In this document: positions 1-64,000 of the stretch, piece by piece
How the letters are laid out: every line of letters starts with the position of its first letter
Position numbering within the stretch: the first letter of the stretch is position 1
Assembly: GCA_028280785.1 (NCBI GenBank)
Contig: JANQLF010000116.1
Coordinates: forward strand, 23,377-87,376
DNA: 64,000 nt
Direction: 5' to 3'
DNA from: Planctomycetota bacterium
GTDB taxonomy: Bacteria > Planctomycetota > UBA11346
The notes under the pieces: generated by a model
What the model was told of the DNA's origin: nothing
What the model saw: only the letters and a program-made list of their open reading frames with translations
Database searches by the model: none
Translations under genes and position numbers: made by a program

Positions 1-1149
1 AGCGACATAGTGTAATGCAGCAGGATTTTTGGGGTGCAATTTTAATACTTCACGTGCGAAATGAACACACTCTTCAATTTTTCCTTTTTCGTAATACCAA
101 CGTGAAGTGGTTAACAAGCAGCCTACTCGGTCACCAGGTAACTGTTGAGCTTCTTCCAATAACTCTAGTGCTTCATCATAGCGTTGTAATTCCATGAGTG
201 CATTGGCGTATCCGACTTTCGGGTCTGATAAGTTTGGTGCACAGTCGATGGCTCGTTTAAATGCGGCTATCGCATCATCATAACGCATACGGTCTGCATA
301 CAGACCACCTAAGAGTCCATGATAGCGTGCTTCTTTTGGTGCAAGTTTGCTTGCATGTAAAAACGCTTGCTCTGCTGGTTCTAATCTGCCAATTGATTGT
401 AATGTTTGACCGACGTTGCAATGGGTTATGGCTAAATCTGGATTAATAGAGAGGGATCTATCATAGAGCGCCAAGGCAACATCAGGATTACCACGAACGC
501 GAAATACATTAGCTAGATTGTTGTGTGCTTCAGGAAGCTCGGGGCCCAAGGCCGCTGCAATTTGGCATTGGCATAGTGCTTCATCAACTCGACCACAATC
601 AAGCAGAGCTTGGCCATAATTACATAACGCCGGAGCAAATCCTGGGCTTGCTTTGACAGCGTCTTCGAAGGCGCTTAATGCAGCCTCAATTCCTTTGGTT
701 TGTCTCAGGAAATTTGCTAAATTATTATAAGCACCAGTGCTCTTCGGATTTATTTCAATGGCCTTACGGAAAAGTGCTTCGATTTCCTCAGGCTCACTGC
801 GTTTTTGCATTAAGACTACACCAAGAATATTATATGCCTCTCCAGTGTTGCTATTTAGTGCGATGGCTTTCCGTGCATGCTTTTCACATGATTCTATATC
901 ACCAACGGTACGGTAGGCATCGGCTAAATTGGAGTGATAGGTGGCTTCGCCCGGTTTTATTTCAGTGGCTGCACGCATCTTTTCGATGCCAGTATGATGG
1001 TCACCGCTTTGGTGCGCTATGACTCCAAGTAAGTGGAGGGCATCAGGATTCTTGGGGTTAATACTTAAAGCATTATTATAACATTGGATAGCTTCTTGAA
1101 TGCGGCCTGCTTTATGGTGTACAACGCCGTTATCTACTTCACTTGGCAT
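1..1149 (-). CDS. TPR-repeat protein, 5' part (cut by window edge)
   Basis: Reading the minus strand from an ATG at 1149 gives 383 codons with no stop to the window edge, so only the N-terminal part is present. The protein is built almost wholly of about eleven tandem 34-residue tetratricopeptide repeats, with the usual pattern of A/G-Y/L-N-N-L-A, G-x-x-x-x-A and a terminal N/K-P. TPRs form a superhelical protein-binding scaffold. There is no signal peptide and the repeats begin within about 15 residues of the start. An in-frame TAA lies shortly upstream of the ATG, which fixes the longest possible start, but no good ribosome-binding site is visible. In PVC and proteobacterial genomes such long TPR arrays often precede a sulfotransferase or glycosyltransferase domain; that part would lie outside the window, so the catalytic role, if any, is unknown. 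Confidence 0.85.
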   Translation of the reverse strand, partial: MPSEVDNGVVHHKAGRIQEAIQCYNNALSINPKNPDALHLLGVIAHQSGDHHTGIEKMRAATEIKPGEATYHSNLADAYRTVGDIESCEKHARKAIALNSNTGEAYNILGVVLMQKRSEPEEIEALFRKAIEINPKSTGAYNNLANFLRQTKGIEAALSAFEDAVKASPGFAPALCNYGQALLDCGRVDEALCQCQIAAALGPELPEAHNNLANVFRVRGNPDVALALYDRSLSINPDLAITHCNVGQTLQSIGRLEPAEQAFLHASKLAPKEARYHGLLGGLYADRMRYDDAIAAFKRAIDCAPNLSDPKVGYANALMELQRYDEALELLEEAQQLPGDRVGCLLTTSRWYYEKGKIEECVHFAREVLKLHPKNPAALHYVA

Positions 1150-1393
1150 AATGATTATCCCATCAAAGGTGAGGAAGGGTTAGGCAGGATGAAGGGAATT
1201 TTGTCAAGACAATACTCAGGGTTAAGGGGTGGTGTGACGCAGCTCACTATAGGATCTTACCAAACTCCATGCCTGATGATTGACCCTGCGTGACTACGTT
1301 ATAAAAGTGCTAGTTCACGTTGAATTGGGTGATGAAAATTCTATTTCAAACTTTTTAACGTGTTTTTTAACATGACATTAAAGGACATTCCTT

Positions 1394-3820
1394 ATGAGTA
1401 AGTCGACACCGCTCACTGGACAAAACCAAAAACATATAGCATTCCGATCTAAATATGGATTAGTAGCTGGTTTAGCAGCGATAACAGCTGTGCCGGCAAC
1501 AGCTGCTGTTGAAATAACTGTAGATACGAGCAGCGACGTGGTGAGCGCCACTGATGGTGTGACGAGTTTGCGTGAGGCCATTAATATGGCTAACAAGTCG
1601 CTGTCTTCTGATGTCATCATTAATCTGCCTGCAGGTGACTATGAATTAGAAGGTTCTGACAACGAGGATGGCAATGCCTCGGGTGACTTGGACGTACTGA
1701 GTCATGGCAATAAGACCGTGACGATTCGTGGTGCCGGTAGATATGCGACCTATATAGATGGTAATTCATCAGATCGTATTTTTGATTTTGCTGCAGGCGG
1801 TAACTACGTCATTGAGAAGTTAACCCTGTCTAGTGGTTATGTAGAAGGTTCAGACGGAAGCGATGGTAGCAGTAATTATCTCGATACCTCTGGCGGAGTT
1901 TCTAAATTATTATATGGCGAAGATGGTGGTGATGGTGGTGATGCCTATGGAGGCGCAATTCACCTCGCGGGTGGTAATTTAATTGTTCGCGACGTTGCTT
2001 TTAGTTCTTGCTATGCTGAAGGTGGAGACGCTGGTGATGGTTATGAAGCGCTGTCTTGGTTTCAAGTATATGGTGGTAATGGCGGTGACGGTGGTAACGC
2101 AGCAGGTGGGGCAATTTACGCTGACATCGGTTCAACAGGTTCAATTTATTTAAGTAATGTTTCATTTTATTCAAACTACGCCACTGGCGGTGTTGGTGGT
2201 GATGGTGGTTCTGCCTATTATGGTGTAGGTCAAGCAGAAGGCGGCGATGGTGGTGATGGTGGTATGGCAGTGGGCGGTTCACTCTATATAGAGGGTACTG
2301 GCGCAATTACAGTTAAACATATTTATGCTGAATCCGTTGGTGCCTATGGTAGTTCAGGTGGTGATGGAGAGACGGGCTATACCGCTGGATCAGTTGAAGG
2401 CGGTGATGGTGGCGATGGTGGATCGGCAATTGGTGGCTTTGCCTATATTGATCATAAGGGTAGTAGTGCCACAAATAATATAGCACTTTTTTCAGATGTG
2501 AATGTTTCCTCGGTATATGTTTATGGTGGTGATGGCGGTTCCGGTGGCTCAGCAGAAAATTTTGATTATACAGGCGAAGGCGGTAATGGTGGTGATGGTG
2601 GTAACGTAGCCGGTGGTGCCATGTATGTTGATAATCCACAATTTTTCCACTTAGGTAATTCAAGCACAGGCGATTATACCAGCTTTAGTTATATATATGC
2701 CTATGCAGGTGATGGTGGTTCCGGTGGTGATGCTAGTAATTTTTATGGAGCAGCATCTTTCTCAGGTGGTGGATCAGGCGGTGACGGCGGTGACGGTGGT
2801 GACGCATTTGGCGGAGCCATGTATATCAACAATGCCGATGGTTACGCCCAAATTACCAACCATTATTTCTATGTGAGCAATATTTCTGCAGGTGATGGTG
2901 GTTCCGGTGGTGATGCCTATGTATCAAATACAGGTACTAGTGGGGGAACCGGTGGTGATGGTGGTGACGGTGGATATGTAATCGGTGGTGCACTCTACAT
3001 TGAAAACATGGATAAATACACCGAAACACATCTAGGGTCGGGGGTTTCAGCTAGCGTTTGGAGTGCAAGCTCTGGATCAGGTGGTAGCCCAGGTTCTGGT
3101 GGTTGGGGTTCTGGAACCACTGGCTCAAGTGGTTCGACAACCGGTGCTTATGCTACACATTATTTTGACAGTCCAGGGACAAGCACCTTTAGCTCTGCAA
3201 GTATTGGTAATCAAGCTTGGAAAGAGCAGGGGACAACAGCAGCAGTAAGCCAAGTTTTTAATTTTGGTATTGATTTACCATTGAAGAATATCGAAGTCAT
3301 GCTCTATGATTCTAACGGTAAAATTGTGGGAAGAACCAGGACGGATAATGGTGGTGAATACTACTTCTACACTGGCTATACTGGCGATGCTCAAATGAAA
3401 TTTGAAGTTGGTAATCAAACTCCATTGGCTGAAGGTGCTGGTGCGAGTGCAAGCACTGACAGTGATAATGATATCGAAATCTCATCATCTGGATTAACAG
3501 AAACATTTACCATAAGTGGTAATGATTTGTCAATTGACGCAGGTTTTGCCGATGCAGCTCCAAAACCAGAGTCATTTGATTTAACGGTGCACGGAACGGT
3601 ACCCAACGCGTATGATGCGTTAGACGTTTTAGTTAATGGGTCATTTATTGATACTTTAAATGGTGTCAATTCAGGTGGCACAGGTTTAAGATCATTTACA
3701 ATTTCTGTAACGCTGCCACCAAATACAGAATATGTTGATATTCAGGCTCGTGACACCTCTGATGATAGTACGACAACTCGTCGTGTTTATGTCAGAGAAG
3801 TTCAATCAGGAGGTAACTAA
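1394..3820 (+). CDS. Secreted glycine-rich beta-helix repeat protein (paralog 1)
   Basis: An 808-residue exported protein. An unusually long polar N-region (about 20 residues, with the motif TPLTGxNQKH) precedes a hydrophobic core and an Ala-rich cleavage site near residue 38. After that comes a T-S-L-R-E-A-I segment typical of right-handed parallel beta-helix (PbH1/choice-of-anchor Q) proteins. Residues about 170-550 hold seven units of 50-75 residues, each ending in a G-G-D-G-G-D-G-G-x-A-x-G-G-A-x-Y motif. Most units also contain a second, shorter Gly/Asp arm. Residues about 615-700 resemble a SdrD-B/carboxypeptidase-regulatory beta-sandwich, with V-x-L-Y-D-x-x-G-K-I-V-G followed by G-E-Y-Y-F. 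The start is supported by AAGGA 8 bases upstream. It is followed after 2 bases by a lipoprotein gene and then by its own paralog. A structural cell-surface or matrix role is inferred; no catalytic motif is seen. Confidence 0.9.
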   Translation: MSKSTPLTGQNQKHIAFRSKYGLVAGLAAITAVPATAAVEITVDTSSDVVSATDGVTSLREAINMANKSLSSDVIINLPAGDYELEGSDNEDGNASGDLDVLSHGNKTVTIRGAGRYATYIDGNSSDRIFDFAAGGNYVIEKLTLSSGYVEGSDGSDGSSNYLDTSGGVSKLLYGEDGGDGGDAYGGAIHLAGGNLIVRDVAFSSCYAEGGDAGDGYEALSWFQVYGGNGGDGGNAAGGAIYADIGSTGSIYLSNVSFYSNYATGGVGGDGGSAYYGVGQAEGGDGGDGGMAVGGSLYIEGTGAITVKHIYAESVGAYGSSGGDGETGYTAGSVEGGDGGDGGSAIGGFAYIDHKGSSATNNIALFSDVNVSSVYVYGGDGGSGGSAENFDYTGEGGNGGDGGNVAGGAMYVDNPQFFHLGNSSTGDYTSFSYIYAYAGDGGSGGDASNFYGAASFSGGGSGGDGGDGGDAFGGAMYINNADGYAQITNHYFYVSNISAGDGGSGGDAYVSNTGTSGGTGGDGGDGGYVIGGALYIENMDKYTETHLGSGVSASVWSASSGSGGSPGSGGWGSGTTGSSGSTTGAYATHYFDSPGTSTFSSASIGNQAWKEQGTTAAVSQVFNFGIDLPLKNIEVMLYDSNGKIVGRTRTDNGGEYYFYTGYTGDAQMKFEVGNQTPLAEGAGASASTDSDNDIEISSSGLTETFTISGNDLSIDAGFADAAPKPESFDLTVHGTVPNAYDALDVLVNGSFIDTLNGVNSGGTGLRSFTISVTLPPNTEYVDIQARDTSDDSTTTRRVYVREVQSGGN

Positions 3821-3822
3821 GC

Positions 3823-4236
3823 ATGCATAAGCTTAAGACTATAACTTTTATTGCTGTAATTAGCCTTGCCTTGATTGGTTGTGGCGGTGGTGGCGGATCC
3901 TCATCAGGAGGTGGTAGTGGTAGCTCATCTTCGTCTCCTACACCAGTTACTCCTAGTGTTATGACTATCACAGGCGTCGAGCTGATTGTGAATACAGATG
4001 AGGCAGTTACCGGTGTTGGTACTGGTTATGACAATGACGGGTCTACTTTATCGACCTTAGCAGATGAAGATTCGACTGTTGATACTGATACAGAAATTAT
4101 CTGGGACGCTGATGGTACTGATTTACCAACCGACCCAGGCGGTGATTCGGGCGAAGAGCTCAACATGGACGTTGAATTAACAGATGGAGATAGCAATTCG
4201 ACGATCGTTGAAGTCATCGTAGCGACTGAGCTGTAA
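3823..4236 (+). CDS. Small acidic lipoprotein
   Basis: A 137-residue protein with a classic lipoprotein signal: positively charged start, hydrophobic core and lipobox L-I-G-C at about residue 20. The Cys is followed by a Gly/Ser linker of roughly 25 residues. The mature part is strongly acidic (many Asp, Glu, Thr and Ser) and has no motif I recognise. It begins 2 bases after the preceding beta-helix gene and is followed by an intrinsic terminator, so the two are very likely co-transcribed. A membrane-anchored partner of the glycine-rich protein, or a calcium-binding spacer, is a guess from context and composition only. Confidence 0.85.
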   Translation: MHKLKTITFIAVISLALIGCGGGGGSSSGGGSGSSSSSPTPVTPSVMTITGVELIVNTDEAVTGVGTGYDNDGSTLSTLADEDSTVDTDTEIIWDADGTDLPTDPGGDSGEELNMDVELTDGDSNSTIVEVIVATEL

Positions 4237-4258
4237 TCGAATATAGAAATTATATCAT

Positions 4259-4286
4259 AAAGCCCGGCTTTTTAGCTGGGCTTTTT
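4259..4286 (+). terminator. Rho-independent terminator
   Basis: A 10-bp stem (AAAGCCCGGC with GCTGGGCTTT, one G-U pair) closes a 6-base loop and runs into a T-tract. It lies 22 bases after the lipoprotein stop and separates that transcript from the second beta-helix gene. Confidence 0.85.
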
Positions 4287-4361
4287 AATTGGCTTTTGTT
4301 ATTTCAATAGAATTATACACCACAACGCTATTGCTCTTTAGATGCGAAACGAGGTATTGGT

Positions 4362-6773
4362 ATGACTCAAAAAACACCACTCACTGGCTGTAATCAAAAG
4401 CACTTGGATTTTAGAATAAGATATGGGCTTGTTGCAGGTCTTGCGGCCATTACGGCTGTACCAGCAACGGCAGCCGTCGAGATAAACGTTGATACTAGTA
4501 GTGACGTAGTTAGTGCAACCGATGGTGTGACGAGTCTGCGAGAAGCAATAAATCAAGCGAACAAGGCACTTTCATCAGATGTTATCATTAATCTGCCGGC
4601 AGGTACATATGAGTTGGAAGGTGCAGATCATGAGGATGGTAATGCTTCGGGTGACCTCGATGTTTTTAGTCACGGAAATAAAACCGTAACGATACGGGGT
4701 GCAGGCCGATTAGCGACAGTAATTGATGGTAATTCATCAGATCGCATATTCGACTTAGCCGCAGGTGGCAATTACGTTATTGAAAAAATGTTGCTCTATC
4801 GTGGTTACGTTGCAGGGTCATCTGGTTCAGATGGCACAAGTAATTACCTCGATACGTCAGGTGGAATTTCTAAATTATTATATGGCGAAGATGGTGGCGA
4901 TGGTGGTGATGCGTATGGCGGGGCTATTCATTTAGCTGGCGGACATTTAAAGATTCATGACGTTTTCTTTTCCTCGTGTGCTGTAGAGGGAGGAGATGGG
5001 GGATCAGGTGCAAGTGCTGTTTCCTGGTTTCAAGTTTATGCGGGCGATGGTGGTAATGGCGGTAATGCGGCTGGTGGCGCAATTTATGCAGATATTGGTT
5101 CAACAGGTTCGATTAGTCTTAGCCAAGTTGATTTTACTAATATTTATGCTTATGCAGGGACTGGAGGCTCAGGTGGCTTTGCAAATGATGGTATAGGTTT
5201 TGCGCAAGCAGGTGATGGTGGTAACGGAGGTAACGCAATTGGTGGTGCGCTTTTTATTGAAGGTACTGGGCGAATTGCCGTGCAACATATTAATGCGCAA
5301 ACCTGCGGTGCATATGGCGGCTTAGGTGGTCATGGGTCTTCGGCACTTTCCGCGGGCACGGTAGAAGGTGGTGATGGTGGTGATGGTGGTGATGCAATCG
5401 GAGGTTTTGCTTACGTTGACCATAAAGGCAGCATTGCTTCAAATCACACAGCGCTTTTTTCTGATTTTTTTATGAGTTCAGTCTATGCCTCAGCTGGCGA
5501 TGGTGGTAATGCTGGTGATGGTGATCATTTTACAGTTGGTATGGGTGGTGATGGTGGTAACGGTGGTGAAGCAGCAGGTCCTTCTATTTATGTCGACAAT
5601 GCTCAGTTTTTTCATTTAGGTAATTCTAGTGAGGTCGACTATACCAGTTTTAGCTATATGTATGCGTACGGTGGTGATGGAGGATTTGGTGGTGATGCTT
5701 CAGAATCTTTAGTTGGCTCTGCATCAGGCTGGGGAGAAGGTGGTGATGGAGGATTTGGTGGTGATGCTTATGGAGGTATGTACATTGATAATACAAATGG
5801 TTATGCCCAAGTTACTAATCATAAAATCTGGAGAAACTTTATTTATGGCGGCGTAGGCGGGGATGGTGGTAGCGCATTTGTAAATAATACATTTATTACC
5901 GTTGGCCAAGGTGGTAACGGTGGTGATGGTGGAACAATTTATGCTGCGGGTATGTATATAGAAAATATGGATAGGTATACAGAAGTTGATTTTGGCACTT
6001 CTGTAACTGGAAGTGTTTGGGGATTAAGTGCAGGTTTGGGTGGCGTGGCAGGTAGTGGTGGTTGGAATGTAGGATCCACCGGATCTACAGGAGCTACCTT
6101 TTCTGGTACGACGTATTGGTTTGGCAGCCCATCAACCCATATTTTTAGCTCTGCTAGTGTCGGTAATCAAGCATGGAAAGAACAGGGTACTACCGCAGCA
6201 GTTAGTCAGATTTACAATTCCGGTGTAGATTTACCAATGAAAAATATTGAAGTGGTTCTTTATGACGCTACAGGAAAAATTGTAGGGAAAACAAGAACTG
6301 ATGATAATGGTGAATATTATTTTTACACAGGGTACTCTGGATCTGCTCAAATAAAATTTGATGTAGAAAATCAAACACCACTAGGTGAAGGCGCAGGTGC
6401 GAGTGCAAACACAAATAATGACAATGATATTGAAATTACATCTTCAGGTTTAACAGAAATTTTCACCATTAGTGGTGATGACCTTACGATTGATGCCGGC
6501 TTTTCAGATGCGGCACCAAATGCGGAAAGTTTTGATTTAACTGTTCATGGTACGGTTCCAAATGCATATTCAGCAGTGTATATTCGTGTAAATGGTAGTG
6601 CATCTAGTTCTCTTGGTGGGGCGAATTCTGGCGGTGCTGGCTTAAGAAATTTTACAGTTTCGGCTACCATACCACCAGATCTAGGATTTGTAGATTTAGT
6701 TGCTGAAACGCCAGCAGATGTTTCCACGATTCGGCGTGTTTATGTTAGAGAAGTCGAGTCGGGAGGGAATTAG
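4362..6773 (+). CDS. Secreted glycine-rich beta-helix repeat protein (paralog 2)
   Basis: An 803-residue protein collinear with the protein at 1394-3820. It has the same TPLTGxNQKH N-region, a nearly identical signal core (GLVAGLAAITAVPATAA), the same T-S-L-R-E-A-I start of the helix, seven Gly/Asp-rich double-arm units, the same SdrD-B-like domain and the same C-terminal V-Y-V-R-E-V-x-S-G-G-N. Units 5 and 7 have lost part of the consensus (G-P-S-I-Y and A-A-G-M-Y instead of G-G-A-x-Y). Synonymous differences are frequent, so the duplication is not recent. GAGG lies 7 bases before the ATG. It sits after a terminator, so it likely has its own promoter. The halogenase gene begins about 50-70 bases downstream on the same strand. 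Confidence 0.9.
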   Translation: MTQKTPLTGCNQKHLDFRIRYGLVAGLAAITAVPATAAVEINVDTSSDVVSATDGVTSLREAINQANKALSSDVIINLPAGTYELEGADHEDGNASGDLDVFSHGNKTVTIRGAGRLATVIDGNSSDRIFDLAAGGNYVIEKMLLYRGYVAGSSGSDGTSNYLDTSGGISKLLYGEDGGDGGDAYGGAIHLAGGHLKIHDVFFSSCAVEGGDGGSGASAVSWFQVYAGDGGNGGNAAGGAIYADIGSTGSISLSQVDFTNIYAYAGTGGSGGFANDGIGFAQAGDGGNGGNAIGGALFIEGTGRIAVQHINAQTCGAYGGLGGHGSSALSAGTVEGGDGGDGGDAIGGFAYVDHKGSIASNHTALFSDFFMSSVYASAGDGGNAGDGDHFTVGMGGDGGNGGEAAGPSIYVDNAQFFHLGNSSEVDYTSFSYMYAYGGDGGFGGDASESLVGSASGWGEGGDGGFGGDAYGGMYIDNTNGYAQVTNHKIWRNFIYGGVGGDGGSAFVNNTFITVGQGGNGGDGGTIYAAGMYIENMDRYTEVDFGTSVTGSVWGLSAGLGGVAGSGGWNVGSTGSTGATFSGTTYWFGSPSTHIFSSASVGNQAWKEQGTTAAVSQIYNSGVDLPMKNIEVVLYDATGKIVGKTRTDDNGEYYFYTGYSGSAQIKFDVENQTPLGEGAGASANTNNDNDIEITSSGLTEIFTISGDDLTIDAGFSDAAPNAESFDLTVHGTVPNAYSAVYIRVNGSASSSLGGANSGGAGLRNFTVSATIPPDLGFVDLVAETPADVSTIRRVYVREVESGGN

Positions 6774-6840
6774 ATATATACAAAAAAATTGTTGTCATTA
6801 ATTCTAGCGTTGCGTATTCTAAATTTTGATTGGGAAATTA

Positions 6841-8349
6841 TTGGCTCAAGATAATCAGATAAATAATATAGTAATAGTTGGTGGTGGGACCTCAGGTTGG
6901 ATTAGCGCTGCGTTGTTATCGCAAGTTCTAGGTAAAAACCTTAATATTACCTTGGTGGAATCTGATCAGATAGCTACCATAGGTGTGGGTGAGGCTACTA
7001 TCCCACCATTAATGCGATTAAATAAAATTCTTGATCTTGATGAATCAAACTTTGTATCCAGTACACAAGGAAGTTTCAAGCTTGGAATTGATTTCGTGAA
7101 CTGGAAGCGTATTGGTGAACGCTATATGCACACTTTTGGGAAAGTAGGTGTCGACTCAAAATTTTGTGATTTTCCAAGCTTATGGCGAAGAAGTTTGGCC
7201 GAGGGGAGGAGTAGTGATTTTTGGGATTATTCATTTCATTATCAAGTAGCCAGGCAGAACAAGTTTACGAAATTACCAAAAAATTTAAAAAGCATATTAG
7301 GTAAATTGCCCTATGCATATCATTTCGATGCGTCTCTTTATGCCAAGCTTTTAAAGACTTATTCAGAGGATCGCGGTGTTAAACGCATAGAGGGAATAAT
7401 TGAGGACGTCAATAAGACTAAAGAGGGTTTTATTTCCTCTGTGCGCCTGGAAAACAATCAAGAAATAAAAGGTGACTTTTTTATAGATTGTTCGGGGATT
7501 CGGTCGCTGTTGTTAGGGAAAGCTTTGAATGTTGAGTTCGAAGATTGGGGAGAGTGGTTGCCGTGTGACAGTGCCCTCGCAGTGCAAACTAAGAATATAC
7601 ATGCACCACCGCCATATACGGTATCCACGGCATTGCCCTGTGGCTGGCAATGGCGCATTCCTTTGCAGCATCGTACTGGTAATGGTCTCGTATATAGCAG
7701 TTGTTATTGGGATGTTGAAGAGGCAACAAAAGTGCTCTTGGAAAATGTTGAAGGTGAGCCAATTAATGAACCGCGGCTTATAAAGTTTAGAACTGGTATG
7801 CGCAAGGAACAATGGAAAAACAATTGTGTAGGAATTGGTCTGGCTGGCGGTTTTATCGAGCCATTGGAATCAACAAGTATACACTTTATCCAGAGAGCTG
7901 TGTTGAAATTAATTAATAAATTTCCTCGCAATGGCATCAAACAAGCAGAAATAAATAGGTTTAATAGAGAACTCCACGACGAATACTATAATGTGCGTGA
8001 TTTTATAATATTGCATTATCATCTCAATGAGCGGGATGAAGAGTTTTGGGTTAAATGCCGAGAAATGGATATTCCGGAAACATTAAAGGAAAAAATTGAC
8101 ATTTTTCACGAATGCGGAAAAAATTTTGCTGACTCAGAAATGTTGTTTTCGCCTAGTAGCTGGTATCAGGTTATGGTGGGGCAGGGTTTAATGCCTAAAG
8201 ATTACCATCCATTTGCGGACACCTTTACCGAAGAGCAAATGGAAAATAGGCTATTGAGAATTAAGAGTGCTATTGAGTTGCAGGTTTCTAAAATGTCAAG
8301 CCATGCCGAATTCATACAGAAATTTTGCCCTGCTAGGCCACCAGAATAA
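6841..8349 (+). CDS. Flavin-dependent tryptophan halogenase family protein
   Basis: About 500 residues, the usual size for the PrnA/RebH family, which uses FADH2, O2 and halide to halogenate aromatic substrates. Visible family features are the FAD site G-G-G-T-S-G-W near the N-terminus, G-V-G-E-A-T-I-P-P, the catalytic lysine in G-S-F-K-L-G, the diagnostic W-x-W-x-I-P (G-W-Q-W-R-I-P), and the Glu/Ser pair in L-E-S-T-S-I. No ATG fits. TTG at 6841 has TGGGA at about 7 bases and is preferred; an in-frame TTG at 6826 would add five residues. No flavin reductase, TonB receptor or amino-acid biosynthetic gene is nearby. The substrate is unknown. Linkage to two Tyr-rich surface proteins makes halogenation of a protein or surface aromatic a speculative option. 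Confidence 0.9.
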   Translation: MAQDNQINNIVIVGGGTSGWISAALLSQVLGKNLNITLVESDQIATIGVGEATIPPLMRLNKILDLDESNFVSSTQGSFKLGIDFVNWKRIGERYMHTFGKVGVDSKFCDFPSLWRRSLAEGRSSDFWDYSFHYQVARQNKFTKLPKNLKSILGKLPYAYHFDASLYAKLLKTYSEDRGVKRIEGIIEDVNKTKEGFISSVRLENNQEIKGDFFIDCSGIRSLLLGKALNVEFEDWGEWLPCDSALAVQTKNIHAPPPYTVSTALPCGWQWRIPLQHRTGNGLVYSSCYWDVEEATKVLLENVEGEPINEPRLIKFRTGMRKEQWKNNCVGIGLAGGFIEPLESTSIHFIQRAVLKLINKFPRNGIKQAEINRFNRELHDEYYNVRDFIILHYHLNERDEEFWVKCREMDIPETLKEKIDIFHECGKNFADSEMLFSPSSWYQVMVGQGLMPKDYHPFADTFTEEQMENRLLRIKSAIELQVSKMSSHAEFIQKFCPARPPE

Positions 8350-8394
8350 CTTTGTGTAGTTGAGAAGACTATACAGGGGGAGAGTTAAATTTAT

Positions 8395-9264
8395 CTAAGT
8401 TTTATAATTCAGTTGTTCAATTAATAGCGAAGCGACTTCTTTAAATTCATTTATTAATTCAGTGGGGTCATTTTTAAATCCAACACCATATTTTGCCACC
8501 ATTCCATAGAAATGTTTGCGATTGGCCTGGATAAAGCGCATATGACCAGCGCCTTCATTCACTTCTTGTTCAATAATTTTCAAATTTCCGTGTGCGTGAA
8601 CAATTTTGACTTTGTCTTTGACAATGTTTGGAACTCCATAACGCAGGTTGTATTCCGGCCATAGAGCCAAGATTCTGAGATTAGAATAGTAAAGACTCAC
8701 GCGAAATGCGGCTTGATCCATTTGATAGTTTTTGACATTTACACCAAGTTTATGTAAACGTACCCACTCCGAAAAAAAGTGCCTTGTATCATCACTTCGT
8801 TTATAGGACATCACCCCGCCATTATATTCAGTAAAGCACGCAGGAACTGGTGGGAAAACTTTGTCTAATCCAGACTCGATAACTTTTATGTGGATGCGCT
8901 GAGGCGCGGGCATCGCCGCAATGTCGAATTGATCAAGGCAATCAAATAACTCATCGATTCTATCGGTAATCAAAGTGTCGCCATCTAAATAAAGTATGCG
9001 GTCAAAGCGCATGGATGTTAAGGCTTTAAATTTGGGGCTACGCCAGTGTTCAAAGTCATTGTGAGCTTCTACCACATCAAAGAATTTGTTTAAGTCTGTT
9101 AGCTGGCTAGCCTTTTGGAAAGTTTCTTGATCAATATGTAGGTCAATTGGTAGCTCTGGCATGTGTTGTCTCGCTGAAACAGCTGAGACCAATGTCTCGA
9201 GTAACCATGGTAATCCTGATGCACCATAAACTATTCCTCGATCTAAACTTTTCCCGTTAGTCAT
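8395..9264 (-). CDS. GT8-like glycosyltransferase
   Basis: A 289-residue cytosolic protein. Around residues 80-95 it has the hydrophobic strand and D-x-D motif of nucleotide-sugar transferases (Y-L-D-G-D-T-L), followed by a region with F-N-G-G-V-like (E-Y-N-G-G-V-M) and D-Q-A-A-F motifs as in GT8 and related GT-A enzymes. These enzymes move a sugar from a UDP-sugar to a glycan, lipid or protein. A late H-A-H-G-N may coordinate metal. AGGA lies about 13 bases before the ATG. It is convergent with the halogenase gene and upstream of nothing obviously polysaccharide-related, so the acceptor cannot be named. Family assignment is by motif only. Confidence 0.75.
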   Translation of the reverse strand: MTNGKSLDRGIVYGASGLPWLLETLVSAVSARQHMPELPIDLHIDQETFQKASQLTDLNKFFDVVEAHNDFEHWRSPKFKALTSMRFDRILYLDGDTLITDRIDELFDCLDQFDIAAMPAPQRIHIKVIESGLDKVFPPVPACFTEYNGGVMSYKRSDDTRHFFSEWVRLHKLGVNVKNYQMDQAAFRVSLYYSNLRILALWPEYNLRYGVPNIVKDKVKIVHAHGNLKIIEQEVNEGAGHMRFIQANRKHFYGMVAKYGVGFKNDPTELINEFKEVASLLIEQLNYKT

Positions 9265-9356
9265 GGATTTAAATGTTTCCTGTATGCTTAATTGAGACTA
9301 CGATACAGTCTAGACATGGGTTAATGACCGCAAGCCTATCAAATGAATAATCGCTA

Positions 9357-12300
9357 TTAAGACAAATTTTCAGCAAGTTGTTTAATGCCTTTAAGGTCTA
9401 ACTTACCACTGCCGAGTACAGGTAATTCTTCGACTTCGTGAATATCTTTTGATTTTGGTTTGAAAATCGGTGGAAAATCATCGAGTGATTTCAGCATCTC
9501 GTTCACGTCGCACTCAACACCGGTGTGCATAACAACCAAGCGCTCACCGCGTTGTGGATCGCTCACAGCGGCGACAGCGACCATGCATTCAGCATTTATA
9601 TCAGCAGCGAATTTTTGCAGACTCTCTTGAACATTATCAAGCGGAACCATTTCACCGCCAACTTTGGCGAAACGTGCTAAACGACCGGTGATGTAAATAA
9701 AGCCGTCCTCATCGACGTGGCCAATGTCGCCGGTGTCGTAACCACCATGAATAAATACTTCTTTGGTTTTTTCTTCTTGACCCAGGTAGCCCATCATGCG
9801 TGCAGGACTACGCACAACCAGCAGACCACTTTCACCAGCAGCTAAGCGCTCTTTGTTTTCTGGATTAACGGTGAAGACATCGATGCCTGGAAGTGGACGG
9901 CCAATCGAATTATCACGCGTACCGGTTTCTTTGACGCCGTCATGACTGGTATTTAATACATTTGCAGAAACTACCGGTGCCAGTTCGGTACAACCGTAAC
10001 CCTCGAGTAATTCAGCATTATATTTTTCACGGAATTGATCGCGCAAATCAACTGGACATTTTTCCGAACCAACCATGGCAAAGCGCAAAGTCTTTAATTG
10101 TTCGGCTTCGATACGACGCATATACGAACGTACAAAGGTTGGTGTGCTGATTAAAATGCTGGCATCATGCCCTTGAATTAATTTACCGATTGCTTTGCCA
10201 TCGCGTGGATCGATTTGACAGATAGAGCCGAGACCATTGCAAACACATAACCACAAGCCAATGCTTAAACCAAAGCTGTGGAAGAATGGTAAGGGATTTA
10301 AGATGCGATCATGTTTGGCATCGATATTTAAATGCTGGCACACAGCGCGGCTATTAAACAACATATTACGGTGACTGAGTTGCACGCCTTTTGGTTGGCC
10401 TGTTGAACCAGAGCTAAAGAGAATCGTTGCACAGTCATCGGCACGGCCTTTACATATAACCGCTGTGGGTAGGCACATGATAGCAGCCATCCACATGATT
10501 ACTTTCACCTTGCTGACGGCGCTCATGCAATCTTCAATGAAAATCATGTTAACTGGTAGCTCGTCTAGTTTTAAATGACGCCAGTATAATTTTGAAGTGA
10601 TAACGGTTTTTAAACCACTGCTGGTACACATGTAGTCGATATTTTCTTTGCCGACGGTGTGGTTGAGGTTCACACTGCAGCGACCATCCATGGCTGCGGC
10701 AATATTGACCAGGGCACCGGCGCGACCAGGTGGCAGTAAAATACCAACGCGTTCTTCATCGTTTTCCCAATTAAATGTTGGAATCAGCGCTTTGGCCGTT
10801 GCGGCAAGGGTTAAATAATTCAGTGAACCTTTTTCTTCGATGACTGCCTGACGGAAGGGATGACGTTTGGCCCGTTTTAAAAATGCGGTAGCCAAAGTAT
10901 CCTGTATCTTATCAGTATGTGCTTGTGCAGTTTCGTAAGCGAGAGCAGCCACGGCTTGTTGCGCCTCCAAGGAAGTCACCGAAGTATTCAAGGCTTCACC
11001 AATCTGTAAACGGACTCCTCGACGTGGTCGTGGGAAATCTTTGTGAATAGCGCGGCTGGCGATGCTACCGTAGAGACCATCAAGGTGTGCAGGAATAACT
11101 GGTACACCAGCACGTTTAGCGATGCGTTCCATGCCGCGTTGAAATGTATCGATTTGGCCACTGCGCGTCAGTTTGCCTTCTGGGAAAATAACAACAACTT
11201 CACCGGCTTTGGCTGCTTCAACGGCGGCGTCGATCGACGCAACAAGTGCACGTCGACCACCGTCACCGGCAATAGGGATCACACCAAGGGCGCGTAAAAA
11301 GAATCCGATAACTGGCATGTCTAAGTATTTTTTATAGACCAGGAATTTACCATGACGGGGTAGGTTAGGTCCTAGGATTAATCCGTCGACATAGCTTACG
11401 TGATTACAAACAATTAAACAGCCACCTTGGAGTGGAATATTATCGGCACCACGGACATCTACTTTGTAACAAAAACGAGTTAATAAAACAAACGGCAGCG
11501 CAGCTAATTGGTAGCGATAAATAAAGGCGGTAATGATGGCCAGTGTGGCGCAGAAAATAGCGGTATATAAAAGGATGATTGGTGTAATGGTAAAAAAGCC
11601 AGCAACGTAAACGGTTGCGAAGCCAAGCAAGGTACCGGTTGAACCTAAGAGACCGGCAATCGCGAATAAACGCCCGCGTTCTTCTGAGCGGCTGCGTTGC
11701 TGCAACATGGTGTTGATTGGAACAATGATTAATCCGAATCCGATACCGGTCAGCAGAATGCCCATGCTGAATGAATTAACCGTGCTATGTTGCATCGATT
11801 CTAAAACGGTCATCGCAATGACAGCTGTTTCAGCATGACATGCAGCAAAACCAGCGTAGAGCAATCCAGCTCCACTTATTAATGCACCGATACACGGAAT
11901 AGCTCCAGGATAACTACGCGTGTGTAAACGACTGGCGAGTAAGCTGCCGACAATAATGCCAAGCAAGATCCAAAAACTGAGTAAAGCGTATTGAGCCTGA
12001 CTTAAACCATAGGTAATCGCTATGCTTGGTAGTAAAGAAATAAGTAATGCACCAACAAACCAAAAGGCACTTAAGGCTAAAATTAATTGCCATAAACGAT
12101 AACCAGAGCGCAATAAAGAAATATGTGCCTTCACATCCCACATCGTTGATAAATTGATATTGGCATTTTGTGGTTTCAGAGGAGCAATACGAAACGCACT
12201 TAAAATACCAAGCCCAGCAATTAATAAAGCGATGCAGGCCATCATCACGGGCATCGACATACTGCTAAACATGCTGCTGCTAATATTTATCGGATCGACT

Positions 12301-12779
12301 GCTGCTGTTAAAATGGTTCCAGTAATAATGGCGACGGTAGTCAGTGCTTGGATTTGACCATTGGCGCGTTCTAAATGATGCTCACTGACTAACTGTGGGA
12401 TAATAGCGTATTTCGCAGGCGCATATAATGCACTTTGTGCACCAAGTAATAAAATTGAAGCAATCATTAATGGAAAGCTGTTAATCGCTAAGGCAGAAAT
12501 ACCGAATAAAATAAGTATGCATTCGCTACAACGCAAAAAACGAATATAACTATGCATCGGCAAACGGTCGGCAAAAAATCCACCGAGTGGTTGGAGCACT
12601 ATCATGGGTAACATGAAAACCAGACCGAGGAGGGCAGCGCGTTGAGCACCGACTTGGCTGGATACACCGATGGCTGCCACAAAGGCAAAGGTGGTGCGGA
12701 AGAAGTTATCGTTGATGGCTCCGCAGGCCTGCGAAATCAGGTGGCCGTCGAATCCACGTTTATGAGCAATGTCGTCCAT
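9357..12779 (-). CDS. aas: LplT-Aas fusion: lysophospholipid transporter, acyltransferase, acyl-ACP synthetase
   Basis: A 1140-residue three-part protein. Residues about 1-430 are a major-facilitator membrane domain like LplT. Around residue 460 a PlsC-type acyltransferase has the H-x4-D motif (N-H-V-S-Y-V-D). From about 670 an AMP-forming acyl ligase carries F-S-S-G-S-T-G-Q-P-K-G near 790 and Y-G-C-T-E later. The fused form imports lysophospholipids through the inner membrane and re-acylates them with fatty acid activated on ACP, which repairs membrane lipid. The start at 12779 is chosen because AAAGGAG lies 6 bases upstream; a further in-frame start at 12827 would add 16 residues with no such site. 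It is divergent from the STAS gene. The length matches known fused Aas proteins. Confidence 0.93.
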   Translation of the reverse strand: MDDIAHKRGFDGHLISQACGAINDNFFRTTFAFVAAIGVSSQVGAQRAALLGLVFMLPMIVLQPLGGFFADRLPMHSYIRFLRCSECILILFGISALAINSFPLMIASILLLGAQSALYAPAKYAIIPQLVSEHHLERANGQIQALTTVAIITGTILTAAVDPINISSSMFSSMSMPVMMACIALLIAGLGILSAFRIAPLKPQNANINLSTMWDVKAHISLLRSGYRLWQLILALSAFWFVGALLISLLPSIAITYGLSQAQYALLSFWILLGIIVGSLLASRLHTRSYPGAIPCIGALISGAGLLYAGFAACHAETAVIAMTVLESMQHSTVNSFSMGILLTGIGFGLIIVPINTMLQQRSRSEERGRLFAIAGLLGSTGTLLGFATVYVAGFFTITPIILLYTAIFCATLAIITAFIYRYQLAALPFVLLTRFCYKVDVRGADNIPLQGGCLIVCNHVSYVDGLILGPNLPRHGKFLVYKKYLDMPVIGFFLRALGVIPIAGDGGRRALVASIDAAVEAAKAGEVVVIFPEGKLTRSGQIDTFQRGMERIAKRAGVPVIPAHLDGLYGSIASRAIHKDFPRPRRGVRLQIGEALNTSVTSLEAQQAVAALAYETAQAHTDKIQDTLATAFLKRAKRHPFRQAVIEEKGSLNYLTLAATAKALIPTFNWENDEERVGILLPPGRAGALVNIAAAMDGRCSVNLNHTVGKENIDYMCTSSGLKTVITSKLYWRHLKLDELPVNMIFIEDCMSAVSKVKVIMWMAAIMCLPTAVICKGRADDCATILFSSGSTGQPKGVQLSHRNMLFNSRAVCQHLNIDAKHDRILNPLPFFHSFGLSIGLWLCVCNGLGSICQIDPRDGKAIGKLIQGHDASILISTPTFVRSYMRRIEAEQLKTLRFAMVGSEKCPVDLRDQFREKYNAELLEGYGCTELAPVVSANVLNTSHDGVKETGTRDNSIGRPLPGIDVFTVNPENKERLAAGESGLLVVRSPARMMGYLGQEEKTKEVFIHGGYDTGDIGHVDEDGFIYITGRLARFAKVGGEMVPLDNVQESLQKFAADINAECMVAVAAVSDPQRGERLVVMHTGVECDVNEMLKSLDDFPPIFKPKSKDIHEVEELPVLGSGKLDLKGIKQLAENLS

Positions 12780-12931
12780 GTCGCGCTCCTTTGTATCGTC
12801 TGATCTAAAGTTAACGATCGATAACATAAAGTCAACACCCGATTACATACTCGCACGGTGCATGCTCATCGACCCTTGACCAGGATGCCTAAACAGGGCA
12901 TCCTTACGCGCTAGCAGCTAAGGGGCTCGTG

Positions 12932-13261
12932 ATGGCAGATGAACTGCAAGTACTTGATCAGGATGGGGTTAACGTCGTTACCGTTATCGAAACGGAATGC
13001 GCCCAGATTTGGTCTCTACTGCAACCGCTGATCGAAGGCGGCAAGAAATCCTGTGTACTCGACTTTAGCAATGTGAACTATCTCAACTCAATGAGCATTG
13101 CTGCGATCATTGGTTTGAACAAGAAAGTCGCAGGGGCAGGTGGTAAATTGGCTCTGGCTAATTTGCAGGACAATATCCAGTCGGTTTTCCGCATTTTGAA
13201 GCTCGAAAAGCTCTTTGATCTCAGCTTGGACATGGCTGGGGCCAAAGCTGCCGTTTCCTAA
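12932..13261 (+). CDS. STAS-domain anti-sigma factor antagonist
   Basis: A 109-residue single STAS domain of the SpoIIAA/RsbV type. The hallmark segment D-F-S-N-V-N-Y-L-N-S-M-S is present around residue 55, where the serine is the usual site phosphorylated by a partner kinase. In that family the unphosphorylated protein binds an anti-sigma kinase and releases a sigma factor; no kinase or sigma gene is nearby, so the partner is unknown. ATG 12932 has TAAGGGG at about 6 bases; GTG at 12929 directly before it is a poorer choice. It is divergent from the Aas-type gene and 188 bases upstream of the acyl-CoA dehydrogenase gene. Confidence 0.85.
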   Translation: MADELQVLDQDGVNVVTVIETECAQIWSLLQPLIEGGKKSCVLDFSNVNYLNSMSIAAIIGLNKKVAGAGGKLALANLQDNIQSVFRILKLEKLFDLSLDMAGAKAAVS

Positions 13262-13344
13262 ATAAGAATCGTTTTCAATCACCGAGGGCTTGATAAACAG
13301 ACCACTAAGTCTGGTTAGATACGTGTTTTATAAGCCTTAGTTGC

Positions 13345-13363
13345 TTTTGGTAAAATACCAAAA
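13345..13363. promoter_or_regulatory. Candidate operator palindrome upstream of acyl-CoA dehydrogenase
   Basis: A perfect 8+3+8 inverted repeat (TTTTGGTA, AAA, TACCAAAA) 87 bases before the acyl-CoA dehydrogenase start. A third TTGGTAAAA half-site follows in direct orientation at 13367-13375. The arrangement fits a dimeric repressor site for the fatty-acid gene; the regulator is not known. Confidence 0.45.
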
Positions 13364-13449
13364 AGATTGGTAAAAACCCAAGGCGAGTGTTGAATCCTCG
13401 CTGCCGAGGCCCATAATAGAAGAAGCATTCCACAGGAGGATTGGCTGAC

Positions 13450-15384
13450 ATGGCTGATGACGACAAAGCAAAGATGCAAGAGAACAAAGAGGTCATAGAC
13501 ACCACGGGTATGTCCGAGGGCAAAGCGGCTGCCTTACAAATGGCCGAAGCGGCGCGTCAGCAGTCATGGAGTAAAGCGAGTTTTAGTAAGGACTTGTTCA
13601 TGGGTGATGTGGACATGGGCCTGATTCATCCCTTCCCCTTACAACCGCAAGAAGACATCGACGCTGGTAAAGATTTTTTAGATAAATTTAAAGCAATTTT
13701 AAAAGACCAAGTTGATCCCGATCAAATCGATCGCGATGGCGAAATTCCGGATGAGATTATCGAAGCCCTCGTCGATATTGGAGCCTTTGGTATTAAAGTG
13801 CCTGAGCAATATGAAGGTCTCGGTTTATCGCAGACGAATTATTTACATGCTGCGGAATTAATGGGTAGCCGTTGTGCAAACGTGACGGTGTTGTTATCAG
13901 CACACCAAAGTATTGGTGTGTCGCAGCCCTTATTGTTATACGGTACTGAAGAGCAAAAGAAAAAATATTTACCGAAAGTTGCCAAAGACACGATTTCTGC
14001 ATTTGCCTTAACTGAAATTGGTGTGGGTAGTGACCCGGCAAAAATGGAAACCAGCATTGAGCCGACCGAAGATGGTGAACATTACGTTATCAATGGTCGG
14101 AAGTTATGGTGTACGAACGGAACGCGTGCGGGTGTCATCGTGGTCATGGGACGAACACCAGATAAAGAAATTAAAGGCAAAATGCGTCGTCAGGTTTCCG
14201 CCTTTATTTTAGATATGGATACACCAGGCATTACGATTGAACATCGTTGCCGCTTTATGGGTTTGAAATCAATTTATAATGCGGTGGTTAGCTTCGATAA
14301 TGTAAAAGTGCCAAAAGAAAATTTAATAGGTGAAGAAGGTCGCGGTCTTAAAGTTGCGCTCGATACATTGAATACCGGTCGTTTAACCGTTGCTGGTGCC
14401 TGTGTTGGTATTTCCAAGCGCTGTTTAGAATTAGCCAGCGCTTGGTCACAGCAACGCGTACAATGGGGTGGTCCAATCGCCAAACACTCAGCCATCGCTG
14501 ATAAAATTGGTAAAATGGCCGCGCGTATTTTTGCGATGCAGGCTTTGGTGACGTTAACTGGTCGTCTCGTTGATATGAAGAAGGCTGATATTCGTTTAGA
14601 ATCAGCGATGAGTAAAATGAAGGCTACCGAAGATTCCTATTCAATAATCGATGAAGTGATGCAGATACGCAGTGGTCGCGGTTATGAAACTGCTGAGTCA
14701 TTAGCTGCACGTGGTGAAAAAGGTGTATCGGTTGAACGCAATATGCGCGATGCACGTATTAATACGATTTTCGAAGGTTCGTCGGAAATCATGCGTTTAA
14801 TCATCGCCCGTGATGCAATGGACCCGCATTTAGCGATTGCTGGTGATGTACTGAATTCGAAATTGCCAAAATGGACTCGCTTTAAAGCAGCATTAAAAGC
14901 TGGTTTAACCTATGCGTGGTGGTATCCGAGCACCTTCTTGCCATTTGGCGCAAAAGGTACCAGTGGCATGCATAGCCGCTTAAAACACCAAGTGAATAGT
15001 GCTGCTCGCATTAGTCGCAAATTGGCACGGCGATTATTTCATGCCATGGCGCGCTTTGGCCCGAAACTCGAACGTGAACATATATTGCTCAAAAGGTTCG
15101 TAGATATAGGCACCGAAGTCTGCGTCATGTGCGCCGTGTCCTCGTATGCGCAGGCGCTCTATAATAAAGATAAAAATATCGAATATATTGAGCTTGCCGA
15201 GTTATATTGCAAAGAGGCGAAGTTGAACATTAAACAATTGTTTGCCGGTGTCAGCTCGAATAATGATGCCCAAGTGTATAAGATGGCACAAAAGGTCATG
15301 GAAGAAGACAAATTCGACTGGCTGACATCAGGCATTGTTGAAGAGGATTACACAGACATCATGGGTACTGCTGACGACGAATAG
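13450..15384 (+). CDS. Acyl-CoA dehydrogenase, long (VLCAD-like) form
   Basis: A 644-residue FAD-dependent enzyme that introduces the alpha-beta double bond in acyl-CoA during fatty-acid oxidation. The core fold spans about residues 60-480: the F-A-L-T-E-x-x-x-G-S-D flavin/substrate loop, the R-x-x-W-G-x-x-I-A-x-x-x-A arginine helix, and F-E-G-S-S-E-I near 442, which carries the catalytic glutamate. The extra 160-residue C-terminal helical region resembles VLCAD/ACAD9-type enzymes, which associate with membrane; this is a length-based inference. ATG 13450 has AGGAGG 10 bases upstream; an in-frame TTG at 13441 is too close to that site. The substrate chain length cannot be told from sequence. 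The next gene starts 2 bases after the stop. Confidence 0.93.
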   Translation: MADDDKAKMQENKEVIDTTGMSEGKAAALQMAEAARQQSWSKASFSKDLFMGDVDMGLIHPFPLQPQEDIDAGKDFLDKFKAILKDQVDPDQIDRDGEIPDEIIEALVDIGAFGIKVPEQYEGLGLSQTNYLHAAELMGSRCANVTVLLSAHQSIGVSQPLLLYGTEEQKKKYLPKVAKDTISAFALTEIGVGSDPAKMETSIEPTEDGEHYVINGRKLWCTNGTRAGVIVVMGRTPDKEIKGKMRRQVSAFILDMDTPGITIEHRCRFMGLKSIYNAVVSFDNVKVPKENLIGEEGRGLKVALDTLNTGRLTVAGACVGISKRCLELASAWSQQRVQWGGPIAKHSAIADKIGKMAARIFAMQALVTLTGRLVDMKKADIRLESAMSKMKATEDSYSIIDEVMQIRSGRGYETAESLAARGEKGVSVERNMRDARINTIFEGSSEIMRLIIARDAMDPHLAIAGDVLNSKLPKWTRFKAALKAGLTYAWWYPSTFLPFGAKGTSGMHSRLKHQVNSAARISRKLARRLFHAMARFGPKLEREHILLKRFVDIGTEVCVMCAVSSYAQALYNKDKNIEYIELAELYCKEAKLNIKQLFAGVSSNNDAQVYKMAQKVMEEDKFDWLTSGIVEEDYTDIMGTADDE

Positions 15385-15386
15385 TT

Positions 15387-15695
15387 ATGCAGTGTCCAAA
15401 CTGTGGTGATCCGAATTATCAACAAGGGGGCAAATGCGCTGCATGCGGATTTGAACCTTTAAATGATCCTCATGTGCTTGAGAAAGGTCGGGAACAGCGT
15501 GCCACTGAAGAAAAAGAGGAATTTAATACCAACTTAATTGTTGGCGCTATTGCTTTAGCTTTTTTCCTATTTGTTTTTTGGTTTTTCCCAAGTGGTAAAA
15601 AATCTAGCGACTGGTTTACGCTAACGTTCTGGGAAACCATTTGGGCAGTTGGTCTCGGTGTAGCGGCATTTACCATTTCATTTAAAAAACACTAA
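15387..15695 (+). CDS. Zinc-ribbon membrane protein
   Basis: A 102-residue protein with an N-terminal zinc ribbon (C-P-N-C, then C-A-A-C within 20 residues), a charged middle and two hydrophobic helices at about residues 48-66 and 80-97. It starts 2 bases after the acyl-CoA dehydrogenase stop, so the two are probably co-transcribed. The family is not recognised; such proteins are common and uncharacterised. Its last four bases overlap the stop of the convergent AraC-type gene. Confidence 0.8.
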   Translation: MQCPNCGDPNYQQGGKCAACGFEPLNDPHVLEKGREQRATEEKEEFNTNLIVGAIALAFFLFVFWFFPSGKKSSDWFTLTFWETIWAVGLGVAAFTISFKKH

Positions 15696-16414
15696 GACTG
15701 CTTGCGAAACTCGCTGGGCGTACAATTACAATATTTTTTAAATAAGCGGCTGAAGTAGTAGGGGCTTTGAAAGCCACAGTGCTCGGCAATGTCTTGGATG
15801 TTTTGATTACTTTCGCGCAATAATTGTTGAGCGAGTGCGAGGCGTTGTTCAATGACATAGTGCATTAACGACGTGCCCAATTCTTGTTTAAATAATTGGC
15901 GCAGATAATCGGGGCTGAGATAAACCGAAGCCGCGATGCGCTCTATGCTCAGTGCTTCGCTAAGATTATTCTGAATAAATGTTTTTGCTTGATCAACTGG
16001 TGATGCGTTGGTGTCTGTCTGGGTTTGTTGAAACGAAAGTGCGACTAATCCGGCAAGGCAATCGAGCGTCGCTTGATGATGTGATCGTTGCAGCGTTTGA
16101 TCTATCATGGCAAAAAGCGCGTCGATTTCTTGCGTACGCGGATAAATACCGGCTTGTATGTCTTGGGCGTGGCAGCCATGTACGCCGATGCAGATTTGTT
16201 GACCTGCTATTTGGTTTTTGATCCAATGCTCCTGGCCTGGTTGATAAACAAAGACTGATGAGCCTGTATAATTCAGTGTTTGGTGTTCTTGATGCAATGA
16301 CCCGCTGCATTGGTCACACCAGACGATTTCTGTGCAAGTGTGATCGTGTGCCGAGCATTCGTGCCCGGCGGTTATATCAATTTTAAATGCGTAAATACAC
16401 GAGACCTGAACCAT
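15692..16414 (-). CDS. AraC-family transcriptional regulator
   Basis: About 240 residues. The N-terminal half looks like a cupin-type ligand-binding domain with several His and Cys residues. The C-terminal 100 residues are the double helix-turn-helix of AraC/XylS proteins, including S-P-D-Y-L-R-Q-L-F-K in the first unit and C-G-F-Q-S-P-Y-Y-F-S-R-L-F-K in the second, the standard signature. ATG 16414 is preferred; GTG 16438 is an alternative without a better binding site. It is divergent from the phytanoyl-CoA dioxygenase-like gene, the usual layout for a regulator and its target. The effector is unknown. Confidence 0.9.
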   Translation of the reverse strand: MVQVSCIYAFKIDITAGHECSAHDHTCTEIVWCDQCSGSLHQEHQTLNYTGSSVFVYQPGQEHWIKNQIAGQQICIGVHGCHAQDIQAGIYPRTQEIDALFAMIDQTLQRSHHQATLDCLAGLVALSFQQTQTDTNASPVDQAKTFIQNNLSEALSIERIAASVYLSPDYLRQLFKQELGTSLMHYVIEQRLALAQQLLRESNQNIQDIAEHCGFQSPYYFSRLFKKYCNCTPSEFRKQS

Positions 16415-16437
16415 TGTGCTTATTATTTGCAGTTGCA

Positions 16438-16450
16438 CTTGGCTGCCAAG
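16438..16450. promoter_or_regulatory. Candidate regulator site between divergent araC-like and PhyH genes
   Basis: A 13-base palindrome (CTTGGC, T, GCCAAG) lies in the 100-base divergent spacer. ATTGTGC also occurs twice, at 16413-16419 and 16462-16468, as a direct repeat, the layout that AraC proteins prefer. Either may be the operator; this is inference from position. Confidence 0.3.
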
Positions 16451-16516
16451 CCTGCGTTCAGATTGTGCAAGAAACTACGTCAGTTTGTACATGTTCATGC
16501 AAGACATACTGTTAGA

Positions 16517-17245
16517 ATGATGCGTATGCAGATACATGAATTAGCAGAACAATTTAAGCGTGATGGCTTTGTTATCATACCTGATTTTCTTGATGCCAAG
16601 GAATGCGCAGCAATGAACCAGGCTGTGGCAGCGCATTATACGGCGGAGCGACGCAGTATAGAGGCCGCTAGTCATCAAACGGAGGCTGGCGCATTTATGC
16701 AAGCGTTTGCTTGTGATGTCATTCCGTGGGACCCCGTGAGTGAGGGCATCGCTTGCTTTAGCGCGGTCAAAAATAAAGCGATATTGCGACAAATTACCGA
16801 AGCATGTATTGGTCCTGCCTATCATGAATCATCAAGCTTAGTGATGTATTCGTGTACCGGTGGCCGCGGACAGTCCTGGCACCAGGATTGTTTGCCAGAT
16901 GCTGAGCTCGGGTTTAATGTGAATAGATTATTTTACACCCGAGATGTGCGCGAAGAAGATGGCGCAGTTGTTGTTGTTCCCAATTCACATACCCAAGGAC
17001 GTATTCCGCAAGGTGGTCATCATGAATCCATTGCTGGTGAACAAATTATTTGTCCAAAAGCTGGAAGCCTTGTTTTATTGCATGGTTGGTGTTTTCACCG
17101 TGTCTTGCCTAATTATTCGGGACGAGAACGTGTCTCGATAAATTACCGTTGCTTTCCACAGGGTGTTGATGCCAGCGTTACCGGTGTTGGTGTTTACCGC
17201 AATGGTGATGCCTATTTTCGTCAAGGCTTAGCGAAAATGCGCTAG
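16517..17245 (+). CDS. Phytanoyl-CoA dioxygenase family protein
   Basis: About 242 residues of the PhyH fold, Fe(II)/2-oxoglutarate-dependent hydroxylases. The metal triad is visible: the H-x-D pair in S-W-H-Q-D and the distal His in W-C-F-H-R. The latter is followed by an Arg (G-R-E-R-V-S-I-N-Y) suited to binding 2-oxoglutarate. Substrates in the family range from phytanoyl-CoA to ectoine and secondary metabolites, and none can be assigned here. The reading frame is open further upstream, but homology begins at H-E-L-A-E-Q-F, so one of the clustered ATGs at 16517, 16520 or 16526 is the start. Its stop overlaps the stop of the convergent trkH-like gene. Confidence 0.88.
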   Translation: MMRMQIHELAEQFKRDGFVIIPDFLDAKECAAMNQAVAAHYTAERRSIEAASHQTEAGAFMQAFACDVIPWDPVSEGIACFSAVKNKAILRQITEACIGPAYHESSSLVMYSCTGGRGQSWHQDCLPDAELGFNVNRLFYTRDVREEDGAVVVVPNSHTQGRIPQGGHHESIAGEQIICPKAGSLVLLHGWCFHRVLPNYSGRERVSINYRCFPQGVDASVTGVGVYRNGDAYFRQGLAKMR

Positions 17246-18756
17246 TGTTGCCAATTGCGTGGATGAAGACTCATCAATACGGTTAATAATTCGAGTCGAC
17301 CTAACAGCATCATAAAAATACTCAGCATCAGACTGCCGTCATTAAATCCGCGAAAATTATGTGAAGGCCCAATGCTATCGAGCGCGGGTCCAATATTCGA
17401 TAATGCTGAAAGTGACGCAGAAAAAGAAACGGTTAAATTATTACCAAGTAGGCAAAATCCCAGCGTTCCTAGTGCAAGGCTGACAAAATAGAGAAAGATA
17501 AAGGCATTCACTTGTGAAACGATGCGATCATTGATAGGCCTATTATTTAAAGTAATCGGCGTAACGCGATTCGGTTCCATATAACGGCGCATTTCGCGGC
17601 GAACGGATTTAAAGATCACTAAAATACGTGCCATTTTAATGCCGCCTGAAGTGGAGCCAGCACAACCGCCAATCAACATGCATATAACTAAGACGACAAT
17701 GGCAGCTTGCGGCCAAGCCCACCAAGCTTCTGGCGTGGTGTCATAGCCAGTACCATAGCCAGTACAGGAGGCAATCGAAACCACTTGAAACAAACTATCA
17801 CGCATCAAGTCATGGAGTTGGCCATCATAAATGTCGCTTTGGAACTTAAGCGTGAACGCAATAATAAACCATGCGATCAGCACCATGTAAAAAAATGAGC
17901 GTGCTTCAACATTGCGCCACAATACTAATGGTTTGCCGCGAATGCATTGGATTAATAAAGCAAAGTTTAAGGCGCCGAGAAACATCCCGCCAATTATGAT
18001 CCATTCAGCGGTGTGCGAACCGAGACCTTCAATGCTGTTATCAAACGTCGAATAACCACCGGTGGCGATACAAGTCATGGCATGACAAACGGCATCGAAA
18101 AAGGGAACGCCGCAAGCCCGCAAGGCCAGGGCCATGCAAACAGTAAAGCCACAATAAATTCCAAGTAATAAGCGTGCGGTTGTAGCGAGGCGCGGTGCCA
18201 AGCGGTCAACACTGAGACCTGGAATTTCTGCACGATATAACTGAAAGCCGCTACCACCCATTAATAGGGGAATTAACGCAATCGAAATAACAACAATCCC
18301 AATACCACCGAACCACTGCAGTAAGGCTCGCCAAAATAAAATACTCGCGGGTAATTTTTCAATCGGGGTTCCAACTTGTTCACCAAATTCGTTGTAGTGC
18401 TCGCCAAAAATAGTTGAGCCAGTGGTGGTGAGTCCACTCATGCCTTCAAACCACGCCTGCATAAATGAAGTATTGGGCACATCGAGCCAGATCGCCAATG
18501 CAGCAATTAAACTTGCAATAGTCCAGAAAATACTCGTAGTCGCGATGCCTTCACGAATACCTAAATCGCGTTGTGCATTTGATGAGCGACCGATGAGATA
18601 GAGCAAGCCACCAACACAGAGAAAGACACTGCCTGTCCAAATCCATGCACGAATGTCTTCTTCTTCATGAATAGCAAGCCATAGCGGTACTACGGTGCTG
18701 AGGCTTAAAAGCATCAACAATAAACCATTAACCTTACATAATACGCGTATGTTCAT
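17242..18756 (-). CDS. trkH: TrkH/TrkG-type potassium uptake membrane subunit
   Basis: A 504-residue integral membrane protein with about 11-12 hydrophobic helices. The four K+-channel-like filter loops are recognisable: T-T-T-G-S, A-T-G-G-Y, T-G-Y-G-T and S-N-I-G-P. TrkH moves K+ across the inner membrane, gated by the cytosolic NAD/ATP-binding subunit TrkA. No trkA gene is present in the window. The length matches the family. Confidence 0.92.
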   Translation of the reverse strand: MNIRVLCKVNGLLLMLLSLSTVVPLWLAIHEEEDIRAWIWTGSVFLCVGGLLYLIGRSSNAQRDLGIREGIATTSIFWTIASLIAALAIWLDVPNTSFMQAWFEGMSGLTTTGSTIFGEHYNEFGEQVGTPIEKLPASILFWRALLQWFGGIGIVVISIALIPLLMGGSGFQLYRAEIPGLSVDRLAPRLATTARLLLGIYCGFTVCMALALRACGVPFFDAVCHAMTCIATGGYSTFDNSIEGLGSHTAEWIIIGGMFLGALNFALLIQCIRGKPLVLWRNVEARSFFYMVLIAWFIIAFTLKFQSDIYDGQLHDLMRDSLFQVVSIASCTGYGTGYDTTPEAWWAWPQAAIVVLVICMLIGGCAGSTSGGIKMARILVIFKSVRREMRRYMEPNRVTPITLNNRPINDRIVSQVNAFIFLYFVSLALGTLGFCLLGNNLTVSFSASLSALSNIGPALDSIGPSHNFRGFNDGSLMLSIFMMLLGRLELLTVLMSLHPRNWQH

Positions 18757-18949
18757 AGTGATGGATGGGATTGGGCGAGTGGTCTGTCGACCAGTAAGTA
18801 TCAGGATGCTGGGACGTCAACAGAGTAGTGTGTCCACTGAAATACTGAGATTTAGTTTAGATTTACGCCAGCACATTCAACCATACTCACCGTGTCAAAG
18901 CGGGCATTCTGGGCTTGTGAAGCCTTAAAAAATCGGATAGTATAAGGCT

Positions 18950-20071
18950 ATGTATCGGCTAATGTTTTTGCAGTTCTGTTTATTCTTCGCCCTCAGCAAT
19001 CTGACCGCGAGTGAATTTTCAATTATTAATTTAGCCGGTGAAGAAATAGTTTCGAAACAAGTGAAATTTAGCGACGTTGAACTTATCCATGACAAGGGTC
19101 GCATTGCCTTAAAGCAACTTGCCTCCGTTCAACAGCGCAGTGAGCAAATTGACTGGCTCAGCTATCAACAAGGGATTCTCTTGCATGATGGTTCATGGAT
19201 TCCGGTGAGTATTTTGGTCGCTGGTGATAAAGATGATACCATTCAAGCATCGACTCCTTTTGGCCCTATGCTTATTCCACTGGAATTTGTTGCTGCTTGG
19301 GGTGCTTATCACTTATTAAAATCAAGCGATGAGCATGATTTTGTGATGATGAATAATAACAATAAGCTGTACGGTGAGGTTCATGGCATTAGCGACGGGA
19401 AATTGTTATTGCAGACCACCTTGAGTGAAGATCCGATACCAGCACCGATGGAAAATATACGCGCCGTGCGTTTACGCGCACAAGCACATTCCAGTAAAGG
19501 ATTGTATATTAACGTTTTTACCAATCCGCACCAACCACCGATGAAAGTCTTGCCCGGTAAACAACCAAGCCTTGCTTTCATTCCGTCGATTACTTTTGAA
19601 AACTGGCAGCAATGCCAGTCGCTGCAAGTGATCGGTGGTAACCGCACTTTTTTAAATGAACTCAAACCAAGCAATGTTATAGAAAAAGCCTTATTTGGTA
19701 AAGTCTGGCATTATAGTTTAAATACCAACATTGATGGCAAACCTTTGTACCTGAATCAAAAACGTTACGAGCAAGCCGTCGTTATGCATAGCTACGCAAA
19801 AATCACTTGGGATATTGGTGAGGCTTACACGGCTTTTCATAGTCACATCGGTATCAGTGATCAGCTCAAGCGCGAAGGCGACTGCATCGTGCGTATTTTT
19901 GGCGACGACAAAAAATTATGGGAAAAACAAAATATTCGCGGTGCCCAAGCCGCTGAAAAAGTAGCACTCGACCTCAAAGGTGTAAAATTATTAACTATCG
20001 AAGTCGACTACGGCGAGCGCTTTGACATCGGCGACCACGTCGCCTTCGCCGATGCTTATCTGAGTAAATAA
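18950..20071 (+). CDS. Secreted NPCBM-domain protein
   Basis: A 373-residue exported protein with a signal peptide of about 20 residues (hydrophobic core, then N-L-T-A-S). The middle (about 25-190) is a beta-rich region with repeated D-G-K/S-W-I-P and G-E-V-H/G motifs. The last 150 residues form an NPCBM/NEW2 domain, a galactose-binding-like fold common in Planctomycetes and Lentisphaerae; features include Y-A-K-I-T-W-D-I-G, G-D-C-I-V-R-I-F-G-D-D-K-x-L-W and D-Y-G-E-R-F-D-I-G-D-H-V-A-F-A-D. Carbohydrate binding at the cell surface or periplasm is the likely role. A start at 18962 is possible, but the signal peptide fits 18950. Confidence 0.85.
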   Translation: MYRLMFLQFCLFFALSNLTASEFSIINLAGEEIVSKQVKFSDVELIHDKGRIALKQLASVQQRSEQIDWLSYQQGILLHDGSWIPVSILVAGDKDDTIQASTPFGPMLIPLEFVAAWGAYHLLKSSDEHDFVMMNNNNKLYGEVHGISDGKLLLQTTLSEDPIPAPMENIRAVRLRAQAHSSKGLYINVFTNPHQPPMKVLPGKQPSLAFIPSITFENWQQCQSLQVIGGNRTFLNELKPSNVIEKALFGKVWHYSLNTNIDGKPLYLNQKRYEQAVVMHSYAKITWDIGEAYTAFHSHIGISDQLKREGDCIVRIFGDDKKLWEKQNIRGAQAAEKVALDLKGVKLLTIEVDYGERFDIGDHVAFADAYLSK

Positions 20072-20145
20072 TTTTAATTTAAAATCTTCAGCGATTCCCA
20101 GATAACATACTTTTCAGCTAAGCTAAGGGTTATGTGTCTTTAAGC

Positions 20146-20277
20146 ACGCGGCGAGTTCTCGAGCCGGCGAACGCCGAAGAACGGTCTGAGCTAATTGCGA
20201 AGAAATTAATGAAGCGTAGCGGAGTTAATTAGTGATGACAAAGAGAGCGAGGGGGCATGGGGGAGTATCCCCCAAAA
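20146..20277 (+). repeat. Dispersed structured repeat, family 1, copy A
   Basis: About 130 bases. The left end holds CGGCGAACGCCG and CGGTCTGAGCTA. The central stem pairs 20204-20210 (AATTAAT) with 20224-20230 (GTTAATT) around a 13-base loop. The block GACAAAG follows, and the right end is the hairpin GGGGG-agtat-CCCCC at 20259-20273. That hairpin lies 11 bases past the stop of the minus-strand thioredoxin-fold gene. Confidence 0.8.
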
Positions 20278-20284
20278 CAAGGAA

Positions 20285-21256
20285 TCAACGCCAGCGCGGC
20301 CCTTTTTTCTTTTTACTCGAATTGCGCACATTACCGCCGCTAGTTTTTTTGCTCTGCTTTTTTAAACCAGCAAGCACACGTAAATCATTGAGGTCTGGAT
20401 TGACATCGAAAATTTTACGATCGCCACTAATGAGAATAGTCGCTGGCGTGCTTTCGACGCCCCAGGCTTCTTTCCAACGTTCGGAGTCACCTTTGGGAGC
20501 AGGATTTGCCCACATTAAATCCCAATTGGTACCTTCGGCTATTTCATTCCAGGCACTCAGTGCAGAAATATATTTATGGTCGAAGCTGACGCAGACGATT
20601 TTAAAATCTTTTTGAAATTCTTCGCGTTTGAACTCTTTGCACACTTCCTTGAACTGATAAAGTTTCCAGTCATCGTTGAGCTCGGTAAAACAATAGAGTA
20701 AGTATTTTTCTTTACTCTCAGCGACCGGATTTTTCGAATCCCCTGACAAATTATTGCCTTCCATTTGTGGTGCATCTTCGCCACGTTTTTCGTAAAGCGA
20801 TACCAGCGCGGCGTAATTTTCGAATTGGGGAATGCGAATAGTTAATTGGTCGACTAATGCACGTGCTTTACCAGTTTCACCTTTCAGTAGGTGATAGCGA
20901 ATACGCACGATGTCGAGGCTGCCTTTATGTGCACTGTAAGCACTGCTGGCAAGTCCATCCATATATTGTTTCGCGTCATCAATATCATAGGTGACGTGCC
21001 AATCAGCGAGCAAATACAGCAAGCGATTATTAGCTTTGGTGCCACGAATTTTTCGTTCTAAACGTTCTAATTCAGCACCGAGACCCAGTTCTGCTTTCAT
21101 GCGCTTCTCAGCTGGCAGCATGCGATAGGCTTCGATCTTCGCTTCCATCGCTAGTAGCTGTGCTTCTGCATCATATTGCTGTTGTTGGGATAAACCCGCA
21201 GCACTCAGCACTGTACATAGACACCAACAAAGACTCACGCGTAACATGAATGACAT
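20285..21256 (-). CDS. Secreted thioredoxin-fold protein without CxxC
   Basis: About 323 residues. A hydrophobic N-terminal segment (F-M-L-R-V-S-L-C-W-C-L-C-T-V-L) ending in S-A-A-G is a probable signal peptide. ATG 21256 is chosen because it puts the signal in normal position; ATG 21286 would add 10 residues. The middle (about 30-150) is helical and TPR-like. The C-terminal 130 residues look like a TlpA/AhpC-type thioredoxin fold: a central strand I-V-C-V-S-F-D, W-D-L-M-W, and the cis-proline loop S-T-P-A-T-I-L. The active-site C-x-x-C is absent, since the expected strand-end position reads E-L-N-D-D-W, so a redox role is unlikely. The C-terminus is very basic. Confidence 0.78.
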   Translation of the reverse strand: MSFMLRVSLCWCLCTVLSAAGLSQQQQYDAEAQLLAMEAKIEAYRMLPAEKRMKAELGLGAELERLERKIRGTKANNRLLYLLADWHVTYDIDDAKQYMDGLASSAYSAHKGSLDIVRIRYHLLKGETGKARALVDQLTIRIPQFENYAALVSLYEKRGEDAPQMEGNNLSGDSKNPVAESKEKYLLYCFTELNDDWKLYQFKEVCKEFKREEFQKDFKIVCVSFDHKYISALSAWNEIAEGTNWDLMWANPAPKGDSERWKEAWGVESTPATILISGDRKIFDVNPDLNDLRVLAGLKKQSKKTSGGNVRNSSKKKKGPRWR

Positions 21257-21309
21257 GTTGCGTAATTCTTGGAATTGGAAAGGCATATTTGGAGTTGATT
21301 CTGTTTAGA

Positions 21310-21420
21310 TTGCGAACGCCGATGAGCGGTCCGAGCTAATTGCGAGGGAATTTATGTAGTGTAACGGAATAAATTAGTGAAGACAAAGTGAGCGGGGGGC
21401 CTGGGGGCATTAGCCCCCAA
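21310..21420 (+). repeat. Dispersed structured repeat, family 1, copy B
   Basis: About 110 bases. CGAACGCCG and CGGTCCGAGCTA lie at the left. The central stem is 21349-21355 (AATTTAT) with 21369-21375 (ATAAATT) and a 13-base loop. GACAAAG precedes the right-end hairpin GGGGGC-atta-GCCCCC at 21403-21418, which is 7 bases past the ferredoxin stop. Confidence 0.82.
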
Positions 21421-21425
21421 AACAA

Positions 21426-21683
21426 CTAGTCATCTAGCTCAAATTTGATAACTTCGACAGGGCAGCCTTCAGCTGCTTCTTCGATTTGATCAGCAAGATC
21501 ATCGCCTTCATCGGCTTTGAGCGGGTTCTTCTCATCGCGGTTTTCGCTTGTTTCGCCGTCCTGACGGACTTCACCAAGGATGACGCAGGAATCTTCAGTC
21601 ACCTTAAACACTTCTGGGCAGGTGGTTTCACAGGCATTGCAGACAATGCAGCCTTCCTCGATCCAAACAGCAGTAACAGCCAT
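21426..21683 (-). CDS. 4Fe-4S ferredoxin with acidic insert
   Basis: An 85-residue ferredoxin. The motif C-I-V-C-N-A-C at residues 12-18 and a distal G-C-P near residue 74 can hold one [4Fe-4S] cluster. Extra cysteines (residues 22 and 33) are as in single-cluster ferredoxins that carry a disulfide. Between the two halves is a strongly acidic stretch of about 30 residues, which may guide binding to a redox partner. AAGGA lies about 10 bases before the ATG. It carries electrons in the cytosol; the partner enzyme is not evident from the neighbours. Confidence 0.9.
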   Translation of the reverse strand: MAVTAVWIEEGCIVCNACETTCPEVFKVTEDSCVILGEVRQDGETSENRDEKNPLKADEGDDLADQIEEAAEGCPVEVIKFELDD

Positions 21684-21837
21684 AACCTATGATCCTTCTT
21701 GTTCAGGCGTGCCTGTTGTAAGGGGCCAATGGATTTGACAAGTAGTTATGGGGTTTGGGCTGCATCAACGAGATGTATAGGCATTTCATCGCCAATAGGC
21801 GATTGCCCGGTCATAATATGCTCAAAGATGCGCATAG

Positions 21838-22788
21838 ATGCGGCGTTTCTTCACTTTTATATTTACCAAGGCCCTTGCTTCCTTGCGTTATGAAACTGCA
21901 GAACGGCTTGGGGCAGCACTTGGCCTATTGGCCTACAATCTTGGTGTTCGTCGTAAGGTAGTTGCTGATCAGATGCGTCTGTGTCTGCCACATCTATCAG
22001 TGAGCGAACGACGTCGCGCAGCAAAGCGCTGCTATGCCAGTATCGGCGCCAATGTCTTCGGCATTTTTGCAACCACAGATGACGAAGAGCCGTTTGGTTC
22101 TGGTTGGGAGCAGATGAGTCCAAGTTGGTGTCGTCTGATGGGTGAAAAATATCCCGGTGCCATTTACCTCACTTTGCATTTGGGTGCATGGGAAGCTAAC
22201 GCCTGGATTACCATGAGGCATTTACCGCCAAAACGCATGATTTGTTATGCAACTGCTCAGCGGGAAGCGTCTCTAGATAAAGAATTGAATGAACGACGCG
22301 CCCATTGTGGTGGTGAAATGGTTTTTGTTCGCGATGAAGATCGGCGCAGTGCCTTGCACACGATACGGTCTTTACGTAATGGTGAGCGTTCGGTGTATTT
22401 ATTAGCTGACCAAGGACCACGTAAACAACACGGTGAGCCCGCGTGGTTTTTAGGCCAGGCAACATATTGTCACCATGGTGCTGTGGTTTTTGCCCAACGA
22501 ACAGCGGTGCCGATTATTCCTTGTGTGAGTATTCGTATTGCATCAGGAAGATTTAAATATTTTTGTGGCCGTCCATTTGATTGCACCGACCTTGATGAAT
22601 CACTGGCATTACAAGTTTGTATGGATCAATTATCAGCATTAATAGCAGCATTTCCCGGACAATATTTCTGGCATCATCGACGTTTTAAACATTATGCTGA
22701 ATTAACAGCACGCGAAGCAGAGGCATGGCGTCAACACGGTTTGCAGATACTAACGCAGCCAGAATTGGGAGTCACTGATGTACATTGA
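21838..22788 (+). CDS. LpxL/HtrB-like lipid A acyltransferase
   Basis: A 316-residue member of the lauroyl/myristoyl acyltransferase family, which adds secondary acyl chains to lipid A or acts on other glycolipids at the inner membrane. The H-x4-E motif (H-L-G-A-W-E) near residue 118 and the L-A-D-Q-G-P segment typical of this family are present. The N-terminal helix probably anchors it to the membrane. Its presence supports a Gram-negative envelope with an LPS-like lipid. It overlaps the next gene by 11 bases. The start has no strong ribosome-binding site. Confidence 0.88.
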   Translation: MRRFFTFIFTKALASLRYETAERLGAALGLLAYNLGVRRKVVADQMRLCLPHLSVSERRRAAKRCYASIGANVFGIFATTDDEEPFGSGWEQMSPSWCRLMGEKYPGAIYLTLHLGAWEANAWITMRHLPPKRMICYATAQREASLDKELNERRAHCGGEMVFVRDEDRRSALHTIRSLRNGERSVYLLADQGPRKQHGEPAWFLGQATYCHHGAVVFAQRTAVPIIPCVSIRIASGRFKYFCGRPFDCTDLDESLALQVCMDQLSALIAAFPGQYFWHHRRFKHYAELTAREAEAWRQHGLQILTQPELGVTDVH

Positions 22789-23125
22789 TATTTTACCCAA
22801 TGATAATTTAGAAGAAGCCGTCATGGCGACGTTTAGCGAAAAAGGCGATAAAAAGCCGATCCAACGTATTCGCCTGTGGCGCCAACAAGAGTGGCAATGG
22901 TGCGCTATTACTGGCTGGCAAGATGAAGAAGCTTGTCAGGCTCATATTATTTTAATCGAAGAAAGTGGTGACGGCGAAGCCATGTTAGTAACTGGTGGCA
23001 ATCAAGGCTTACGCATTGCGCGTATTAAAGATGCCGATGCTGAAATGCCCGAGTGGGATCTCGATGATGACGAGCAGTGGGCTGAAGGGTTTTTAATTTG
23101 TACAATGGATATTGAGGTAGATTAA
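22778..23125 (+). CDS. Conserved-looking acidic protein of unknown function
   Basis: A 115-residue cytosolic protein rich in Asp, Glu and Trp, with alternating beta-strand patterns and no recognised motif. It starts inside the 3' end of the acyltransferase gene (11-base overlap, with GGGAG 7 bases before the ATG), and its stop overlaps the start of the next gene in TAATG. The tight coupling shows it is a real gene translated with both neighbours. I cannot assign a function. Confidence 0.75.
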   Translation: MYIDILPNDNLEEAVMATFSEKGDKKPIQRIRLWRQQEWQWCAITGWQDEEACQAHIILIEESGDGEAMLVTGGNQGLRIARIKDADAEMPEWDLDDDEQWAEGFLICTMDIEVD

Positions 23126-23784
23126 TGAGTGAGGCAAAGAAAATACAAACGTATCCTGACGGTGCGGATCGCTTACCAGCTGGTCAACACGAAACGACAA
23201 AATGGCCAGTGCTGACTTATGGACCAACACCCATTGTCGAAAAAGAAGATTGGCAACTACGCATGTGGGGTGCCTGCGAAAATGAAATTACTTTAAATTG
23301 GGACGATCTTAAGCAGTTTCCGTATACGACCTTAATTGTTGATTATCATTGCGTGACTACCTGGTCGGCCATGGACATGCGTTTCGGTGGTTATTTATTG
23401 CGAGATATTTTTGCACTGGCCAAACCAAGTGCTGACTGCACCCACGTGATGCAACATGCCTACGGTGATTACACCACGAATAATCCATACGATGTATTAT
23501 TAGATGACGATGTGATGCTGGTCACGGATTGGAATGATCAGCCACTGCCGCGCGAACATGGTGGACCGGTGCGCGTGCATGTACCGAAGCGTTGGGCCTG
23601 GAAAGGTGCGAAGTGGGTCAATGGATTCGAATTTTTAACCCATGATGTGCGCGGGTTTTGGGAATTAAATGGCTACCACACTCACGGCGATCCCTGGGGT
23701 GCTGGTGGCGAGCGCTATTCAAGCCAAGAACAAGCCTGGGAAAAACGCAAAGAGGGTAACCGACTACGCAAAGAACAATCCTAA
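23125..23784 (+). CDS. Sulfite-oxidase-type molybdopterin protein, cytosolic
   Basis: A 219-residue protein matching the molybdopterin domain of the sulfite oxidase/MsrP(YedY) family. Features are a strand-turn with the conserved cysteine that ligates molybdenum (V-D-Y-H-C-V-T-T-W-S, Cys near residue 77), G-Y-L-L-R-D-I for the following helix, G-G-P-V-R-V-H-V-P, W-K-x-A-K-W-V-N-G, and G-F-W-E-L-N-G-Y-H near the end. No Tat or Sec signal is seen, unlike MsrP, so it probably acts in the cytosol. GAGG lies about 7 bases before the ATG. Substrate unknown. Confidence 0.85.
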   Translation: MSEAKKIQTYPDGADRLPAGQHETTKWPVLTYGPTPIVEKEDWQLRMWGACENEITLNWDDLKQFPYTTLIVDYHCVTTWSAMDMRFGGYLLRDIFALAKPSADCTHVMQHAYGDYTTNNPYDVLLDDDVMLVTDWNDQPLPREHGGPVRVHVPKRWAWKGAKWVNGFEFLTHDVRGFWELNGYHTHGDPWGAGGERYSSQEQAWEKRKEGNRLRKEQS

Positions 23785-23954
23785 GCGTATCGTCGTAAAC
23801 CCTGTAAACAGCAACGAAAAACAGCCGCAGTGTCTGTATTTCACAGTGTTTAGGTCGTCAATGCGTTAGACAGAGTATAGTGAAATATGCTATTTGCTTA
23901 TTGCCCCGAATGCTGCTGAGCACTAGAATAGGGCATCAGGTGGAGGTCGTTTTC

Positions 23955-24305
23955 GTGGCAATCAAATTCTCTTCAGACAAAAATCCCGGTACCTCGAGTT
24001 ACAAGAAAAAACAAGCTCCCGATTTGCAGGCGCAGGTTTACGAACTGCAAAGTCGCCTTGATCGCATGGCTTTAACCATGACCGCGATGTGGGAAGTGCT
24101 CACTAAAGAGACGGAAATAACTGAAGAGCAATTAATGGAAAAAATTAATGACCTCGATATCGATGATGGGGTCATGGATGGAAAAATTGACCCAGAACAA
24201 CGCGTCTGCAAGCAATGCGGAAAGCCAATTAAACGTCGGCAACTGCGCTGTGGTTATTGTGAAACGTTTTCCCCGATCGAACGTCCTTTTGATGCTCTTT
24301 GGTGA
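23955..24305 (+). CDS. Zinc-ribbon protein with short coiled coil
   Basis: About 116 residues starting at a GTG with GGAGG 8 bases upstream. The frame is open back to 23880, but the upstream part has no binding site and odd composition. Residues about 20-75 form a probable coiled coil (Q-A-Q-V-Y-E-L-Q-S-R-L-D-R). The C-terminal 30 residues hold a zinc ribbon, C-K-Q-C then C-G-Y-C. A regulatory or scaffolding role is possible; no family is recognised. Confidence 0.75.
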   Translation: MAIKFSSDKNPGTSSYKKKQAPDLQAQVYELQSRLDRMALTMTAMWEVLTKETEITEEQLMEKINDLDIDDGVMDGKIDPEQRVCKQCGKPIKRRQLRCGYCETFSPIERPFDALW

Positions 24306-24405
24306 ATTGGGCAAATGCGTAGCATTTAAAAGAGCACGGGCGTGCTTTTCTATACCCTTGTGGTGCTTTGGCCCAAGAATAGGCAACTTTATGTTGCCGT
24401 GGAAA
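24306..24405 (+). other. Hairpin-rich 3' region
   Basis: Three small hairpins follow the stop in sequence: AAATGC-gta-GCATTT (24313-24327), AAGAGCAC-gggc-GTGCTTTT followed by CT (24330-24349, a weak terminator candidate), and GGCAAC-tttat-GTTGCC (24383-24398). Repeat copy C comes next. No gene is seen in the rest of the spacer up to 24649. Confidence 0.5.
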
Positions 24406-24537
24406 TTCTAGGGGCTCTGCCCCTAGGACCCCCGCTTCGCTTTGCACGGTCTAGCCGCATCAAGATCCAAACTAATTTATTCCGCTTCGCTATATTAATT
24501 CCTTCGCATGTAGCTCAGATCGTTTGTCGGCGCGAGC
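24406..24537 (-). repeat. Dispersed structured repeat, family 1, copy C
   Basis: The family consensus reads on the minus strand. The terminal hairpin is CTAGGGGC-tct-GCCCCTAG at 24408-24426. The central stem pairs 24474-24480 with 24494-24500 with one mismatch and a 13-base loop, and TAGCTCAGATCG follows. This is the most diverged copy; the GACAAAG block is altered. Confidence 0.72.
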
Positions 24538-24649
24538 ATTTATAAAAGTAAGCTCTTGTTAAAAAGAAGATATTAGAACTTTCCGATTCATCATACATTC
24601 TGCTTAGCTGAAATTGACATAGTAGTATTGGGTCTAGGCTTCTGAGTTC

Positions 24650-25636
24650 ATGGCAGACAACAGCTATCAAGATGTCGTTAGTAAAATGCAGGCGGCAGAA
24701 CGCATTTGTATTACGACGCATATCAATCCAGATGGTGACGGTATCGGTGCAGGTCTGGCCTTGCTCTTGGCTTTGCGTGCTGGTGGTAAGCAGGTGCGTT
24801 TTATCTGCCCGAGTCCAATGGCGAAAATTTATGAATTCCTTCCCTGCTTTGATGAAATTGTGGTTTGTGATAAACCAGAAGCTGTGAAAGAACTTGGGAA
24901 TGTCGGTACCTTGATCTCTTGCGATTGTGGTGATCGCGCACGACTCGGTGTCGTCGCTGAAGCTGAACGCGATTGCTTAATCAATTTGGATCACCATGCG
25001 AGTAATGATCGTTTTGGTGATATTAATTTGGTTGATGTGCAAGCTGAAAGCACTGGCGTTGTTGTCGAAGGTGTACTTCGCGCTTTGGGTTTTGGATTAA
25101 ATAAACCAATCGCTACCTGTCTGTATACGACCATCGTTTTTGATACCGGTCGTTTCATGCACAGTAACACCACGGCACATACCTTTCGTTGGACGGCGAA
25201 TTTATTAGATACCGGAATCGATGCTGCGTTAATTAATCGCAAATTAACCTATACGCGAACCAAGCATGATTTAGATGTACAGCGCTTAGCACTGGATTTT
25301 CTACTTATTGACGAGGAAGATCAGCGCATTGCTGGCATTGCTTTAAATAAAGCTGACATTGAACAAGTTGGGCGTCCGGAAGATTGGGGTGAGCTCGTCG
25401 AAATACCACGCAGTTTAGTTGGTAATGAAATTGCATTTTTACTGCGTGAAAATGCAGACGGGGCTTCGGTCCGATGCAGTCTGCGTTCAAATCCACCTTA
25501 CGCTGTTGGCCCAGTGGCTGAACATTTTGGTGGTGGTGGACATCTGCAAGCAGCGGGATGTACCATCGAGGGTTCGATTGACGATGTGCTGAAAGTATTA
25601 GTCCCGCAGTTGCGGCAGCAAATGAACATATCGTAA
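24650..25636 (+). CDS. DHH-family phosphoesterase, NrnA-like
   Basis: A 328-residue DHH/DHHA1 protein. Metal-binding motifs are N-P-D-G-D-G-I-G near residue 25, C-D-C-G-D near 90 and the D-H-H-A-S-N signature near 113. The C-terminal DHHA1 domain ends with G-G-G-G-H-L-Q-A-A-G, which binds substrate. Proteins of this length and layout are NrnA-type enzymes that degrade short oligoribonucleotides and dephosphorylate pAp, or act on cyclic dinucleotide products. It stands alone after a long hairpin-rich spacer and is followed, 57 bases on, by the ABC exporter pair. Confidence 0.92.
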   Translation: MADNSYQDVVSKMQAAERICITTHINPDGDGIGAGLALLLALRAGGKQVRFICPSPMAKIYEFLPCFDEIVVCDKPEAVKELGNVGTLISCDCGDRARLGVVAEAERDCLINLDHHASNDRFGDINLVDVQAESTGVVVEGVLRALGFGLNKPIATCLYTTIVFDTGRFMHSNTTAHTFRWTANLLDTGIDAALINRKLTYTRTKHDLDVQRLALDFLLIDEEDQRIAGIALNKADIEQVGRPEDWGELVEIPRSLVGNEIAFLLRENADGASVRCSLRSNPPYAVGPVAEHFGGGGHLQAAGCTIEGSIDDVLKVLVPQLRQQMNIS

Positions 25637-25693
25637 TTTATTTCTCGAATTACAGACTGGTGGAAACACCGGTTAAATTACTATTGAGCAAAG

Positions 25694-27478
25694 ATGGCTG
25701 AATCGCAGGTAAAACGTCTGACTCTGGATTTATTGAAGCGTCATCGCGGACGCTTAATCGTCCTTCTGGTACTCACGATCATAGCATTCATGAGTATGTC
25801 AGTCAGTTATTGGTTTTTTGGCGAGGCTATTTCCGATATTAAACAACATCTCGATGTGCCTAAAGACGAATTTATGGATGTCGTCGTTTTTTGGGCAGTG
25901 CTTATTATGTGTTTTTCAATTGGTCGTGGTGTGTTTTTATTCATTACGGCGTTTTTACGCATTACCGCTATTCAAACCATTTTGCACTATTTACGCGAAA
26001 CCTTATTTGATCGTGTCCAAGAGATGGAATTGGACTGGCATCATAAGCATGGCGCAGGCGAATTGGTGACCCGGACCACCCGTGATTGTGATATGGTACG
26101 CAATGCAACGGATTCTGGTTTTCAGTTAGTGGAAATTGGAACCATGCTGTGTGGATCATTAATATTGTTATATACCTATCACTGGCAGCTATTTATTATC
26201 CCATTTATTTTAGTTGTCATCGCTATGTTTCTGTATTATCGCCAAGCCAAGGTGATGGTCCATCTGAATAGGGCCACTGACGATGCCTATGATCACGTGA
26301 CGCAAGATTTAACTGAGGGCATCGCGGGTGTTCGCGTGGTTAAAGCATTTGGCTTAGAAGCCCAACGCTCAGAGCGTTTTAGCGGACACGTGAATGAATT
26401 TATCATGCATGGTTTGCGCGCGGTTAAATATGCAGTGACGCGTATTCCGTTACCGCAATTAATGGTGGCAATGGCCCATCCATGGCTCTTGGTTTGGGGA
26501 ATTCTATTAATCGAAGCAGGCGTTCGTTGTCATGCGACCGGTGATATTTTTGATGTCGGTCACTTGTTGGCCTGCTTGATGGCAGTGACTACGTTGATTT
26601 TTCGTTTAGACGGCATGGGTTCGGCGATGCGTATGATTGCCGAAGCAATTGCCTCGATGCAGCGCTTGTCCGAAGTCATTTATTCAGAGCCAAAATTAAA
26701 TAGCGGTGATCAATTAATTGCTGAAGGTGCGATACATATCGACGTTAACGATATCCAAGTACAGGATGATAAGGGGCATTGGATACTGCGCGGTTGTACC
26801 TTTGATATCAAACCAGGAGAAATCGTTGCTTTAATTGGTTCGACTGGATCGGGAAAAAGCACGCTGTGTTCATTAATACCGCGCTTGAAAGATGCCTACG
26901 CTGGGTCGGTTACCTTTCGCGATGAACAAGGCGGTGAGACTGAAGTACGGAATTGTGATTTATCGAAATTACGTCGCCGCGTTCAGGTCGTGCCACAGGA
27001 AAGTTTTTTGTTTTCTGACACGATCGCTGGCAACATGCGTATGGGTAAGCAGGACGCCAGCGATGATGAAATCTGGCAGGCCTTAATTGATGCAGGCATA
27101 GATGAGTTCGTCCGTGGTCTTGACGATCAATTAGATACGCAGGTTGGTGAACGCGGTATGAATTTAAGTGGTGGTCAAAAGCAGCGCTTATGCTTGGCCC
27201 GTGCTTTGGTTAGTAAACCCGACGTGTTAATTTTGGATGATAGCACCAGTGCCTTGGACGCGATCACCGAAGAACATATTTTTAAATTGATGCGTGAACA
27301 AAAAAGCGGCTCATCGGTTTTGTTAGTAACGACCCGTTTATCGAGTGTTTTATTAGCCGATCGTGTTTTGTTGTTAGGTGATGGTCAAATAATTGCCAAC
27401 GATACGCATCAACATTTAGCTGAGCACAATGATCGTTATCGCGGATTGCTCTGTCTCGACCAGGAGGGCTCGGTATGA
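25694..27478 (+). CDS. ABC exporter subunit with degenerate ATPase site
   Basis: A 594-residue fused membrane and ATPase half-transporter: six-helix domain (about 1-330) and nucleotide-binding domain (about 345-590). Walker A is G-S-T-G-S-G-K-S-T near 381, and the signature is L-S-G-G-Q-K near 491. Walker B reads L-I-L-D-D-S, with Asp in place of the catalytic Glu. The switch histidine is replaced (V-T-T-R-L instead of A-H-R-L). These losses mark the non-catalytic half of heterodimeric exporters such as BmrC or TM287. It overlaps the next gene by 4 bases (ATGA), so the two halves are translated together. Substrate (lipid, drug or peptide) unknown. Confidence 0.93.
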   Translation: MAESQVKRLTLDLLKRHRGRLIVLLVLTIIAFMSMSVSYWFFGEAISDIKQHLDVPKDEFMDVVVFWAVLIMCFSIGRGVFLFITAFLRITAIQTILHYLRETLFDRVQEMELDWHHKHGAGELVTRTTRDCDMVRNATDSGFQLVEIGTMLCGSLILLYTYHWQLFIIPFILVVIAMFLYYRQAKVMVHLNRATDDAYDHVTQDLTEGIAGVRVVKAFGLEAQRSERFSGHVNEFIMHGLRAVKYAVTRIPLPQLMVAMAHPWLLVWGILLIEAGVRCHATGDIFDVGHLLACLMAVTTLIFRLDGMGSAMRMIAEAIASMQRLSEVIYSEPKLNSGDQLIAEGAIHIDVNDIQVQDDKGHWILRGCTFDIKPGEIVALIGSTGSGKSTLCSLIPRLKDAYAGSVTFRDEQGGETEVRNCDLSKLRRRVQVVPQESFLFSDTIAGNMRMGKQDASDDEIWQALIDAGIDEFVRGLDDQLDTQVGERGMNLSGGQKQRLCLARALVSKPDVLILDDSTSALDAITEEHIFKLMREQKSGSSVLLVTTRLSSVLLADRVLLLGDGQIIANDTHQHLAEHNDRYRGLLCLDQEGSV

Positions 27479-29277
27479 GCGATCTTGATGTCGAAGAAGA
27501 TTTAGCCAAGAAGTCATTGGACCGGGCAACGCTATTACGCCTGTGGGGATTAATGAAATCAGTGCGCTGGTTATTGATCAGCGTCATGGTGGTATCGACT
27601 TTTTTAATTCTTTGCGTTTTTGCTCGTCCCTATTTTATCGAATGGGCGATTGACTATGGCATCATAACGAGTGAAGACGACGCGATCAGTACTGATTTAG
27701 ATTGGTTGTTGTTAATGGCTGCTGGTTTAGTTGGCATTTGGGTTGGTCGCTTCGGTGCATTTATTGCCAGTCGATATTTAGCCGGTGTCATGGCCTTTAA
27801 AATTTTGAACGATGTGCGTCGTCAGTTATTTGATCATGTGCACTCCTTAAGTATGCGCTTTTTTGATAAGACCAAAGTGGGCCGCATCGTTAGCCGTGCG
27901 GATAGCGATGTGAATCATATGGAAATGGCGGTTATCGAGGGACCGGTATTAATCTACACGACCTTAGTGCGCTTTATTTTGGCTAGTACGGTCTTGTATA
28001 TCTATAGCCCGCGGGTTTTATTTGCCTTGGCTCCGATTGTTCCCGTTTTGGCAGGTTCGATGTTCTTATTTCATAAAATCGGCACAGCGCTGTATGCAAA
28101 AATTACTGAAGCACGCAGTCGTGTCACCGCGCATTTGGTCGAAACCATTGGTGGTATTCGTATTTTACAGCAATTGGCTCAAGAGAAGCATAATCGTGGT
28201 GAATACGAAGAGAAATTAAATTATCTAGACCTGCGCGTCTGGCGTGGCGCCTTGGGCTGGTCATGGTTCTTCCCATTCATTTTAATTCTGTTTATGGGCG
28301 GTTTATGCATTGTGATCTGGCAGGGTGGCACGGCACTACGTGAAGGTGAATTAACCATTGGCGAGTTTACGACTTGTACTTTTTACGTGTTTTTATTCTT
28401 AGGCCCATTAGCTGATTTAGGCATGTTGTATGAGCATTTGGCGCGCGGTATTGCTTCGGCACAACGCATCTTTTTATTGCTCGACACCGAAGCAGAGATT
28501 GTCGATGATGGAGAGGCCTATGACCTGAAGGAAGTCAAAGGCGAATTGGAATTTAAAGATGTGCGTTTTGCTTACAACGAAGGCGAATGGGTCTTGCATG
28601 GTGTGAATTTACAAGTGCCTGCCGGACAAAACCTAGCCATCGTTGGCCCAACCGGTCATGGCAAGTCAACCATGGTGCAATTACTCGCGCGCTTTTACGA
28701 CATTCAAGAAGGCACGATCAGCATCGATGGTCATGACATCAGCAAGGTAACCCAGGCAAGCTTACATAAAAATGTCGGCGTAGTTTTACAGGATAATATT
28801 TTATTCACCGGATCTATCTTAGATAATTTACGTCTAGCGAAACAAGATGCGACTGACGAAGAATTAATCAAAGCCTGCAAAGATCTCAAGGCTGACGAAG
28901 TGATTGAGCGCTTGCCGAATAAATATGAAACCCAAGTCGGTGCACGTGGTGACCAGCTTAGTCACGGTCAACGTCAATTGGTCTGCTTAGTACGCGCTTA
29001 CCTCGCTGATCCAGCAGTCTTGGTTTTAGATGAAGCGACTTCCTCGATTGATGTCTACACCGAACAACAGGTACAAAAAGCCTTATGGCGTTTATGCGAA
29101 GGCCGTACCGCGATTATTATTGCCCATCGTTTAGCAACCATCCGCGATGCTGACAGCATTATTGTGATAAACGAAGGTAACATTGTCGAACAAGGTAAAC
29201 ATCAAGAACTCGTCGATAGTGGTGGTAAATATGCCGAACTTTACGAAAGCTACAAAAAAGGTGGCATCGTCGAATAG
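27475..29277 (+). CDS. ABC exporter subunit with canonical ATPase site
   Basis: A 600-residue half-transporter that partners the preceding gene. The membrane domain spans about residues 25-345. Walker A is G-P-T-G-H-G-K-S-T near 391 and the signature is L-S-H-G-Q-R near 496. Walker B keeps the catalytic Glu (L-V-L-D-E-A-T near 518), and the switch histidine is present (I-A-H-R-L). In the dimer, this Walker B with the partner's intact L-S-G-G-Q makes the active site. AGGAGG lies 7 bases before the ATG. The gene ends 8 bases before a family 2 repeat. Confidence 0.94.
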   Translation: MSDLDVEEDLAKKSLDRATLLRLWGLMKSVRWLLISVMVVSTFLILCVFARPYFIEWAIDYGIITSEDDAISTDLDWLLLMAAGLVGIWVGRFGAFIASRYLAGVMAFKILNDVRRQLFDHVHSLSMRFFDKTKVGRIVSRADSDVNHMEMAVIEGPVLIYTTLVRFILASTVLYIYSPRVLFALAPIVPVLAGSMFLFHKIGTALYAKITEARSRVTAHLVETIGGIRILQQLAQEKHNRGEYEEKLNYLDLRVWRGALGWSWFFPFILILFMGGLCIVIWQGGTALREGELTIGEFTTCTFYVFLFLGPLADLGMLYEHLARGIASAQRIFLLLDTEAEIVDDGEAYDLKEVKGELEFKDVRFAYNEGEWVLHGVNLQVPAGQNLAIVGPTGHGKSTMVQLLARFYDIQEGTISIDGHDISKVTQASLHKNVGVVLQDNILFTGSILDNLRLAKQDATDEELIKACKDLKADEVIERLPNKYETQVGARGDQLSHGQRQLVCLVRAYLADPAVLVLDEATSSIDVYTEQQVQKALWRLCEGRTAIIIAHRLATIRDADSIIVINEGNIVEQGKHQELVDSGGKYAELYESYKKGGIVE

Positions 29278-29285
29278 ATCATTTT

Positions 29286-29393
29286 TAGCAAACTAGTATG
29301 GGTCTTGGTCCGTAGCTGCGCAACTCTTGGTTTTAGTTTACGGTCTTGGAAACTAAGACTAAGACCGAAGCCAAGACTGATACTAGTTAGCTA
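29286..29393. repeat. Inverted-repeat element, family 2, copy 1
   Basis: A 108-base element with 23-base terminal inverted repeats (29286-29308 and 29371-29393, 20 of 23 positions pairing; core ACTAGTAT). A nested inverted pair, GGTCTTGG with CTAAGACC, lies inside. It sits 8 bases after the exporter stop. No coding capacity is seen, and no clear target duplication could be made out. Confidence 0.72.
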
Positions 29394-29499
29394 TTTTCAT
29401 CTTATTCTCCTTCAGTGAAAGTCTCTCTATTTCCTCTGTGATTTCCGTGATAGAATAATTATATTGACAATATTGAGTTTGTTTTAGATTGCGATCATC

Positions 29500-29641
29500 A
29501 TGAATAACTTGTGTAACATGTCCGTATCAATTATGACTCACAATGTGATCGAAAATCCGATCATAAGACGTAAGCGCATGTGCTAATTTAATGTATTAAC
29601 CAATCACTGTAAGCCGCTTGCCTATCGCAAGCGGCTTTTTT
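29500..29641 (+). ncRNA. Structured leader or small RNA upstream of the acetyltransferase gene
   Basis: A TTGACA box lies at 29464-29469. After it comes a possible 28-codon reading frame (ATG 29500, stop 29584-29586) with no clear binding site, then a hairpin TGATCG-aaaatc-CGATCA at 29546-29563, and a strong terminator at 29611-29641. The terminator ends 13 bases before the acetyltransferase start, so this could be an attenuator or a free small RNA. The reading frame shows no run of a regulatory codon. Confidence 0.35.
29611..29641 (+). terminator. Strong intrinsic terminator before the acetyltransferase gene
   Basis: A 10-bp perfect stem, AAGCCGCTTG with CAAGCGGCTT, closes a 7-base loop and ends in six T. 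It is placed directly upstream of the next gene's ribosome-binding site (GGAG at 29645). Confidence 0.85.
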
Positions 29642-29654
29642 AATGGAGTTTATC

Positions 29655-30485
29655 ATGAGCGTTAGTTTTACGAGTTGTCAAACACTCGATGATTTAGAAT
29701 CTCAGATAGGTCACTGGCTACGAGAAACGCCGGCCATGTTCTGTTTGATTTGCGGTATTTTGGATAATCCGAAATTTACCTCGTGGTGTGGTGTTTTGTC
29801 AAATAACGATGAGGCAAGGGCAGTTATTTTACAATCAAGTGGTTATCCGCTCTTAATTGCGACCCCATTCGAGGTCGATCCTGATCTCATTCCACTTATT
29901 TGGCAGGAATCATTGCGAGCAGGTCGCGAGTGTATAGGCATTAATGGACCTGAATCATGGGTGCGCGTACTGGAAGCAACGAGTAAATGGAAAAGCATAG
30001 AGCCAATGGGCATTGCCTTGCATCATTTAGTTGGTGAGCCGCAATTGTTGCATCCTTGTGATGGTAAAGCGCGCACGGCAACGGCCGATGATGCGCAAAC
30101 TATTTTTGAATTTATGCATGGATTCCATGATGATGTCGATAGCAACGAAAACTCTCGAACTATAGATGTCGAAGAAATAAACAATGTTATTGATGCATAT
30201 ATGCTTTGGGAAGTTGACGGCGAAATTGTCTCTATGTGTAAGCGTATCAGGCCTGTATTTGGTGGGTGCTCGATTGGCGCTGTTTACACACCTCCGCAAT
30301 TTCGCGGTAAGGGTTATGCCAGCGCTGTGGTTCATGCATTATGCGAACAACTATTGCGTGAGGGCGTTACCTATATCGCGCTCTACACTGATTTAGCCAA
30401 CCCGACGTCGAATAAAATATATCATCAGATAGGTTTTCGAAAACTGAATGAGCAATTGCGTCTATTGTGGGATAAGCCTTCATAG
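29655..30485 (+). CDS. GNAT-family N-acetyltransferase
   Basis: A 276-residue protein. The C-terminal 130 residues carry the GNAT core with the acetyl-CoA loop F-R-G-K-G-Y-A-S near residue 217, preceded by the usual strand V-Y-T-P-P-Q. They end with N-P-T-S-N-K-I-Y-H-Q-I-G-F, the standard final GNAT motif. The N-terminal half is a diverged domain, as in two-domain GNAT proteins. ATG 29655 with GGAG 6 bases upstream is preferred over ATG 29643. The acceptor substrate is unknown. Expression may be controlled by the terminator just upstream. Confidence 0.85.
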   Translation: MSVSFTSCQTLDDLESQIGHWLRETPAMFCLICGILDNPKFTSWCGVLSNNDEARAVILQSSGYPLLIATPFEVDPDLIPLIWQESLRAGRECIGINGPESWVRVLEATSKWKSIEPMGIALHHLVGEPQLLHPCDGKARTATADDAQTIFEFMHGFHDDVDSNENSRTIDVEEINNVIDAYMLWEVDGEIVSMCKRIRPVFGGCSIGAVYTPPQFRGKGYASAVVHALCEQLLREGVTYIALYTDLANPTSNKIYHQIGFRKLNEQLRLLWDKPS

Positions 30486-30507
30486 TTTCGTGGAACGCAG
30501 TAAAAAT

Positions 30508-30566
30508 GCCTGATCGGAAGTAGAACAGTCATGCGCCTGTATTCTGTTTTCCGGTCGGGCTCTTTT
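30508..30566 (+). terminator. Probable terminator of the acetyltransferase gene
   Basis: A 12-bp stem, GCCTGATCGGAA (30508-30519) with TTCCGGTCGGGC (30549-30560), two G-U pairs, is followed by TCTTTT. It begins 22 bases after the stop; the loop holds a further ACAG/CTGT pairing. Confidence 0.65.
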
Positions 30567-30651
30567 GCATAAGCCTCTATTTTTCAGTCGTTTAGAAATA
30601 CCCGCTCGAGTGTTCTAAAGGCATTGTGAGGCAATTTCTTGACTCAAAAAT

Positions 30652-30669
30652 AATTAACATATGTTAATT
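30652..30669. promoter_or_regulatory. Candidate operator (18-bp perfect palindrome)
   Basis: AATTAACAT/ATGTTAATT is a perfect 18-base palindrome 75 bases upstream of the secreted propeller-like gene. A TTGACT box lies at 30639-30644, so the palindrome would overlap the -10 region of a promoter there. It is a plausible site for the GntR/LacI-type regulator encoded at 32722; this is inference. Confidence 0.5.
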
Positions 30670-30744
30670 GTAGATTGACGCCTTCAGTACTGCGAGAATG
30701 TGGTTGAGGGGTCTGAGTTGCGATAGATACTCGGGAGTAGGCTC

Positions 30745-32670
30745 ATGCTTATACGCTACGGATTTATTTGTTTGCTAGTTCTTTTTGCTGAATCAATGCT
30801 CATGGCACAAGATTCAGCTCATACAAAAGTACTGTTCGAAGGTCCTGGAAATTTCAAAACTTTTTCAGGTAAAGCTTACCAGGAAAAGTCATGGAAGCTT
30901 TGTGTAGACGATTACATATACAAAGACTTTTACCCAGTGCTGAAAGATAAAAATGACTACAAAGAGCCAAAGATGCCAGCGCCAGGAAAAATGCATCCAA
31001 CAGTTGGTTTTAAAAAATTTGTAGATACGCAATTTCATGTAAACCGCACTTTCTTTTCTTGTCGTGTTCTAGAAACGAAGCGTTTTGATCAGTTGGATAA
31101 GAATTTTCAATCAGTTAAGTCAGTTATCGATTTAACAGACTGGCGTGGCCATGAAGTGCTGCGCGTTGATATAAAATCGAAGGGTGATTTGGCCTTGTGG
31201 TGGTGTCTGATTGACGCCTATTTGCAGCCACCAATTGTTGGCAATTTTACATTGAAGAAAGACACTTGGTATACCTTAGAGTTTGACTTAGATGAGGCGG
31301 TTAAAAAACGAAAATTAGATTTGTCTGATATGCAGCAAACGTGGTTGGGCACTGGGCCGGGTGCACTTGGTTCCATAGCAAATTTACGTTTAGAGAAACG
31401 TTCGGTAAAAACCACTTATCCGGTGCTCAAAGATCCCAAAGCATTCGATCTGCCTGATTTACCAGAAAAAGTTGCTGCGCCTAAATTAGATATCAAAGCA
31501 GATGTTACTCCGCTAAAAGAAACAAAGCTGTTGACCTTTAATGCTGCCTGGGAAACGCGTCTTAATGATGCAAAAAGTAATGGGCTTGTTGCTATTTTTG
31601 ACCAAAATCATGTATTTGTATTGCACAAATTATATGAAGCCTATCCAAGGCTTACCGCAGATTCCAAAGTTAAGCGCACGCAATATAATAAGCCTTTAAG
31701 TGAATTGTTTGCTGCCCAGACCTTTGACGGTGGCAAGACATGGGTAGGTATGAAAGGTGACAAAGAGCCTACATTTATTTATACCAATCGCACCGAACGC
31801 TTTAAAATTATCGATAATCGCGGCGATATTATTTCGTGGAACAATAACGGTTGTGGCAGTAAGCCTTTCGGCCCGTGGCAACGCATGAGAAAATATTCAT
31901 TCGAAGGCACCAAGGGCTGGACGCGCTGGAAACAAGACCGCGTCTTAGAAGAAGAAGCGCGACACTGCACTCATGGAACGATGGATTTTGTGCGCACACC
32001 AGACGGGCGCATTTGGGGAGCATTGGGTGTAGAAGGGCGTTGGGCACCGCCAAATTTCATCAATGTACATGCGAAGTTTTCTGACACTGACGGTAAGCAT
32101 TGGATTTCATGGAATCCAGGATTTACCAGTCGTATACCCGAAATGACAGATCAACATCCTGCTGGGATTGTGCCATTTGGGAAACATGTGGCAGTGGTTA
32201 AGAGAAATCATTTTAAATCTAAAGAGCCAGCAGCCTGGACTTATTTTGATGGCAAAAAATGGGTGAAACCAATGACGTTTCCAACTAACTATATTAATAG
32301 TGTTGAATCAGTTGGTAAGAATAATGAAACAATAGTTGTGGCGACCTATACGAAAGGTTTAGGTGTTGTGAGTTGGGATGGTGAGTCATGGAATACCGAG
32401 CTCGATGAAAATGTGAAATTGTGCAAAAGCGGCGATACGCTCATGGCTTTAGCTGTCGATGATAAGAAAAACGAATTAAACGTTTATCATCGTTTGCCCG
32501 ATGGAAAATGGATTGGACCAGAGGTAATCGGGATGGAAGCAACGACTGATATTTATATACCGCGTTTTTGCCCGGCAAACCTCGCCGCAGTGGCTTATGT
32601 GCCTAAAGAAAATAAGAAGCAAATTAAAGTGCTGATGGTACCAAATAAACTGTGGAAGGAAGCTCAATAG
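30745..32670 (+). CDS. Secreted protein with beta-sandwich and Asp-box propeller-like repeats
   Basis: A 641-residue exported protein with a signal peptide ending near residue 21 (S-M-L-M-A). GGAG lies about 8 bases before the ATG. Residues about 25-225 look like a galactose-binding beta-sandwich: I-D-L-T-D-W-R-G-H-E-V-L and W-Y-T-L-E-F-D-L-D. From about 270 onward, D-G-x-K-x-W-like motifs recur (D-G-G-K-T-W, D-G-K-H-W, D-G-K-K-W, D-G-E-S-W, D-G-K-W), resembling the Asp-boxes of sialidase/BNR propellers. A glycan-binding or glycosidase role is likely, since a GntR/LacI regulator and a sulfatase follow on the same strand. I cannot identify catalytic residues. Confidence 0.82.
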   Translation: MLIRYGFICLLVLFAESMLMAQDSAHTKVLFEGPGNFKTFSGKAYQEKSWKLCVDDYIYKDFYPVLKDKNDYKEPKMPAPGKMHPTVGFKKFVDTQFHVNRTFFSCRVLETKRFDQLDKNFQSVKSVIDLTDWRGHEVLRVDIKSKGDLALWWCLIDAYLQPPIVGNFTLKKDTWYTLEFDLDEAVKKRKLDLSDMQQTWLGTGPGALGSIANLRLEKRSVKTTYPVLKDPKAFDLPDLPEKVAAPKLDIKADVTPLKETKLLTFNAAWETRLNDAKSNGLVAIFDQNHVFVLHKLYEAYPRLTADSKVKRTQYNKPLSELFAAQTFDGGKTWVGMKGDKEPTFIYTNRTERFKIIDNRGDIISWNNNGCGSKPFGPWQRMRKYSFEGTKGWTRWKQDRVLEEEARHCTHGTMDFVRTPDGRIWGALGVEGRWAPPNFINVHAKFSDTDGKHWISWNPGFTSRIPEMTDQHPAGIVPFGKHVAVVKRNHFKSKEPAAWTYFDGKKWVKPMTFPTNYINSVESVGKNNETIVVATYTKGLGVVSWDGESWNTELDENVKLCKSGDTLMALAVDDKKNELNVYHRLPDGKWIGPEVIGMEATTDIYIPRFCPANLAAVAYVPKENKKQIKVLMVPNKLWKEAQ

Positions 32671-32721
32671 AGACTTAATCCTAAGCACATCTAGACAACG
32701 GTTGATTGAAAATATATTTAT

Positions 32722-33927
32722 ATGTCCGTAATGAGCGACCTTTCCAAAAAAGATGCTGTTAAATCGCGTGTGCGAACGCTGATTAAAGAAGGGGTTTACT
32801 TGCCTGGCAGTAAATTGCCGTCGGATACAGAGCTGCACGAAGAATTCGACGCTAGCAAAGTAACAGTGGTTCGTGCCCTCAAGGAATTAGAAGCCGAGGG
32901 CTATGTGTATCGTCGGCGTGGTAGTGGTACTTATATTAGACAACATCGTATGGCACCGATTGTTGAGGGAAAAAAATTTCGCATTGCGATAGCCTGGTTC
33001 ACTCGTGTCTTCCCTGGCAAATTGCGTGATGATGCCTTGGGTGTGATTACTCGTTCGATGCTCAAAGAGCTTGGATTAAACAATTTAAAACCGAAGTGGG
33101 CGGATAAATCCGAACATGACCAGCAAACTTGGGCACAATGGGATGCAGGGGACAGTCCGGTTTGCGTTGATGTTCTGGGGCCGTCAGCGGATTGTTTAGA
33201 ACGTCATCCACCATTGGAATTAATAAAAGAAGGTGCATACGATGCAGTTGTTTGTGTATCTTTGGATCATGAGCCGTGGTTGTCTGATTTACTCAAATTA
33301 AAAATTCCTGTTATCATTGTTGATTTCATGTCGAGACAGTTTGACCTAAAAGCGGACCAGGTCTTTTACGATTCAGTGAGCGCCTATCAGGAAGTCGTGC
33401 ACCACCTCATCAATAAAGGATGCACAAACATTCACTTTGTTGGTGGCTTAGTGCACCCACAACTTGAGTCACGAGAAGGGCTCAGTGTAGAGGACGCGAA
33501 GCGTAAACGTTTCGATAAGAAAAATAAAATGATCGAGCCGGATTCGTATTTTCGTCTAAGTGCTTTTAAACAAATCATGGAAGAAATGGGACGAATAGTG
33601 AACGAAAAAATGATTCACTATACGTTTTTAGGTTCCCAGGATACGGATACATTTGCTGAAACCATGGCTACACGTAAAGACGCTCCAGATGCATTTATTT
33701 GCCACAGTGCTACGCAGGCAGAAAGTATTCGCAAGGCCTTTCGTAAACAAAAGAAAAAAGTCTTAGCGATTGGCGCCGGGCAGAAGGGCAAAGCGAGCGC
33801 ATTAAGCATTTTAGATGACAATGTGCAGCTCGGGCAAGTAGCCGGCGCCATTTTGATTTCACGTTTGAAGCAACCAGGGCGTATTCCACTGCGCGTCGGT
33901 GTGCCGCTTCAATTTAAATCAAAATAA
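32722..33927 (+). CDS. GntR-type regulator with LacI-like sensor domain
   Basis: A 401-residue transcription factor. Residues about 5-75 are a GntR winged helix-turn-helix: L-P-S-D-T-E-L, the recognition helix A-S-K-V-T-V-V-R-A-L, and the wing R-R-R-G-S-G-T-Y-I. The remaining 320 residues resemble the periplasmic-binding-protein fold of LacI/AraR sensors, with a central Y-D-A-V-V-C-V-S strand and P-V-I-I-V-D. AraR-type fusions respond to sugars and usually repress local catabolic genes. ATG 32731 is an alternative start. The gene sits between the propeller-like protein and the sulfatase, so both are probable targets. Confidence 0.9.
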   Translation: MSVMSDLSKKDAVKSRVRTLIKEGVYLPGSKLPSDTELHEEFDASKVTVVRALKELEAEGYVYRRRGSGTYIRQHRMAPIVEGKKFRIAIAWFTRVFPGKLRDDALGVITRSMLKELGLNNLKPKWADKSEHDQQTWAQWDAGDSPVCVDVLGPSADCLERHPPLELIKEGAYDAVVCVSLDHEPWLSDLLKLKIPVIIVDFMSRQFDLKADQVFYDSVSAYQEVVHHLINKGCTNIHFVGGLVHPQLESREGLSVEDAKRKRFDKKNKMIEPDSYFRLSAFKQIMEEMGRIVNEKMIHYTFLGSQDTDTFAETMATRKDAPDAFICHSATQAESIRKAFRKQKKKVLAIGAGQKGKASALSILDDNVQLGQVAGAILISRLKQPGRIPLRVGVPLQFKSK

Positions 33928-33958
33928 TTAAATCTTTTATTATTTGTTAAGGAATCCC

Positions 33959-35287
33959 ATGGCCAAAACACAGCCAAATATTCTCTTTATTTTTACTGAT
34001 CAGCAATCAGCTTCGATGATGAGTTGTGCGGGTAACAGCTGGGTCAAGACGCCAGCTATGGATAGCATTGCTGAATCTGGTGTGCGTTTTGAACGTGCCT
34101 ATTGCAGTAATCCGGTGTGCACACCATCGCGCTTTAGTGTGTTTACGGGGCGTATGCCGAGTGAAGTTGGGATATCTTATAATGAACAAATATCGGCGGA
34201 ACGTTTTGATGAAACCATGAAACGCCAAAGTCTTGGGCACTTAATGCGCGAGGCGGGTTATGATAGTGCATACGCTGGTCGGGTACATACACCGGGTTAT
34301 TCGATTGACGATGTTGGTTTTGAATTGTTGACCCGCGACAGTCGCGAGGGATTGGCAACAGATTGCGAGGAATTCATCAAACGTGAACGCGATAAGCCGT
34401 TTTTCTTATTTGCCTCGTATACCAATCCCCATGACATTTGTTATATGGGTATCCGTGATTGCCCGAGTGATGAGTTTAAACAACGACAGCATAAATTTTT
34501 AGAAGAATTTGCTAATTTAGATGAGGCGCTATTGCTCCCTCCAGGAATAAGTGAGGAAGAATTTTTCATCAAGCATTGTCCGCCGTTACCAGCTAATTTT
34601 GAACCACAAAAAAATGAACCTGGGGCGATAGATTATTTATTACACCAGCGTCCTTTCAGGCTACATGCACGCGAGCAATATACCGACAAACAATGGCGAC
34701 TGCATCGTTGGGCCTATGCGAAATTAACAGAGCGCGTTGATTCCAATATTGCTGACTTATTACGTATGTTAAGAGAAAGTGGACAGGCTAGTAATACCAT
34801 CGTTGTTTTATCGAGTGATCACGGTGATCACGATGCCTCTCACCGTTTGGAGCATAAAACCATTCCTTATGAGGAAGCTGCCAATATTCCGATGATCGCT
34901 TCTGGCCCAGGAATAAAACCAAGATCTGTAGATAAAGACCATTTAATTTCCAATGGACTCGATCTATTACCGACCTTTTGTGATTACGCTGGCGTTGCAG
35001 CGCCAAGTGATTTGAAGGGTCGCAGTCTACGTCCAATTTTAGAAGGCAAAAATCAAGACGCTTGGCATGAATTCATTCCGATAGAATGTGAAGTCGGTCA
35101 GGCATTGGTAACGAGTACGCATAAATACATTCGTTATGATCGCGGCAAAAACGCCGAACAATTATACGATTTACAAATGGATCACGGTGAAACCCGTAAT
35201 GCTATCAATGATCCTGATCAGCAAATTTCTTTACAAGAATTGCGAACGCGATTCGACAGTATTTATGGTGAAGTGCAGCGTTGTTAA
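33959..35287 (+). CDS. Sulfatase (formylglycine-type)
   Basis: A 442-residue alkaline-phosphatase-superfamily enzyme. N-I-L-F-I-F-T-D-Q-Q supplies the first metal aspartate. C-T-P-S-R near residue 54 is the sulfatase signature in which Cys is converted to formylglycine. S-S-D-H-G-D-H gives the distal metal ligands, and T-I-P-Y-E-E-A follows. ATG 33959 with AAGGA 5 bases upstream is chosen over TTG 33944. No signal peptide is seen, unlike most glycan sulfatases, so it may act in the cytosol on imported sulfated saccharides. A formylglycine-generating enzyme or anSME is not in the window. Substrate unknown. It is the last gene of the proposed glycan cluster. Confidence 0.94.
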   Translation: MAKTQPNILFIFTDQQSASMMSCAGNSWVKTPAMDSIAESGVRFERAYCSNPVCTPSRFSVFTGRMPSEVGISYNEQISAERFDETMKRQSLGHLMREAGYDSAYAGRVHTPGYSIDDVGFELLTRDSREGLATDCEEFIKRERDKPFFLFASYTNPHDICYMGIRDCPSDEFKQRQHKFLEEFANLDEALLLPPGISEEEFFIKHCPPLPANFEPQKNEPGAIDYLLHQRPFRLHAREQYTDKQWRLHRWAYAKLTERVDSNIADLLRMLRESGQASNTIVVLSSDHGDHDASHRLEHKTIPYEEAANIPMIASGPGIKPRSVDKDHLISNGLDLLPTFCDYAGVAAPSDLKGRSLRPILEGKNQDAWHEFIPIECEVGQALVTSTHKYIRYDRGKNAEQLYDLQMDHGETRNAINDPDQQISLQELRTRFDSIYGEVQRC

Positions 35288-35289
35288 TT

Positions 35290-35375
35290 TAGTAAACTAG
35301 TATGAGTCTTAGTCTTAGTTAACGGTCTTGGGTACTAAGACTAAGACCAAAGCAAAGACTGATACAAGTTAGCTA
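35290..35375. repeat. Inverted-repeat element, family 2, copy 2
   Basis: An 86-base copy of the element at 29286-29393, with inverted ends at 35290-35312 and 35353-35375 and a shorter middle. It starts 2 bases after the sulfatase stop. Its right end covers the stop codon of the convergent lipase gene (TAA at 35369-35371). Confidence 0.72.
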
Positions 35376-36181
35376 TCTATTTTATTCTCTGCTAACACGG
35401 CCAATCGCTGCGAATAATTTATCGGCGCATGATCGCTTAAATGCTTGGGTGTGCTAAACCATAAAGTTGGATCTTTAAGGCGTTCTTTGAAGCGATCGCG
35501 TTTGCGTTCTTCGGTGCCAAGCCAAAGGGCTTCACCGATATGTTTATAGATAAAACGGTCTTTGCTTGGTGGGAGATGTGTCACGATGTCATCTCTGTTG
35601 CAGCAACGTAAATGAAAAATATGTTCAAATTGTTGTGAAAATGTTTCATCACCAACTCGTGGTGAGCCAAAGGTAAATAAGGCATTGGCTTTACAGGTGA
35701 GTGCTGCGATGGAGGCCATTGCGCCACCGAGGCTGTGACCACAGCAAATTAATTGTTTATAGGTGGGCATGTGTCTTCGTAAATGTTGCCAACATAAATC
35801 AAACGCTGCTAAAAATCCAGAATGAACTTTTCCATAATTGTCAAATTGTTCTAGCAGTGCATCAATATTGCGCAGCCAATTTTTAGGCTGGTTGGTGCCA
35901 CGAAAGGCGAGTATGCAATTCTCTTGGTGCATCCAAATGCCTGCAGCAAGGTCTTCCACTTCGCACCAATAGTGTTCGCTGCACTCAATCTGGTCTAATG
36001 CGCTCTGTCGTGCATGAGCATTGGTGTTGTAAGCGAGACGCGAACATTCGCTAAACAACCAGGCAAGCTGATGCTTATTATCCACATCAAAGGCTAATTC
36101 CCCAAAGACTGCTGGGCCTTGAAAGTATTCTTCACTATCGCCTGGCGTAAAAACCGCTGACCATGTCGCATCATCTAGCAT
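35369..36181 (-). CDS. Class 3 lipase-like alpha/beta hydrolase
   Basis: A 270-residue cytosolic hydrolase. The nucleophile elbow is G-H-S-L-G-G near residue 150. The acid is likely in N-R-D-D-I-V-T-H-L-P near 205, and the histidine in S-D-H-A-P-I-N-Y near 252, the order found in fungal-type class 3 lipases. F-R-G-T-N-Q near 92 matches the oxyanion strand of this family. No signal peptide is visible. The stop codon lies inside a family 2 repeat, so the last residues may have been set by insertion of that element. Confidence 0.88.
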   Translation of the reverse strand: MLDDATWSAVFTPGDSEEYFQGPAVFGELAFDVDNKHQLAWLFSECSRLAYNTNAHARQSALDQIECSEHYWCEVEDLAAGIWMHQENCILAFRGTNQPKNWLRNIDALLEQFDNYGKVHSGFLAAFDLCWQHLRRHMPTYKQLICCGHSLGGAMASIAALTCKANALFTFGSPRVGDETFSQQFEHIFHLRCCNRDDIVTHLPPSKDRFIYKHIGEALWLGTEERKRDRFKERLKDPTLWFSTPKHLSDHAPINYSQRLAVLAENKIDS

Positions 36182-36255
36182 CGACGTGCAGTCTAGGCGA
36201 CCAAGAATGGAATCCTATTGCTTGCTTGCCGCCGACTTTCTGCTGTGATGGACGT

Positions 36256-36441
36256 ATGGCGGTACAAATTCACTTCAGTAGTGATGACGGTGAAGAGATG
36301 GAAGAGATGTGGTCGAGTCCCGATGCCTTTCACAACTGGGCAATTACTGAGGGCCTCTGCGGATCGTATACCGTTTATGAAGAGGATGAGGATGGCGACT
36401 GGATGGTAACCCTTAAAGGTCGGGTTGAAGGCGGACAATAA
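36256..36441 (+). CDS. Small acidic protein of unknown function
   Basis: A 61-residue protein rich in Glu, Asp and Trp. The frame is open from 36163, but that would overlap the divergent lipase start, and the composition before residue 32 is unlike the rest, so ATG 36256 is preferred. It ends 1 base before the next gene. I recognise no family. It is plausible as the first member of the run of small genes to 37725. Confidence 0.6.
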   Translation: MAVQIHFSSDDGEEMEEMWSSPDAFHNWAITEGLCGSYTVYEEDEDGDWMVTLKGRVEGGQ

Positions 36442-36442
36442 T

Positions 36443-36922
36443 ATGGCAGTAACCGGCGTTTTGATCGAATTAAATCAATTACTTGTTGATGGACAGGTAG
36501 CAGATGATGCAGCCTTTCAATTAAACCGATTAAATAAAGCGGGCGTTGCTTTGGCCTTGGTGACGCAGGATCAACAAGCAGATGCTGAAGCTGATGTTTC
36601 CTCAATAAGTGCAGATATTCCAACGCTATCAGTATTTGGTTTGGCTGATGATGCGCCCGCCTCATGGCAGTGGCCTAAGCCAGCACAATTATTGCGTGCC
36701 TGTACTGAAAATGATATCGATATATTTAATTCTTGGGTTATTGGTACCTCGCATGATTTATTCCGCGCAGCGAGTCAGGCTGGATTACTTGGTGGTATTT
36801 ATATCGGTGATGACATGCCTGCAGAAAATCTTGGTCTACAGGTTTTAAATCATGCGCTGTCACTTGGAGATGCGCCGCGTGTTATGATTCCACCACAGGG
36901 TGGATGCTGGCACGATCATTAG
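36443..36922 (+). CDS. HAD-like protein lacking the catalytic aspartates
   Basis: About 159 residues starting at ATG 36443, with AAGGCGG about 8 bases upstream. The layout resembles a small HAD phosphatase: a first strand G-V-L-I-E-L-N-Q-L-L-V-D-G, a helix, and a late I-Y-I-G-D-D-M-P-A-E-N-L-G-L segment like HAD motif IV. The first motif reads E-x-N instead of the nucleophile D-x-D, so phosphatase activity is unlikely. It may be a binding or regulatory HAD relative. The family assignment is tentative. Confidence 0.6.
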   Translation: MAVTGVLIELNQLLVDGQVADDAAFQLNRLNKAGVALALVTQDQQADAEADVSSISADIPTLSVFGLADDAPASWQWPKPAQLLRACTENDIDIFNSWVIGTSHDLFRAASQAGLLGGIYIGDDMPAENLGLQVLNHALSLGDAPRVMIPPQGGCWHDH

Positions 36923-36931
36923 TGGTGTGTT

Positions 36932-37336
36932 ATGTGGCAAACTGCAATTGTTCTTAGTATCGTCGGTGCATTAATACTTATACAGCTCTATCGTATGACG
37001 CGCGGTTTTCGTCGTTATACCGCACGTGAATCACAACAGGCAAGCTGGATGCACTTGTTTCCCGTCAAAGAGCATCAAGAGCTCGTCCATCTCATGCTTG
37101 AAGGTTTTAGTCGCTCGTTTCTATTTCCTGTTAGTGCTTGTTGGCACTTTCGCCCCGATGATAAAATCGCAGATATTTTAGCGACGACTGATAATAATCA
37201 CACTGATCATTTACAATACGATATGTTTCAAGTGGTTTTACAAGACCTTGGTTTAGAAGAGCGTCCACGATTTGAAGAAGTGGATTTACGCACAGTAGCT
37301 GAATTACTCATAGCAGCACGATTTAATAAGCCATGA
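36932..37336 (+). CDS. Membrane-anchored protein of unknown function
   Basis: A 134-residue protein with one N-terminal membrane helix (residues about 4-20) and a soluble part of about 110 residues with W-x-F-R-P-D-D and D-L-G-L-E-E motifs. It starts 9 bases after the HAD-like gene and overlaps the next gene by 4 bases, so it belongs to the same operon. No known family is recognised. Confidence 0.75.
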   Translation: MWQTAIVLSIVGALILIQLYRMTRGFRRYTARESQQASWMHLFPVKEHQELVHLMLEGFSRSFLFPVSACWHFRPDDKIADILATTDNNHTDHLQYDMFQVVLQDLGLEERPRFEEVDLRTVAELLIAARFNKP

Positions 37337-37725
37337 GTGACAAAGAGAATGCCTTTGCTGCGCCACAAAATGATGAGCAAGCGCCGCATAATGACGCTGA
37401 ATCATTAATTAAAATTCCACACCATCTTGCTAAGTGGTTCAATGCGATCGGTACGATTTTTCTTGCTGCATCGGTGTACTTATTTAGTAAGGCCGTCGAC
37501 GATATGAGTGCCTTGTATTATGTTCGACTCTTGACCTTCATTGTTGGCTTAACGGCTATGATTATCACCTTTATGTTGAAACCGACCTTAATGACCAGAG
37601 ACGAGGCACAGCGTTATTATCAAGAGCGCATTGCAGCCAATCCTGAGCGACGTTCAACATTTTTTCCAGCCACAATTGTGATCGTTATTTTACTGATTGC
37701 GTTGTTAATTTTGTTAAGCGATTAA
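37333..37725 (+). CDS. Three-helix membrane protein of unknown function
   Basis: A 130-residue protein with a charged N-terminus of about 30 residues and three hydrophobic helices at roughly 38-53, 65-82 and 108-128. It overlaps the preceding gene by ATGA, and its stop shares TTAA with the stop of the convergent MFS-HEAT gene. No family is recognised. Confidence 0.78.
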   Translation: MSDKENAFAAPQNDEQAPHNDAESLIKIPHHLAKWFNAIGTIFLAASVYLFSKAVDDMSALYYVRLLTFIVGLTAMIITFMLKPTLMTRDEAQRYYQERIAANPERRSTFFPATIVIVILLIALLILLSD

Positions 37726-40163
37726 ACCCAGTTGTGAATAAAAAAGATACCCAATAAAAGATCGCTCGCTTCTCGTTTGCCAAAGCCACAGTCTCGCCAA
37801 TTTTGCCTGAGTAAATCTAAATACCAAACTCCAACACCAAATCGCTGATTACGCCAAATTAAATCATCGATCAATGCTTTGGCATCACCGCCGAATTGAA
37901 TGCCGTAATGGAAGGCCGAGAGTCCAATGGCCATATCAAAAAGCGCATCCGCTGCAGCTTGATTGTCATGAACTTCATAAGCGTGCTCAAAATCCTTGCT
38001 GCGTTTAATTAGCCATGCCTGCGCTTCTTCTAAATTGGGATCTTTGCATTTGCGAACATGCTTGCGGATATCTTTGGACATGCTCTCCACGGCAGTGCCG
38101 GGTTCCTCAGATTCGCGATGGAGTTCTTGATAGAAACGTTCCGGTTCACCAAGCAGGTCACCAATCGCAACGGTTAAACTGCGCTTTAAAATCGGATTAT
38201 TCGTTTCTTTCATGCGCGGTAATATGTCATAAATGGCTGCAATTTCGCCAAGGCGTGCCAAGGCTTCGCTTGAAGCGCTGAGAACTTTGGTGTCTTTACT
38301 GTGGTGTAAAATATTGAGTAATGATTTTGCGGCGCGGCGATCGCCGATCCAACCAAGCGTGCGCGCTGATTCACTTTGTGTTTCGCGGTCGTGATGATCG
38401 AGTTGACCGATTAAGGCATCGACAGATCTGGTGTTAGCACTTTTGCGAAGCGCGCGTGCAATATGAGGATTTAAATCAGTGTGTGGATCATCGAGTTTAC
38501 ATATTAACGCATCGATAGCATCGGGGCTACCAATGGCGCCGAGGGCATAAACAGCCTGCTCACGTACATCGGTGGAGGCATCATCAAGTTGCTGAATTAA
38601 ATCACTAACCGCAATAGCAGTATGTTGTTGACCGAGGGTGCGCGCTGATGCAGCCCGGGCTCCTGGATTTTTACCACGACTGAGCATATAAATGTGATAA
38701 ATAGATTTGCCGAGTCGTAGTGGATTGAGAACTATCAGTCGTTTTAAAGCATCGCTAATACTCAGTTCGTTGGCGCAGGGGCGAATAAAAAATAATAAGG
38801 GCGCAGCAACCAAAACCGTAACGGTGAAAAACCCAATCATTTGCAAATGAATAAAATCAAGTGGCATCCCTAGCGGTAAGATAATTTCACTTGGATAGGC
38901 TTGCATATAATCAATGAGTGTACCGCCGATGATAGGACCGATGGCACCAGCGACACCAATGATGGTCATGAAGACGGCCATCGCTAAGGAGCGACCTGCT
39001 TTCGGTGAGAGAGAGGTGCATAAGTTTAATTGTGAAAGCATGACGCCAGAGCCAAAGGCACCACCTAAAAAGAACCCAGGCATCATCAGCCACACAATAT
39101 TTGGCATGACATAATTATTAAGCCATGGGATGTGTGCGCAGATTGAATTAACGACTGGAATATTTGCACTCAGCGTACTGATGCTATTGGTGCCCGGCAT
39201 GGCTAAAAACCAGGTTAAGCCAATAAAAACACAACAGACCATTGAAATAATGCCGAAGATACGTGAGCCGATGCGATCAATAATGTAGCCCCACATCATC
39301 GAGGTGCAGACTGCTCCAAGTGAGGCGACAATCATTAATAAAGCTTGTTGTGAATAGGTGACTTGAAAGCTGCGCTCTAAATAAATAACACCAAAAGCCC
39401 CAACGATACCCGCACCAAAGGCCCAGGCAGCCATCGATAAACACAATAGTAAAAAGTCGCGTTGCTTCAGCGGTTCGAGGATGCGCTTGCTAAACGATTC
39501 ATGAGGATTGCTGTTAATCGCCTTGGGTTCAGGTACGCGCAAATGAATCACTAAATCAATGGCCCCTAAAATTATGGCTACACCAAAGACAACGATAAAG
39601 CCAATGTTTTGTCCATCATACGTATCTAAAATAAATCCAGCAAATGCAGCAGCTACTAAACCAGCAAAGGTGATCCATAATTGACGACTAGCCCAAAAAC
39701 GGCTGCGTTTTTTATCTGGCACTAAGTCTGCCATCCAGCTCAGCCATAATGGCGCAGACATATGTCCCAACGCAAAACTACAGGCCAAGGTAATAATTGT
39801 AATCCAGGCAACGGTACTGAGATCCATGCCCATCATTAATGCGGCTAGAGGAATTAATAATAATAAACGATGCAGTAATGCTAAATAAAACCAAATGTAT
39901 TTGCGACTATTGGAACGTTCGGCCCATAAGGTAGCTGGTATTTGCACGCACATAGTTATTTGAAAACAAGTACCAATTAAACCAATCATCAAGCCACTGG
40001 CACCAAGATGTTCCATGAACATGGCCATCGGAAATTGCAGCACATAGGTAATCCAAATGATCCCAATAGATCCGGCTAGGACATTTAAACGAAGTCCTTG
40101 GCGAATACGACGATGGCTTATGTGATCGCCTTGCGGCGTCAGTAGGGCCTGGGATATACTCAT
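37722..40163 (-). CDS. MFS transporter fused to HEAT-repeat domain
   Basis: About 813 residues. Residues about 20-465 form a 12-helix major-facilitator domain with an A-D-L-V-P-D-K-K-R-S-R-F loop after helix 4-5. From about 500 the protein is soluble and contains PBS/HEAT-like repeats (D-V-R-E-Q-A-V-Y-A-L-G-A-I-G, then similar 30-residue units with A-R-A-L and A-R-T-L-G). A further helical region runs to the end. HEAT repeats usually bind proteins, so transport may be coupled to a partner. ATG 40163 is used; a TTG at 40178 would add five residues. The transported compound is unknown. Confidence 0.85.
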   Translation of the reverse strand: MSISQALLTPQGDHISHRRIRQGLRLNVLAGSIGIIWITYVLQFPMAMFMEHLGASGLMIGLIGTCFQITMCVQIPATLWAERSNSRKYIWFYLALLHRLLLLIPLAALMMGMDLSTVAWITIITLACSFALGHMSAPLWLSWMADLVPDKKRSRFWASRQLWITFAGLVAAAFAGFILDTYDGQNIGFIVVFGVAIILGAIDLVIHLRVPEPKAINSNPHESFSKRILEPLKQRDFLLLCLSMAAWAFGAGIVGAFGVIYLERSFQVTYSQQALLMIVASLGAVCTSMMWGYIIDRIGSRIFGIISMVCCVFIGLTWFLAMPGTNSISTLSANIPVVNSICAHIPWLNNYVMPNIVWLMMPGFFLGGAFGSGVMLSQLNLCTSLSPKAGRSLAMAVFMTIIGVAGAIGPIIGGTLIDYMQAYPSEIILPLGMPLDFIHLQMIGFFTVTVLVAAPLLFFIRPCANELSISDALKRLIVLNPLRLGKSIYHIYMLSRGKNPGARAASARTLGQQHTAIAVSDLIQQLDDASTDVREQAVYALGAIGSPDAIDALICKLDDPHTDLNPHIARALRKSANTRSVDALIGQLDHHDRETQSESARTLGWIGDRRAAKSLLNILHHSKDTKVLSASSEALARLGEIAAIYDILPRMKETNNPILKRSLTVAIGDLLGEPERFYQELHRESEEPGTAVESMSKDIRKHVRKCKDPNLEEAQAWLIKRSKDFEHAYEVHDNQAAADALFDMAIGLSAFHYGIQFGGDAKALIDDLIWRNQRFGVGVWYLDLLRQNWRDCGFGKREASDLLLGIFFIHNWV

Positions 40164-40287
40164 AATACTATGCACCAATAACGAAATGCAGTGATAAAAA
40201 AATGTATATTACAATTACAAGAACAATTAAAATAAAGATTCTGAACGCCGACTTGTATACGTCGGGAACTCAGTGTCTACTCTTTAT

Positions 40288-40389
40288 TTCGGGGCTACGC
40301 CCCGGTCCCCCGCATGCTTTGTCTTCTCTAATTTTTTCCGTTACACTCCAAAAATTCCCTCGCATGTAGCTCGGACCGTTCATCGGCGC
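40288..40389 (-). repeat. Dispersed structured repeat, family 1, copy D
   Basis: The consensus reads on the minus strand. The terminal hairpin is CGGGGC-tac-GCCCCG at 40290-40304, and the central stem pairs 40330-40336 (AATTTTT) with 40350-40356 (AAAAATT) around 13 bases. TAGCTCGGACCG and a CGGCG end follow. This copy has the opposite orientation to the others relative to the nearest gene end (the YacP-like gene stop at 40417). A separate hairpin, AAGCTGC-ttac-GCAGCTT, lies at 40394-40411. Confidence 0.8.
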
Positions 40390-40416
40390 AGGCAAGCTGC
40401 TTACGCAGCTTAAAAA

Positions 40417-40908
40417 CTAGGCGTTAAATTGATCAGTCCAAAAATCGATTTCATCTTGCGATGGTGGTAATTCATCAATACCGGGCTTATTATCTGGTAT
40501 ATCGTGTAGTGAATGTAAAAAGTCTACTACCGGTAGTATTTGCGCACCGAACGATTTAACCCGTGTTTGTAAATGACGGTCGTCAGTGACGACGGTAATT
40601 AAAGATTTATCTTGATAACTTAACCATTCATTGATGCAGTCATCGGCACTGCGGGTGCCGCTGTAATGTATGGATAAGGTGCCGTGATGTTGGCGACGTT
40701 CTTCACCACCGGGACCGCCATCATAAAAAATATGACAGTTATCACGGTCGCCGATTTTTAATTCGAAGGCACGGCGTGCACGCTCGGGATCATCGTGCAT
40801 TAAATGACGGAGTTCGGGATCTTGAAAACAAACATTGTGGCCATCAATGACCAAGAGGCGTTGTCGATGTAATTTCTTTTTATGCCGCCGGCTCATCTTC
40901 GTGGCCAT
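40417..40908 (-). CDS. YacP/NYN-domain ribonuclease-like protein
   Basis: A 163-residue protein with a basic N-terminus and a NYN/PIN-type nuclease fold. Acidic metal-binding sites are visible in V-I-D-G-H-N-V, R-S-A-D-D-C-I and V-V-T-D-D-R. The closest match by motif is YacP (Rae1), a ribosome-associated endoribonuclease; this is a family-level call. Its first 29 bases overlap the 3' end of the ABC ATPase gene; starting at the second ATG (40896) would shorten the overlap. Confidence 0.82.
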   Translation of the reverse strand: MATKMSRRHKKKLHRQRLLVIDGHNVCFQDPELRHLMHDDPERARRAFELKIGDRDNCHIFYDGGPGGEERRQHHGTLSIHYSGTRSADDCINEWLSYQDKSLITVVTDDRHLQTRVKSFGAQILPVVDFLHSLHDIPDNKPGIDELPPSQDEIDFWTDQFNA

Positions 40909-41608
40909 CGGTTAAACTGAGAAAGCGTTGTTCCAAACTTTGATCACCGCGTAGTTCATCAATTTTACCACGGGCAATGACACAACCATGATCCATAACG
41001 GTGATACGATCGGCAACATTTTCGACAGCAGCCAAGGTGTGCGTACTCATTAATACTGCGCCGCCATCTTTGGCAAAGTTTTGTAATAGTTCGAGTACGA
41101 TACGGATATGTTTTGGATCTAAACCGACTAAAGGTTCATCGACAATTAAAAATTTTGGCTGATGTAAAATAGCAGCAGCAAGGACAACACGTTGGCGCAT
41201 ACCATGTGAATATCCTTCAGCCAGTTGGTCAATAAATTCATCTAAAGAGAATTGTTGACAGACTTCGACAAAACGTTTTTCATAAACAGATGGCTCGAGA
41301 CCATAAATGCGCCCAGTAAAATCTAGAAACTCGCGGCCAGTTAGTCGTTCATATAAGTAGGGTTCATCGGGAACATAGGCGATGGAACGTCGTGCTGAAA
41401 TTCCATCGGTTACCACATCAAAGCCGTTAATGGTAATACTGCCTGAATCAGGGATTAGCAGTGATGTGCACATTTTAATCGTGGTAGTTTTGCCAGCGCC
41501 ATTTGGTCCAAGAAAGGCATGAATTTCACCAGCTGGAATCTCTAAACTTAAATCATCAACTGCTTTGACGGTTCCAAAGGTTTTGGTTACATTTTTGATG
41601 TTAAGCAC
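40880..41608 (-). CDS. ABC-2-type transporter ATPase
   Basis: A 242-residue ATPase. It has Walker A G-P-N-G-A-G-K-T-T near residue 38, the signature Y-S-H-G-M-R-Q, Walker B L-I-V-D-E-P-L-V-G-L-D and the switch S-T-H-T-L. This CcmA-like subclass normally pairs with a separate ABC-2 permease for export of drugs, polysaccharide or lipids. No permease gene is adjacent, so the partner lies elsewhere. The start is GTG at 41608. Confidence 0.92.
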   Translation of the reverse strand: MLNIKNVTKTFGTVKAVDDLSLEIPAGEIHAFLGPNGAGKTTTIKMCTSLLIPDSGSITINGFDVVTDGISARRSIAYVPDEPYLYERLTGREFLDFTGRIYGLEPSVYEKRFVEVCQQFSLDEFIDQLAEGYSHGMRQRVVLAAAILHQPKFLIVDEPLVGLDPKHIRIVLELLQNFAKDGGAVLMSTHTLAAVENVADRITVMDHGCVIARGKIDELRGDQSLEQRFLSLTDGHEDEPAA

Positions 41609-41682
41609 GGCTCTAGTCTATGACAGATGTTTGACTTCACAATGAGGAGATGGCGGTATAGTAGCCGCGAGGTGCATATGCT

Positions 41683-43986
41683 ATGATTCGTTTGCTAATA
41701 TTTATCTTTCTGTTGAGCATCAGTTATACTTGTCAGTTGCGAGCTGCTGAACAACAGACCTTTCATTTAGATGATTTGCTTGGAATGGAAATCAAAGGGA
41801 ATCATGGGATACCAAAGAAATATTTTCTTGATGCAATTCTTGTTAATGAGCGCATCACCCATGTTCGAGCACCGAGCAAGGATGCATTGGCTAAAGTTTT
41901 GGATGAAAACTTTCGAACTTGGTTAAAGAGTATTGGATATAACGAAATAAATTTAAATGTGACCTACAATAGTGATGGTATTGTCGTTGATGCTCAAGTT
42001 GGGAAACAATATGTTTTAAAGAAAATAGAGATTAGTGGTGATAGTCCGGTTGATAAAGAATTAATTAGAAAGGTGTTGACCAACGAGGTGGATCGCTCGA
42101 GTGGGTTGCCTTTAACAGGAAATGTTTTGATAGAAAGTGGTTCATCGCCTCTTCGCCCTTTGTGGACAATAGGTAAACCAGCAGACTTGAATGATAAGGC
42201 CTTAAGAAAGACAGAAGTTTATGTTGATAATTTATTTTGGTTTAATGGATACAAAGGTGCACAGATCATATGCTCATCAGTGTTTAATGACAAGGATGGT
42301 TCTATAACATTGGACATACAAGTCGTAAACAAGGGACAAGTACAAAAGTTAGAAGGCATTGAAATTAAAGGGTTGAATGAAGATCAGGCGAAGCTGTGCA
42401 AGCAGTGGTTATATAAAGCATGTGAAATAAGCGAAGATACTTTATTTACCAATGAACTTATTATCAAACTATATAAAACATGTTATAATAGCGGTCGTTT
42501 TTTGAAGGTAACAAATAAAACAGACCCGTCACAAAAAGATAATATCATTCGTTTAGACTTGGTCAGTCATGAAGGACTTCCCCAATTTGGACAAGACCCC
42601 ATTCCTGGACTTCAGCGATTGCTGAATGCGAATTTGGCATTGTTGAAAGGTTTCAAGTCAGGGGAAAAGCAAATACGCACATCGCTTGGTGTACCTCAGT
42701 TGAAATTAAAAGTAGAGATCTTAGCTGCTATTCATGGTTTACAGGTCAAATGGTATCAAGAAGAGTCTAAATTTAGTGGCACTGTGTGTGCATCGAATGA
42801 CGAATTCGTCATATATTTTTCTGAAAATCTAATTGGTGTGTGGGATATATCACAGCACAATTTACAATTTAAATCTGAATTGATAACAGAGCCGTCAGAC
42901 AAAGGTTTGGATGGTGCTAATAGTTTTGTGCTAAACGCTTCATTTGGTTCAGCACAGAAAAAACAATCGATTAATTGGGTGTTTAAAATAGATCCTTCAA
43001 GTTGGACCACTCTCATGGCCAGAAAAAAAGTAAAATTGGGGTCTGAAAAAAATGAATATGAAATTACAGGTGAAGGAAAGCTCTTTATCAATGATAATGA
43101 TGAATTCACCCGGTTAAAGGCAGTTGAGAAGAAAGTAGATATCGAAGTGACTTTAGAAGAGAAAAAGGAATCGGATTGGATCGACAGATTCGAATCTGCT
43201 GGCCTTAGAACTCACGTTACCGCCCGTGCCTTGGAAAATATCGGGTCTGCTTTGCAGATGATGGAGCAGAATTCGGAAGAAGAAGTTACAGATTTTATTA
43301 GATGGTGTTCGATTATATTACGTAGTGGCGCGGTGAAATTTATGTTCGAGGCACTTCAGGACAATAAAGGAGATGGTCCTGATATAAAATCAAATCCATA
43401 TGGAGACTTCACTGATCTACAAAGTCGTTCTTTATTGGATTTAATTAAAGTGTTTTCATCTCAATTTCTAATTGCCACATATCAAGATTACGATGCTAAC
43501 TTCTGGCCAGGGATATATGTTCGTGCAATTCATTCGTATATGCTGCGTCGTGGGGATTGGTTTGGTACATATATTAATAAATTAACACGGGTGCATTTGG
43601 GTCCAGTGGCTTGTTTGGCTACTATTAAAACGTTGAGCGCTGGTCCTCAAAGTCCGCAAATTAAAAAGTTTTGTGAACAGTTGGCACGACATGGACTGAA
43701 TTCATTAACTGAAGAGCGTTTTGTGTATGATATGTCTGTATTATTGCCAGATAGCTTGGCGGCTAAATTTTTTACAGGCCTCAAACGATCGGAAATAGAT
43801 GCGCATCAAGTACCAACTTCTCATAAAGTATTTGTTGATCAGTTTTTGGTGCGTTGCCGTGCTTGGGATGGTAAAGATCCCATAGAAGTGCACGGAATGC
43901 GCACTGCATTGTTCAAATATGTTTGGAAAAACGGCGCGAAAGAATTTTTAAACGAGCAGTTAAAGGAAAGCGTATTACTGCCATAA
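41683..43986 (+). CDS. Secreted protein with POTRA-like repeats
   Basis: A 767-residue exported protein (signal peptide to about residue 21, GAGG about 9 bases before ATG). Residues about 25-290 contain two or three POTRA-like units with the BamA-type pattern: Y-V-L-K-K-I-E-I-S-G-D-S-x-V-D-K-E-L-I and I-E-I-K-G-L-N-E-D. The rest has no run of amphipathic strands typical of a 16-strand outer-membrane barrel. It instead holds a mixed alpha-beta and helical region, so it is not an ordinary BamA. The DNA looks more AT-rich than its neighbours. It lies 76 bases upstream of a two-component system, which may regulate or sense it. Confidence 0.75.
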   Translation: MIRLLIFIFLLSISYTCQLRAAEQQTFHLDDLLGMEIKGNHGIPKKYFLDAILVNERITHVRAPSKDALAKVLDENFRTWLKSIGYNEINLNVTYNSDGIVVDAQVGKQYVLKKIEISGDSPVDKELIRKVLTNEVDRSSGLPLTGNVLIESGSSPLRPLWTIGKPADLNDKALRKTEVYVDNLFWFNGYKGAQIICSSVFNDKDGSITLDIQVVNKGQVQKLEGIEIKGLNEDQAKLCKQWLYKACEISEDTLFTNELIIKLYKTCYNSGRFLKVTNKTDPSQKDNIIRLDLVSHEGLPQFGQDPIPGLQRLLNANLALLKGFKSGEKQIRTSLGVPQLKLKVEILAAIHGLQVKWYQEESKFSGTVCASNDEFVIYFSENLIGVWDISQHNLQFKSELITEPSDKGLDGANSFVLNASFGSAQKKQSINWVFKIDPSSWTTLMARKKVKLGSEKNEYEITGEGKLFINDNDEFTRLKAVEKKVDIEVTLEEKKESDWIDRFESAGLRTHVTARALENIGSALQMMEQNSEEEVTDFIRWCSIILRSGAVKFMFEALQDNKGDGPDIKSNPYGDFTDLQSRSLLDLIKVFSSQFLIATYQDYDANFWPGIYVRAIHSYMLRRGDWFGTYINKLTRVHLGPVACLATIKTLSAGPQSPQIKKFCEQLARHGLNSLTEERFVYDMSVLLPDSLAAKFFTGLKRSEIDAHQVPTSHKVFVDQFLVRCRAWDGKDPIEVHGMRTALFKYVWKNGAKEFLNEQLKESVLLP

Positions 43987-44062
43987 GTTTTGATAGATAT
44001 TGTATTTAAGAGGTTTACAATTATGTTACACAAAGAATTCGAGAGGTGGCTAGACTAACACA

Positions 44063-44764
44063 ATGAATCAGCGTGTCCTTGTTGTTGAAGATGAAGCAGC
44101 CATTGCCCAGGGTCTTTGTGATTGTCTAGAATTTAACCAATATGAAGTTGAATGGCAGGCCGATGGTAAAAGTGGTCTTGCGGCTGCATTGCATGGTCAA
44201 TTCGATTTACTCTTACTCGACGTCATGTTACCACACGTCAATGGCTTTGACATTTGCAAACAAGTGCGCGAGCAGAAACCAGAACAGGCCATAGTCATGT
44301 TAACGGCAAAGGGTTCTGAAGCAGACATTCTCGAAGGATTTAATCGTGGAGCCGACGATTATATTACTAAGCCGTTTTCAGTCGCACAATTATTAGCACG
44401 CATGCAAGCGCTCATTCGTCGCGCTAAGGAAAGCAACGATGCTGAGGTGATTAGTGTAAGTGAAGATTTTACCATTGGTGCCATTCAGGTACATGTAGAA
44501 TCCTTGCAAATTGTGCATGCAGATAAGACGCAAGATATCAATCGTCGTGATTTGGAGCTGCTGCAATTATTATCAGAAGAACCTGGACGCATTATTAGTA
44601 GGCGTCGTATTTTGCGCGATGTGTTCGGTTATGCCGACCCTGACAATGTGGAGACACGCAGTGTCGATATGCATATTGTGAAGCTTAGAAAAAAATTAGC
44701 TAAAATCATTGATGGTGGTGGCATTGAAACCGTACGCGGTGAGGGTTACCGTTGGGTGGCATAA
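44063..44764 (+). CDS. OmpR-family response regulator
   Basis: A 233-residue protein. The receiver domain holds the acidic pair V-V-E-D-E-A-A, the phospho-acceptor Asp in L-L-L-D-V-M-L-P near residue 53, and the Lys in Y-I-T-K-P-F. The C-terminal winged helix ends R-T-V-like S-V-D-M-H-I-V-K-L-R-K-K-L, the OmpR/PhoB signature. The histidine kinase gene starts 1 base after its stop, so the two form a matched pair. Confidence 0.95.
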   Translation: MNQRVLVVEDEAAIAQGLCDCLEFNQYEVEWQADGKSGLAAALHGQFDLLLLDVMLPHVNGFDICKQVREQKPEQAIVMLTAKGSEADILEGFNRGADDYITKPFSVAQLLARMQALIRRAKESNDAEVISVSEDFTIGAIQVHVESLQIVHADKTQDINRRDLELLQLLSEEPGRIISRRRILRDVFGYADPDNVETRSVDMHIVKLRKKLAKIIDGGGIETVRGEGYRWVA

Positions 44765-44765
44765 G

Positions 44766-46676
44766 ATGCGCTTAGCTTCGGTTCGTCTCATTTTAATAGG
44801 TATTGGCATCCTTATCTCATGTGTCATCGCAGCATTGTATATGCAAGCACGTGGGACCATGGAACAAGAGCAGATTCTTTACCATCAAGTAATAGCGGAA
44901 GATGCGTTTGATCACATAGAAACCCAATTGGCTTTATTTATTCGCGATGAAGAAGCCCGCCCATTTACGCATTATAATTTTTATTATGTACCTGATGAGC
45001 AGATTGGTGGTTCGGTGGGATTATATAAATCACCGATAGCTGATTTGCCTCAAAACTCACCGATCATTGCCTACTTTCAGATTAACCCAGATGGTGTTGT
45101 TCAATTTCCACATAAAACGAAGAATGTTGATAAAGAACATAAACTCAGTGAGCGTCAGCAGGAATCAGTGCAGCTCGCCTGTTTTTCAACGATGGATGCC
45201 TTAAACAAAACGAACATAGATAATATTGGAGAGGAGGCGTCACTTGTTGCCGTTTTAAATGACGCCAATGATACGTCGATCATTTTACCAAATGCTAAAT
45301 TCCCTCAGCAACGCCAGGGCAAGGGGTCTGAGATCTTTAAAAATCGAAGTTCACGAAGTAAATGGGCACAATCGTATAATACCAATTCAAAGAAAAAGGT
45401 GAGTAAAGAGTCGTATTATCAGGCAGCAAATCTACAAGCGAATGAAATGCAGCAGCAACTGGTTCAACAAGAACAATCGATTAAACCGAAATTGATCGAG
45501 CAGGACATCGAGCGCTACTTAGAACGAAATAAATTACAAAACCTCGCCAGTTTCGAGATCGATACCGGCTCTTTTCGCTCAATCGCTGTTGATGATCGGC
45601 AGCGTTTATTGCTGCGTGAAGTACGGGTCGATAATAGAGTCTACAAACAGGGCTTTTTATTAGATGCAAACATGCTGCAGACACGTTTTTATCAGCAGTT
45701 CTGTGGGCATGTACATAATAAAAACGCAGTAACCCTGCAATGGATGCGTGGTGACCAAAAGCAGAATACACAGAATTTGGCAGTAGGTGAAGGAGAGATT
45801 GGTTTCTATCATCAAATGTCGGTACCATTTGAAGATACGGGAATATTTGCGCGGATGTTGTTAACTGAAGATCAGCCAGGTTTGAGCGTCTTGACGCTCA
45901 ATATTATTACTGCTCTTTTACTAGCGGCTATTTTATTTGGTTTGTATTTAAGTGATCGAACGATGCACGTTATGCAGCGCTTTGCCGAGCGCCGACAAAA
46001 TTTTGCTGCGGCAGTAAGCCATGAATTAAAGACACCGCTTACGGCCATTCGTATGCATGCAGAAATGTTGGAATCGGGAATGGTTGCTAATGATGATAAG
46101 CGTGACGAATATTATCATACGATTCATGCGGAGTCACAGCGTCTGTCGCGTTTAATTGATAACGTTTTAACCTTATCCCGTATAGAAAAAGATGACTACC
46201 AACTGCAAATGACGATAGGTGATGTAAAACCAGTTATCGATGAAGCAGTATCAATGTTGGAGCCGCATGCGACGCGCAATGGTTTTAGTATTGCTGTTGA
46301 TGCAGATGACGAATTGATGGCGGTGCGTTATGATCACGATGCCTTGATGCAAATCGTTGTTAATGCAATCGACAATAGCATTAAATTTGCCAAGGATGCA
46401 GAAGAGAAACTGATTCATATTTCATTGAAAAAGCAAGATGGTGGATTGGCATTGCGTATTCGTGATTTCGGACCTGGTGTACCCCAGGAACATCAGGCTC
46501 ATGTTTTTGAAGCATTTTATCGCGGTGAGCGCGAGTTGACCCGTAATACCAAAGGGACGGGAATTGGTTTGGCGCTAGTGAAAAATTTATGTGATGCCAT
46601 GGGAGCAGGTGTTTCGGCTGGTAATGCCGCGGATAAGGGATTTCAGTTAGATATTAAACTGCAGGCTCAGTCCTAA
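44766..46676 (+). CDS. Sensor histidine kinase
   Basis: A 636-residue membrane kinase. Helices at about residues 8-26 and 370-393 frame a large sensor domain of about 340 residues. Its second half is Gln-rich and coiled. HisKA has V-S-H-E-L-K-T-P near residue 417; the ATP domain shows N-A-I-D-N-S-I-K-F-A, D-F-G-P-G-V and G-T-G-I-G-L-A-L. It phosphorylates the response regulator encoded directly upstream. The frame is open from 44709, but ATG 44766, with GGTGGC 8 bases upstream, gives the normal membrane start. The signal is unknown. Confidence 0.94.
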   Translation: MRLASVRLILIGIGILISCVIAALYMQARGTMEQEQILYHQVIAEDAFDHIETQLALFIRDEEARPFTHYNFYYVPDEQIGGSVGLYKSPIADLPQNSPIIAYFQINPDGVVQFPHKTKNVDKEHKLSERQQESVQLACFSTMDALNKTNIDNIGEEASLVAVLNDANDTSIILPNAKFPQQRQGKGSEIFKNRSSRSKWAQSYNTNSKKKVSKESYYQAANLQANEMQQQLVQQEQSIKPKLIEQDIERYLERNKLQNLASFEIDTGSFRSIAVDDRQRLLLREVRVDNRVYKQGFLLDANMLQTRFYQQFCGHVHNKNAVTLQWMRGDQKQNTQNLAVGEGEIGFYHQMSVPFEDTGIFARMLLTEDQPGLSVLTLNIITALLLAAILFGLYLSDRTMHVMQRFAERRQNFAAAVSHELKTPLTAIRMHAEMLESGMVANDDKRDEYYHTIHAESQRLSRLIDNVLTLSRIEKDDYQLQMTIGDVKPVIDEAVSMLEPHATRNGFSIAVDADDELMAVRYDHDALMQIVVNAIDNSIKFAKDAEEKLIHISLKKQDGGLALRIRDFGPGVPQEHQAHVFEAFYRGERELTRNTKGTGIGLALVKNLCDAMGAGVSAGNAADKGFQLDIKLQAQS

Positions 46677-46724
46677 ACCGATTTCTGGTTCTTGTAAAAT
46701 TTGAATGACCTCAATCATGAGCGC

Positions 46725-47585
46725 ATGTCAACTATTTATGATAGTACTGAAACACGTGCACTTATCGAAAAAGCACTAGCTGAAGATTTAAACGGTGCCG
46801 ATGATTTAACCGTGGCATCTCTGGTACCGGCAGATGCACGTTTACGTGCGCAGATGACTGCGAAGGCCAATGGTGTTTTATGCGGCATGCCATTGTTCGA
46901 AGCAGTGTGCACCGTTGTTGGTGGTGCAGTTGATGTGGAGCTTAAAAAAGAAGATGGTGACCGTGTCGAAAATGGCACGCTTGTTTTACAAGCTGAGGGT
47001 TCGGCGCGAACCTTATTAATTGCTGAACGTACAGCGCTTAATTTAATGCAGCGCTTATCGGGTACAGCAACTATGACGCGTGCCTATGTTGACGCCGTCG
47101 CTGGAACCAAAGCGGCAATTCTTGATACGCGAAAAACTACTCCGGGTTTGCGTCACTTGCAAAAATATGCTGTCCGCATTGGCGGTGGAAAAAATCATCG
47201 CATTGGTTTGTATGATCAAATATTAATTAAGGAAAATCACATCGCCTTGATGGATGGTGGTAGTCCAGCGAAGGCTGTTACGCAATGCCGTGAACGGCAG
47301 GGTGCAGATTGCATCATCGAAGTCGAAATTGAAACCCTTGATGATTTGGACTCGGTCATCGAGGCAGGGGCAAATATAGTCCTGTTGGATAACATGGGTC
47401 CTGACTTACTGCGTCAGGCATTGGAAATTCGCGGTGAACGTGCGGTGGAGCTAGAGGCTTCAGGCGGTATTACCCTCGATACCGTGGCTGCCCATGCCGC
47501 ATCGGGGGTTGAGCGGATATCGGTTGGAGCACTCACTCATTCGGTCGAGGCATTTGACTTGTCCTTGCGCTGCGAGGTCGTGTAA
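46725..47585 (+). CDS. nadC: Quinolinate phosphoribosyltransferase (decarboxylating)
   Basis: A 286-residue enzyme that converts quinolinate and PRPP to nicotinate mononucleotide, CO2 and pyrophosphate in de novo NAD synthesis. Family motifs are present: E-R-T-A-L-N near the middle, D-T-R-K-T-T-P-G-L-R, G-G-G-x-x-H-R-I-G-L-Y-D, K-E-N-H-I, and the final barrel strands E-V-E, L-L-D-N-M and E-A-S-G-G-I. The start at ATG 46725 fits the known N-terminus; TTG 46701 would add eight residues. No nadA or nadB is nearby. Confidence 0.95.
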   Translation: MSTIYDSTETRALIEKALAEDLNGADDLTVASLVPADARLRAQMTAKANGVLCGMPLFEAVCTVVGGAVDVELKKEDGDRVENGTLVLQAEGSARTLLIAERTALNLMQRLSGTATMTRAYVDAVAGTKAAILDTRKTTPGLRHLQKYAVRIGGGKNHRIGLYDQILIKENHIALMDGGSPAKAVTQCRERQGADCIIEVEIETLDDLDSVIEAGANIVLLDNMGPDLLRQALEIRGERAVELEASGGITLDTVAAHAASGVERISVGALTHSVEAFDLSLRCEVV

Positions 47586-47667
47586 GGCAAGGCGAGTACG
47601 CCATGCAGCTGCTTCATTCGAAGTTCCTGCCTGTTGGTATAGGGGCAGAAACGACTAGTCTGCGGGC

Positions 47668-49593
47668 ATGGCCAATAGCACGATTCTGCGACTCGAACGA
47701 CGCATCCAAGCTGAGCACCAGGAAGCACTTGCCGCATTAGAACAGGCCTATGGCCAACTCGCTGAAGCCATCTTAATCGCAGCACGCAAATCAGGTTATC
47801 TCGGCAATGAACCGCTTGGGGCCTTGAGTCATATTTTGCGTCCGCGTTTAGAGGACCATCAACTCAGTAATGCGGTCCGTGAGCTGTGGGCCTCCTTTTT
47901 TGAATCCTTTCGTCAAGATGAGCAGGCCTTTGAAGCCAAGGATTTTCTCGATCGCGCCAGTAATTTAAATATTGCGCTGAACGAGATGGAAGAGGGTCAG
48001 GATATTAGTTCTGACTTTGCTATTCAGATGCTGCAAACACTCAGTGAATTCTGGCCAGACCGACAGCATGCGTTAAGTGAGCGTATCGATTTACTCATAA
48101 ACAATCTCAAAGAAGAAGAACAGAAACGTGGTTCTTCCGATTTAGCCAGCGCACATTCATCAGATGAAATTACCAATACCCAAACCGTCATTTCGGCGAC
48201 CATGGCAGCACTCGGTGAAGGTGCCGATGATGAAGCTCCACTGCATAAGCAATTAGAGAAATTATTAAAATACTATCGTGACCTTTTGTCAAAGTTGCGC
48301 GATCAGTCACAGACTGATAAAAAAAATCATGAATTATTTCGTGATTCACTGCGTGCCGCTGCTTCAGGTGAGTGGGAAAAAGGCCAGGCTCCTGAATTAA
48401 TAAAAGATCAAAAACGCATTGTTGATGCAGTGGCTAGTTTATTAAAAGATCTTGAAAATTTAGAAAATGATTACGCTAAAGCACGCGAAGAAATGGCGCA
48501 ACTGATAGCAGAAAAAGTGCATTTAGAAAACGGCATGGCCGAACGTGATAAACGTTTAGCACAATATGAATTTGGTCAAGAAGAAGATACTGAAGACGAA
48601 CGCCTTGCGCTTTATCGTCAAATAATGGCAGCCCAGGATGCTGGCGCTGATGCCAGTGATTTAATTGCACGCGTGAAGCAATTAGAGCGTGTTTTTGTAA
48701 TGGATGATGATCAACAATCGCAATTGCATAAATTACTCGATCGTCAATTAGAGACGATTAGTAAAAGCTTGGCCGATATGCGAAAGATTTTAAGCATCAT
48801 TGATGATACCAGGCGTTACCGGCCGCGTTTGTTGGGTGGTTCACCGTATAAGTTAAAAACTTTACCTGGTGTTTTGCAGGCTCTGCGCGACGCCTCGCGA
48901 GATGTGGGAACCTTTGTTGAAAAATTACGCTGGGCTCAAGGTGTCCAACAATTAACCAAAGAATTTAAAGGTTGGAAACGCGTATTTAAAGAGATGGTCA
49001 AATTAGTCAGTGCCATTCGCGAGGAAGAAGGATCTCCAGCGATTTCTTCTACTATTAGTGTTGATGTCAGTAGCGGTATTGCGGCATTGCCAGTCCTGTT
49101 GTCGCGAGACGTCGACAGCATTATTCGTGGTCGCAGTGCAAATAAATATGCACAGAATCTGCACTCAATTTTCGAAGAGGTTATCGATGCCTTTCATAAA
49201 GGCTTGGAGAAAAGCGTTGGTCATAGTATCGATCGAATGGAAGCCCCGAAGCGCGAAAGTGCGAGCAGCGCCGTGCGTCGACTCAATAATGAATTGCTCC
49301 AATTGGCAACCTATATGGAAGAACATTTTCACGAAGCTGCTGAAAATGGATATGAATTATCTAAAGAAGAAGCGGTGCTCTTGGATAAACAAACCGAACT
49401 GCTCTTGGCTGTGCGCGCCGTTGATGGTGCCTGTGATATTCTTGCTGGCGTTGATAACGCACCCGAAGCTTCATTCACCAAAGTTCCAAGCGGCAAAGGC
49501 CGCGATACCGATAAAATCCGCCAGGCACTCAGTGAACGCACTGCTTGGCTCGAAGATGTTGCACGTTATCGCATTGAACAACCAGAATTTTAA
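47668..49593 (+). CDS. Coiled-coil cytosolic protein of unknown function
   Basis: A 641-residue, mostly helical protein with no signal peptide or membrane segment. Long charged coiled-coil stretches occur at about residues 250-330, with helical domains on either side. It ends 14 bases before the solute-binding protein gene of the peptide transporter, so it is probably the first gene of that operon. No family is recognised. The coiled coil of the next protein's N-terminus suggests possible contact, but this is only a suggestion. Confidence 0.8.
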   Translation: MANSTILRLERRIQAEHQEALAALEQAYGQLAEAILIAARKSGYLGNEPLGALSHILRPRLEDHQLSNAVRELWASFFESFRQDEQAFEAKDFLDRASNLNIALNEMEEGQDISSDFAIQMLQTLSEFWPDRQHALSERIDLLINNLKEEEQKRGSSDLASAHSSDEITNTQTVISATMAALGEGADDEAPLHKQLEKLLKYYRDLLSKLRDQSQTDKKNHELFRDSLRAAASGEWEKGQAPELIKDQKRIVDAVASLLKDLENLENDYAKAREEMAQLIAEKVHLENGMAERDKRLAQYEFGQEEDTEDERLALYRQIMAAQDAGADASDLIARVKQLERVFVMDDDQQSQLHKLLDRQLETISKSLADMRKILSIIDDTRRYRPRLLGGSPYKLKTLPGVLQALRDASRDVGTFVEKLRWAQGVQQLTKEFKGWKRVFKEMVKLVSAIREEEGSPAISSTISVDVSSGIAALPVLLSRDVDSIIRGRSANKYAQNLHSIFEEVIDAFHKGLEKSVGHSIDRMEAPKRESASSAVRRLNNELLQLATYMEEHFHEAAENGYELSKEEAVLLDKQTELLLAVRAVDGACDILAGVDNAPEASFTKVPSGKGRDTDKIRQALSERTAWLEDVARYRIEQPEF

Positions 49594-49607
49594 ATCAGAG
49601 GTCAAGT

Positions 49608-51602
49608 ATGGATAAAGGTAAAATCACGCTTTTAGTGATCATCGCGTTATTATTGGCAATACAAATTTTAGATCGTTCACGAGAGCCCGAGCAAATGTTA
49701 GCATTTGCTGAACGCATTGAAGAAAGCCAAGAGTCATTACGGCAACAACAAGTTGAATTTAATATCATTGTAGAGGCTATTAAAGAAAAAGGTATTGAGC
49801 TTACTGGTGGCGGTAAAGGTGAAGGCGGACATGTGGATCCACTTCGTGATGGCAAACCAAAATTATACGCTAATTTTTTACTTCCTCATAACGATGGTCA
49901 TTTCAATCCAACATACGTTGGAGGCACCTTAAAAGTTTATCAATCATCACCTAAAGGTCTCAACCCAATAGTTGAAAATTCAGCAACGGCAAGTGATGCA
50001 AATGGCTATATAAATGATTCGCTATGTAGTTTTCATCCTCGACATCCTCAACTGTGGAGCGAAGGATTGGCAACTTCATGCATTATTAGTGATGATTACT
50101 TAACCTATACATTTTATTTACGCGATGAAGTTTACTGGCAAGTGCCGGAAATTGCAAAGAAATCTGAATTTGAATGGTTAAATAAAAAAGTTCCACTTAC
50201 GGCGAATGATTTTGTTGCCACATTTGAAACAGTAATGAATCCTGATGTTGAGTGTCCACAGAAAAAAGCGTATTGGGATGATATGGAATCTGTGACAGCA
50301 CTAGCGAACAATATAGTTCAAGTGAAGTGGAAGGTGAAAGTATATACGAGTTTGAATACCAGCATGTCCATATCACCATTACCACGTCATATCTATAGTT
50401 TTAATGAAAAAGGTGAGGAGTATAGCAAGGAAGAATACGGCTTAGCGATGAATAAGCATTGGTTTGATGAAATGCGTCAAGCTGTAGGCGTTGGTGCATA
50501 TGTTTTAGATGAGTTCACCCCTGATAAAGTCATTAGTTTTAAGCGAAATCTAGATTACTGGGGTAGAGGCTATCATTTTGATAGAATTGAGTGGGAAGGT
50601 TTGGTTAAAGACCAAGATCCACAATTAGTTGGCTTTAAGAATGGTGATGTGCATGCGCATGGGTTGAGTCCCACTCAATTCAAATCGGAAGTATTGGATA
50701 GAAACGAGCCACGCTTTGCGGCCCGAGAAGTCAACAACCCCAAAGCAGGTAGAGCAGGTGAATTTGCCTGGGAGCAAGTGCGTAGTAGATCCTATTCGTA
50801 TATCGGTTGGAATATGCGCTCAGTTTTATTTAACGATAAACTGGTGAGAAGGGCGATGACTTATGCATTTCCGAAGCAGCGAATAATTGACGAAGTGTAT
50901 TATGGGCTGGGGCGTCCACAGGTGGCAAATGTTCATCCTGATAGTGTTTATTATAACCCAAATATTAAAGACCATGTATTTGATTTGAAAAAAGCTGCCG
51001 CGTTGTTGGATGAAGCAGGTTGGAAAGATAGTAATGGTGATGGCATAAGAGATAAATTAATTAATGGTCAGAAGAAAGACTTTGAATTTACCATTAAATA
51101 TTACGCAAGTAGTGTTGAATGGGATAGTACCTTAATCATCTTTAAAAACCAATTGCGTGAAATTGGTGTGGTTATGACACCTAAAAGTTTTGAATGGAAA
51201 GAGCTGCTGCGTGTATATGAAGATAAGGATTTTGAAGCTGTTTCGGGTGGTTGGCGTTTTGGTCTAGAAGTTGATTTTGTACAGTTGTGGCATTCGAAAT
51301 ACGCAGAAGAGCCGCGAAGTAGTAATCATTGTGGCTTTAAGAATAAACGCGCAGATGAAATTGCAGAGAAATTACGTAACACTTTTGACCAAGAAGAACG
51401 TATTAAAATAGCTAAAGAATTTCAGGAAATTATATTTGAAGAGCAGCCTTATACGTTTTTTAGGTCTGGTGAAGGTATATTTATTTGGCAAAATACTGAC
51501 AAGGGTGAGAACAATAAAGTCCTTGGCGTTGAAGAGGGCTTGGATACCTATCATCCTCTCTATAGCCGCGAAAAATTACTTTGGCATTTAAGTAAAGAAT
51601 AA
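49608..51602 (+). CDS. Membrane-anchored peptide-binding protein (SBP family 5)
   Basis: A 664-residue solute-binding protein of the DppA/OppA type. Family features include F-L-R-D-E-V-Y-W (family K-D-G-V-x-W), V-P-L-T-A-N-D-F-V-A-T-F, V-G-V-G-A-Y-V-L, and L-D-E-A-G-W-K-D-S-N-G-D-G-I-R-D near 460, which is very characteristic. Unlike usual family members it has no cleavable or lipoprotein signal. The N-terminus is one membrane helix (residues 6-20) followed by a coiled coil to about 65, so the binding domain is tethered to the inner membrane. AGAGG lies 6 bases before ATG. Two permeases and an ATPase follow. Confidence 0.92.
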   Translation: MDKGKITLLVIIALLLAIQILDRSREPEQMLAFAERIEESQESLRQQQVEFNIIVEAIKEKGIELTGGGKGEGGHVDPLRDGKPKLYANFLLPHNDGHFNPTYVGGTLKVYQSSPKGLNPIVENSATASDANGYINDSLCSFHPRHPQLWSEGLATSCIISDDYLTYTFYLRDEVYWQVPEIAKKSEFEWLNKKVPLTANDFVATFETVMNPDVECPQKKAYWDDMESVTALANNIVQVKWKVKVYTSLNTSMSISPLPRHIYSFNEKGEEYSKEEYGLAMNKHWFDEMRQAVGVGAYVLDEFTPDKVISFKRNLDYWGRGYHFDRIEWEGLVKDQDPQLVGFKNGDVHAHGLSPTQFKSEVLDRNEPRFAAREVNNPKAGRAGEFAWEQVRSRSYSYIGWNMRSVLFNDKLVRRAMTYAFPKQRIIDEVYYGLGRPQVANVHPDSVYYNPNIKDHVFDLKKAAALLDEAGWKDSNGDGIRDKLINGQKKDFEFTIKYYASSVEWDSTLIIFKNQLREIGVVMTPKSFEWKELLRVYEDKDFEAVSGGWRFGLEVDFVQLWHSKYAEEPRSSNHCGFKNKRADEIAEKLRNTFDQEERIKIAKEFQEIIFEEQPYTFFRSGEGIFIWQNTDKGENNKVLGVEEGLDTYHPLYSREKLLWHLSKE

Positions 51603-51605
51603 AAG

Positions 51606-53084
51606 ATGCTCGCCTACCTCATCCGTCGTGTGTTATGGATGATTCCAACGTTTTTGATAATTCTTATTATCAATTTCGGAATCTTGCGTCTTCAACGTCC
51701 GCCTCTTAGTTACGAAATGTCAGGTGGTCAAAGCCAGGAAGAGGCTGGCTCGAGAGATGCAGAAAAAGGCCAGGCCAATTTAAAGAACCATTTAGGTCGC
51801 TTAAAGCGTACGGGTAATAATCTTCCATCACTTATCAACTTACGCGGATTTGTTGATAAAGACGATATGATAGAAATATTAGAGGATCTGCAGTCCAAAA
51901 CGGGAGTCAAAGAAAGTGAGCGATACGAACAAGAATTAGAATTAATGATTTCTGGTCATATGTCAGTTGAGCCGCTGGTGGAGATTTTAAAAGATGAATC
52001 TTTAAAATCCTTACATGGTCCAGCAAGCCAGGCCTTTATGATGTGCGCATATACTCCATTAAATTACGAAGACAGGTTTGAGTATTCGAGCGAAGAGTTG
52101 GGTGAGATTCAATTACGCAATAAAAGTTTGGCTGATATGGCCATTAATTATACAAATGAAATAGATAAAGCGTTTAAAGTAGATGATGAAAATTATGAGA
52201 GCAAGAGGGAAAATATACTCAACTACTATCAACGACACCAGTCTATCTATGTTCAGTCCGAAAGAAGGTGGGGTGCCATTTTTGGCGACACAGGTTTTAT
52301 GGTTTTTATGGGTAAGTTATTCACAGGAAAATTGTGGTCTGAAACAAAAAAGAGATATGTATTTGAGGTTATTGCTGAGCGTTGGCAGGTGACATTGTGG
52401 TTAAATATATTTTCTATTATGATTGCTTGGGGCATCGCTATTCCGTTAGGCATTAGAAGTGCACGGCAGAAGGGAACGCTCGAAGATAAAACCACCACCA
52501 ATATTTTATTCTTCCTCTGGTCATTACCTAGCTTTTTTATTGGTTCACTCCTGTTGCATCACTTGTGCACCGATTCATCTACAGGTGCTGCATTATTCCC
52601 GCATAGAGGTTTATCATCCGATGACTCATTGTGGTATGGGACATTGCGATATTTATTAGATATTGCCTATCATGGTTTACTGCCTTTAATCGTATTGACC
52701 TATGCCAGTTTTACTGTTCTCTCTAGATATATGAGAAGTAATTTATTAGAACAACTAAATGCGGATTATGTGAGGACGGCGCGAGCCAAAGGTGCAAATG
52801 AAGATAAAATAGTGTATGGCCATAGCTTAAGAAATAGCATGATTACTATGGTTACATTAGGTGCCGGTCTTATCAGTGAATTATTTGCTGGATTTATTAT
52901 TGTTGAAACCATTTTCACCATACCTGGACTCGGTCTCTTGTTGTTAGATGCTGTGCTCCAGGAAGATGCGCCTTTGGTGATGGGTTCGGCAGTTATATCA
53001 GTTACGCTACTTATGGTCGGATTTTTGATAGCGGATGTTCTTTATGCTGTTGTTGACCCACGTATTCGGAGTCAATATGGCTGA
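51606..53084 (+). CDS. Peptide ABC transporter permease, DppB-type, with large insertion
   Basis: A 492-residue permease, against about 310-330 for normal DppB/OppB. The first helix (about 6-27) is followed by an insertion of some 210 mostly charged, helical residues. The core then begins at about residue 250 with W-Q-V-T-L-W-L and five helices. The EAA loop that contacts the ATPase is intact: R-T-A-R-A-K-G-A-N-E-D-K-I-V. The end I-A-D-V-L-Y-A-V-V-D-P-R-I-R is the standard C-terminus. It follows the binding-protein gene by 3 bases and overlaps the next gene by 8. Confidence 0.92.
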   Translation: MLAYLIRRVLWMIPTFLIILIINFGILRLQRPPLSYEMSGGQSQEEAGSRDAEKGQANLKNHLGRLKRTGNNLPSLINLRGFVDKDDMIEILEDLQSKTGVKESERYEQELELMISGHMSVEPLVEILKDESLKSLHGPASQAFMMCAYTPLNYEDRFEYSSEELGEIQLRNKSLADMAINYTNEIDKAFKVDDENYESKRENILNYYQRHQSIYVQSERRWGAIFGDTGFMVFMGKLFTGKLWSETKKRYVFEVIAERWQVTLWLNIFSIMIAWGIAIPLGIRSARQKGTLEDKTTTNILFFLWSLPSFFIGSLLLHHLCTDSSTGAALFPHRGLSSDDSLWYGTLRYLLDIAYHGLLPLIVLTYASFTVLSRYMRSNLLEQLNADYVRTARAKGANEDKIVYGHSLRNSMITMVTLGAGLISELFAGFIIVETIFTIPGLGLLLLDAVLQEDAPLVMGSAVISVTLLMVGFLIADVLYAVVDPRIRSQYG

Positions 53085-54294
53085 TACCCAAATGTCTCCG
53101 ATGCAATTAGTGTGGCGTAGATTTATAGCCAAGCGTTCTGCGAAAATTGGTATGTGGAGTGCGTTAGTTATATTCTTAACTGGCACTTATGCCCCTTTTA
53201 TCGCATCAGAAATCGCATTAATCTGGTGGGATGAAAATGGCCTTCAATTTCCAGCTTTTGCTAGTCTCTTCAATAGATTAGAATATGTGCATCGACACGA
53301 TTTATTATTTAATTTGATTGCATTGTTATTACCAATTATGGTTTTGGCTGGTGTGTTCTTGCGTAAAAAATTTAAATTAGGAAACATGGTACTCTCTTGC
53401 ATTGGAATCTTAACGGCAATTTGGATAGTTTGTCAGCTGCCTTTGATACCTGGTCAGGATAGAATGCGTGCTTTATGGGATAATAGACCTTTGGCTCAAG
53501 AGGATATAGGAAACTATACCAAAAATCCCGATAAAGTTTTTGCCATCTTCCCAATTGTTACTCACGGATTTGAACAAACCTATCAAGGTGCAAATTTAAA
53601 AGCGCCTTTTACTATGAACGAAAAAACCAGTCAGAGGTTTTGGATGGGTACTGATGTTCGTGGTCGCGATGTGTTAGTGCGGATGTTATATGGTGCACGA
53701 ATTAGCTTAACAGTTGGCTTGGTTGCTACGGGAATATCTTTGATCATCGGAACAATTTTTGGTGCGTTAAGTGGTTATTTTGGTGGATGGGTTGATTTGT
53801 TAATGCAGCGAATGGTTGAGGTCATGATGTCTTTCCCAACTTTTCCGTTAGTGATGGTGGTTGTTGCTATGACGGGGAGAAATGTGTTTATCATGATGGC
53901 AGTTATTGGATTAACCGGATGGGCTGGAACAGCTCGATTGGTGCGTGGCGAATTCCTGGCTCAGATGAATCGTGATTATGTTTTGGCCGGTAGAAGCATG
54001 GGTTTACCTGGTTGGCGCATTATGTTCAGGCATGTCTTGCCGAACGTATCTGCACCGTTGTTGATTGCTGCGACCTTTGGTATTGCAGGTTCGGTTGGCG
54101 CAGAGAGTGGTTTAGCATTTATTGGGCTTGGTGATGCTAATGCACCAAGTTGGGGTGATTTAATGAATCAAGGACGACAAAATATTAAGTATGCTTGGTT
54201 GATCTATATACCGGGAATTGCTATTTTTACCATTATAACGGCGCTAAATTTAATGGGTGAATCGTTACGTGAAGCGATGGATGTGAAGAGCTGA
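53077..54294 (+). CDS. Peptide ABC transporter permease, DppC-type, extended
   Basis: A 405-residue permease, about 100 longer than normal DppC. The first 190 residues hold three or four hydrophobic helices and a loop with D-R-M-R-A-L-W-D-N-R. The typical G-T-D-V-R-G-R-D-V-L-V-R segment begins near residue 192, the EAA loop is A-G-R-S-M-G-L-P-G-W-R-I, and the end is L-N-L-M-G-E-S-L-R-E-A-M-D. ATG 53077, with GGAG 5 bases upstream, is used; the frame is open to 53035 inside the preceding gene. It forms the channel with the DppB-type protein. Confidence 0.92.
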   Translation: MADTQMSPMQLVWRRFIAKRSAKIGMWSALVIFLTGTYAPFIASEIALIWWDENGLQFPAFASLFNRLEYVHRHDLLFNLIALLLPIMVLAGVFLRKKFKLGNMVLSCIGILTAIWIVCQLPLIPGQDRMRALWDNRPLAQEDIGNYTKNPDKVFAIFPIVTHGFEQTYQGANLKAPFTMNEKTSQRFWMGTDVRGRDVLVRMLYGARISLTVGLVATGISLIIGTIFGALSGYFGGWVDLLMQRMVEVMMSFPTFPLVMVVVAMTGRNVFIMMAVIGLTGWAGTARLVRGEFLAQMNRDYVLAGRSMGLPGWRIMFRHVLPNVSAPLLIAATFGIAGSVGAESGLAFIGLGDANAPSWGDLMNQGRQNIKYAWLIYIPGIAIFTIITALNLMGESLREAMDVKS

Positions 54295-54296
54295 TC

Positions 54297-55133
54297 ATGA
54301 GTAACGTCTTATTATCATTTCAAGATCTACACGTTCACTTTGATAATGGTGAACGACAGGTTGATGCTGTTAAAGGTTTATCGTTTGATATTAATGAAGG
54401 TGAAGTTGTCGCCTTAGTTGGCGAGTCAGGGTCAGGTAAGTCAGTATCGGCCATGTCTTCGATTCGACTTATACCAGAACCACCTGCATCTTATCCGCAG
54501 GGTGAAATTTTGTGGAAGGGTCAAAATGTACTGGCCTGCGACAATGAGGCGATGCGCAAGATTCGCGGTAATGATATCGGCATGATTTTCCAAGAGCCGA
54601 TGACGGCATTAAATCCAACGTGGACATGTGGTCGTCAGGTTGCTGAGTCTTTACAATTGCACACTGAATTAGAAGAATCACAAATTCGCGGTAAAGTTTT
54701 AGAATTGTTTAATGCCGTTGGCATTACCGAACCAGAGCAACGCCTTGATCAATATCCACATGAATTATCCGGTGGCATGCGTCAACGTGTGTGTATTGCG
54801 ATTGCCCTGGCTTGTGATCCGGCTTTATTAATTGCTGACGAACCAACGACGGCGTTGGATGTAACGATTCAGGCACAAATACTTGATTTAATTAAACGTT
54901 TACAACGTGATCGTGGGATGGCGGTATTATTTATTACTCACGATTTAGGTGTGGTTGCTGATTTGGCAGACCGTGTGGTGATTATGTGGAACGGTGAAAA
55001 AGTCGAAGAGGGGACTTGCGTGGATATATTCAAAAATCCACAGCATCCGTACACCAAAGGATTGCTTGCCTGTCGCCCTCGACTTGGAGTTAAACAAGAT
55101 CGATTAAAAACAGTTTCAGATTTTCTGGAATAA
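54297..55133 (+). CDS. Peptide ABC transporter ATPase, DppD-type
   Basis: A 278-residue ATPase. It has Walker A G-E-S-G-S-G-K-S near residue 42, Q-loop F-Q-E-P-M-T-A-L-N-P, signature L-S-G-G-M-R-Q-R, Walker B L-I-A-D-E-P-T-T-A-L-D and the oligopeptide-type tail H-P-Y-T-K-G-L-L. It is shorter than the usual 320-330, as the metal-binding C-terminal region is mostly missing. Only one ATPase is encoded here, so it may homodimerise or pair with a DppF encoded elsewhere. A strong terminator follows directly. Confidence 0.93.
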   Translation: MSNVLLSFQDLHVHFDNGERQVDAVKGLSFDINEGEVVALVGESGSGKSVSAMSSIRLIPEPPASYPQGEILWKGQNVLACDNEAMRKIRGNDIGMIFQEPMTALNPTWTCGRQVAESLQLHTELEESQIRGKVLELFNAVGITEPEQRLDQYPHELSGGMRQRVCIAIALACDPALLIADEPTTALDVTIQAQILDLIKRLQRDRGMAVLFITHDLGVVADLADRVVIMWNGEKVEEGTCVDIFKNPQHPYTKGLLACRPRLGVKQDRLKTVSDFLE

Positions 55134-55164
55134 AAAAACCCGGATAAACATATCCGGGTTTTTT
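55133..55164. terminator. Bidirectional intrinsic terminator
   Basis: A perfect stem ACCCGGAT with ATCCGGGT, extended by five A-T pairs, and a 6-base loop AAACAT; A-tract on the left and T-tract on the right. It ends the peptide transporter operon on the plus strand and the thioredoxin gene on the minus strand. Confidence 0.9.
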
Positions 55165-55179
55165 AGGAAATGCGAAATC

Positions 55180-55497
55180 TTAAGAATTAGTTTCGATAAA
55201 CTCTTTCAATGCAGGTAGCGGTTTGAAACCAAGCGTGCGGCTAATTTCTTCACCATTTTTAAATAAAATGAGTGCAGGAATATTGGTTATGCCATATTGA
55301 GCTGCAATGGTAGGTGCATTCTCAACATCTAGTTTACCAATCTTGGTTGTGTCAGCCATGTCTGTGGACAGTTTATCAACGATAGGTCCAAGCTGCTTAC
55401 ATGGTGGGCACCATTCTGCCCAGAAATCTACTAAAACTGGTTTATCGCTTTTGAGGACTTCTTCTTCCCAATTTGCTTCTGTAAATTCAGCGGCCAT
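55180..55497 (-). CDS. trxA: Thioredoxin
   Basis: A 105-residue thioredoxin with F-W-A-E-W-C-P-P-C-K near residue 30 (active site C-P-P-C in place of the usual C-G-P-C), the cis-proline loop N-I-P-A-L and the expected G-x-K-P-like end. It reduces protein disulfides in the cytosol. AAAAGGAG lies about 6 bases before the ATG. It is convergent with the peptide transporter across the shared terminator. The C-P-P-C motif is less common and may raise its redox potential. Confidence 0.93.
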   Translation of the reverse strand: MAAEFTEANWEEEVLKSDKPVLVDFWAEWCPPCKQLGPIVDKLSTDMADTTKIGKLDVENAPTIAAQYGITNIPALILFKNGEEISRTLGFKPLPALKEFIETNS

Positions 55498-55633
55498 TTC
55501 TAACTCCTTTTTGTGTGGGAAACGCAGGCTAAAGACAATCTTGCCTTGTGCAATTAAATACGAGTTAAAAGCAATGGTGTTAGATTTGGCAAAATCGTAG
55601 TTGTGTAAGCGAGCACAGAGCCATCCTTAGTGC

Positions 55634-56296
55634 ATGCCCGACATACGCGTATTGCCCAGTCTGCTCTCTGCTGATTTTTCAAAACTTGCTGAAGAACTAC
55701 AGATGTGCGAGGACGCTGGCGCCCAAGCTCTACATGTGGATGTCATGGATGGGCACTTTGTCCCTAACCTGACCTTGGGCCCTTTCATCGTCAAGGCGAT
55801 GCGTGGGCACTGCAGCAAGTGGCTTGATGTGCATTTGATGATGACCCATCCCGTGCAATATGCCCAGGCCTTTCGTGATGTTGGATCTGATGCGATTACC
55901 ATCCACGTCGAAGCTGTCGGTCCACGGGCGATGAACGAAGCGATCGCTGCAGTCAAAGCGACCGGAGCTAAGGTTGGTCTGGCCTTCAACCCTGACACTG
56001 ATCCGACACTGTGGTTTAAGTTTATGGATCAGGTCGATTTGGTGATGTTTATGACGGTCTATCCTGGTTTTGGTGGTCAGTCCTTTATCCCAGAAGTGCG
56101 TCCATTCATTCGCAAGACGCGTGAGGCCTTCCCCGAGCTGGATATTCAGATCGATGGCGGGCTCAATCGCGAAACGATCCCGCTGGTGGTGGCCGATGGA
56201 GCCAATCATTTGGTCTGTGGTAGCGCCTTCTTTAAAGATAGCGATAAGGCCGAGTTTATTAGCTGGGCTGAGAGCTTGGAACTCGGCAAAACGTAG
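55634..56296 (+). CDS. rpe: Ribulose-phosphate 3-epimerase
   Basis: A 220-residue TIM-barrel enzyme that interconverts ribulose 5-phosphate and xylulose 5-phosphate in the pentose phosphate or Calvin pathway. Signatures: P-S-L-L-S-A-D-F near the start, H-V-D-V-M-D-G-H-F-V-P-N, V-H-L-M near 67, M-T-V-Y-P-G-F-G-G-Q-S-F, and I-D-G-G-L with V-C-G-S-A-F at the phosphate site. All key residues, including the two histidines and two aspartates that hold the metal, appear present. Confidence 0.96.
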   Translation: MPDIRVLPSLLSADFSKLAEELQMCEDAGAQALHVDVMDGHFVPNLTLGPFIVKAMRGHCSKWLDVHLMMTHPVQYAQAFRDVGSDAITIHVEAVGPRAMNEAIAAVKATGAKVGLAFNPDTDPTLWFKFMDQVDLVMFMTVYPGFGGQSFIPEVRPFIRKTREAFPELDIQIDGGLNRETIPLVVADGANHLVCGSAFFKDSDKAEFISWAESLELGKT

Positions 56297-56411
56297 TCAC
56301 GAAAGGCTCCTTTTGAGAGCCCGTCTCACTTGAGCGCAGCCCAAGCCGCACTACCGTGTGGCCCCGCTAAGACATGTCGGAAATAGGTGCTTAGCGCAGT
56401 GAGGAGTATCC

Positions 56412-58262
56412 ATGAGTAAGGATAAGCAGCAGTCTGCTGGAACCCCGGCCAAAGGGCCAAACATTTTTCAGACCATCCTGGTGGTCTTCTTAGTCATAGC
56501 CGTTGGTCTGATCTTTGGTCTCGGTCAAAGTAGTCTGACTGGTATGGTCGGTAAAAATATTGTCGAAATCCATAAGGGTTTTACTAACGCTGATTACCAA
56601 CGCCATGCACGTGTGCAAACCATTCTGTATTCCCTGCAGCGAGGAATAAAACCGCAGGATATGGAAGAGCGCGTATGGCGTGGTCAAAATGATTATATAT
56701 TTCGCACCTTAGTATCGAATCCTGGTAACACCTTAGTTATTGCAAAGCTTGGTGAAGACGAGGGTATGATGCCAAGTGGTGATGAACTCAAGGCGCTCGT
56801 TGACGAATATTTATCTAGACCTGTTTTTGGAATCGAAGATGCAAAAACACTACGCGCGGCAGTGCGTCAAGTAATAGAAGCAAATGAACCTGGCCGCAGT
56901 TTAAAGCCAAAAGAAATTCAAGAATTTATTGCTAATATGCGTTCGCATGACAACTATGTAAGTCGTTATGCGCCAAACATCGTCATCAATAAATCCGCAA
57001 CTGATATTTTTGCAAAATTTGAAAATGAAGAGATTAAAACTGAAGAGGCAACCATCAGTACAGCAACAATGATCGAATCATATAAAGAGGGTGTCTTGGC
57101 TGAGGAAGAGAAAATCCAAGAAGCCTATGAGACATTGAAAGAAGAACGTTTTGTCATTCCACGCAAGTGTCATTTCACCTGTATTTCAGTAGACGTGGCT
57201 GAGGTGAAAAAATCAGTCGTTGTGTCTGAAGATGAAATCAAAGCTTACTACGAAAAAAATAAAGAGAGCGACCCTCAATTGAAAAAAGAGGTACCCAAAG
57301 AGGTGAAAGAACTGAAAGAAGGCGAAGAGCCGCCAAAGCCTGAAATAGTGACTAAGACGCTCGAGGAGTCCAAGGACTATATTCGCGATACTCTTGCAAC
57401 TAAAAAAGCAGAAGAGGTAGCGGTTGAATTGGCAGACACCTTTCAATTTAAAATTGAGGAAGAGTCCTTGACTGAAGGTGATAAAATTGCTGAAGGTAAA
57501 CGTGATGCCGTGTTAAAGTTAGTCGACAATGTTTCAATAAAAGCCGATGACAAACGATTAAACAAAGATATTAAATTAAGTGTTCAATCGAAATTAACTG
57601 CTGACGATCCTGGTGCTGGTACGGTCTACAGCATTCTTTTAGAAGACGGGAAGCCATTTGCTAAAATGCAGGTGCCTAAAACCAGTCCGTTTAATAAAGA
57701 AGTCGACACCTTTTTTGTGAAGAAGCAGGCATTTGATAATGGTGATCTCTACATCATCCAAATCATCGATGGTTTTACTGAGGCAGATTATAAAGCTTAT
57801 GACAGTGTGAAGGATGAGGTGGTTCATTATTTATGTGCACAAAAGGCTTTTCCCGATTTAATTAAAAAGGCTAACGAGATTATAAAAACGGTGTCTGGGC
57901 AAACTGATGGCACCTTAGTTAAATACTTTGATGCTGAAGCAAATAAGAAGTGGGCGGCACAAATACAAGATAAAACTTATGGGCCACTCGAAACCGTTGT
58001 GGTTCCTACAGCTGAAGATTTAGGCAACTTCGAAGAAAATTTACCAATGATTGCCTACACATTGCCAGGCAAAGGCGTCTTCTTAGCCGTGGCAAATAAC
58101 GATGGTGATATGAAACGTGTAACCATCCGTCGTATAACTGGTCACGGCATTAATGCCGAAGATGGACCAAGGGATAATAATTACCGTGTTGGTGGAATTG
58201 TCCGTGGCTTAAGCCAAATAGATCTCCTAGAAACACTCCAAGCTGCATTGACAGAGGAATGA
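56412..58262 (+). CDS. PpiD/SurA-like membrane-anchored chaperone
   Basis: A 616-residue protein with one membrane helix at about residues 19-42 and the rest outside, the topology of PpiD. A SurA-N-like helical region is followed by F-V-I-P-R-K-C-H-F and V-V-S-E-D-E-I-K-A-Y-Y-E-K-N-K, the typical linker that leads into the PPIase region of PpiD. No clear parvulin active site is seen, so isomerase activity may be lost. The likely role is chaperoning of exported proteins at the inner membrane. GAGGAG lies 5 bases before ATG. It ends 4 bases before purC. Confidence 0.75.
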   Translation: MSKDKQQSAGTPAKGPNIFQTILVVFLVIAVGLIFGLGQSSLTGMVGKNIVEIHKGFTNADYQRHARVQTILYSLQRGIKPQDMEERVWRGQNDYIFRTLVSNPGNTLVIAKLGEDEGMMPSGDELKALVDEYLSRPVFGIEDAKTLRAAVRQVIEANEPGRSLKPKEIQEFIANMRSHDNYVSRYAPNIVINKSATDIFAKFENEEIKTEEATISTATMIESYKEGVLAEEEKIQEAYETLKEERFVIPRKCHFTCISVDVAEVKKSVVVSEDEIKAYYEKNKESDPQLKKEVPKEVKELKEGEEPPKPEIVTKTLEESKDYIRDTLATKKAEEVAVELADTFQFKIEEESLTEGDKIAEGKRDAVLKLVDNVSIKADDKRLNKDIKLSVQSKLTADDPGAGTVYSILLEDGKPFAKMQVPKTSPFNKEVDTFFVKKQAFDNGDLYIIQIIDGFTEADYKAYDSVKDEVVHYLCAQKAFPDLIKKANEIIKTVSGQTDGTLVKYFDAEANKKWAAQIQDKTYGPLETVVVPTAEDLGNFEENLPMIAYTLPGKGVFLAVANNDGDMKRVTIRRITGHGINAEDGPRDNNYRVGGIVRGLSQIDLLETLQAALTEE

Positions 58263-58266
58263 TTGC

Positions 58267-59163
58267 ATGAGCGCACTTAAAGAAAGTAATTGTCCTGACC
58301 TTGAATTAATTACACGCGGAAAAGTTCGCGATTTATATAATATCGATGATGAACATCTGCTGTTCGTAGCAACTGATCGCATTAGTGCTTTCGATGTTGT
58401 TATGGAAAATGGCATACCTGGAAAGGGTAAGGTTCTCAATCAATTAAGCGTCCATTGGTTTGATGTCCTGGGTGACATCTGCCCGCACCATTTAGTTGCT
58501 ACTGACATGTCAGACATGCCGGCAGCGGTTCAATCATATAAAGATCAATTAGACGGTCGTTGTATGTTGGTGAAAAAAATAGAAATATTACCAGTTGAAG
58601 CGATTGTTCGTGGATACATCACTGGTTCAGGTTGGAAAGAATATCAGAAGCAAGGCACCATCTGCGACATTCCTCTGCCGGAAGGTCTGCAAGAAAGCGA
58701 AAAACTTGAGCAACCATTGTACACGCCAAGTACTAAGGCTGAGCAAGGCTTTCACGATGAAAATATTCATCCAGATAAAGCTGCTGAAATTATCGGCGAA
58801 GAACGCGCTAAGAAAGTCGATGATTTAGCGATCACACTTTATAGTAAGGCTCGTGATTTGGCTGCAGAAAAAGGTATTATCATCGCAGACACTAAATTCG
58901 AATTTGGTGTTGATAAAGAAGGAACAGTTATTTTAGCTGATGAAGTCTTAACACCTGACTCGTCACGTTTCTGGCCTGCTGATGAATACGGTATTGGTCG
59001 TGGTCAAAATAGCTTCGACAAACAGATTGTGCGAAACTATTTAGAAAGCGTTAACTTTGATAAAACTAATCCAGTTGAACTACCAGATGAAGTCTGCCAA
59101 AAGACCATTGGGAAGTATGTTGAGGCGTACAAAATGTTAACTGGTAAAGACCCGGAGCTTTAG
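58267..59163 (+). CDS. purC: Phosphoribosylaminoimidazole-succinocarboxamide synthase
   Basis: A 298-residue ATP-dependent ligase of de novo purine synthesis (SAICAR synthase), which joins CAIR and aspartate. Motifs: G-K-V-R-D-L-Y near residue 18, T-D-R-I-S-A-F-D-V, E-A-I-V-R-G-Y-I-T-G-S-G-W, and D-T-K-F-E-F-G, followed by D-E-V-L-T-P-D-S-S-R-F-W. The length matches the longer SAICAR synthases. A family 1 repeat starts right after the stop codon. Confidence 0.96.
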   Translation: MSALKESNCPDLELITRGKVRDLYNIDDEHLLFVATDRISAFDVVMENGIPGKGKVLNQLSVHWFDVLGDICPHHLVATDMSDMPAAVQSYKDQLDGRCMLVKKIEILPVEAIVRGYITGSGWKEYQKQGTICDIPLPEGLQESEKLEQPLYTPSTKAEQGFHDENIHPDKAAEIIGEERAKKVDDLAITLYSKARDLAAEKGIIIADTKFEFGVDKEGTVILADEVLTPDSSRFWPADEYGIGRGQNSFDKQIVRNYLESVNFDKTNPVELPDEVCQKTIGKYVEAYKMLTGKDPEL

Positions 59164-59293
59164 TTTCGGGGGCTTTGCCCCCGAGCCCCCCGCTCACTTT
59201 GTCATTACTAATTTACTCCGCTAAAGCTCCGTAAATTTCCTCGCAAGTAGCTCGGACCGTGCTTCGGCGTTCGCCGCCTCGAGAACTCGGCGT
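59164..59293 (-). repeat. Dispersed structured repeat, family 1, copy E
   Basis: The consensus reads on the minus strand. A 7-bp hairpin CGGGGGC-ttt-GCCCCCG at 59167-59183 starts 3 bases after the purC stop. The central stem pairs 59210-59216 (AATTTAC) with 59231-59237 (GTAAATT) around 14 bases. TAGCTCGGACCG, CGGCGTTCGCCG and a CGAGAACTCGGCG end follow; the last two are shared with copy A. Confidence 0.82.
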
Positions 59294-59347
59294 GTGTTGC
59301 CGGAAATATAAACTGTGTGCCCCAACCTAAAAGTCACGAAGTGACGG

Positions 59348-59383
59348 ACTAATCCCAAGGCTAAGACTTATACTAGTTTGCTA
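59348..59383. repeat. Inverted-repeat element, family 2, partial copy 3
   Basis: Matches only the right half of the family 2 element (ACTAA, then CCAAGGCTAAGACT, ATACTAGT, TTGCTA). The left end is missing. It lies between repeat copy E and the stop of the metallopeptidase gene. Confidence 0.6.
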
Positions 59384-59388
59384 TAATA

Positions 59389-60870
59389 TTAAAACTGTTC
59401 ATCTACCCACTGTTTAAACTGCTGCTCGAGTTGTGCTTTCGAGATACCTAAAAAATCATGTATTTCTGCACCTTCTTTTGGAAAAGAGTGCGAATCCGTT
59501 ACGAAATCAATGAAATCAAGCGCATATTTACCGTCATCGTATTGCATTAAGAAAAATACACAGAGCCCACCGAGTGAGTAATTCAGGCCACGGTGGGTAC
59601 CATGGAACTGTTCACGGGTGAGATTCCAAATTTCATAAAATTTTGGTAATTTACCACCTTCTATAACAGGTCTGAGACGTTGGATATCATTATTTTCATC
59701 AATGTTGATAATGATGCGTCCGTCGACAACACGGCCGAACTCCATGTAGACAGCGAGACCTTCGGCCAGAGCAGTGCGCTTGGTGCCACCTTGGTTACAA
59801 TTCTCGCCAAATAATTGATGTGTAACTTCATGCCACAAAGTTTGGATCCAGTCTTCAGATAAGTAAAACTGACTCGATGTTAATTTTTTTGAATAGAATC
59901 CAACGCTTTCTGCTAGAATTGGGTCAAAAATTTTCTTCTTGCGAGCATACTCCAGAAAGTCTTCTTTATTACTGAAAATATATACTTTTAACTTACTTGG
60001 TGATGCAGTGCGATCGAACAATCGTTCCATGGCCAGGTTACCAAAGAAACCTACGAAATCACGTATCCATGCTTGATAAAGGCTTTCTAACTCGTTAGCA
60101 GCCTGAATGCCGATATGTAAGTCACAAGCGGCATAAATTTCATAGTGCTGTGTTTCTATGGGCCATGGATTTTTTAGGGTAGAATGTTTTTTATTTAGTT
60201 CCTCTAAACTACCCCATGTTTCGTCGGTATAATCATAGTGATTATCTTTAGTGTATTCATCAATTTTTTTATGCAGAGCCCAGCCAAGTTTATCGTCCCA
60301 GATGAGACCTTCTTTTTTTAGGAGCTCATCGGCATATTCATTCATCCAGGTTTTGGATTTGCGATTGTAAGTATGTCCTATGTAAGATCTGATTTTTTTG
60401 TTATCAGGATCGCAATAAATAATTTGTTGAATGTTATCATAGGCTAAGCCATAGAGTTGCTTGGTAATGAGTTCAGCGGTGAAGGGGAGCAATACTTTAG
60501 CGTAGCGTTTTTGAGCTTTATCATAATCTTTTTCGATCGATTTTAATTTCTTTTCATTTTCTTTTGGTTCTGCTTCATCTAAAGCTGCTTCAAGTTCTTT
60601 GATGTCTTCAAATTTTGGGTCGTTGAGTTTGAGCTCTTCGAGTAATTCTGTGCCACGTTCTACCAAGCCCGACTTGGCACAGGATTTAATCATTTTAGCC
60701 AGCGCTTTGTTGTAGGTTTTGTACGAGGCTTTCTTTTCTGTCTTGTAGGTATTGAGAAATTCAGCGCGGTCTGCGCGTTTGCGCGCTTGGGCTTGTTTAA
60801 CAAAGGATGCCGCTTCAAGCGGAACACTCAGCGCTATGCAGCAAAGGAACAGACAAGCTAATCGAAACAT
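59389..60870 (-). CDS. Secreted DUF1570-like zinc metallopeptidase
   Basis: A 493-residue exported protein with a signal peptide (hydrophobic core L-F-L-C-C-I-A-L-S-V-P, cleavage near residue 20). The N-terminal 220 residues are Lys-rich and helical. The C-terminal half has W-H-E-V-T-H-Q-L-F-G-E near 345 (HExxH zinc site) and A-L-A-E-G-L-A-V-Y-M-E near 368, whose Glu fits the gluzincin third ligand. This layout occurs in the DUF1570 family, common in Planctomycetes. Substrate unknown. Confidence 0.85.
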   Translation of the reverse strand: MFRLACLFLCCIALSVPLEAASFVKQAQARKRADRAEFLNTYKTEKKASYKTYNKALAKMIKSCAKSGLVERGTELLEELKLNDPKFEDIKELEAALDEAEPKENEKKLKSIEKDYDKAQKRYAKVLLPFTAELITKQLYGLAYDNIQQIIYCDPDNKKIRSYIGHTYNRKSKTWMNEYADELLKKEGLIWDDKLGWALHKKIDEYTKDNHYDYTDETWGSLEELNKKHSTLKNPWPIETQHYEIYAACDLHIGIQAANELESLYQAWIRDFVGFFGNLAMERLFDRTASPSKLKVYIFSNKEDFLEYARKKKIFDPILAESVGFYSKKLTSSQFYLSEDWIQTLWHEVTHQLFGENCNQGGTKRTALAEGLAVYMEFGRVVDGRIIINIDENNDIQRLRPVIEGGKLPKFYEIWNLTREQFHGTHRGLNYSLGGLCVFFLMQYDDGKYALDFIDFVTDSHSFPKEGAEIHDFLGISKAQLEQQFKQWVDEQF

Positions 60871-61174
60871 AAACTATTCTCCAATCTGGGGCTTCATTCC
60901 TATCCAGGAATCAAACATTTGCCATAGCTTTATAGACGCCATCAAGCAATGATTCTAACTGACTGTGTTTAAGACACTTAGTGTTGTCGTTTGGCAACAA
61001 GCTTGGCGCTTAGGTGAGGGTCTATCTGCTGAATCTCAGCAGTCATGCGCGCGAGATGCTGCATAGTTGGAGCATGTCCGCAGGGATGTCTTGCAAACGA
61101 ACGTGATGCAAAGGCTTTCGGTTGTCAGCAGACCCTCTATTCTCAAGTAACCCATTCGAAAGGAATGAACGTAA
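60871..61174. other. Intergenic region between divergent genes
   Basis: This spacer holds the promoters of the divergent metallopeptidase and lemA genes. I see one short perfect hairpin (CTGCTGA-atc-TCAGCAG, 61026-61042) and the lemA ribosome-binding site (AAAGGA, 61159-61164). No credible gene or repeat copy is seen. Confidence 0.6.
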
Positions 61175-61774
61175 ATGGACACCTCTATCATAATTTTGAT
61201 CGTTTGCATCGTTGTTGGTCTTATTTTGATCATGATTGTTGGCGGTATGTATAACGGTCTCATCAATTTGCGTAATCGCGTTAAGAACGCTTTTGCTCAA
61301 ATCGATGTCCAATTGAAACGCCGTTATGATCTCATACCTAATTTAGTAGAAACAGCTAAGGCTTATATGTCGCACGAGCGCGAAGCATTGGAAGCCGTTA
61401 TCGCTGCTCGCAATCAAGCGCAAAGTGCGTCTTCCAAAGTAGCTGGCAATGCCACGGATCCAGATGCGATGAAAGCCTTAATTGGCGCTGAAGCAGCATT
61501 GGGTGGTGCTATGGGTAAGTTTTTTGCTTTAGCAGAAGCCTATCCAGATCTTAAAGCCAATCAAAATATGATGCAATTAACTGAAGAATTAACCAGTACC
61601 GAAAATAAAATAGCTTTTTCTCGACAAGCATTTAACGATGGGGTGATGGTTTATAATACCAAACGTGAATCATTTCCAACTAACATAATTGCAGGCATAT
61701 TTAATTTTAAAGAAGCTGAGCATTTCGAAATTACCAATGAAGCGGAGCGCGAAGCACCTAAGGTCCAATTTTAA
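61175..61774 (+). CDS. lemA: LemA family protein
   Basis: A 199-residue LemA protein with an N-terminal membrane helix (residues about 4-26) and a helical bundle. Family motifs include Y-N-x-L-I-N-L-R-N-R-V-K-N-A-F-A-Q-I-D-V-Q-L-K-R-R-Y-D-L-I-P-N-L-V, Y-P-D-L-K-A-N and a late Y-N with F-P-T-N-I-I-A-G. AAAGGA lies 10 bases before ATG. LemA genes often precede an M48 peptidase gene, as here (18 bases apart). The molecular role is not known. Confidence 0.95.
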   Translation: MDTSIIILIVCIVVGLILIMIVGGMYNGLINLRNRVKNAFAQIDVQLKRRYDLIPNLVETAKAYMSHEREALEAVIAARNQAQSASSKVAGNATDPDAMKALIGAEAALGGAMGKFFALAEAYPDLKANQNMMQLTEELTSTENKIAFSRQAFNDGVMVYNTKRESFPTNIIAGIFNFKEAEHFEITNEAEREAPKVQF

Positions 61775-61791
61775 TTACGGATTGTTATTAA

Positions 61792-63711
61792 ATGGACTTT
61801 TTTTCTGAACAAGATCAAGCGCGACGTCGTAGTAAGCACTTAGTCTGGTATTTCATTGCCGCCATTGTAGGAATCATCGCCCTGCTGTATTTTACGGCGA
61901 TGTTGGCTATTTTTTGGGGTGATGGTGGTCGTTTTGAAATATGGAATCCCGAAGTATTTCTGGTTATAAGTGGTATTGCTATTGTTATTATATCATTGGG
62001 ATCCTTGGGACGCGTTTTTTCTCTCAGTGGTGGTGGAAAAAGCGTAGCCGAAATGTTAGGCGGTCGCTTGCTGAATAATAATACCTATGACAAGGATGAG
62101 CGGCGCTTGCTCAATGTTGTCGAAGAGATGGCAATCGCATCAGGTATGCCCGTGCCACCAGTCTACATTTTAGAAGAAGACGGGATCAATGCGTTTGCAG
62201 CTGGTTATCGAACTGAAAATGCGGTCATTGGTGTGACGCGTGGGGCTATCCAAAAATTAAATCGTGATGAATTACAGGGTGTCGTTGCACACGAATTCAG
62301 CCATATCCTTCATGGTGATATGCGCCTTAATATACGATTAATGGGCCTCCTTTATGGCATATTAATGATTTCTATTATTGGTGGCATCTTAATGCGATCA
62401 CTGCGCTATTCAGGTCGACGTTCGTCGAAAGAAGGCGGCGGTGCACTGCTTGCTATTTTTATGGTTGGACTTGCAGCTTATATTATCGGTTATATTGGTG
62501 TTTTTGTGGGTGGTCTGATTAAGGCAGCTGTTTCACGCCAACGCGAATTTCTTGCAGACGCATCAGCTGTTCAATACACGCGAAACCCTGATGGCATCGG
62601 TGGGGCTTTGAAAAAACTTTTAGAAGGTCATTCAAACATTGAAAATAAAAATGCCGGTGAAGCGAGTCATTTCTTCTTTGGTGAGATTTCGAGCTTATCC
62701 AATTTGATGGCGACACATCCACCGTTAAAAGAACGCATTAAACGCATCGATCCACATTATAATAAAGAGCTGGCTGAAGCGCTGGCAACAGAAGGTGATA
62801 TTCATGCAGAAATGCATGGAGGTGCGATGGGTTTTGCCGGTGGCAGTGCACACAATGAGCAGGCCAAGGCAAAAGAGACAGCAGCATTTCAAGGAATTAG
62901 CCCAGAACGTATGCTCGAAAGTATTGGCGATCCTGGTGCTGAGCACTTGCTCTATAGCCAAGCGTTATTGGCGCATATGGATGAGCAAGTCCATGATGCT
63001 TGTCATGATCCCTACACAGCAAGGGCGATCATCTATTGTTTGTTATTGGATAAGGACCAAACGATTGCTCAACAACAATGGAAAAAAATGGAAGATTTTG
63101 CCGAAGCCAGTGTCGTAAAACACGCGCGTGAATTGTTGCCGATGATTGAGCGTCTGGAAACACATGCACGACTTCCTATTTTAGAATTATGTATGCCTGC
63201 CCTCGAGCAATTATCGAAAAGGCAAGTAAAAGCCTTTCTAATAGTTATTGATGCATTAATTGTAGCAGACGAAGAAGTAACGGCCTTTGAATATGCATTG
63301 CGTCATCATTTGCGCATTGCGATTGATCCATCGTTCGAAAAAGAGGTGCACGATAAAGCTAGTAATAAAGATGTGAAGTTATTACTGACGATTATCGCCC
63401 AGGTCGGCAATCCATTTGATAAACAAGCTGCTGGAAAAGCATTTGTCTCGGCTTCTCAATCATTAGGCATTAAGATAAATAAGGACATAACGATATCTAC
63501 GAGAGATATACAATGGGATAAATTGGATCATGCCTTAATACGACTATCTCGATCAAATGCTGATACGAAAAAGAAACTATTAACTGCAGCTGCAACCGCC
63601 GTTGCTGCGGATGGCATCATTACATCTGAAGAAGCCGACGTATTACGCACGATAGGCGCGACGTTAAATTGCCCAATACCGCCAATTGTTCCTGGCGGCG
63701 TATTTGACTAG
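61792..63711 (+). CDS. M48 (HtpX-like) membrane metallopeptidase with C-terminal helical domain
   Basis: A 639-residue membrane protease. Two helices (about 20-45 and 62-80) precede the zinc site H-E-F-S-H near residue 166, with E-F-L-A-D as the third-ligand segment near 250 and two further helices between. A-T-H-P-P-L-K-E-R closes the M48 domain near 308. The extra 300 residues end in a helical region with V-A-A-D-G-I-I-T-S-E-E, which resembles a TerB-like fold. HtpX proteases remove damaged membrane proteins. The extension is absent from E. coli HtpX but seen in LemA-linked members. It likely works with the preceding LemA. Confidence 0.9.
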   Translation: MDFFSEQDQARRRSKHLVWYFIAAIVGIIALLYFTAMLAIFWGDGGRFEIWNPEVFLVISGIAIVIISLGSLGRVFSLSGGGKSVAEMLGGRLLNNNTYDKDERRLLNVVEEMAIASGMPVPPVYILEEDGINAFAAGYRTENAVIGVTRGAIQKLNRDELQGVVAHEFSHILHGDMRLNIRLMGLLYGILMISIIGGILMRSLRYSGRRSSKEGGGALLAIFMVGLAAYIIGYIGVFVGGLIKAAVSRQREFLADASAVQYTRNPDGIGGALKKLLEGHSNIENKNAGEASHFFFGEISSLSNLMATHPPLKERIKRIDPHYNKELAEALATEGDIHAEMHGGAMGFAGGSAHNEQAKAKETAAFQGISPERMLESIGDPGAEHLLYSQALLAHMDEQVHDACHDPYTARAIIYCLLLDKDQTIAQQQWKKMEDFAEASVVKHARELLPMIERLETHARLPILELCMPALEQLSKRQVKAFLIVIDALIVADEEVTAFEYALRHHLRIAIDPSFEKEVHDKASNKDVKLLLTIIAQVGNPFDKQAAGKAFVSASQSLGIKINKDITISTRDIQWDKLDHALIRLSRSNADTKKKLLTAAATAVAADGIITSEEADVLRTIGATLNCPIPPIVPGGVFD

Positions 63712-63726
63712 ATAAATTATTTTCAA

Positions 63727-64000
63727 TTACTTGTCTTCTAGGTTTCGTTTAATCAGCGCACGTTGCAGTGCAAATGCTTGAGAGCGTGCTGTGCGTAAAC
63801 GAATTGCAAAACAACCGTGGTTCACCTCAATGAATTTTTTATGCGGAAAGGTGAGATCGCCTAGACGAAAGGAAACCGGTTGCCACTGATTGTTTTGATC
63901 AAGGTTAACAGTAAAGGTCGCAAATTGTAAATGGCTTGGAGATTTATTATTCTGATCAGCTAAGAACACATCTATATAAATGGCGTATTGATCGTTGGCG
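63727..64000 (-). CDS. Unknown protein, 3' part (cut by window edge)
   Basis: The minus strand is open from the window edge to a stop at 63727-63729, giving at least 90 C-terminal residues. They contain beta-strand patterns (Y-A-I-Y-I-D-V-F, F-A-T-F-T-V-N-L-D) and a basic end. The upstream part lies outside the window, so no start or family can be given. A GTG at 63969 exists but is probably internal. Confidence 0.55.
   Translation of the reverse strand, partial: ANDQYAIYIDVFLADQNNKSPSHLQFATFTVNLDQNNQWQPVSFRLGDLTFPHKKFIEVNHGCFAIRLRTARSQAFALQRALIKRNLEDK

Follow-up and report, generated by a model that had tools for sequence, protein, structure and literature searches.

Integron attC sites are single hairpins with paired outer ends, and the guide RNAs of TnpB and IscB are folded RNAs at the end of a mobile element, beside sequence that matches the target. 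REP palindromes are described as being 20 to 40 bases long and tagged GTAG or CGTC (PMC3733652), and roles in termination and mRNA stability have been hypothesised for REP and REPIN sequences. In fungal mitochondria, the mobile ORFs (mORFs), such as the atp6 hybrids of Allomyces and Glomus, consist of an inserted foreign C-terminus, a mobile element, and the displaced native C-terminus; the two tails have different DNA sequences but preserve the protein, and the element codes for an endonuclease that cuts element-free alleles (PMC3630166). Diversity-generating retroelements (DGRs) bring about change at a gene 3' end beside a hairpin; one joint has a fixed position, and homology provides the other (PMC3240598).

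A stretch of 64,000 nucleotides from a Planctomycetota genome (GenBank assembly GCA_028280785.1, contig JANQLF010000116.1, positions 23,377 to 87,376; here called the window) had been noted to hold five copies of a dispersed repeat. These repeats are copies of one non-coding element of about 115 bases, which represents an unnamed family of predicted folded sequences that extends across one planctomycete family. The element stands between the dispersed hairpin repeats and the tail-carrying homing elements, having the arrangement of the latter and not their coding content. Like REP and REPIN sequences, it occurs as many short, dispersed, hairpin-forming copies outside genes; unlike them, it is about 115 bases long and combines a junction of stems P1 to P4 with a hairpin, P5. 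In contrast to the mORFs, this small element has no coding content and occupies dozens of places in a bacterial chromosome. With the TnpB and IscB guide RNAs it shares a predicted folded stretch that lies beside matching sequence.

RESULTS

Copies of the element in the window and in the genome

The genome to which the window belongs (G000) is a metagenome assembly of 5.68 Mb in 316 contigs, 89.7% complete and with 1.1% contamination. A blastn search with one copy as the query returned 22 places. A covariance model, R1, was built from an alignment (A2) of 19 of the 23 G000 copies then known; L010, L017, L019, and L021 were left out as partial or bearing an insert. All five repeats reported in the window were recovered by R1, with E values of 7.9e-24 to 2.8e-10. 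Four of these were among the 19 copies in the alignment, and the copy at 24403 was independent of it. The features in the window are as follows.

20147..20166, + strand: optional 5' hairpin H1 of copy 1 (CGCGGCGAGTTCTCGAGCCG), seen in the sequence; this hairpin also precedes several other copies
20167..20280, + strand: element copy 1, from P1 to the A-rich tail (R1 match, E 2e-21)
21312..21425, + strand: element copy 2, from P1 to the A-rich tail (R1 match, E 7.9e-24)
24403..24537, - strand: element copy 3, in which GA is split from CAAAG by about 20 inserted bases (R1 match, E 2.8e-10; outside the R1 alignment)
40283..40393, - strand: element copy 4 (R1 match, E 9.4e-21)
59161..59274, - strand: element copy 5, its tail overlapping the stop codon of the gene at 58267-59163 (R1 match, E 2.5e-23; overlap seen in the sequence)
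59275..59294, - strand: optional 5' hairpin H1 of copy 5, seen in the sequence

The earlier note had described a shared CGGTCYGAGCTA, which is exact in four of the five copies and has one mismatch in the copy at 24403, and the motif GACAAAG, which is indeed present in four copies, its GA and CAAAG being split by the insert in the copy at 24403. The central arms that it had listed, corresponding to stem P4, are present in the sequence of the window copies, and none of the five has a T-tract after P5. Its statement that four copies face a gene end, three of them within 3 to 11 bases of the stop, held for three copies and with different distances: stop codons lie at -3, 0, and +4 nt from the 3' end of three window copies (ORFs 20285-21286 and 21426-21683 on the minus strand and 58267-59163 on the plus strand). 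The stop closest to the copy at 24403 is 97 nt away under the ORF rule used here, and the copy at 40283 has its hairpin end facing a gene start (40178) and its opposite end facing a gene stop (40417).

Dozens of further copies, which the note had named as support for a folded family, were found in G000, where R1 gave at least 69 matches, at least 65 of them at E<=0.001. Since the best 150 candidates were scored per genome with R1 and with a second model, R2 (see below), all such counts are lower bounds. A pattern scan of the genome contigs was also made, and 31 loci among the matches listed were inspected by eye. Rfam 15 gave no match in the window at the gathering score, in agreement with the view that no named family fits. 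At E<=5 in 20000-24700 and at E<=1 in eight loci, no Rfam match fell on a copy except for permuted-tmRNA matches at L025, which scored 25 bits, under the 47-bit cut-off. Searches of the open-licence literature brought up no description of such an element.

An insert consisting of TCTCGATGCGGCTTGACCGTA or a sequence like it lies between GA and CAAAG in the window copy at 24403-24537 as well as at C145:41551, C25:415, C190:4736, and others. A longer insert form with two interleaved inverted repeats occurs at C158:19418 and C200:8769, and the short form looks like a deletion of this longer one.

Predicted fold and covariation

Read from 5' to 3', the element begins with the optional and variable hairpin H1, followed by the closing stem P1 (e.g., GCGAAC/GTGAGC), a conserved internal loop (GCCGA/GACAAA), stem P2, and a junction with P3 and P4. 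The strands that close P2 and P1 come next, and beyond them lie a G-rich link, P5 as a GC hairpin, and an A-rich tail, for example AAAACAA. The "central stem" of the earlier note is P4, and its "terminal hairpin" is P5; the whole fold is larger than the note had described. The element is predicted to fold into a three-way junction and then a GC hairpin, as RNA or as one DNA strand.

In A2 (the 19 seed copies), 83.3% of the cells were paired and 25 of 32 pairs had changed on both sides, with both-side changes in 97 cells versus 33.5 +/- 4.2 in shuffles. A second alignment, A1, was made from relatives and comprised 17 of 21 regex matches plus L027, with L030, L124, and two of the three L125 copies left out; in these 18 copies, 95.2% of cells were paired and 24 of 36 pairs were two-sided (117 both-side changes versus 34.1 when shuffled). 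Rows of two further alignments were aligned to the model itself, which favours the model: A6, with 43 non-seed G000 copies (91.2% paired; 31 of 32 pairs two-sided; 317 versus 90.8), and A3, with 56 matches from G012, G018, and G011 (93.9% paired; 30 of 36 pairs two-sided; 336 versus 105). When one side was slid by 1 to 3 columns, pairing went down to 30 to 48% in A1, A2, A3, and A6. Moreover, P1, P2, and P3 covary besides P4. The significant covariation to which the note had looked for support was thus seen against both the shuffle and the slide controls, in the 43 non-seed copies as well. Measured against the drawn fold, the inner two P4 pairs do not form in 44 and 47 of the 55 A3 rows, and standard pairs make up 57.9% of the P2 cells of A2.

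A tandem GA/AG mismatch is found in P1, P2, and P3 of 8, 10, and 13 of the 19 copies, respectively; two standard pairs occupy the same position in 2, 2, and 6 copies, and the remainder have other mismatches. Helix cells with G.U outnumber those with A.C in A2 (14 versus 7), A1 (11 versus 1), and A3 (11 versus 2). The tandem GA mismatches and the excess of G.U over A.C favour a structure of this strand, whether as RNA or as single-stranded DNA. Together, covariation and copy number back the proposal of a folded RNA or a hairpin-DNA substrate that is not an ordinary terminator.

The element does not match two known classes. It lacks the terminal inverted repeats and short target duplication of a MITE: its 5' end (H1 or P1) does not pair with the tail, and the flanking repeats, where seen, are 42 to 103 bases long and non-identical. 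It does not match an integron attC either, its fold being branched with P5 and the tail outside P1.

In some G000 copies (C116:2783, C3:7719, C143:5505, and C158:19418), P5 is absent or has been swapped for another repeat, GTGAATTTCGCAAATGC- or GGCAACATAAAGTTGCC-like.

Distribution among relatives

R2, the model built from A1, gave matches in at least 18 of the 23 genomes of the family, in all 12 genera, with at least 140 in G011, 113 in G012, 86 in G004, 84 in G018, 73 in G017, and 26 in G015. In G014, G005, G020, G019, and G001, there were no R2 matches among the best 150 candidates per genome. Copy number varies inside genera; one has genomes with at least 86 and 0 matches, and another has genomes with at least 113, at least 84, at least 31, and 0. 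The same variation is seen at single loci. At L125 of G017, an element lies 2 nt past the stop of a gene ending in KLKKQNKR, and the orthologue in the congener G011 (L076, ending in KLKKANRK) is without it; a second L125 copy is likewise without a counterpart in L076. A comparison of L319 with L310 and L313 suggests a gene-order break at the element. For an array in G004, a search for an element-free counterpart in G014 matched only bases 8 to 660 of one flank.

Head-to-tail arrays of the element occur in several relatives, and a tandem pair stands at one orthologous place in G012 and G018 (L298 and L324). One copy in G016 lies directly 5' of the tmRNA, and one in G000 is next to a tRNA. Phage-borne spread was considered and rejected, since the core pattern had seven matches in viral contigs and none was a true copy by eye.

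5'-truncated copies of the element were observed right after the 3' end of a full copy or at contig starts (in G017: L074, L088, L111, L113, and L147), and L217 has one truncated match covering model positions 39 to 127.

Position relative to genes

Most copies adjoin gene ends. With ORFs of at least 80 codons within 400 nt considered for the 69 listed G000 copies, 35 copies have converging gene ends on both sides and 3 are flanked by two gene starts (raw counts). A gene on the opposite strand ends at the 3' side of the element in 49 of the 69, its stop lying at -12 to +14 nt in 28 of these 49; a gene on the same strand ends at the 5' side in 48, no more than 48 nt from P1 in 30 of them. The converging arrangement and the close facing stops would suit an inherited host module that serves as a transcript end or an exonuclease barrier for converging genes, with any displaced gene tails (see below) being accidents of ordinary strain recombination, and the tandem pair retained at an orthologous place in G012 and G018 is also in keeping with inheritance. 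We nevertheless regard this explanation as unlikely, given that congeners of high-copy genomes have zero copies and that the displaced tails are distributed in a way that chance recombination does not explain. A transcript-end role could, by itself, be compatible with mobility.

Displaced second gene tails

In 13 of the 69 listed G000 copies, none of them in the window, the element stands between two versions of one sequence in the order A-element-B; 12 of these involve gene tails and one involves a gene start. These 13 show the same order of parts as the mORFs, with the element between two versions of one gene stretch. A nucleotide search of 65 of the 69 copies (the other four end at contig ends) identified 10 in which a stretch A, 42 to 103 bases long and lying 5' of the element, is repeated ungapped as B on the 3' side, at 80 to 98% identity and with B beginning 1 to 6 nt past the model end. 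In 9 of the 10, A closes an open frame that is 90 to 524 codons long, and at least five frames continue beyond the stretch examined; at C145:4010, A is the start of an opposite-strand gene. At C151:38190, the first few bases of an element are also common to A and B. When the 41 copies with a gene ending upstream were searched at the protein level, 12 had relics. Nine of these 12 overlap the 10 from the nucleotide search, and the other three, which are shorter (C297:59602, C237:10754, and C198:2462), each begin within 2 codons of the element 3' end. The other 56 listed copies are without a relic. Several repeats in a tRNA array around C230:36507, a 15-base match between neighbouring C143 copies, and a G018 copy (L028/L091) flanked by two stretches of 213 bases, which have 95% identity and resemble tRNA-array units, were not counted.

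Such a repeat is absent from the 37 gene ends of the window examined that are without an element (one 20-base repeat was found elsewhere), and the mirror arrangement was found in 0 of 44 cases. In the nucleotide search of 56 copies at 40 loci of G012, G018, and G011, no gene tail was found behind the element; the repeats at the element 3' end in these genomes are element sequence, belonging to arrays. Relics have thus been seen in G000 alone. The restriction of relics to the 3' side of the element (12 of 41 versus none in the mirror arrangement) is what the host module with chance recombination leaves unexplained. Alternatively, A-element-B might be produced by mis-joins at repeats between co-occurring species. 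The assembly is indeed a fragmented metagenome with several copies at contig ends. However, such chimeras would have to arise in 13 separate cases near the same element end, in different codons of the matching gene and with no obvious shared joint sequence, while never giving the mirror arrangement, and we therefore hold this explanation to be very improbable.

On the gene side, the transition is seamless and in frame; on the element side, there is an abrupt joint near one fixed element end. By eye, the joints have A-rich tails of varied length and no consistent microhomology. The element resembles DGRs in a change at the gene 3' end by a hairpin, with one fixed-site joint and the other, as we read it, by homology. 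Unlike in DGRs, no RT appears to track the element in the assemblies searched, and the differences between A and B are synonymous and of several kinds, with no adenine rule by eye.

Comparison of A with B

Over ten A/B pairs, there were 79 synonymous differences in 139.8 sites and 10 nonsynonymous differences in 481.2 sites (pN/pS = 0.037; P of about 7e-9 for so few nonsynonymous changes, assuming that half of the changes are free of constraint). Values of pS ranged from 0.08 to about 1 across pairs, and no A/B pair was identical. From the almost purely synonymous difference it follows that A and B were each functional coding sequences while they diverged, before coming to lie side by side. 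In the clearest case, the ruvB locus (C124), G000 has one full ruvB and the relic, in addition to a distant AAA relative. The relic continues into a C-terminus of its own, ETPPNQQTGFL, and the gene has ESQGNIFDK. Over 87 bases of ruvB, G006 and G016 are closer to B, and G010, G009, G007, and others are closer to A.

Proposed mechanism

The explanation that we consider likeliest, at perhaps a little less than an even chance, is that the element moves between related species as a homing unit, composed of the end of the preceding gene and the element, whose 3' end is joined into the last codons of the resident gene. A homing-type process was preferred by analogy, as the fungal mORFs arrive at the A-element-B order after cutting by the endonuclease that they encode (PMC3630166). 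A break would arise near the gene end in an element-free allele, and an allele of another species that carries the element would serve as the repair template, homology giving a seamless transition on the gene side. The 3' side of the element would be joined directly, so that the tail of the resident gene would be left as a relic. A candidate enzyme acting in trans would make the break or recognise the fold, and P5 may be tolerated, or be useful, as a transcript end. If true, a tiny non-coding bacterial element does the work of the enzyme-coding homing elements of fungal mitochondria, gene tails cross species boundaries even in core genes such as ruvB, and the relics mark each exchange of gene tails between species in a form that can be counted. 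The pairs of high-copy and zero-copy congeners would then offer a route to the partner enzyme.

A bolder possibility, which we think doubtful, is that the folded RNA would be the active part of a new bacterial homing class, having no protein of its own and directing tail replacement as template or guide. So read, and with comparably low probability, the element might be a natural counterpart of a recoded-rescue gene drive, the displaced tail being a record, or even the guide, of each jump. The guide version is disfavoured at two loci, since A and B are identical in their first 22 bases at ruvB and in their first 42 at C143. Recoding of A as an escape from the guide was also considered and rejected, as it did not hold generally across the pairs.

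Candidate enzymes

Genes for RT, RAYT, and TnpB appear not to track the element across the family, in which some assemblies are incomplete. In none of the 18 genomes with the element did a match to the TnpB zinc-ribbon exceed the cut-off, and the IscB RRXRR domain had no match in six genomes, in a search whose control was silent. A retron RT was rejected as the engine because the occurrence of RT genes in the family does not follow that of the element. The sole RT of G000 (C251:14824-15789, L051) has 322 aa, a hydrophobic N-terminus, and its best score with retron-type models; the only C251 element match listed, at 5617-5730, is not beside it.

These observations bear on RNA-templated retrohoming of the kind postulated for DGRs. 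Here a nick in the resident gene would prime reverse transcription of an RNA that comprises gene tail and element and ends in the A-rich tail, and homology would complete the upstream side. Such joining would explain the A-rich tails of varied length at the joints, where consistent microhomology is lacking; the strand-specific fold, with its tandem GA mismatches and excess of G.U over A.C, also fits, and in DGRs the 3' cDNA joint is likewise made at a fixed site while the 5' joint needs homology (PMC3240598). However, RVT_1 had no match in G011, with its at least 140 copies, or in G016, G022, G013, and G003 (assemblies 62 to 86% complete), and it did match in the zero-copy genomes G001, G005, G019, and G020. 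Moreover, a foreign transcript would have to be made inside the recipient cell. Retrohoming of this kind therefore seems to us improbable.

That the element is REP-like and is mobilised by a single-strand transposase of the Y1 (RAYT) type appears considerably less probable still. A strand-specific hairpin would suit such an enzyme, and Y1_Tnp matches were found in 20 of the 23 family genomes (G000 has three Y1 proteins), two of the three without any (G005 and G001) being element-free. However, of 20 Y1 loci examined, mostly with some 2 kb of flank at either end, only 1 contains a copy, at a distance of about 1 kb; the other 19 have no adjoining copy, which also sets the element apart from REP and REPIN sequences. 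G017 (at least 73 copies, 61% complete) is without a Y1 match, the zero-copy genomes G014, G020, and G019 have Y1 matches, and the gene-tail relics are left unexplained.

Other repeats and genes observed

A second repeat family is present in the window as two 70-mers (29325-29394 and 35307-35376) that are 89% identical and contain TCTTGGTTTTAGTTTACGGTCTTGG, and resembling stretches flank other G000 copies of the element. In G016, four loci (L038, L039, L041, and L042) have another GC-rich repeat, ending in GGGGGCAGAGCCCCCAAAAGGTGTCGAACC, that is possibly related to the element. The window also contains two neighbouring related genes, at 1394-3820 (808 aa) and 4362-6773 (803 aa), which are rich in Gly-Asp-Gly repeats and about 72% identical in parts.
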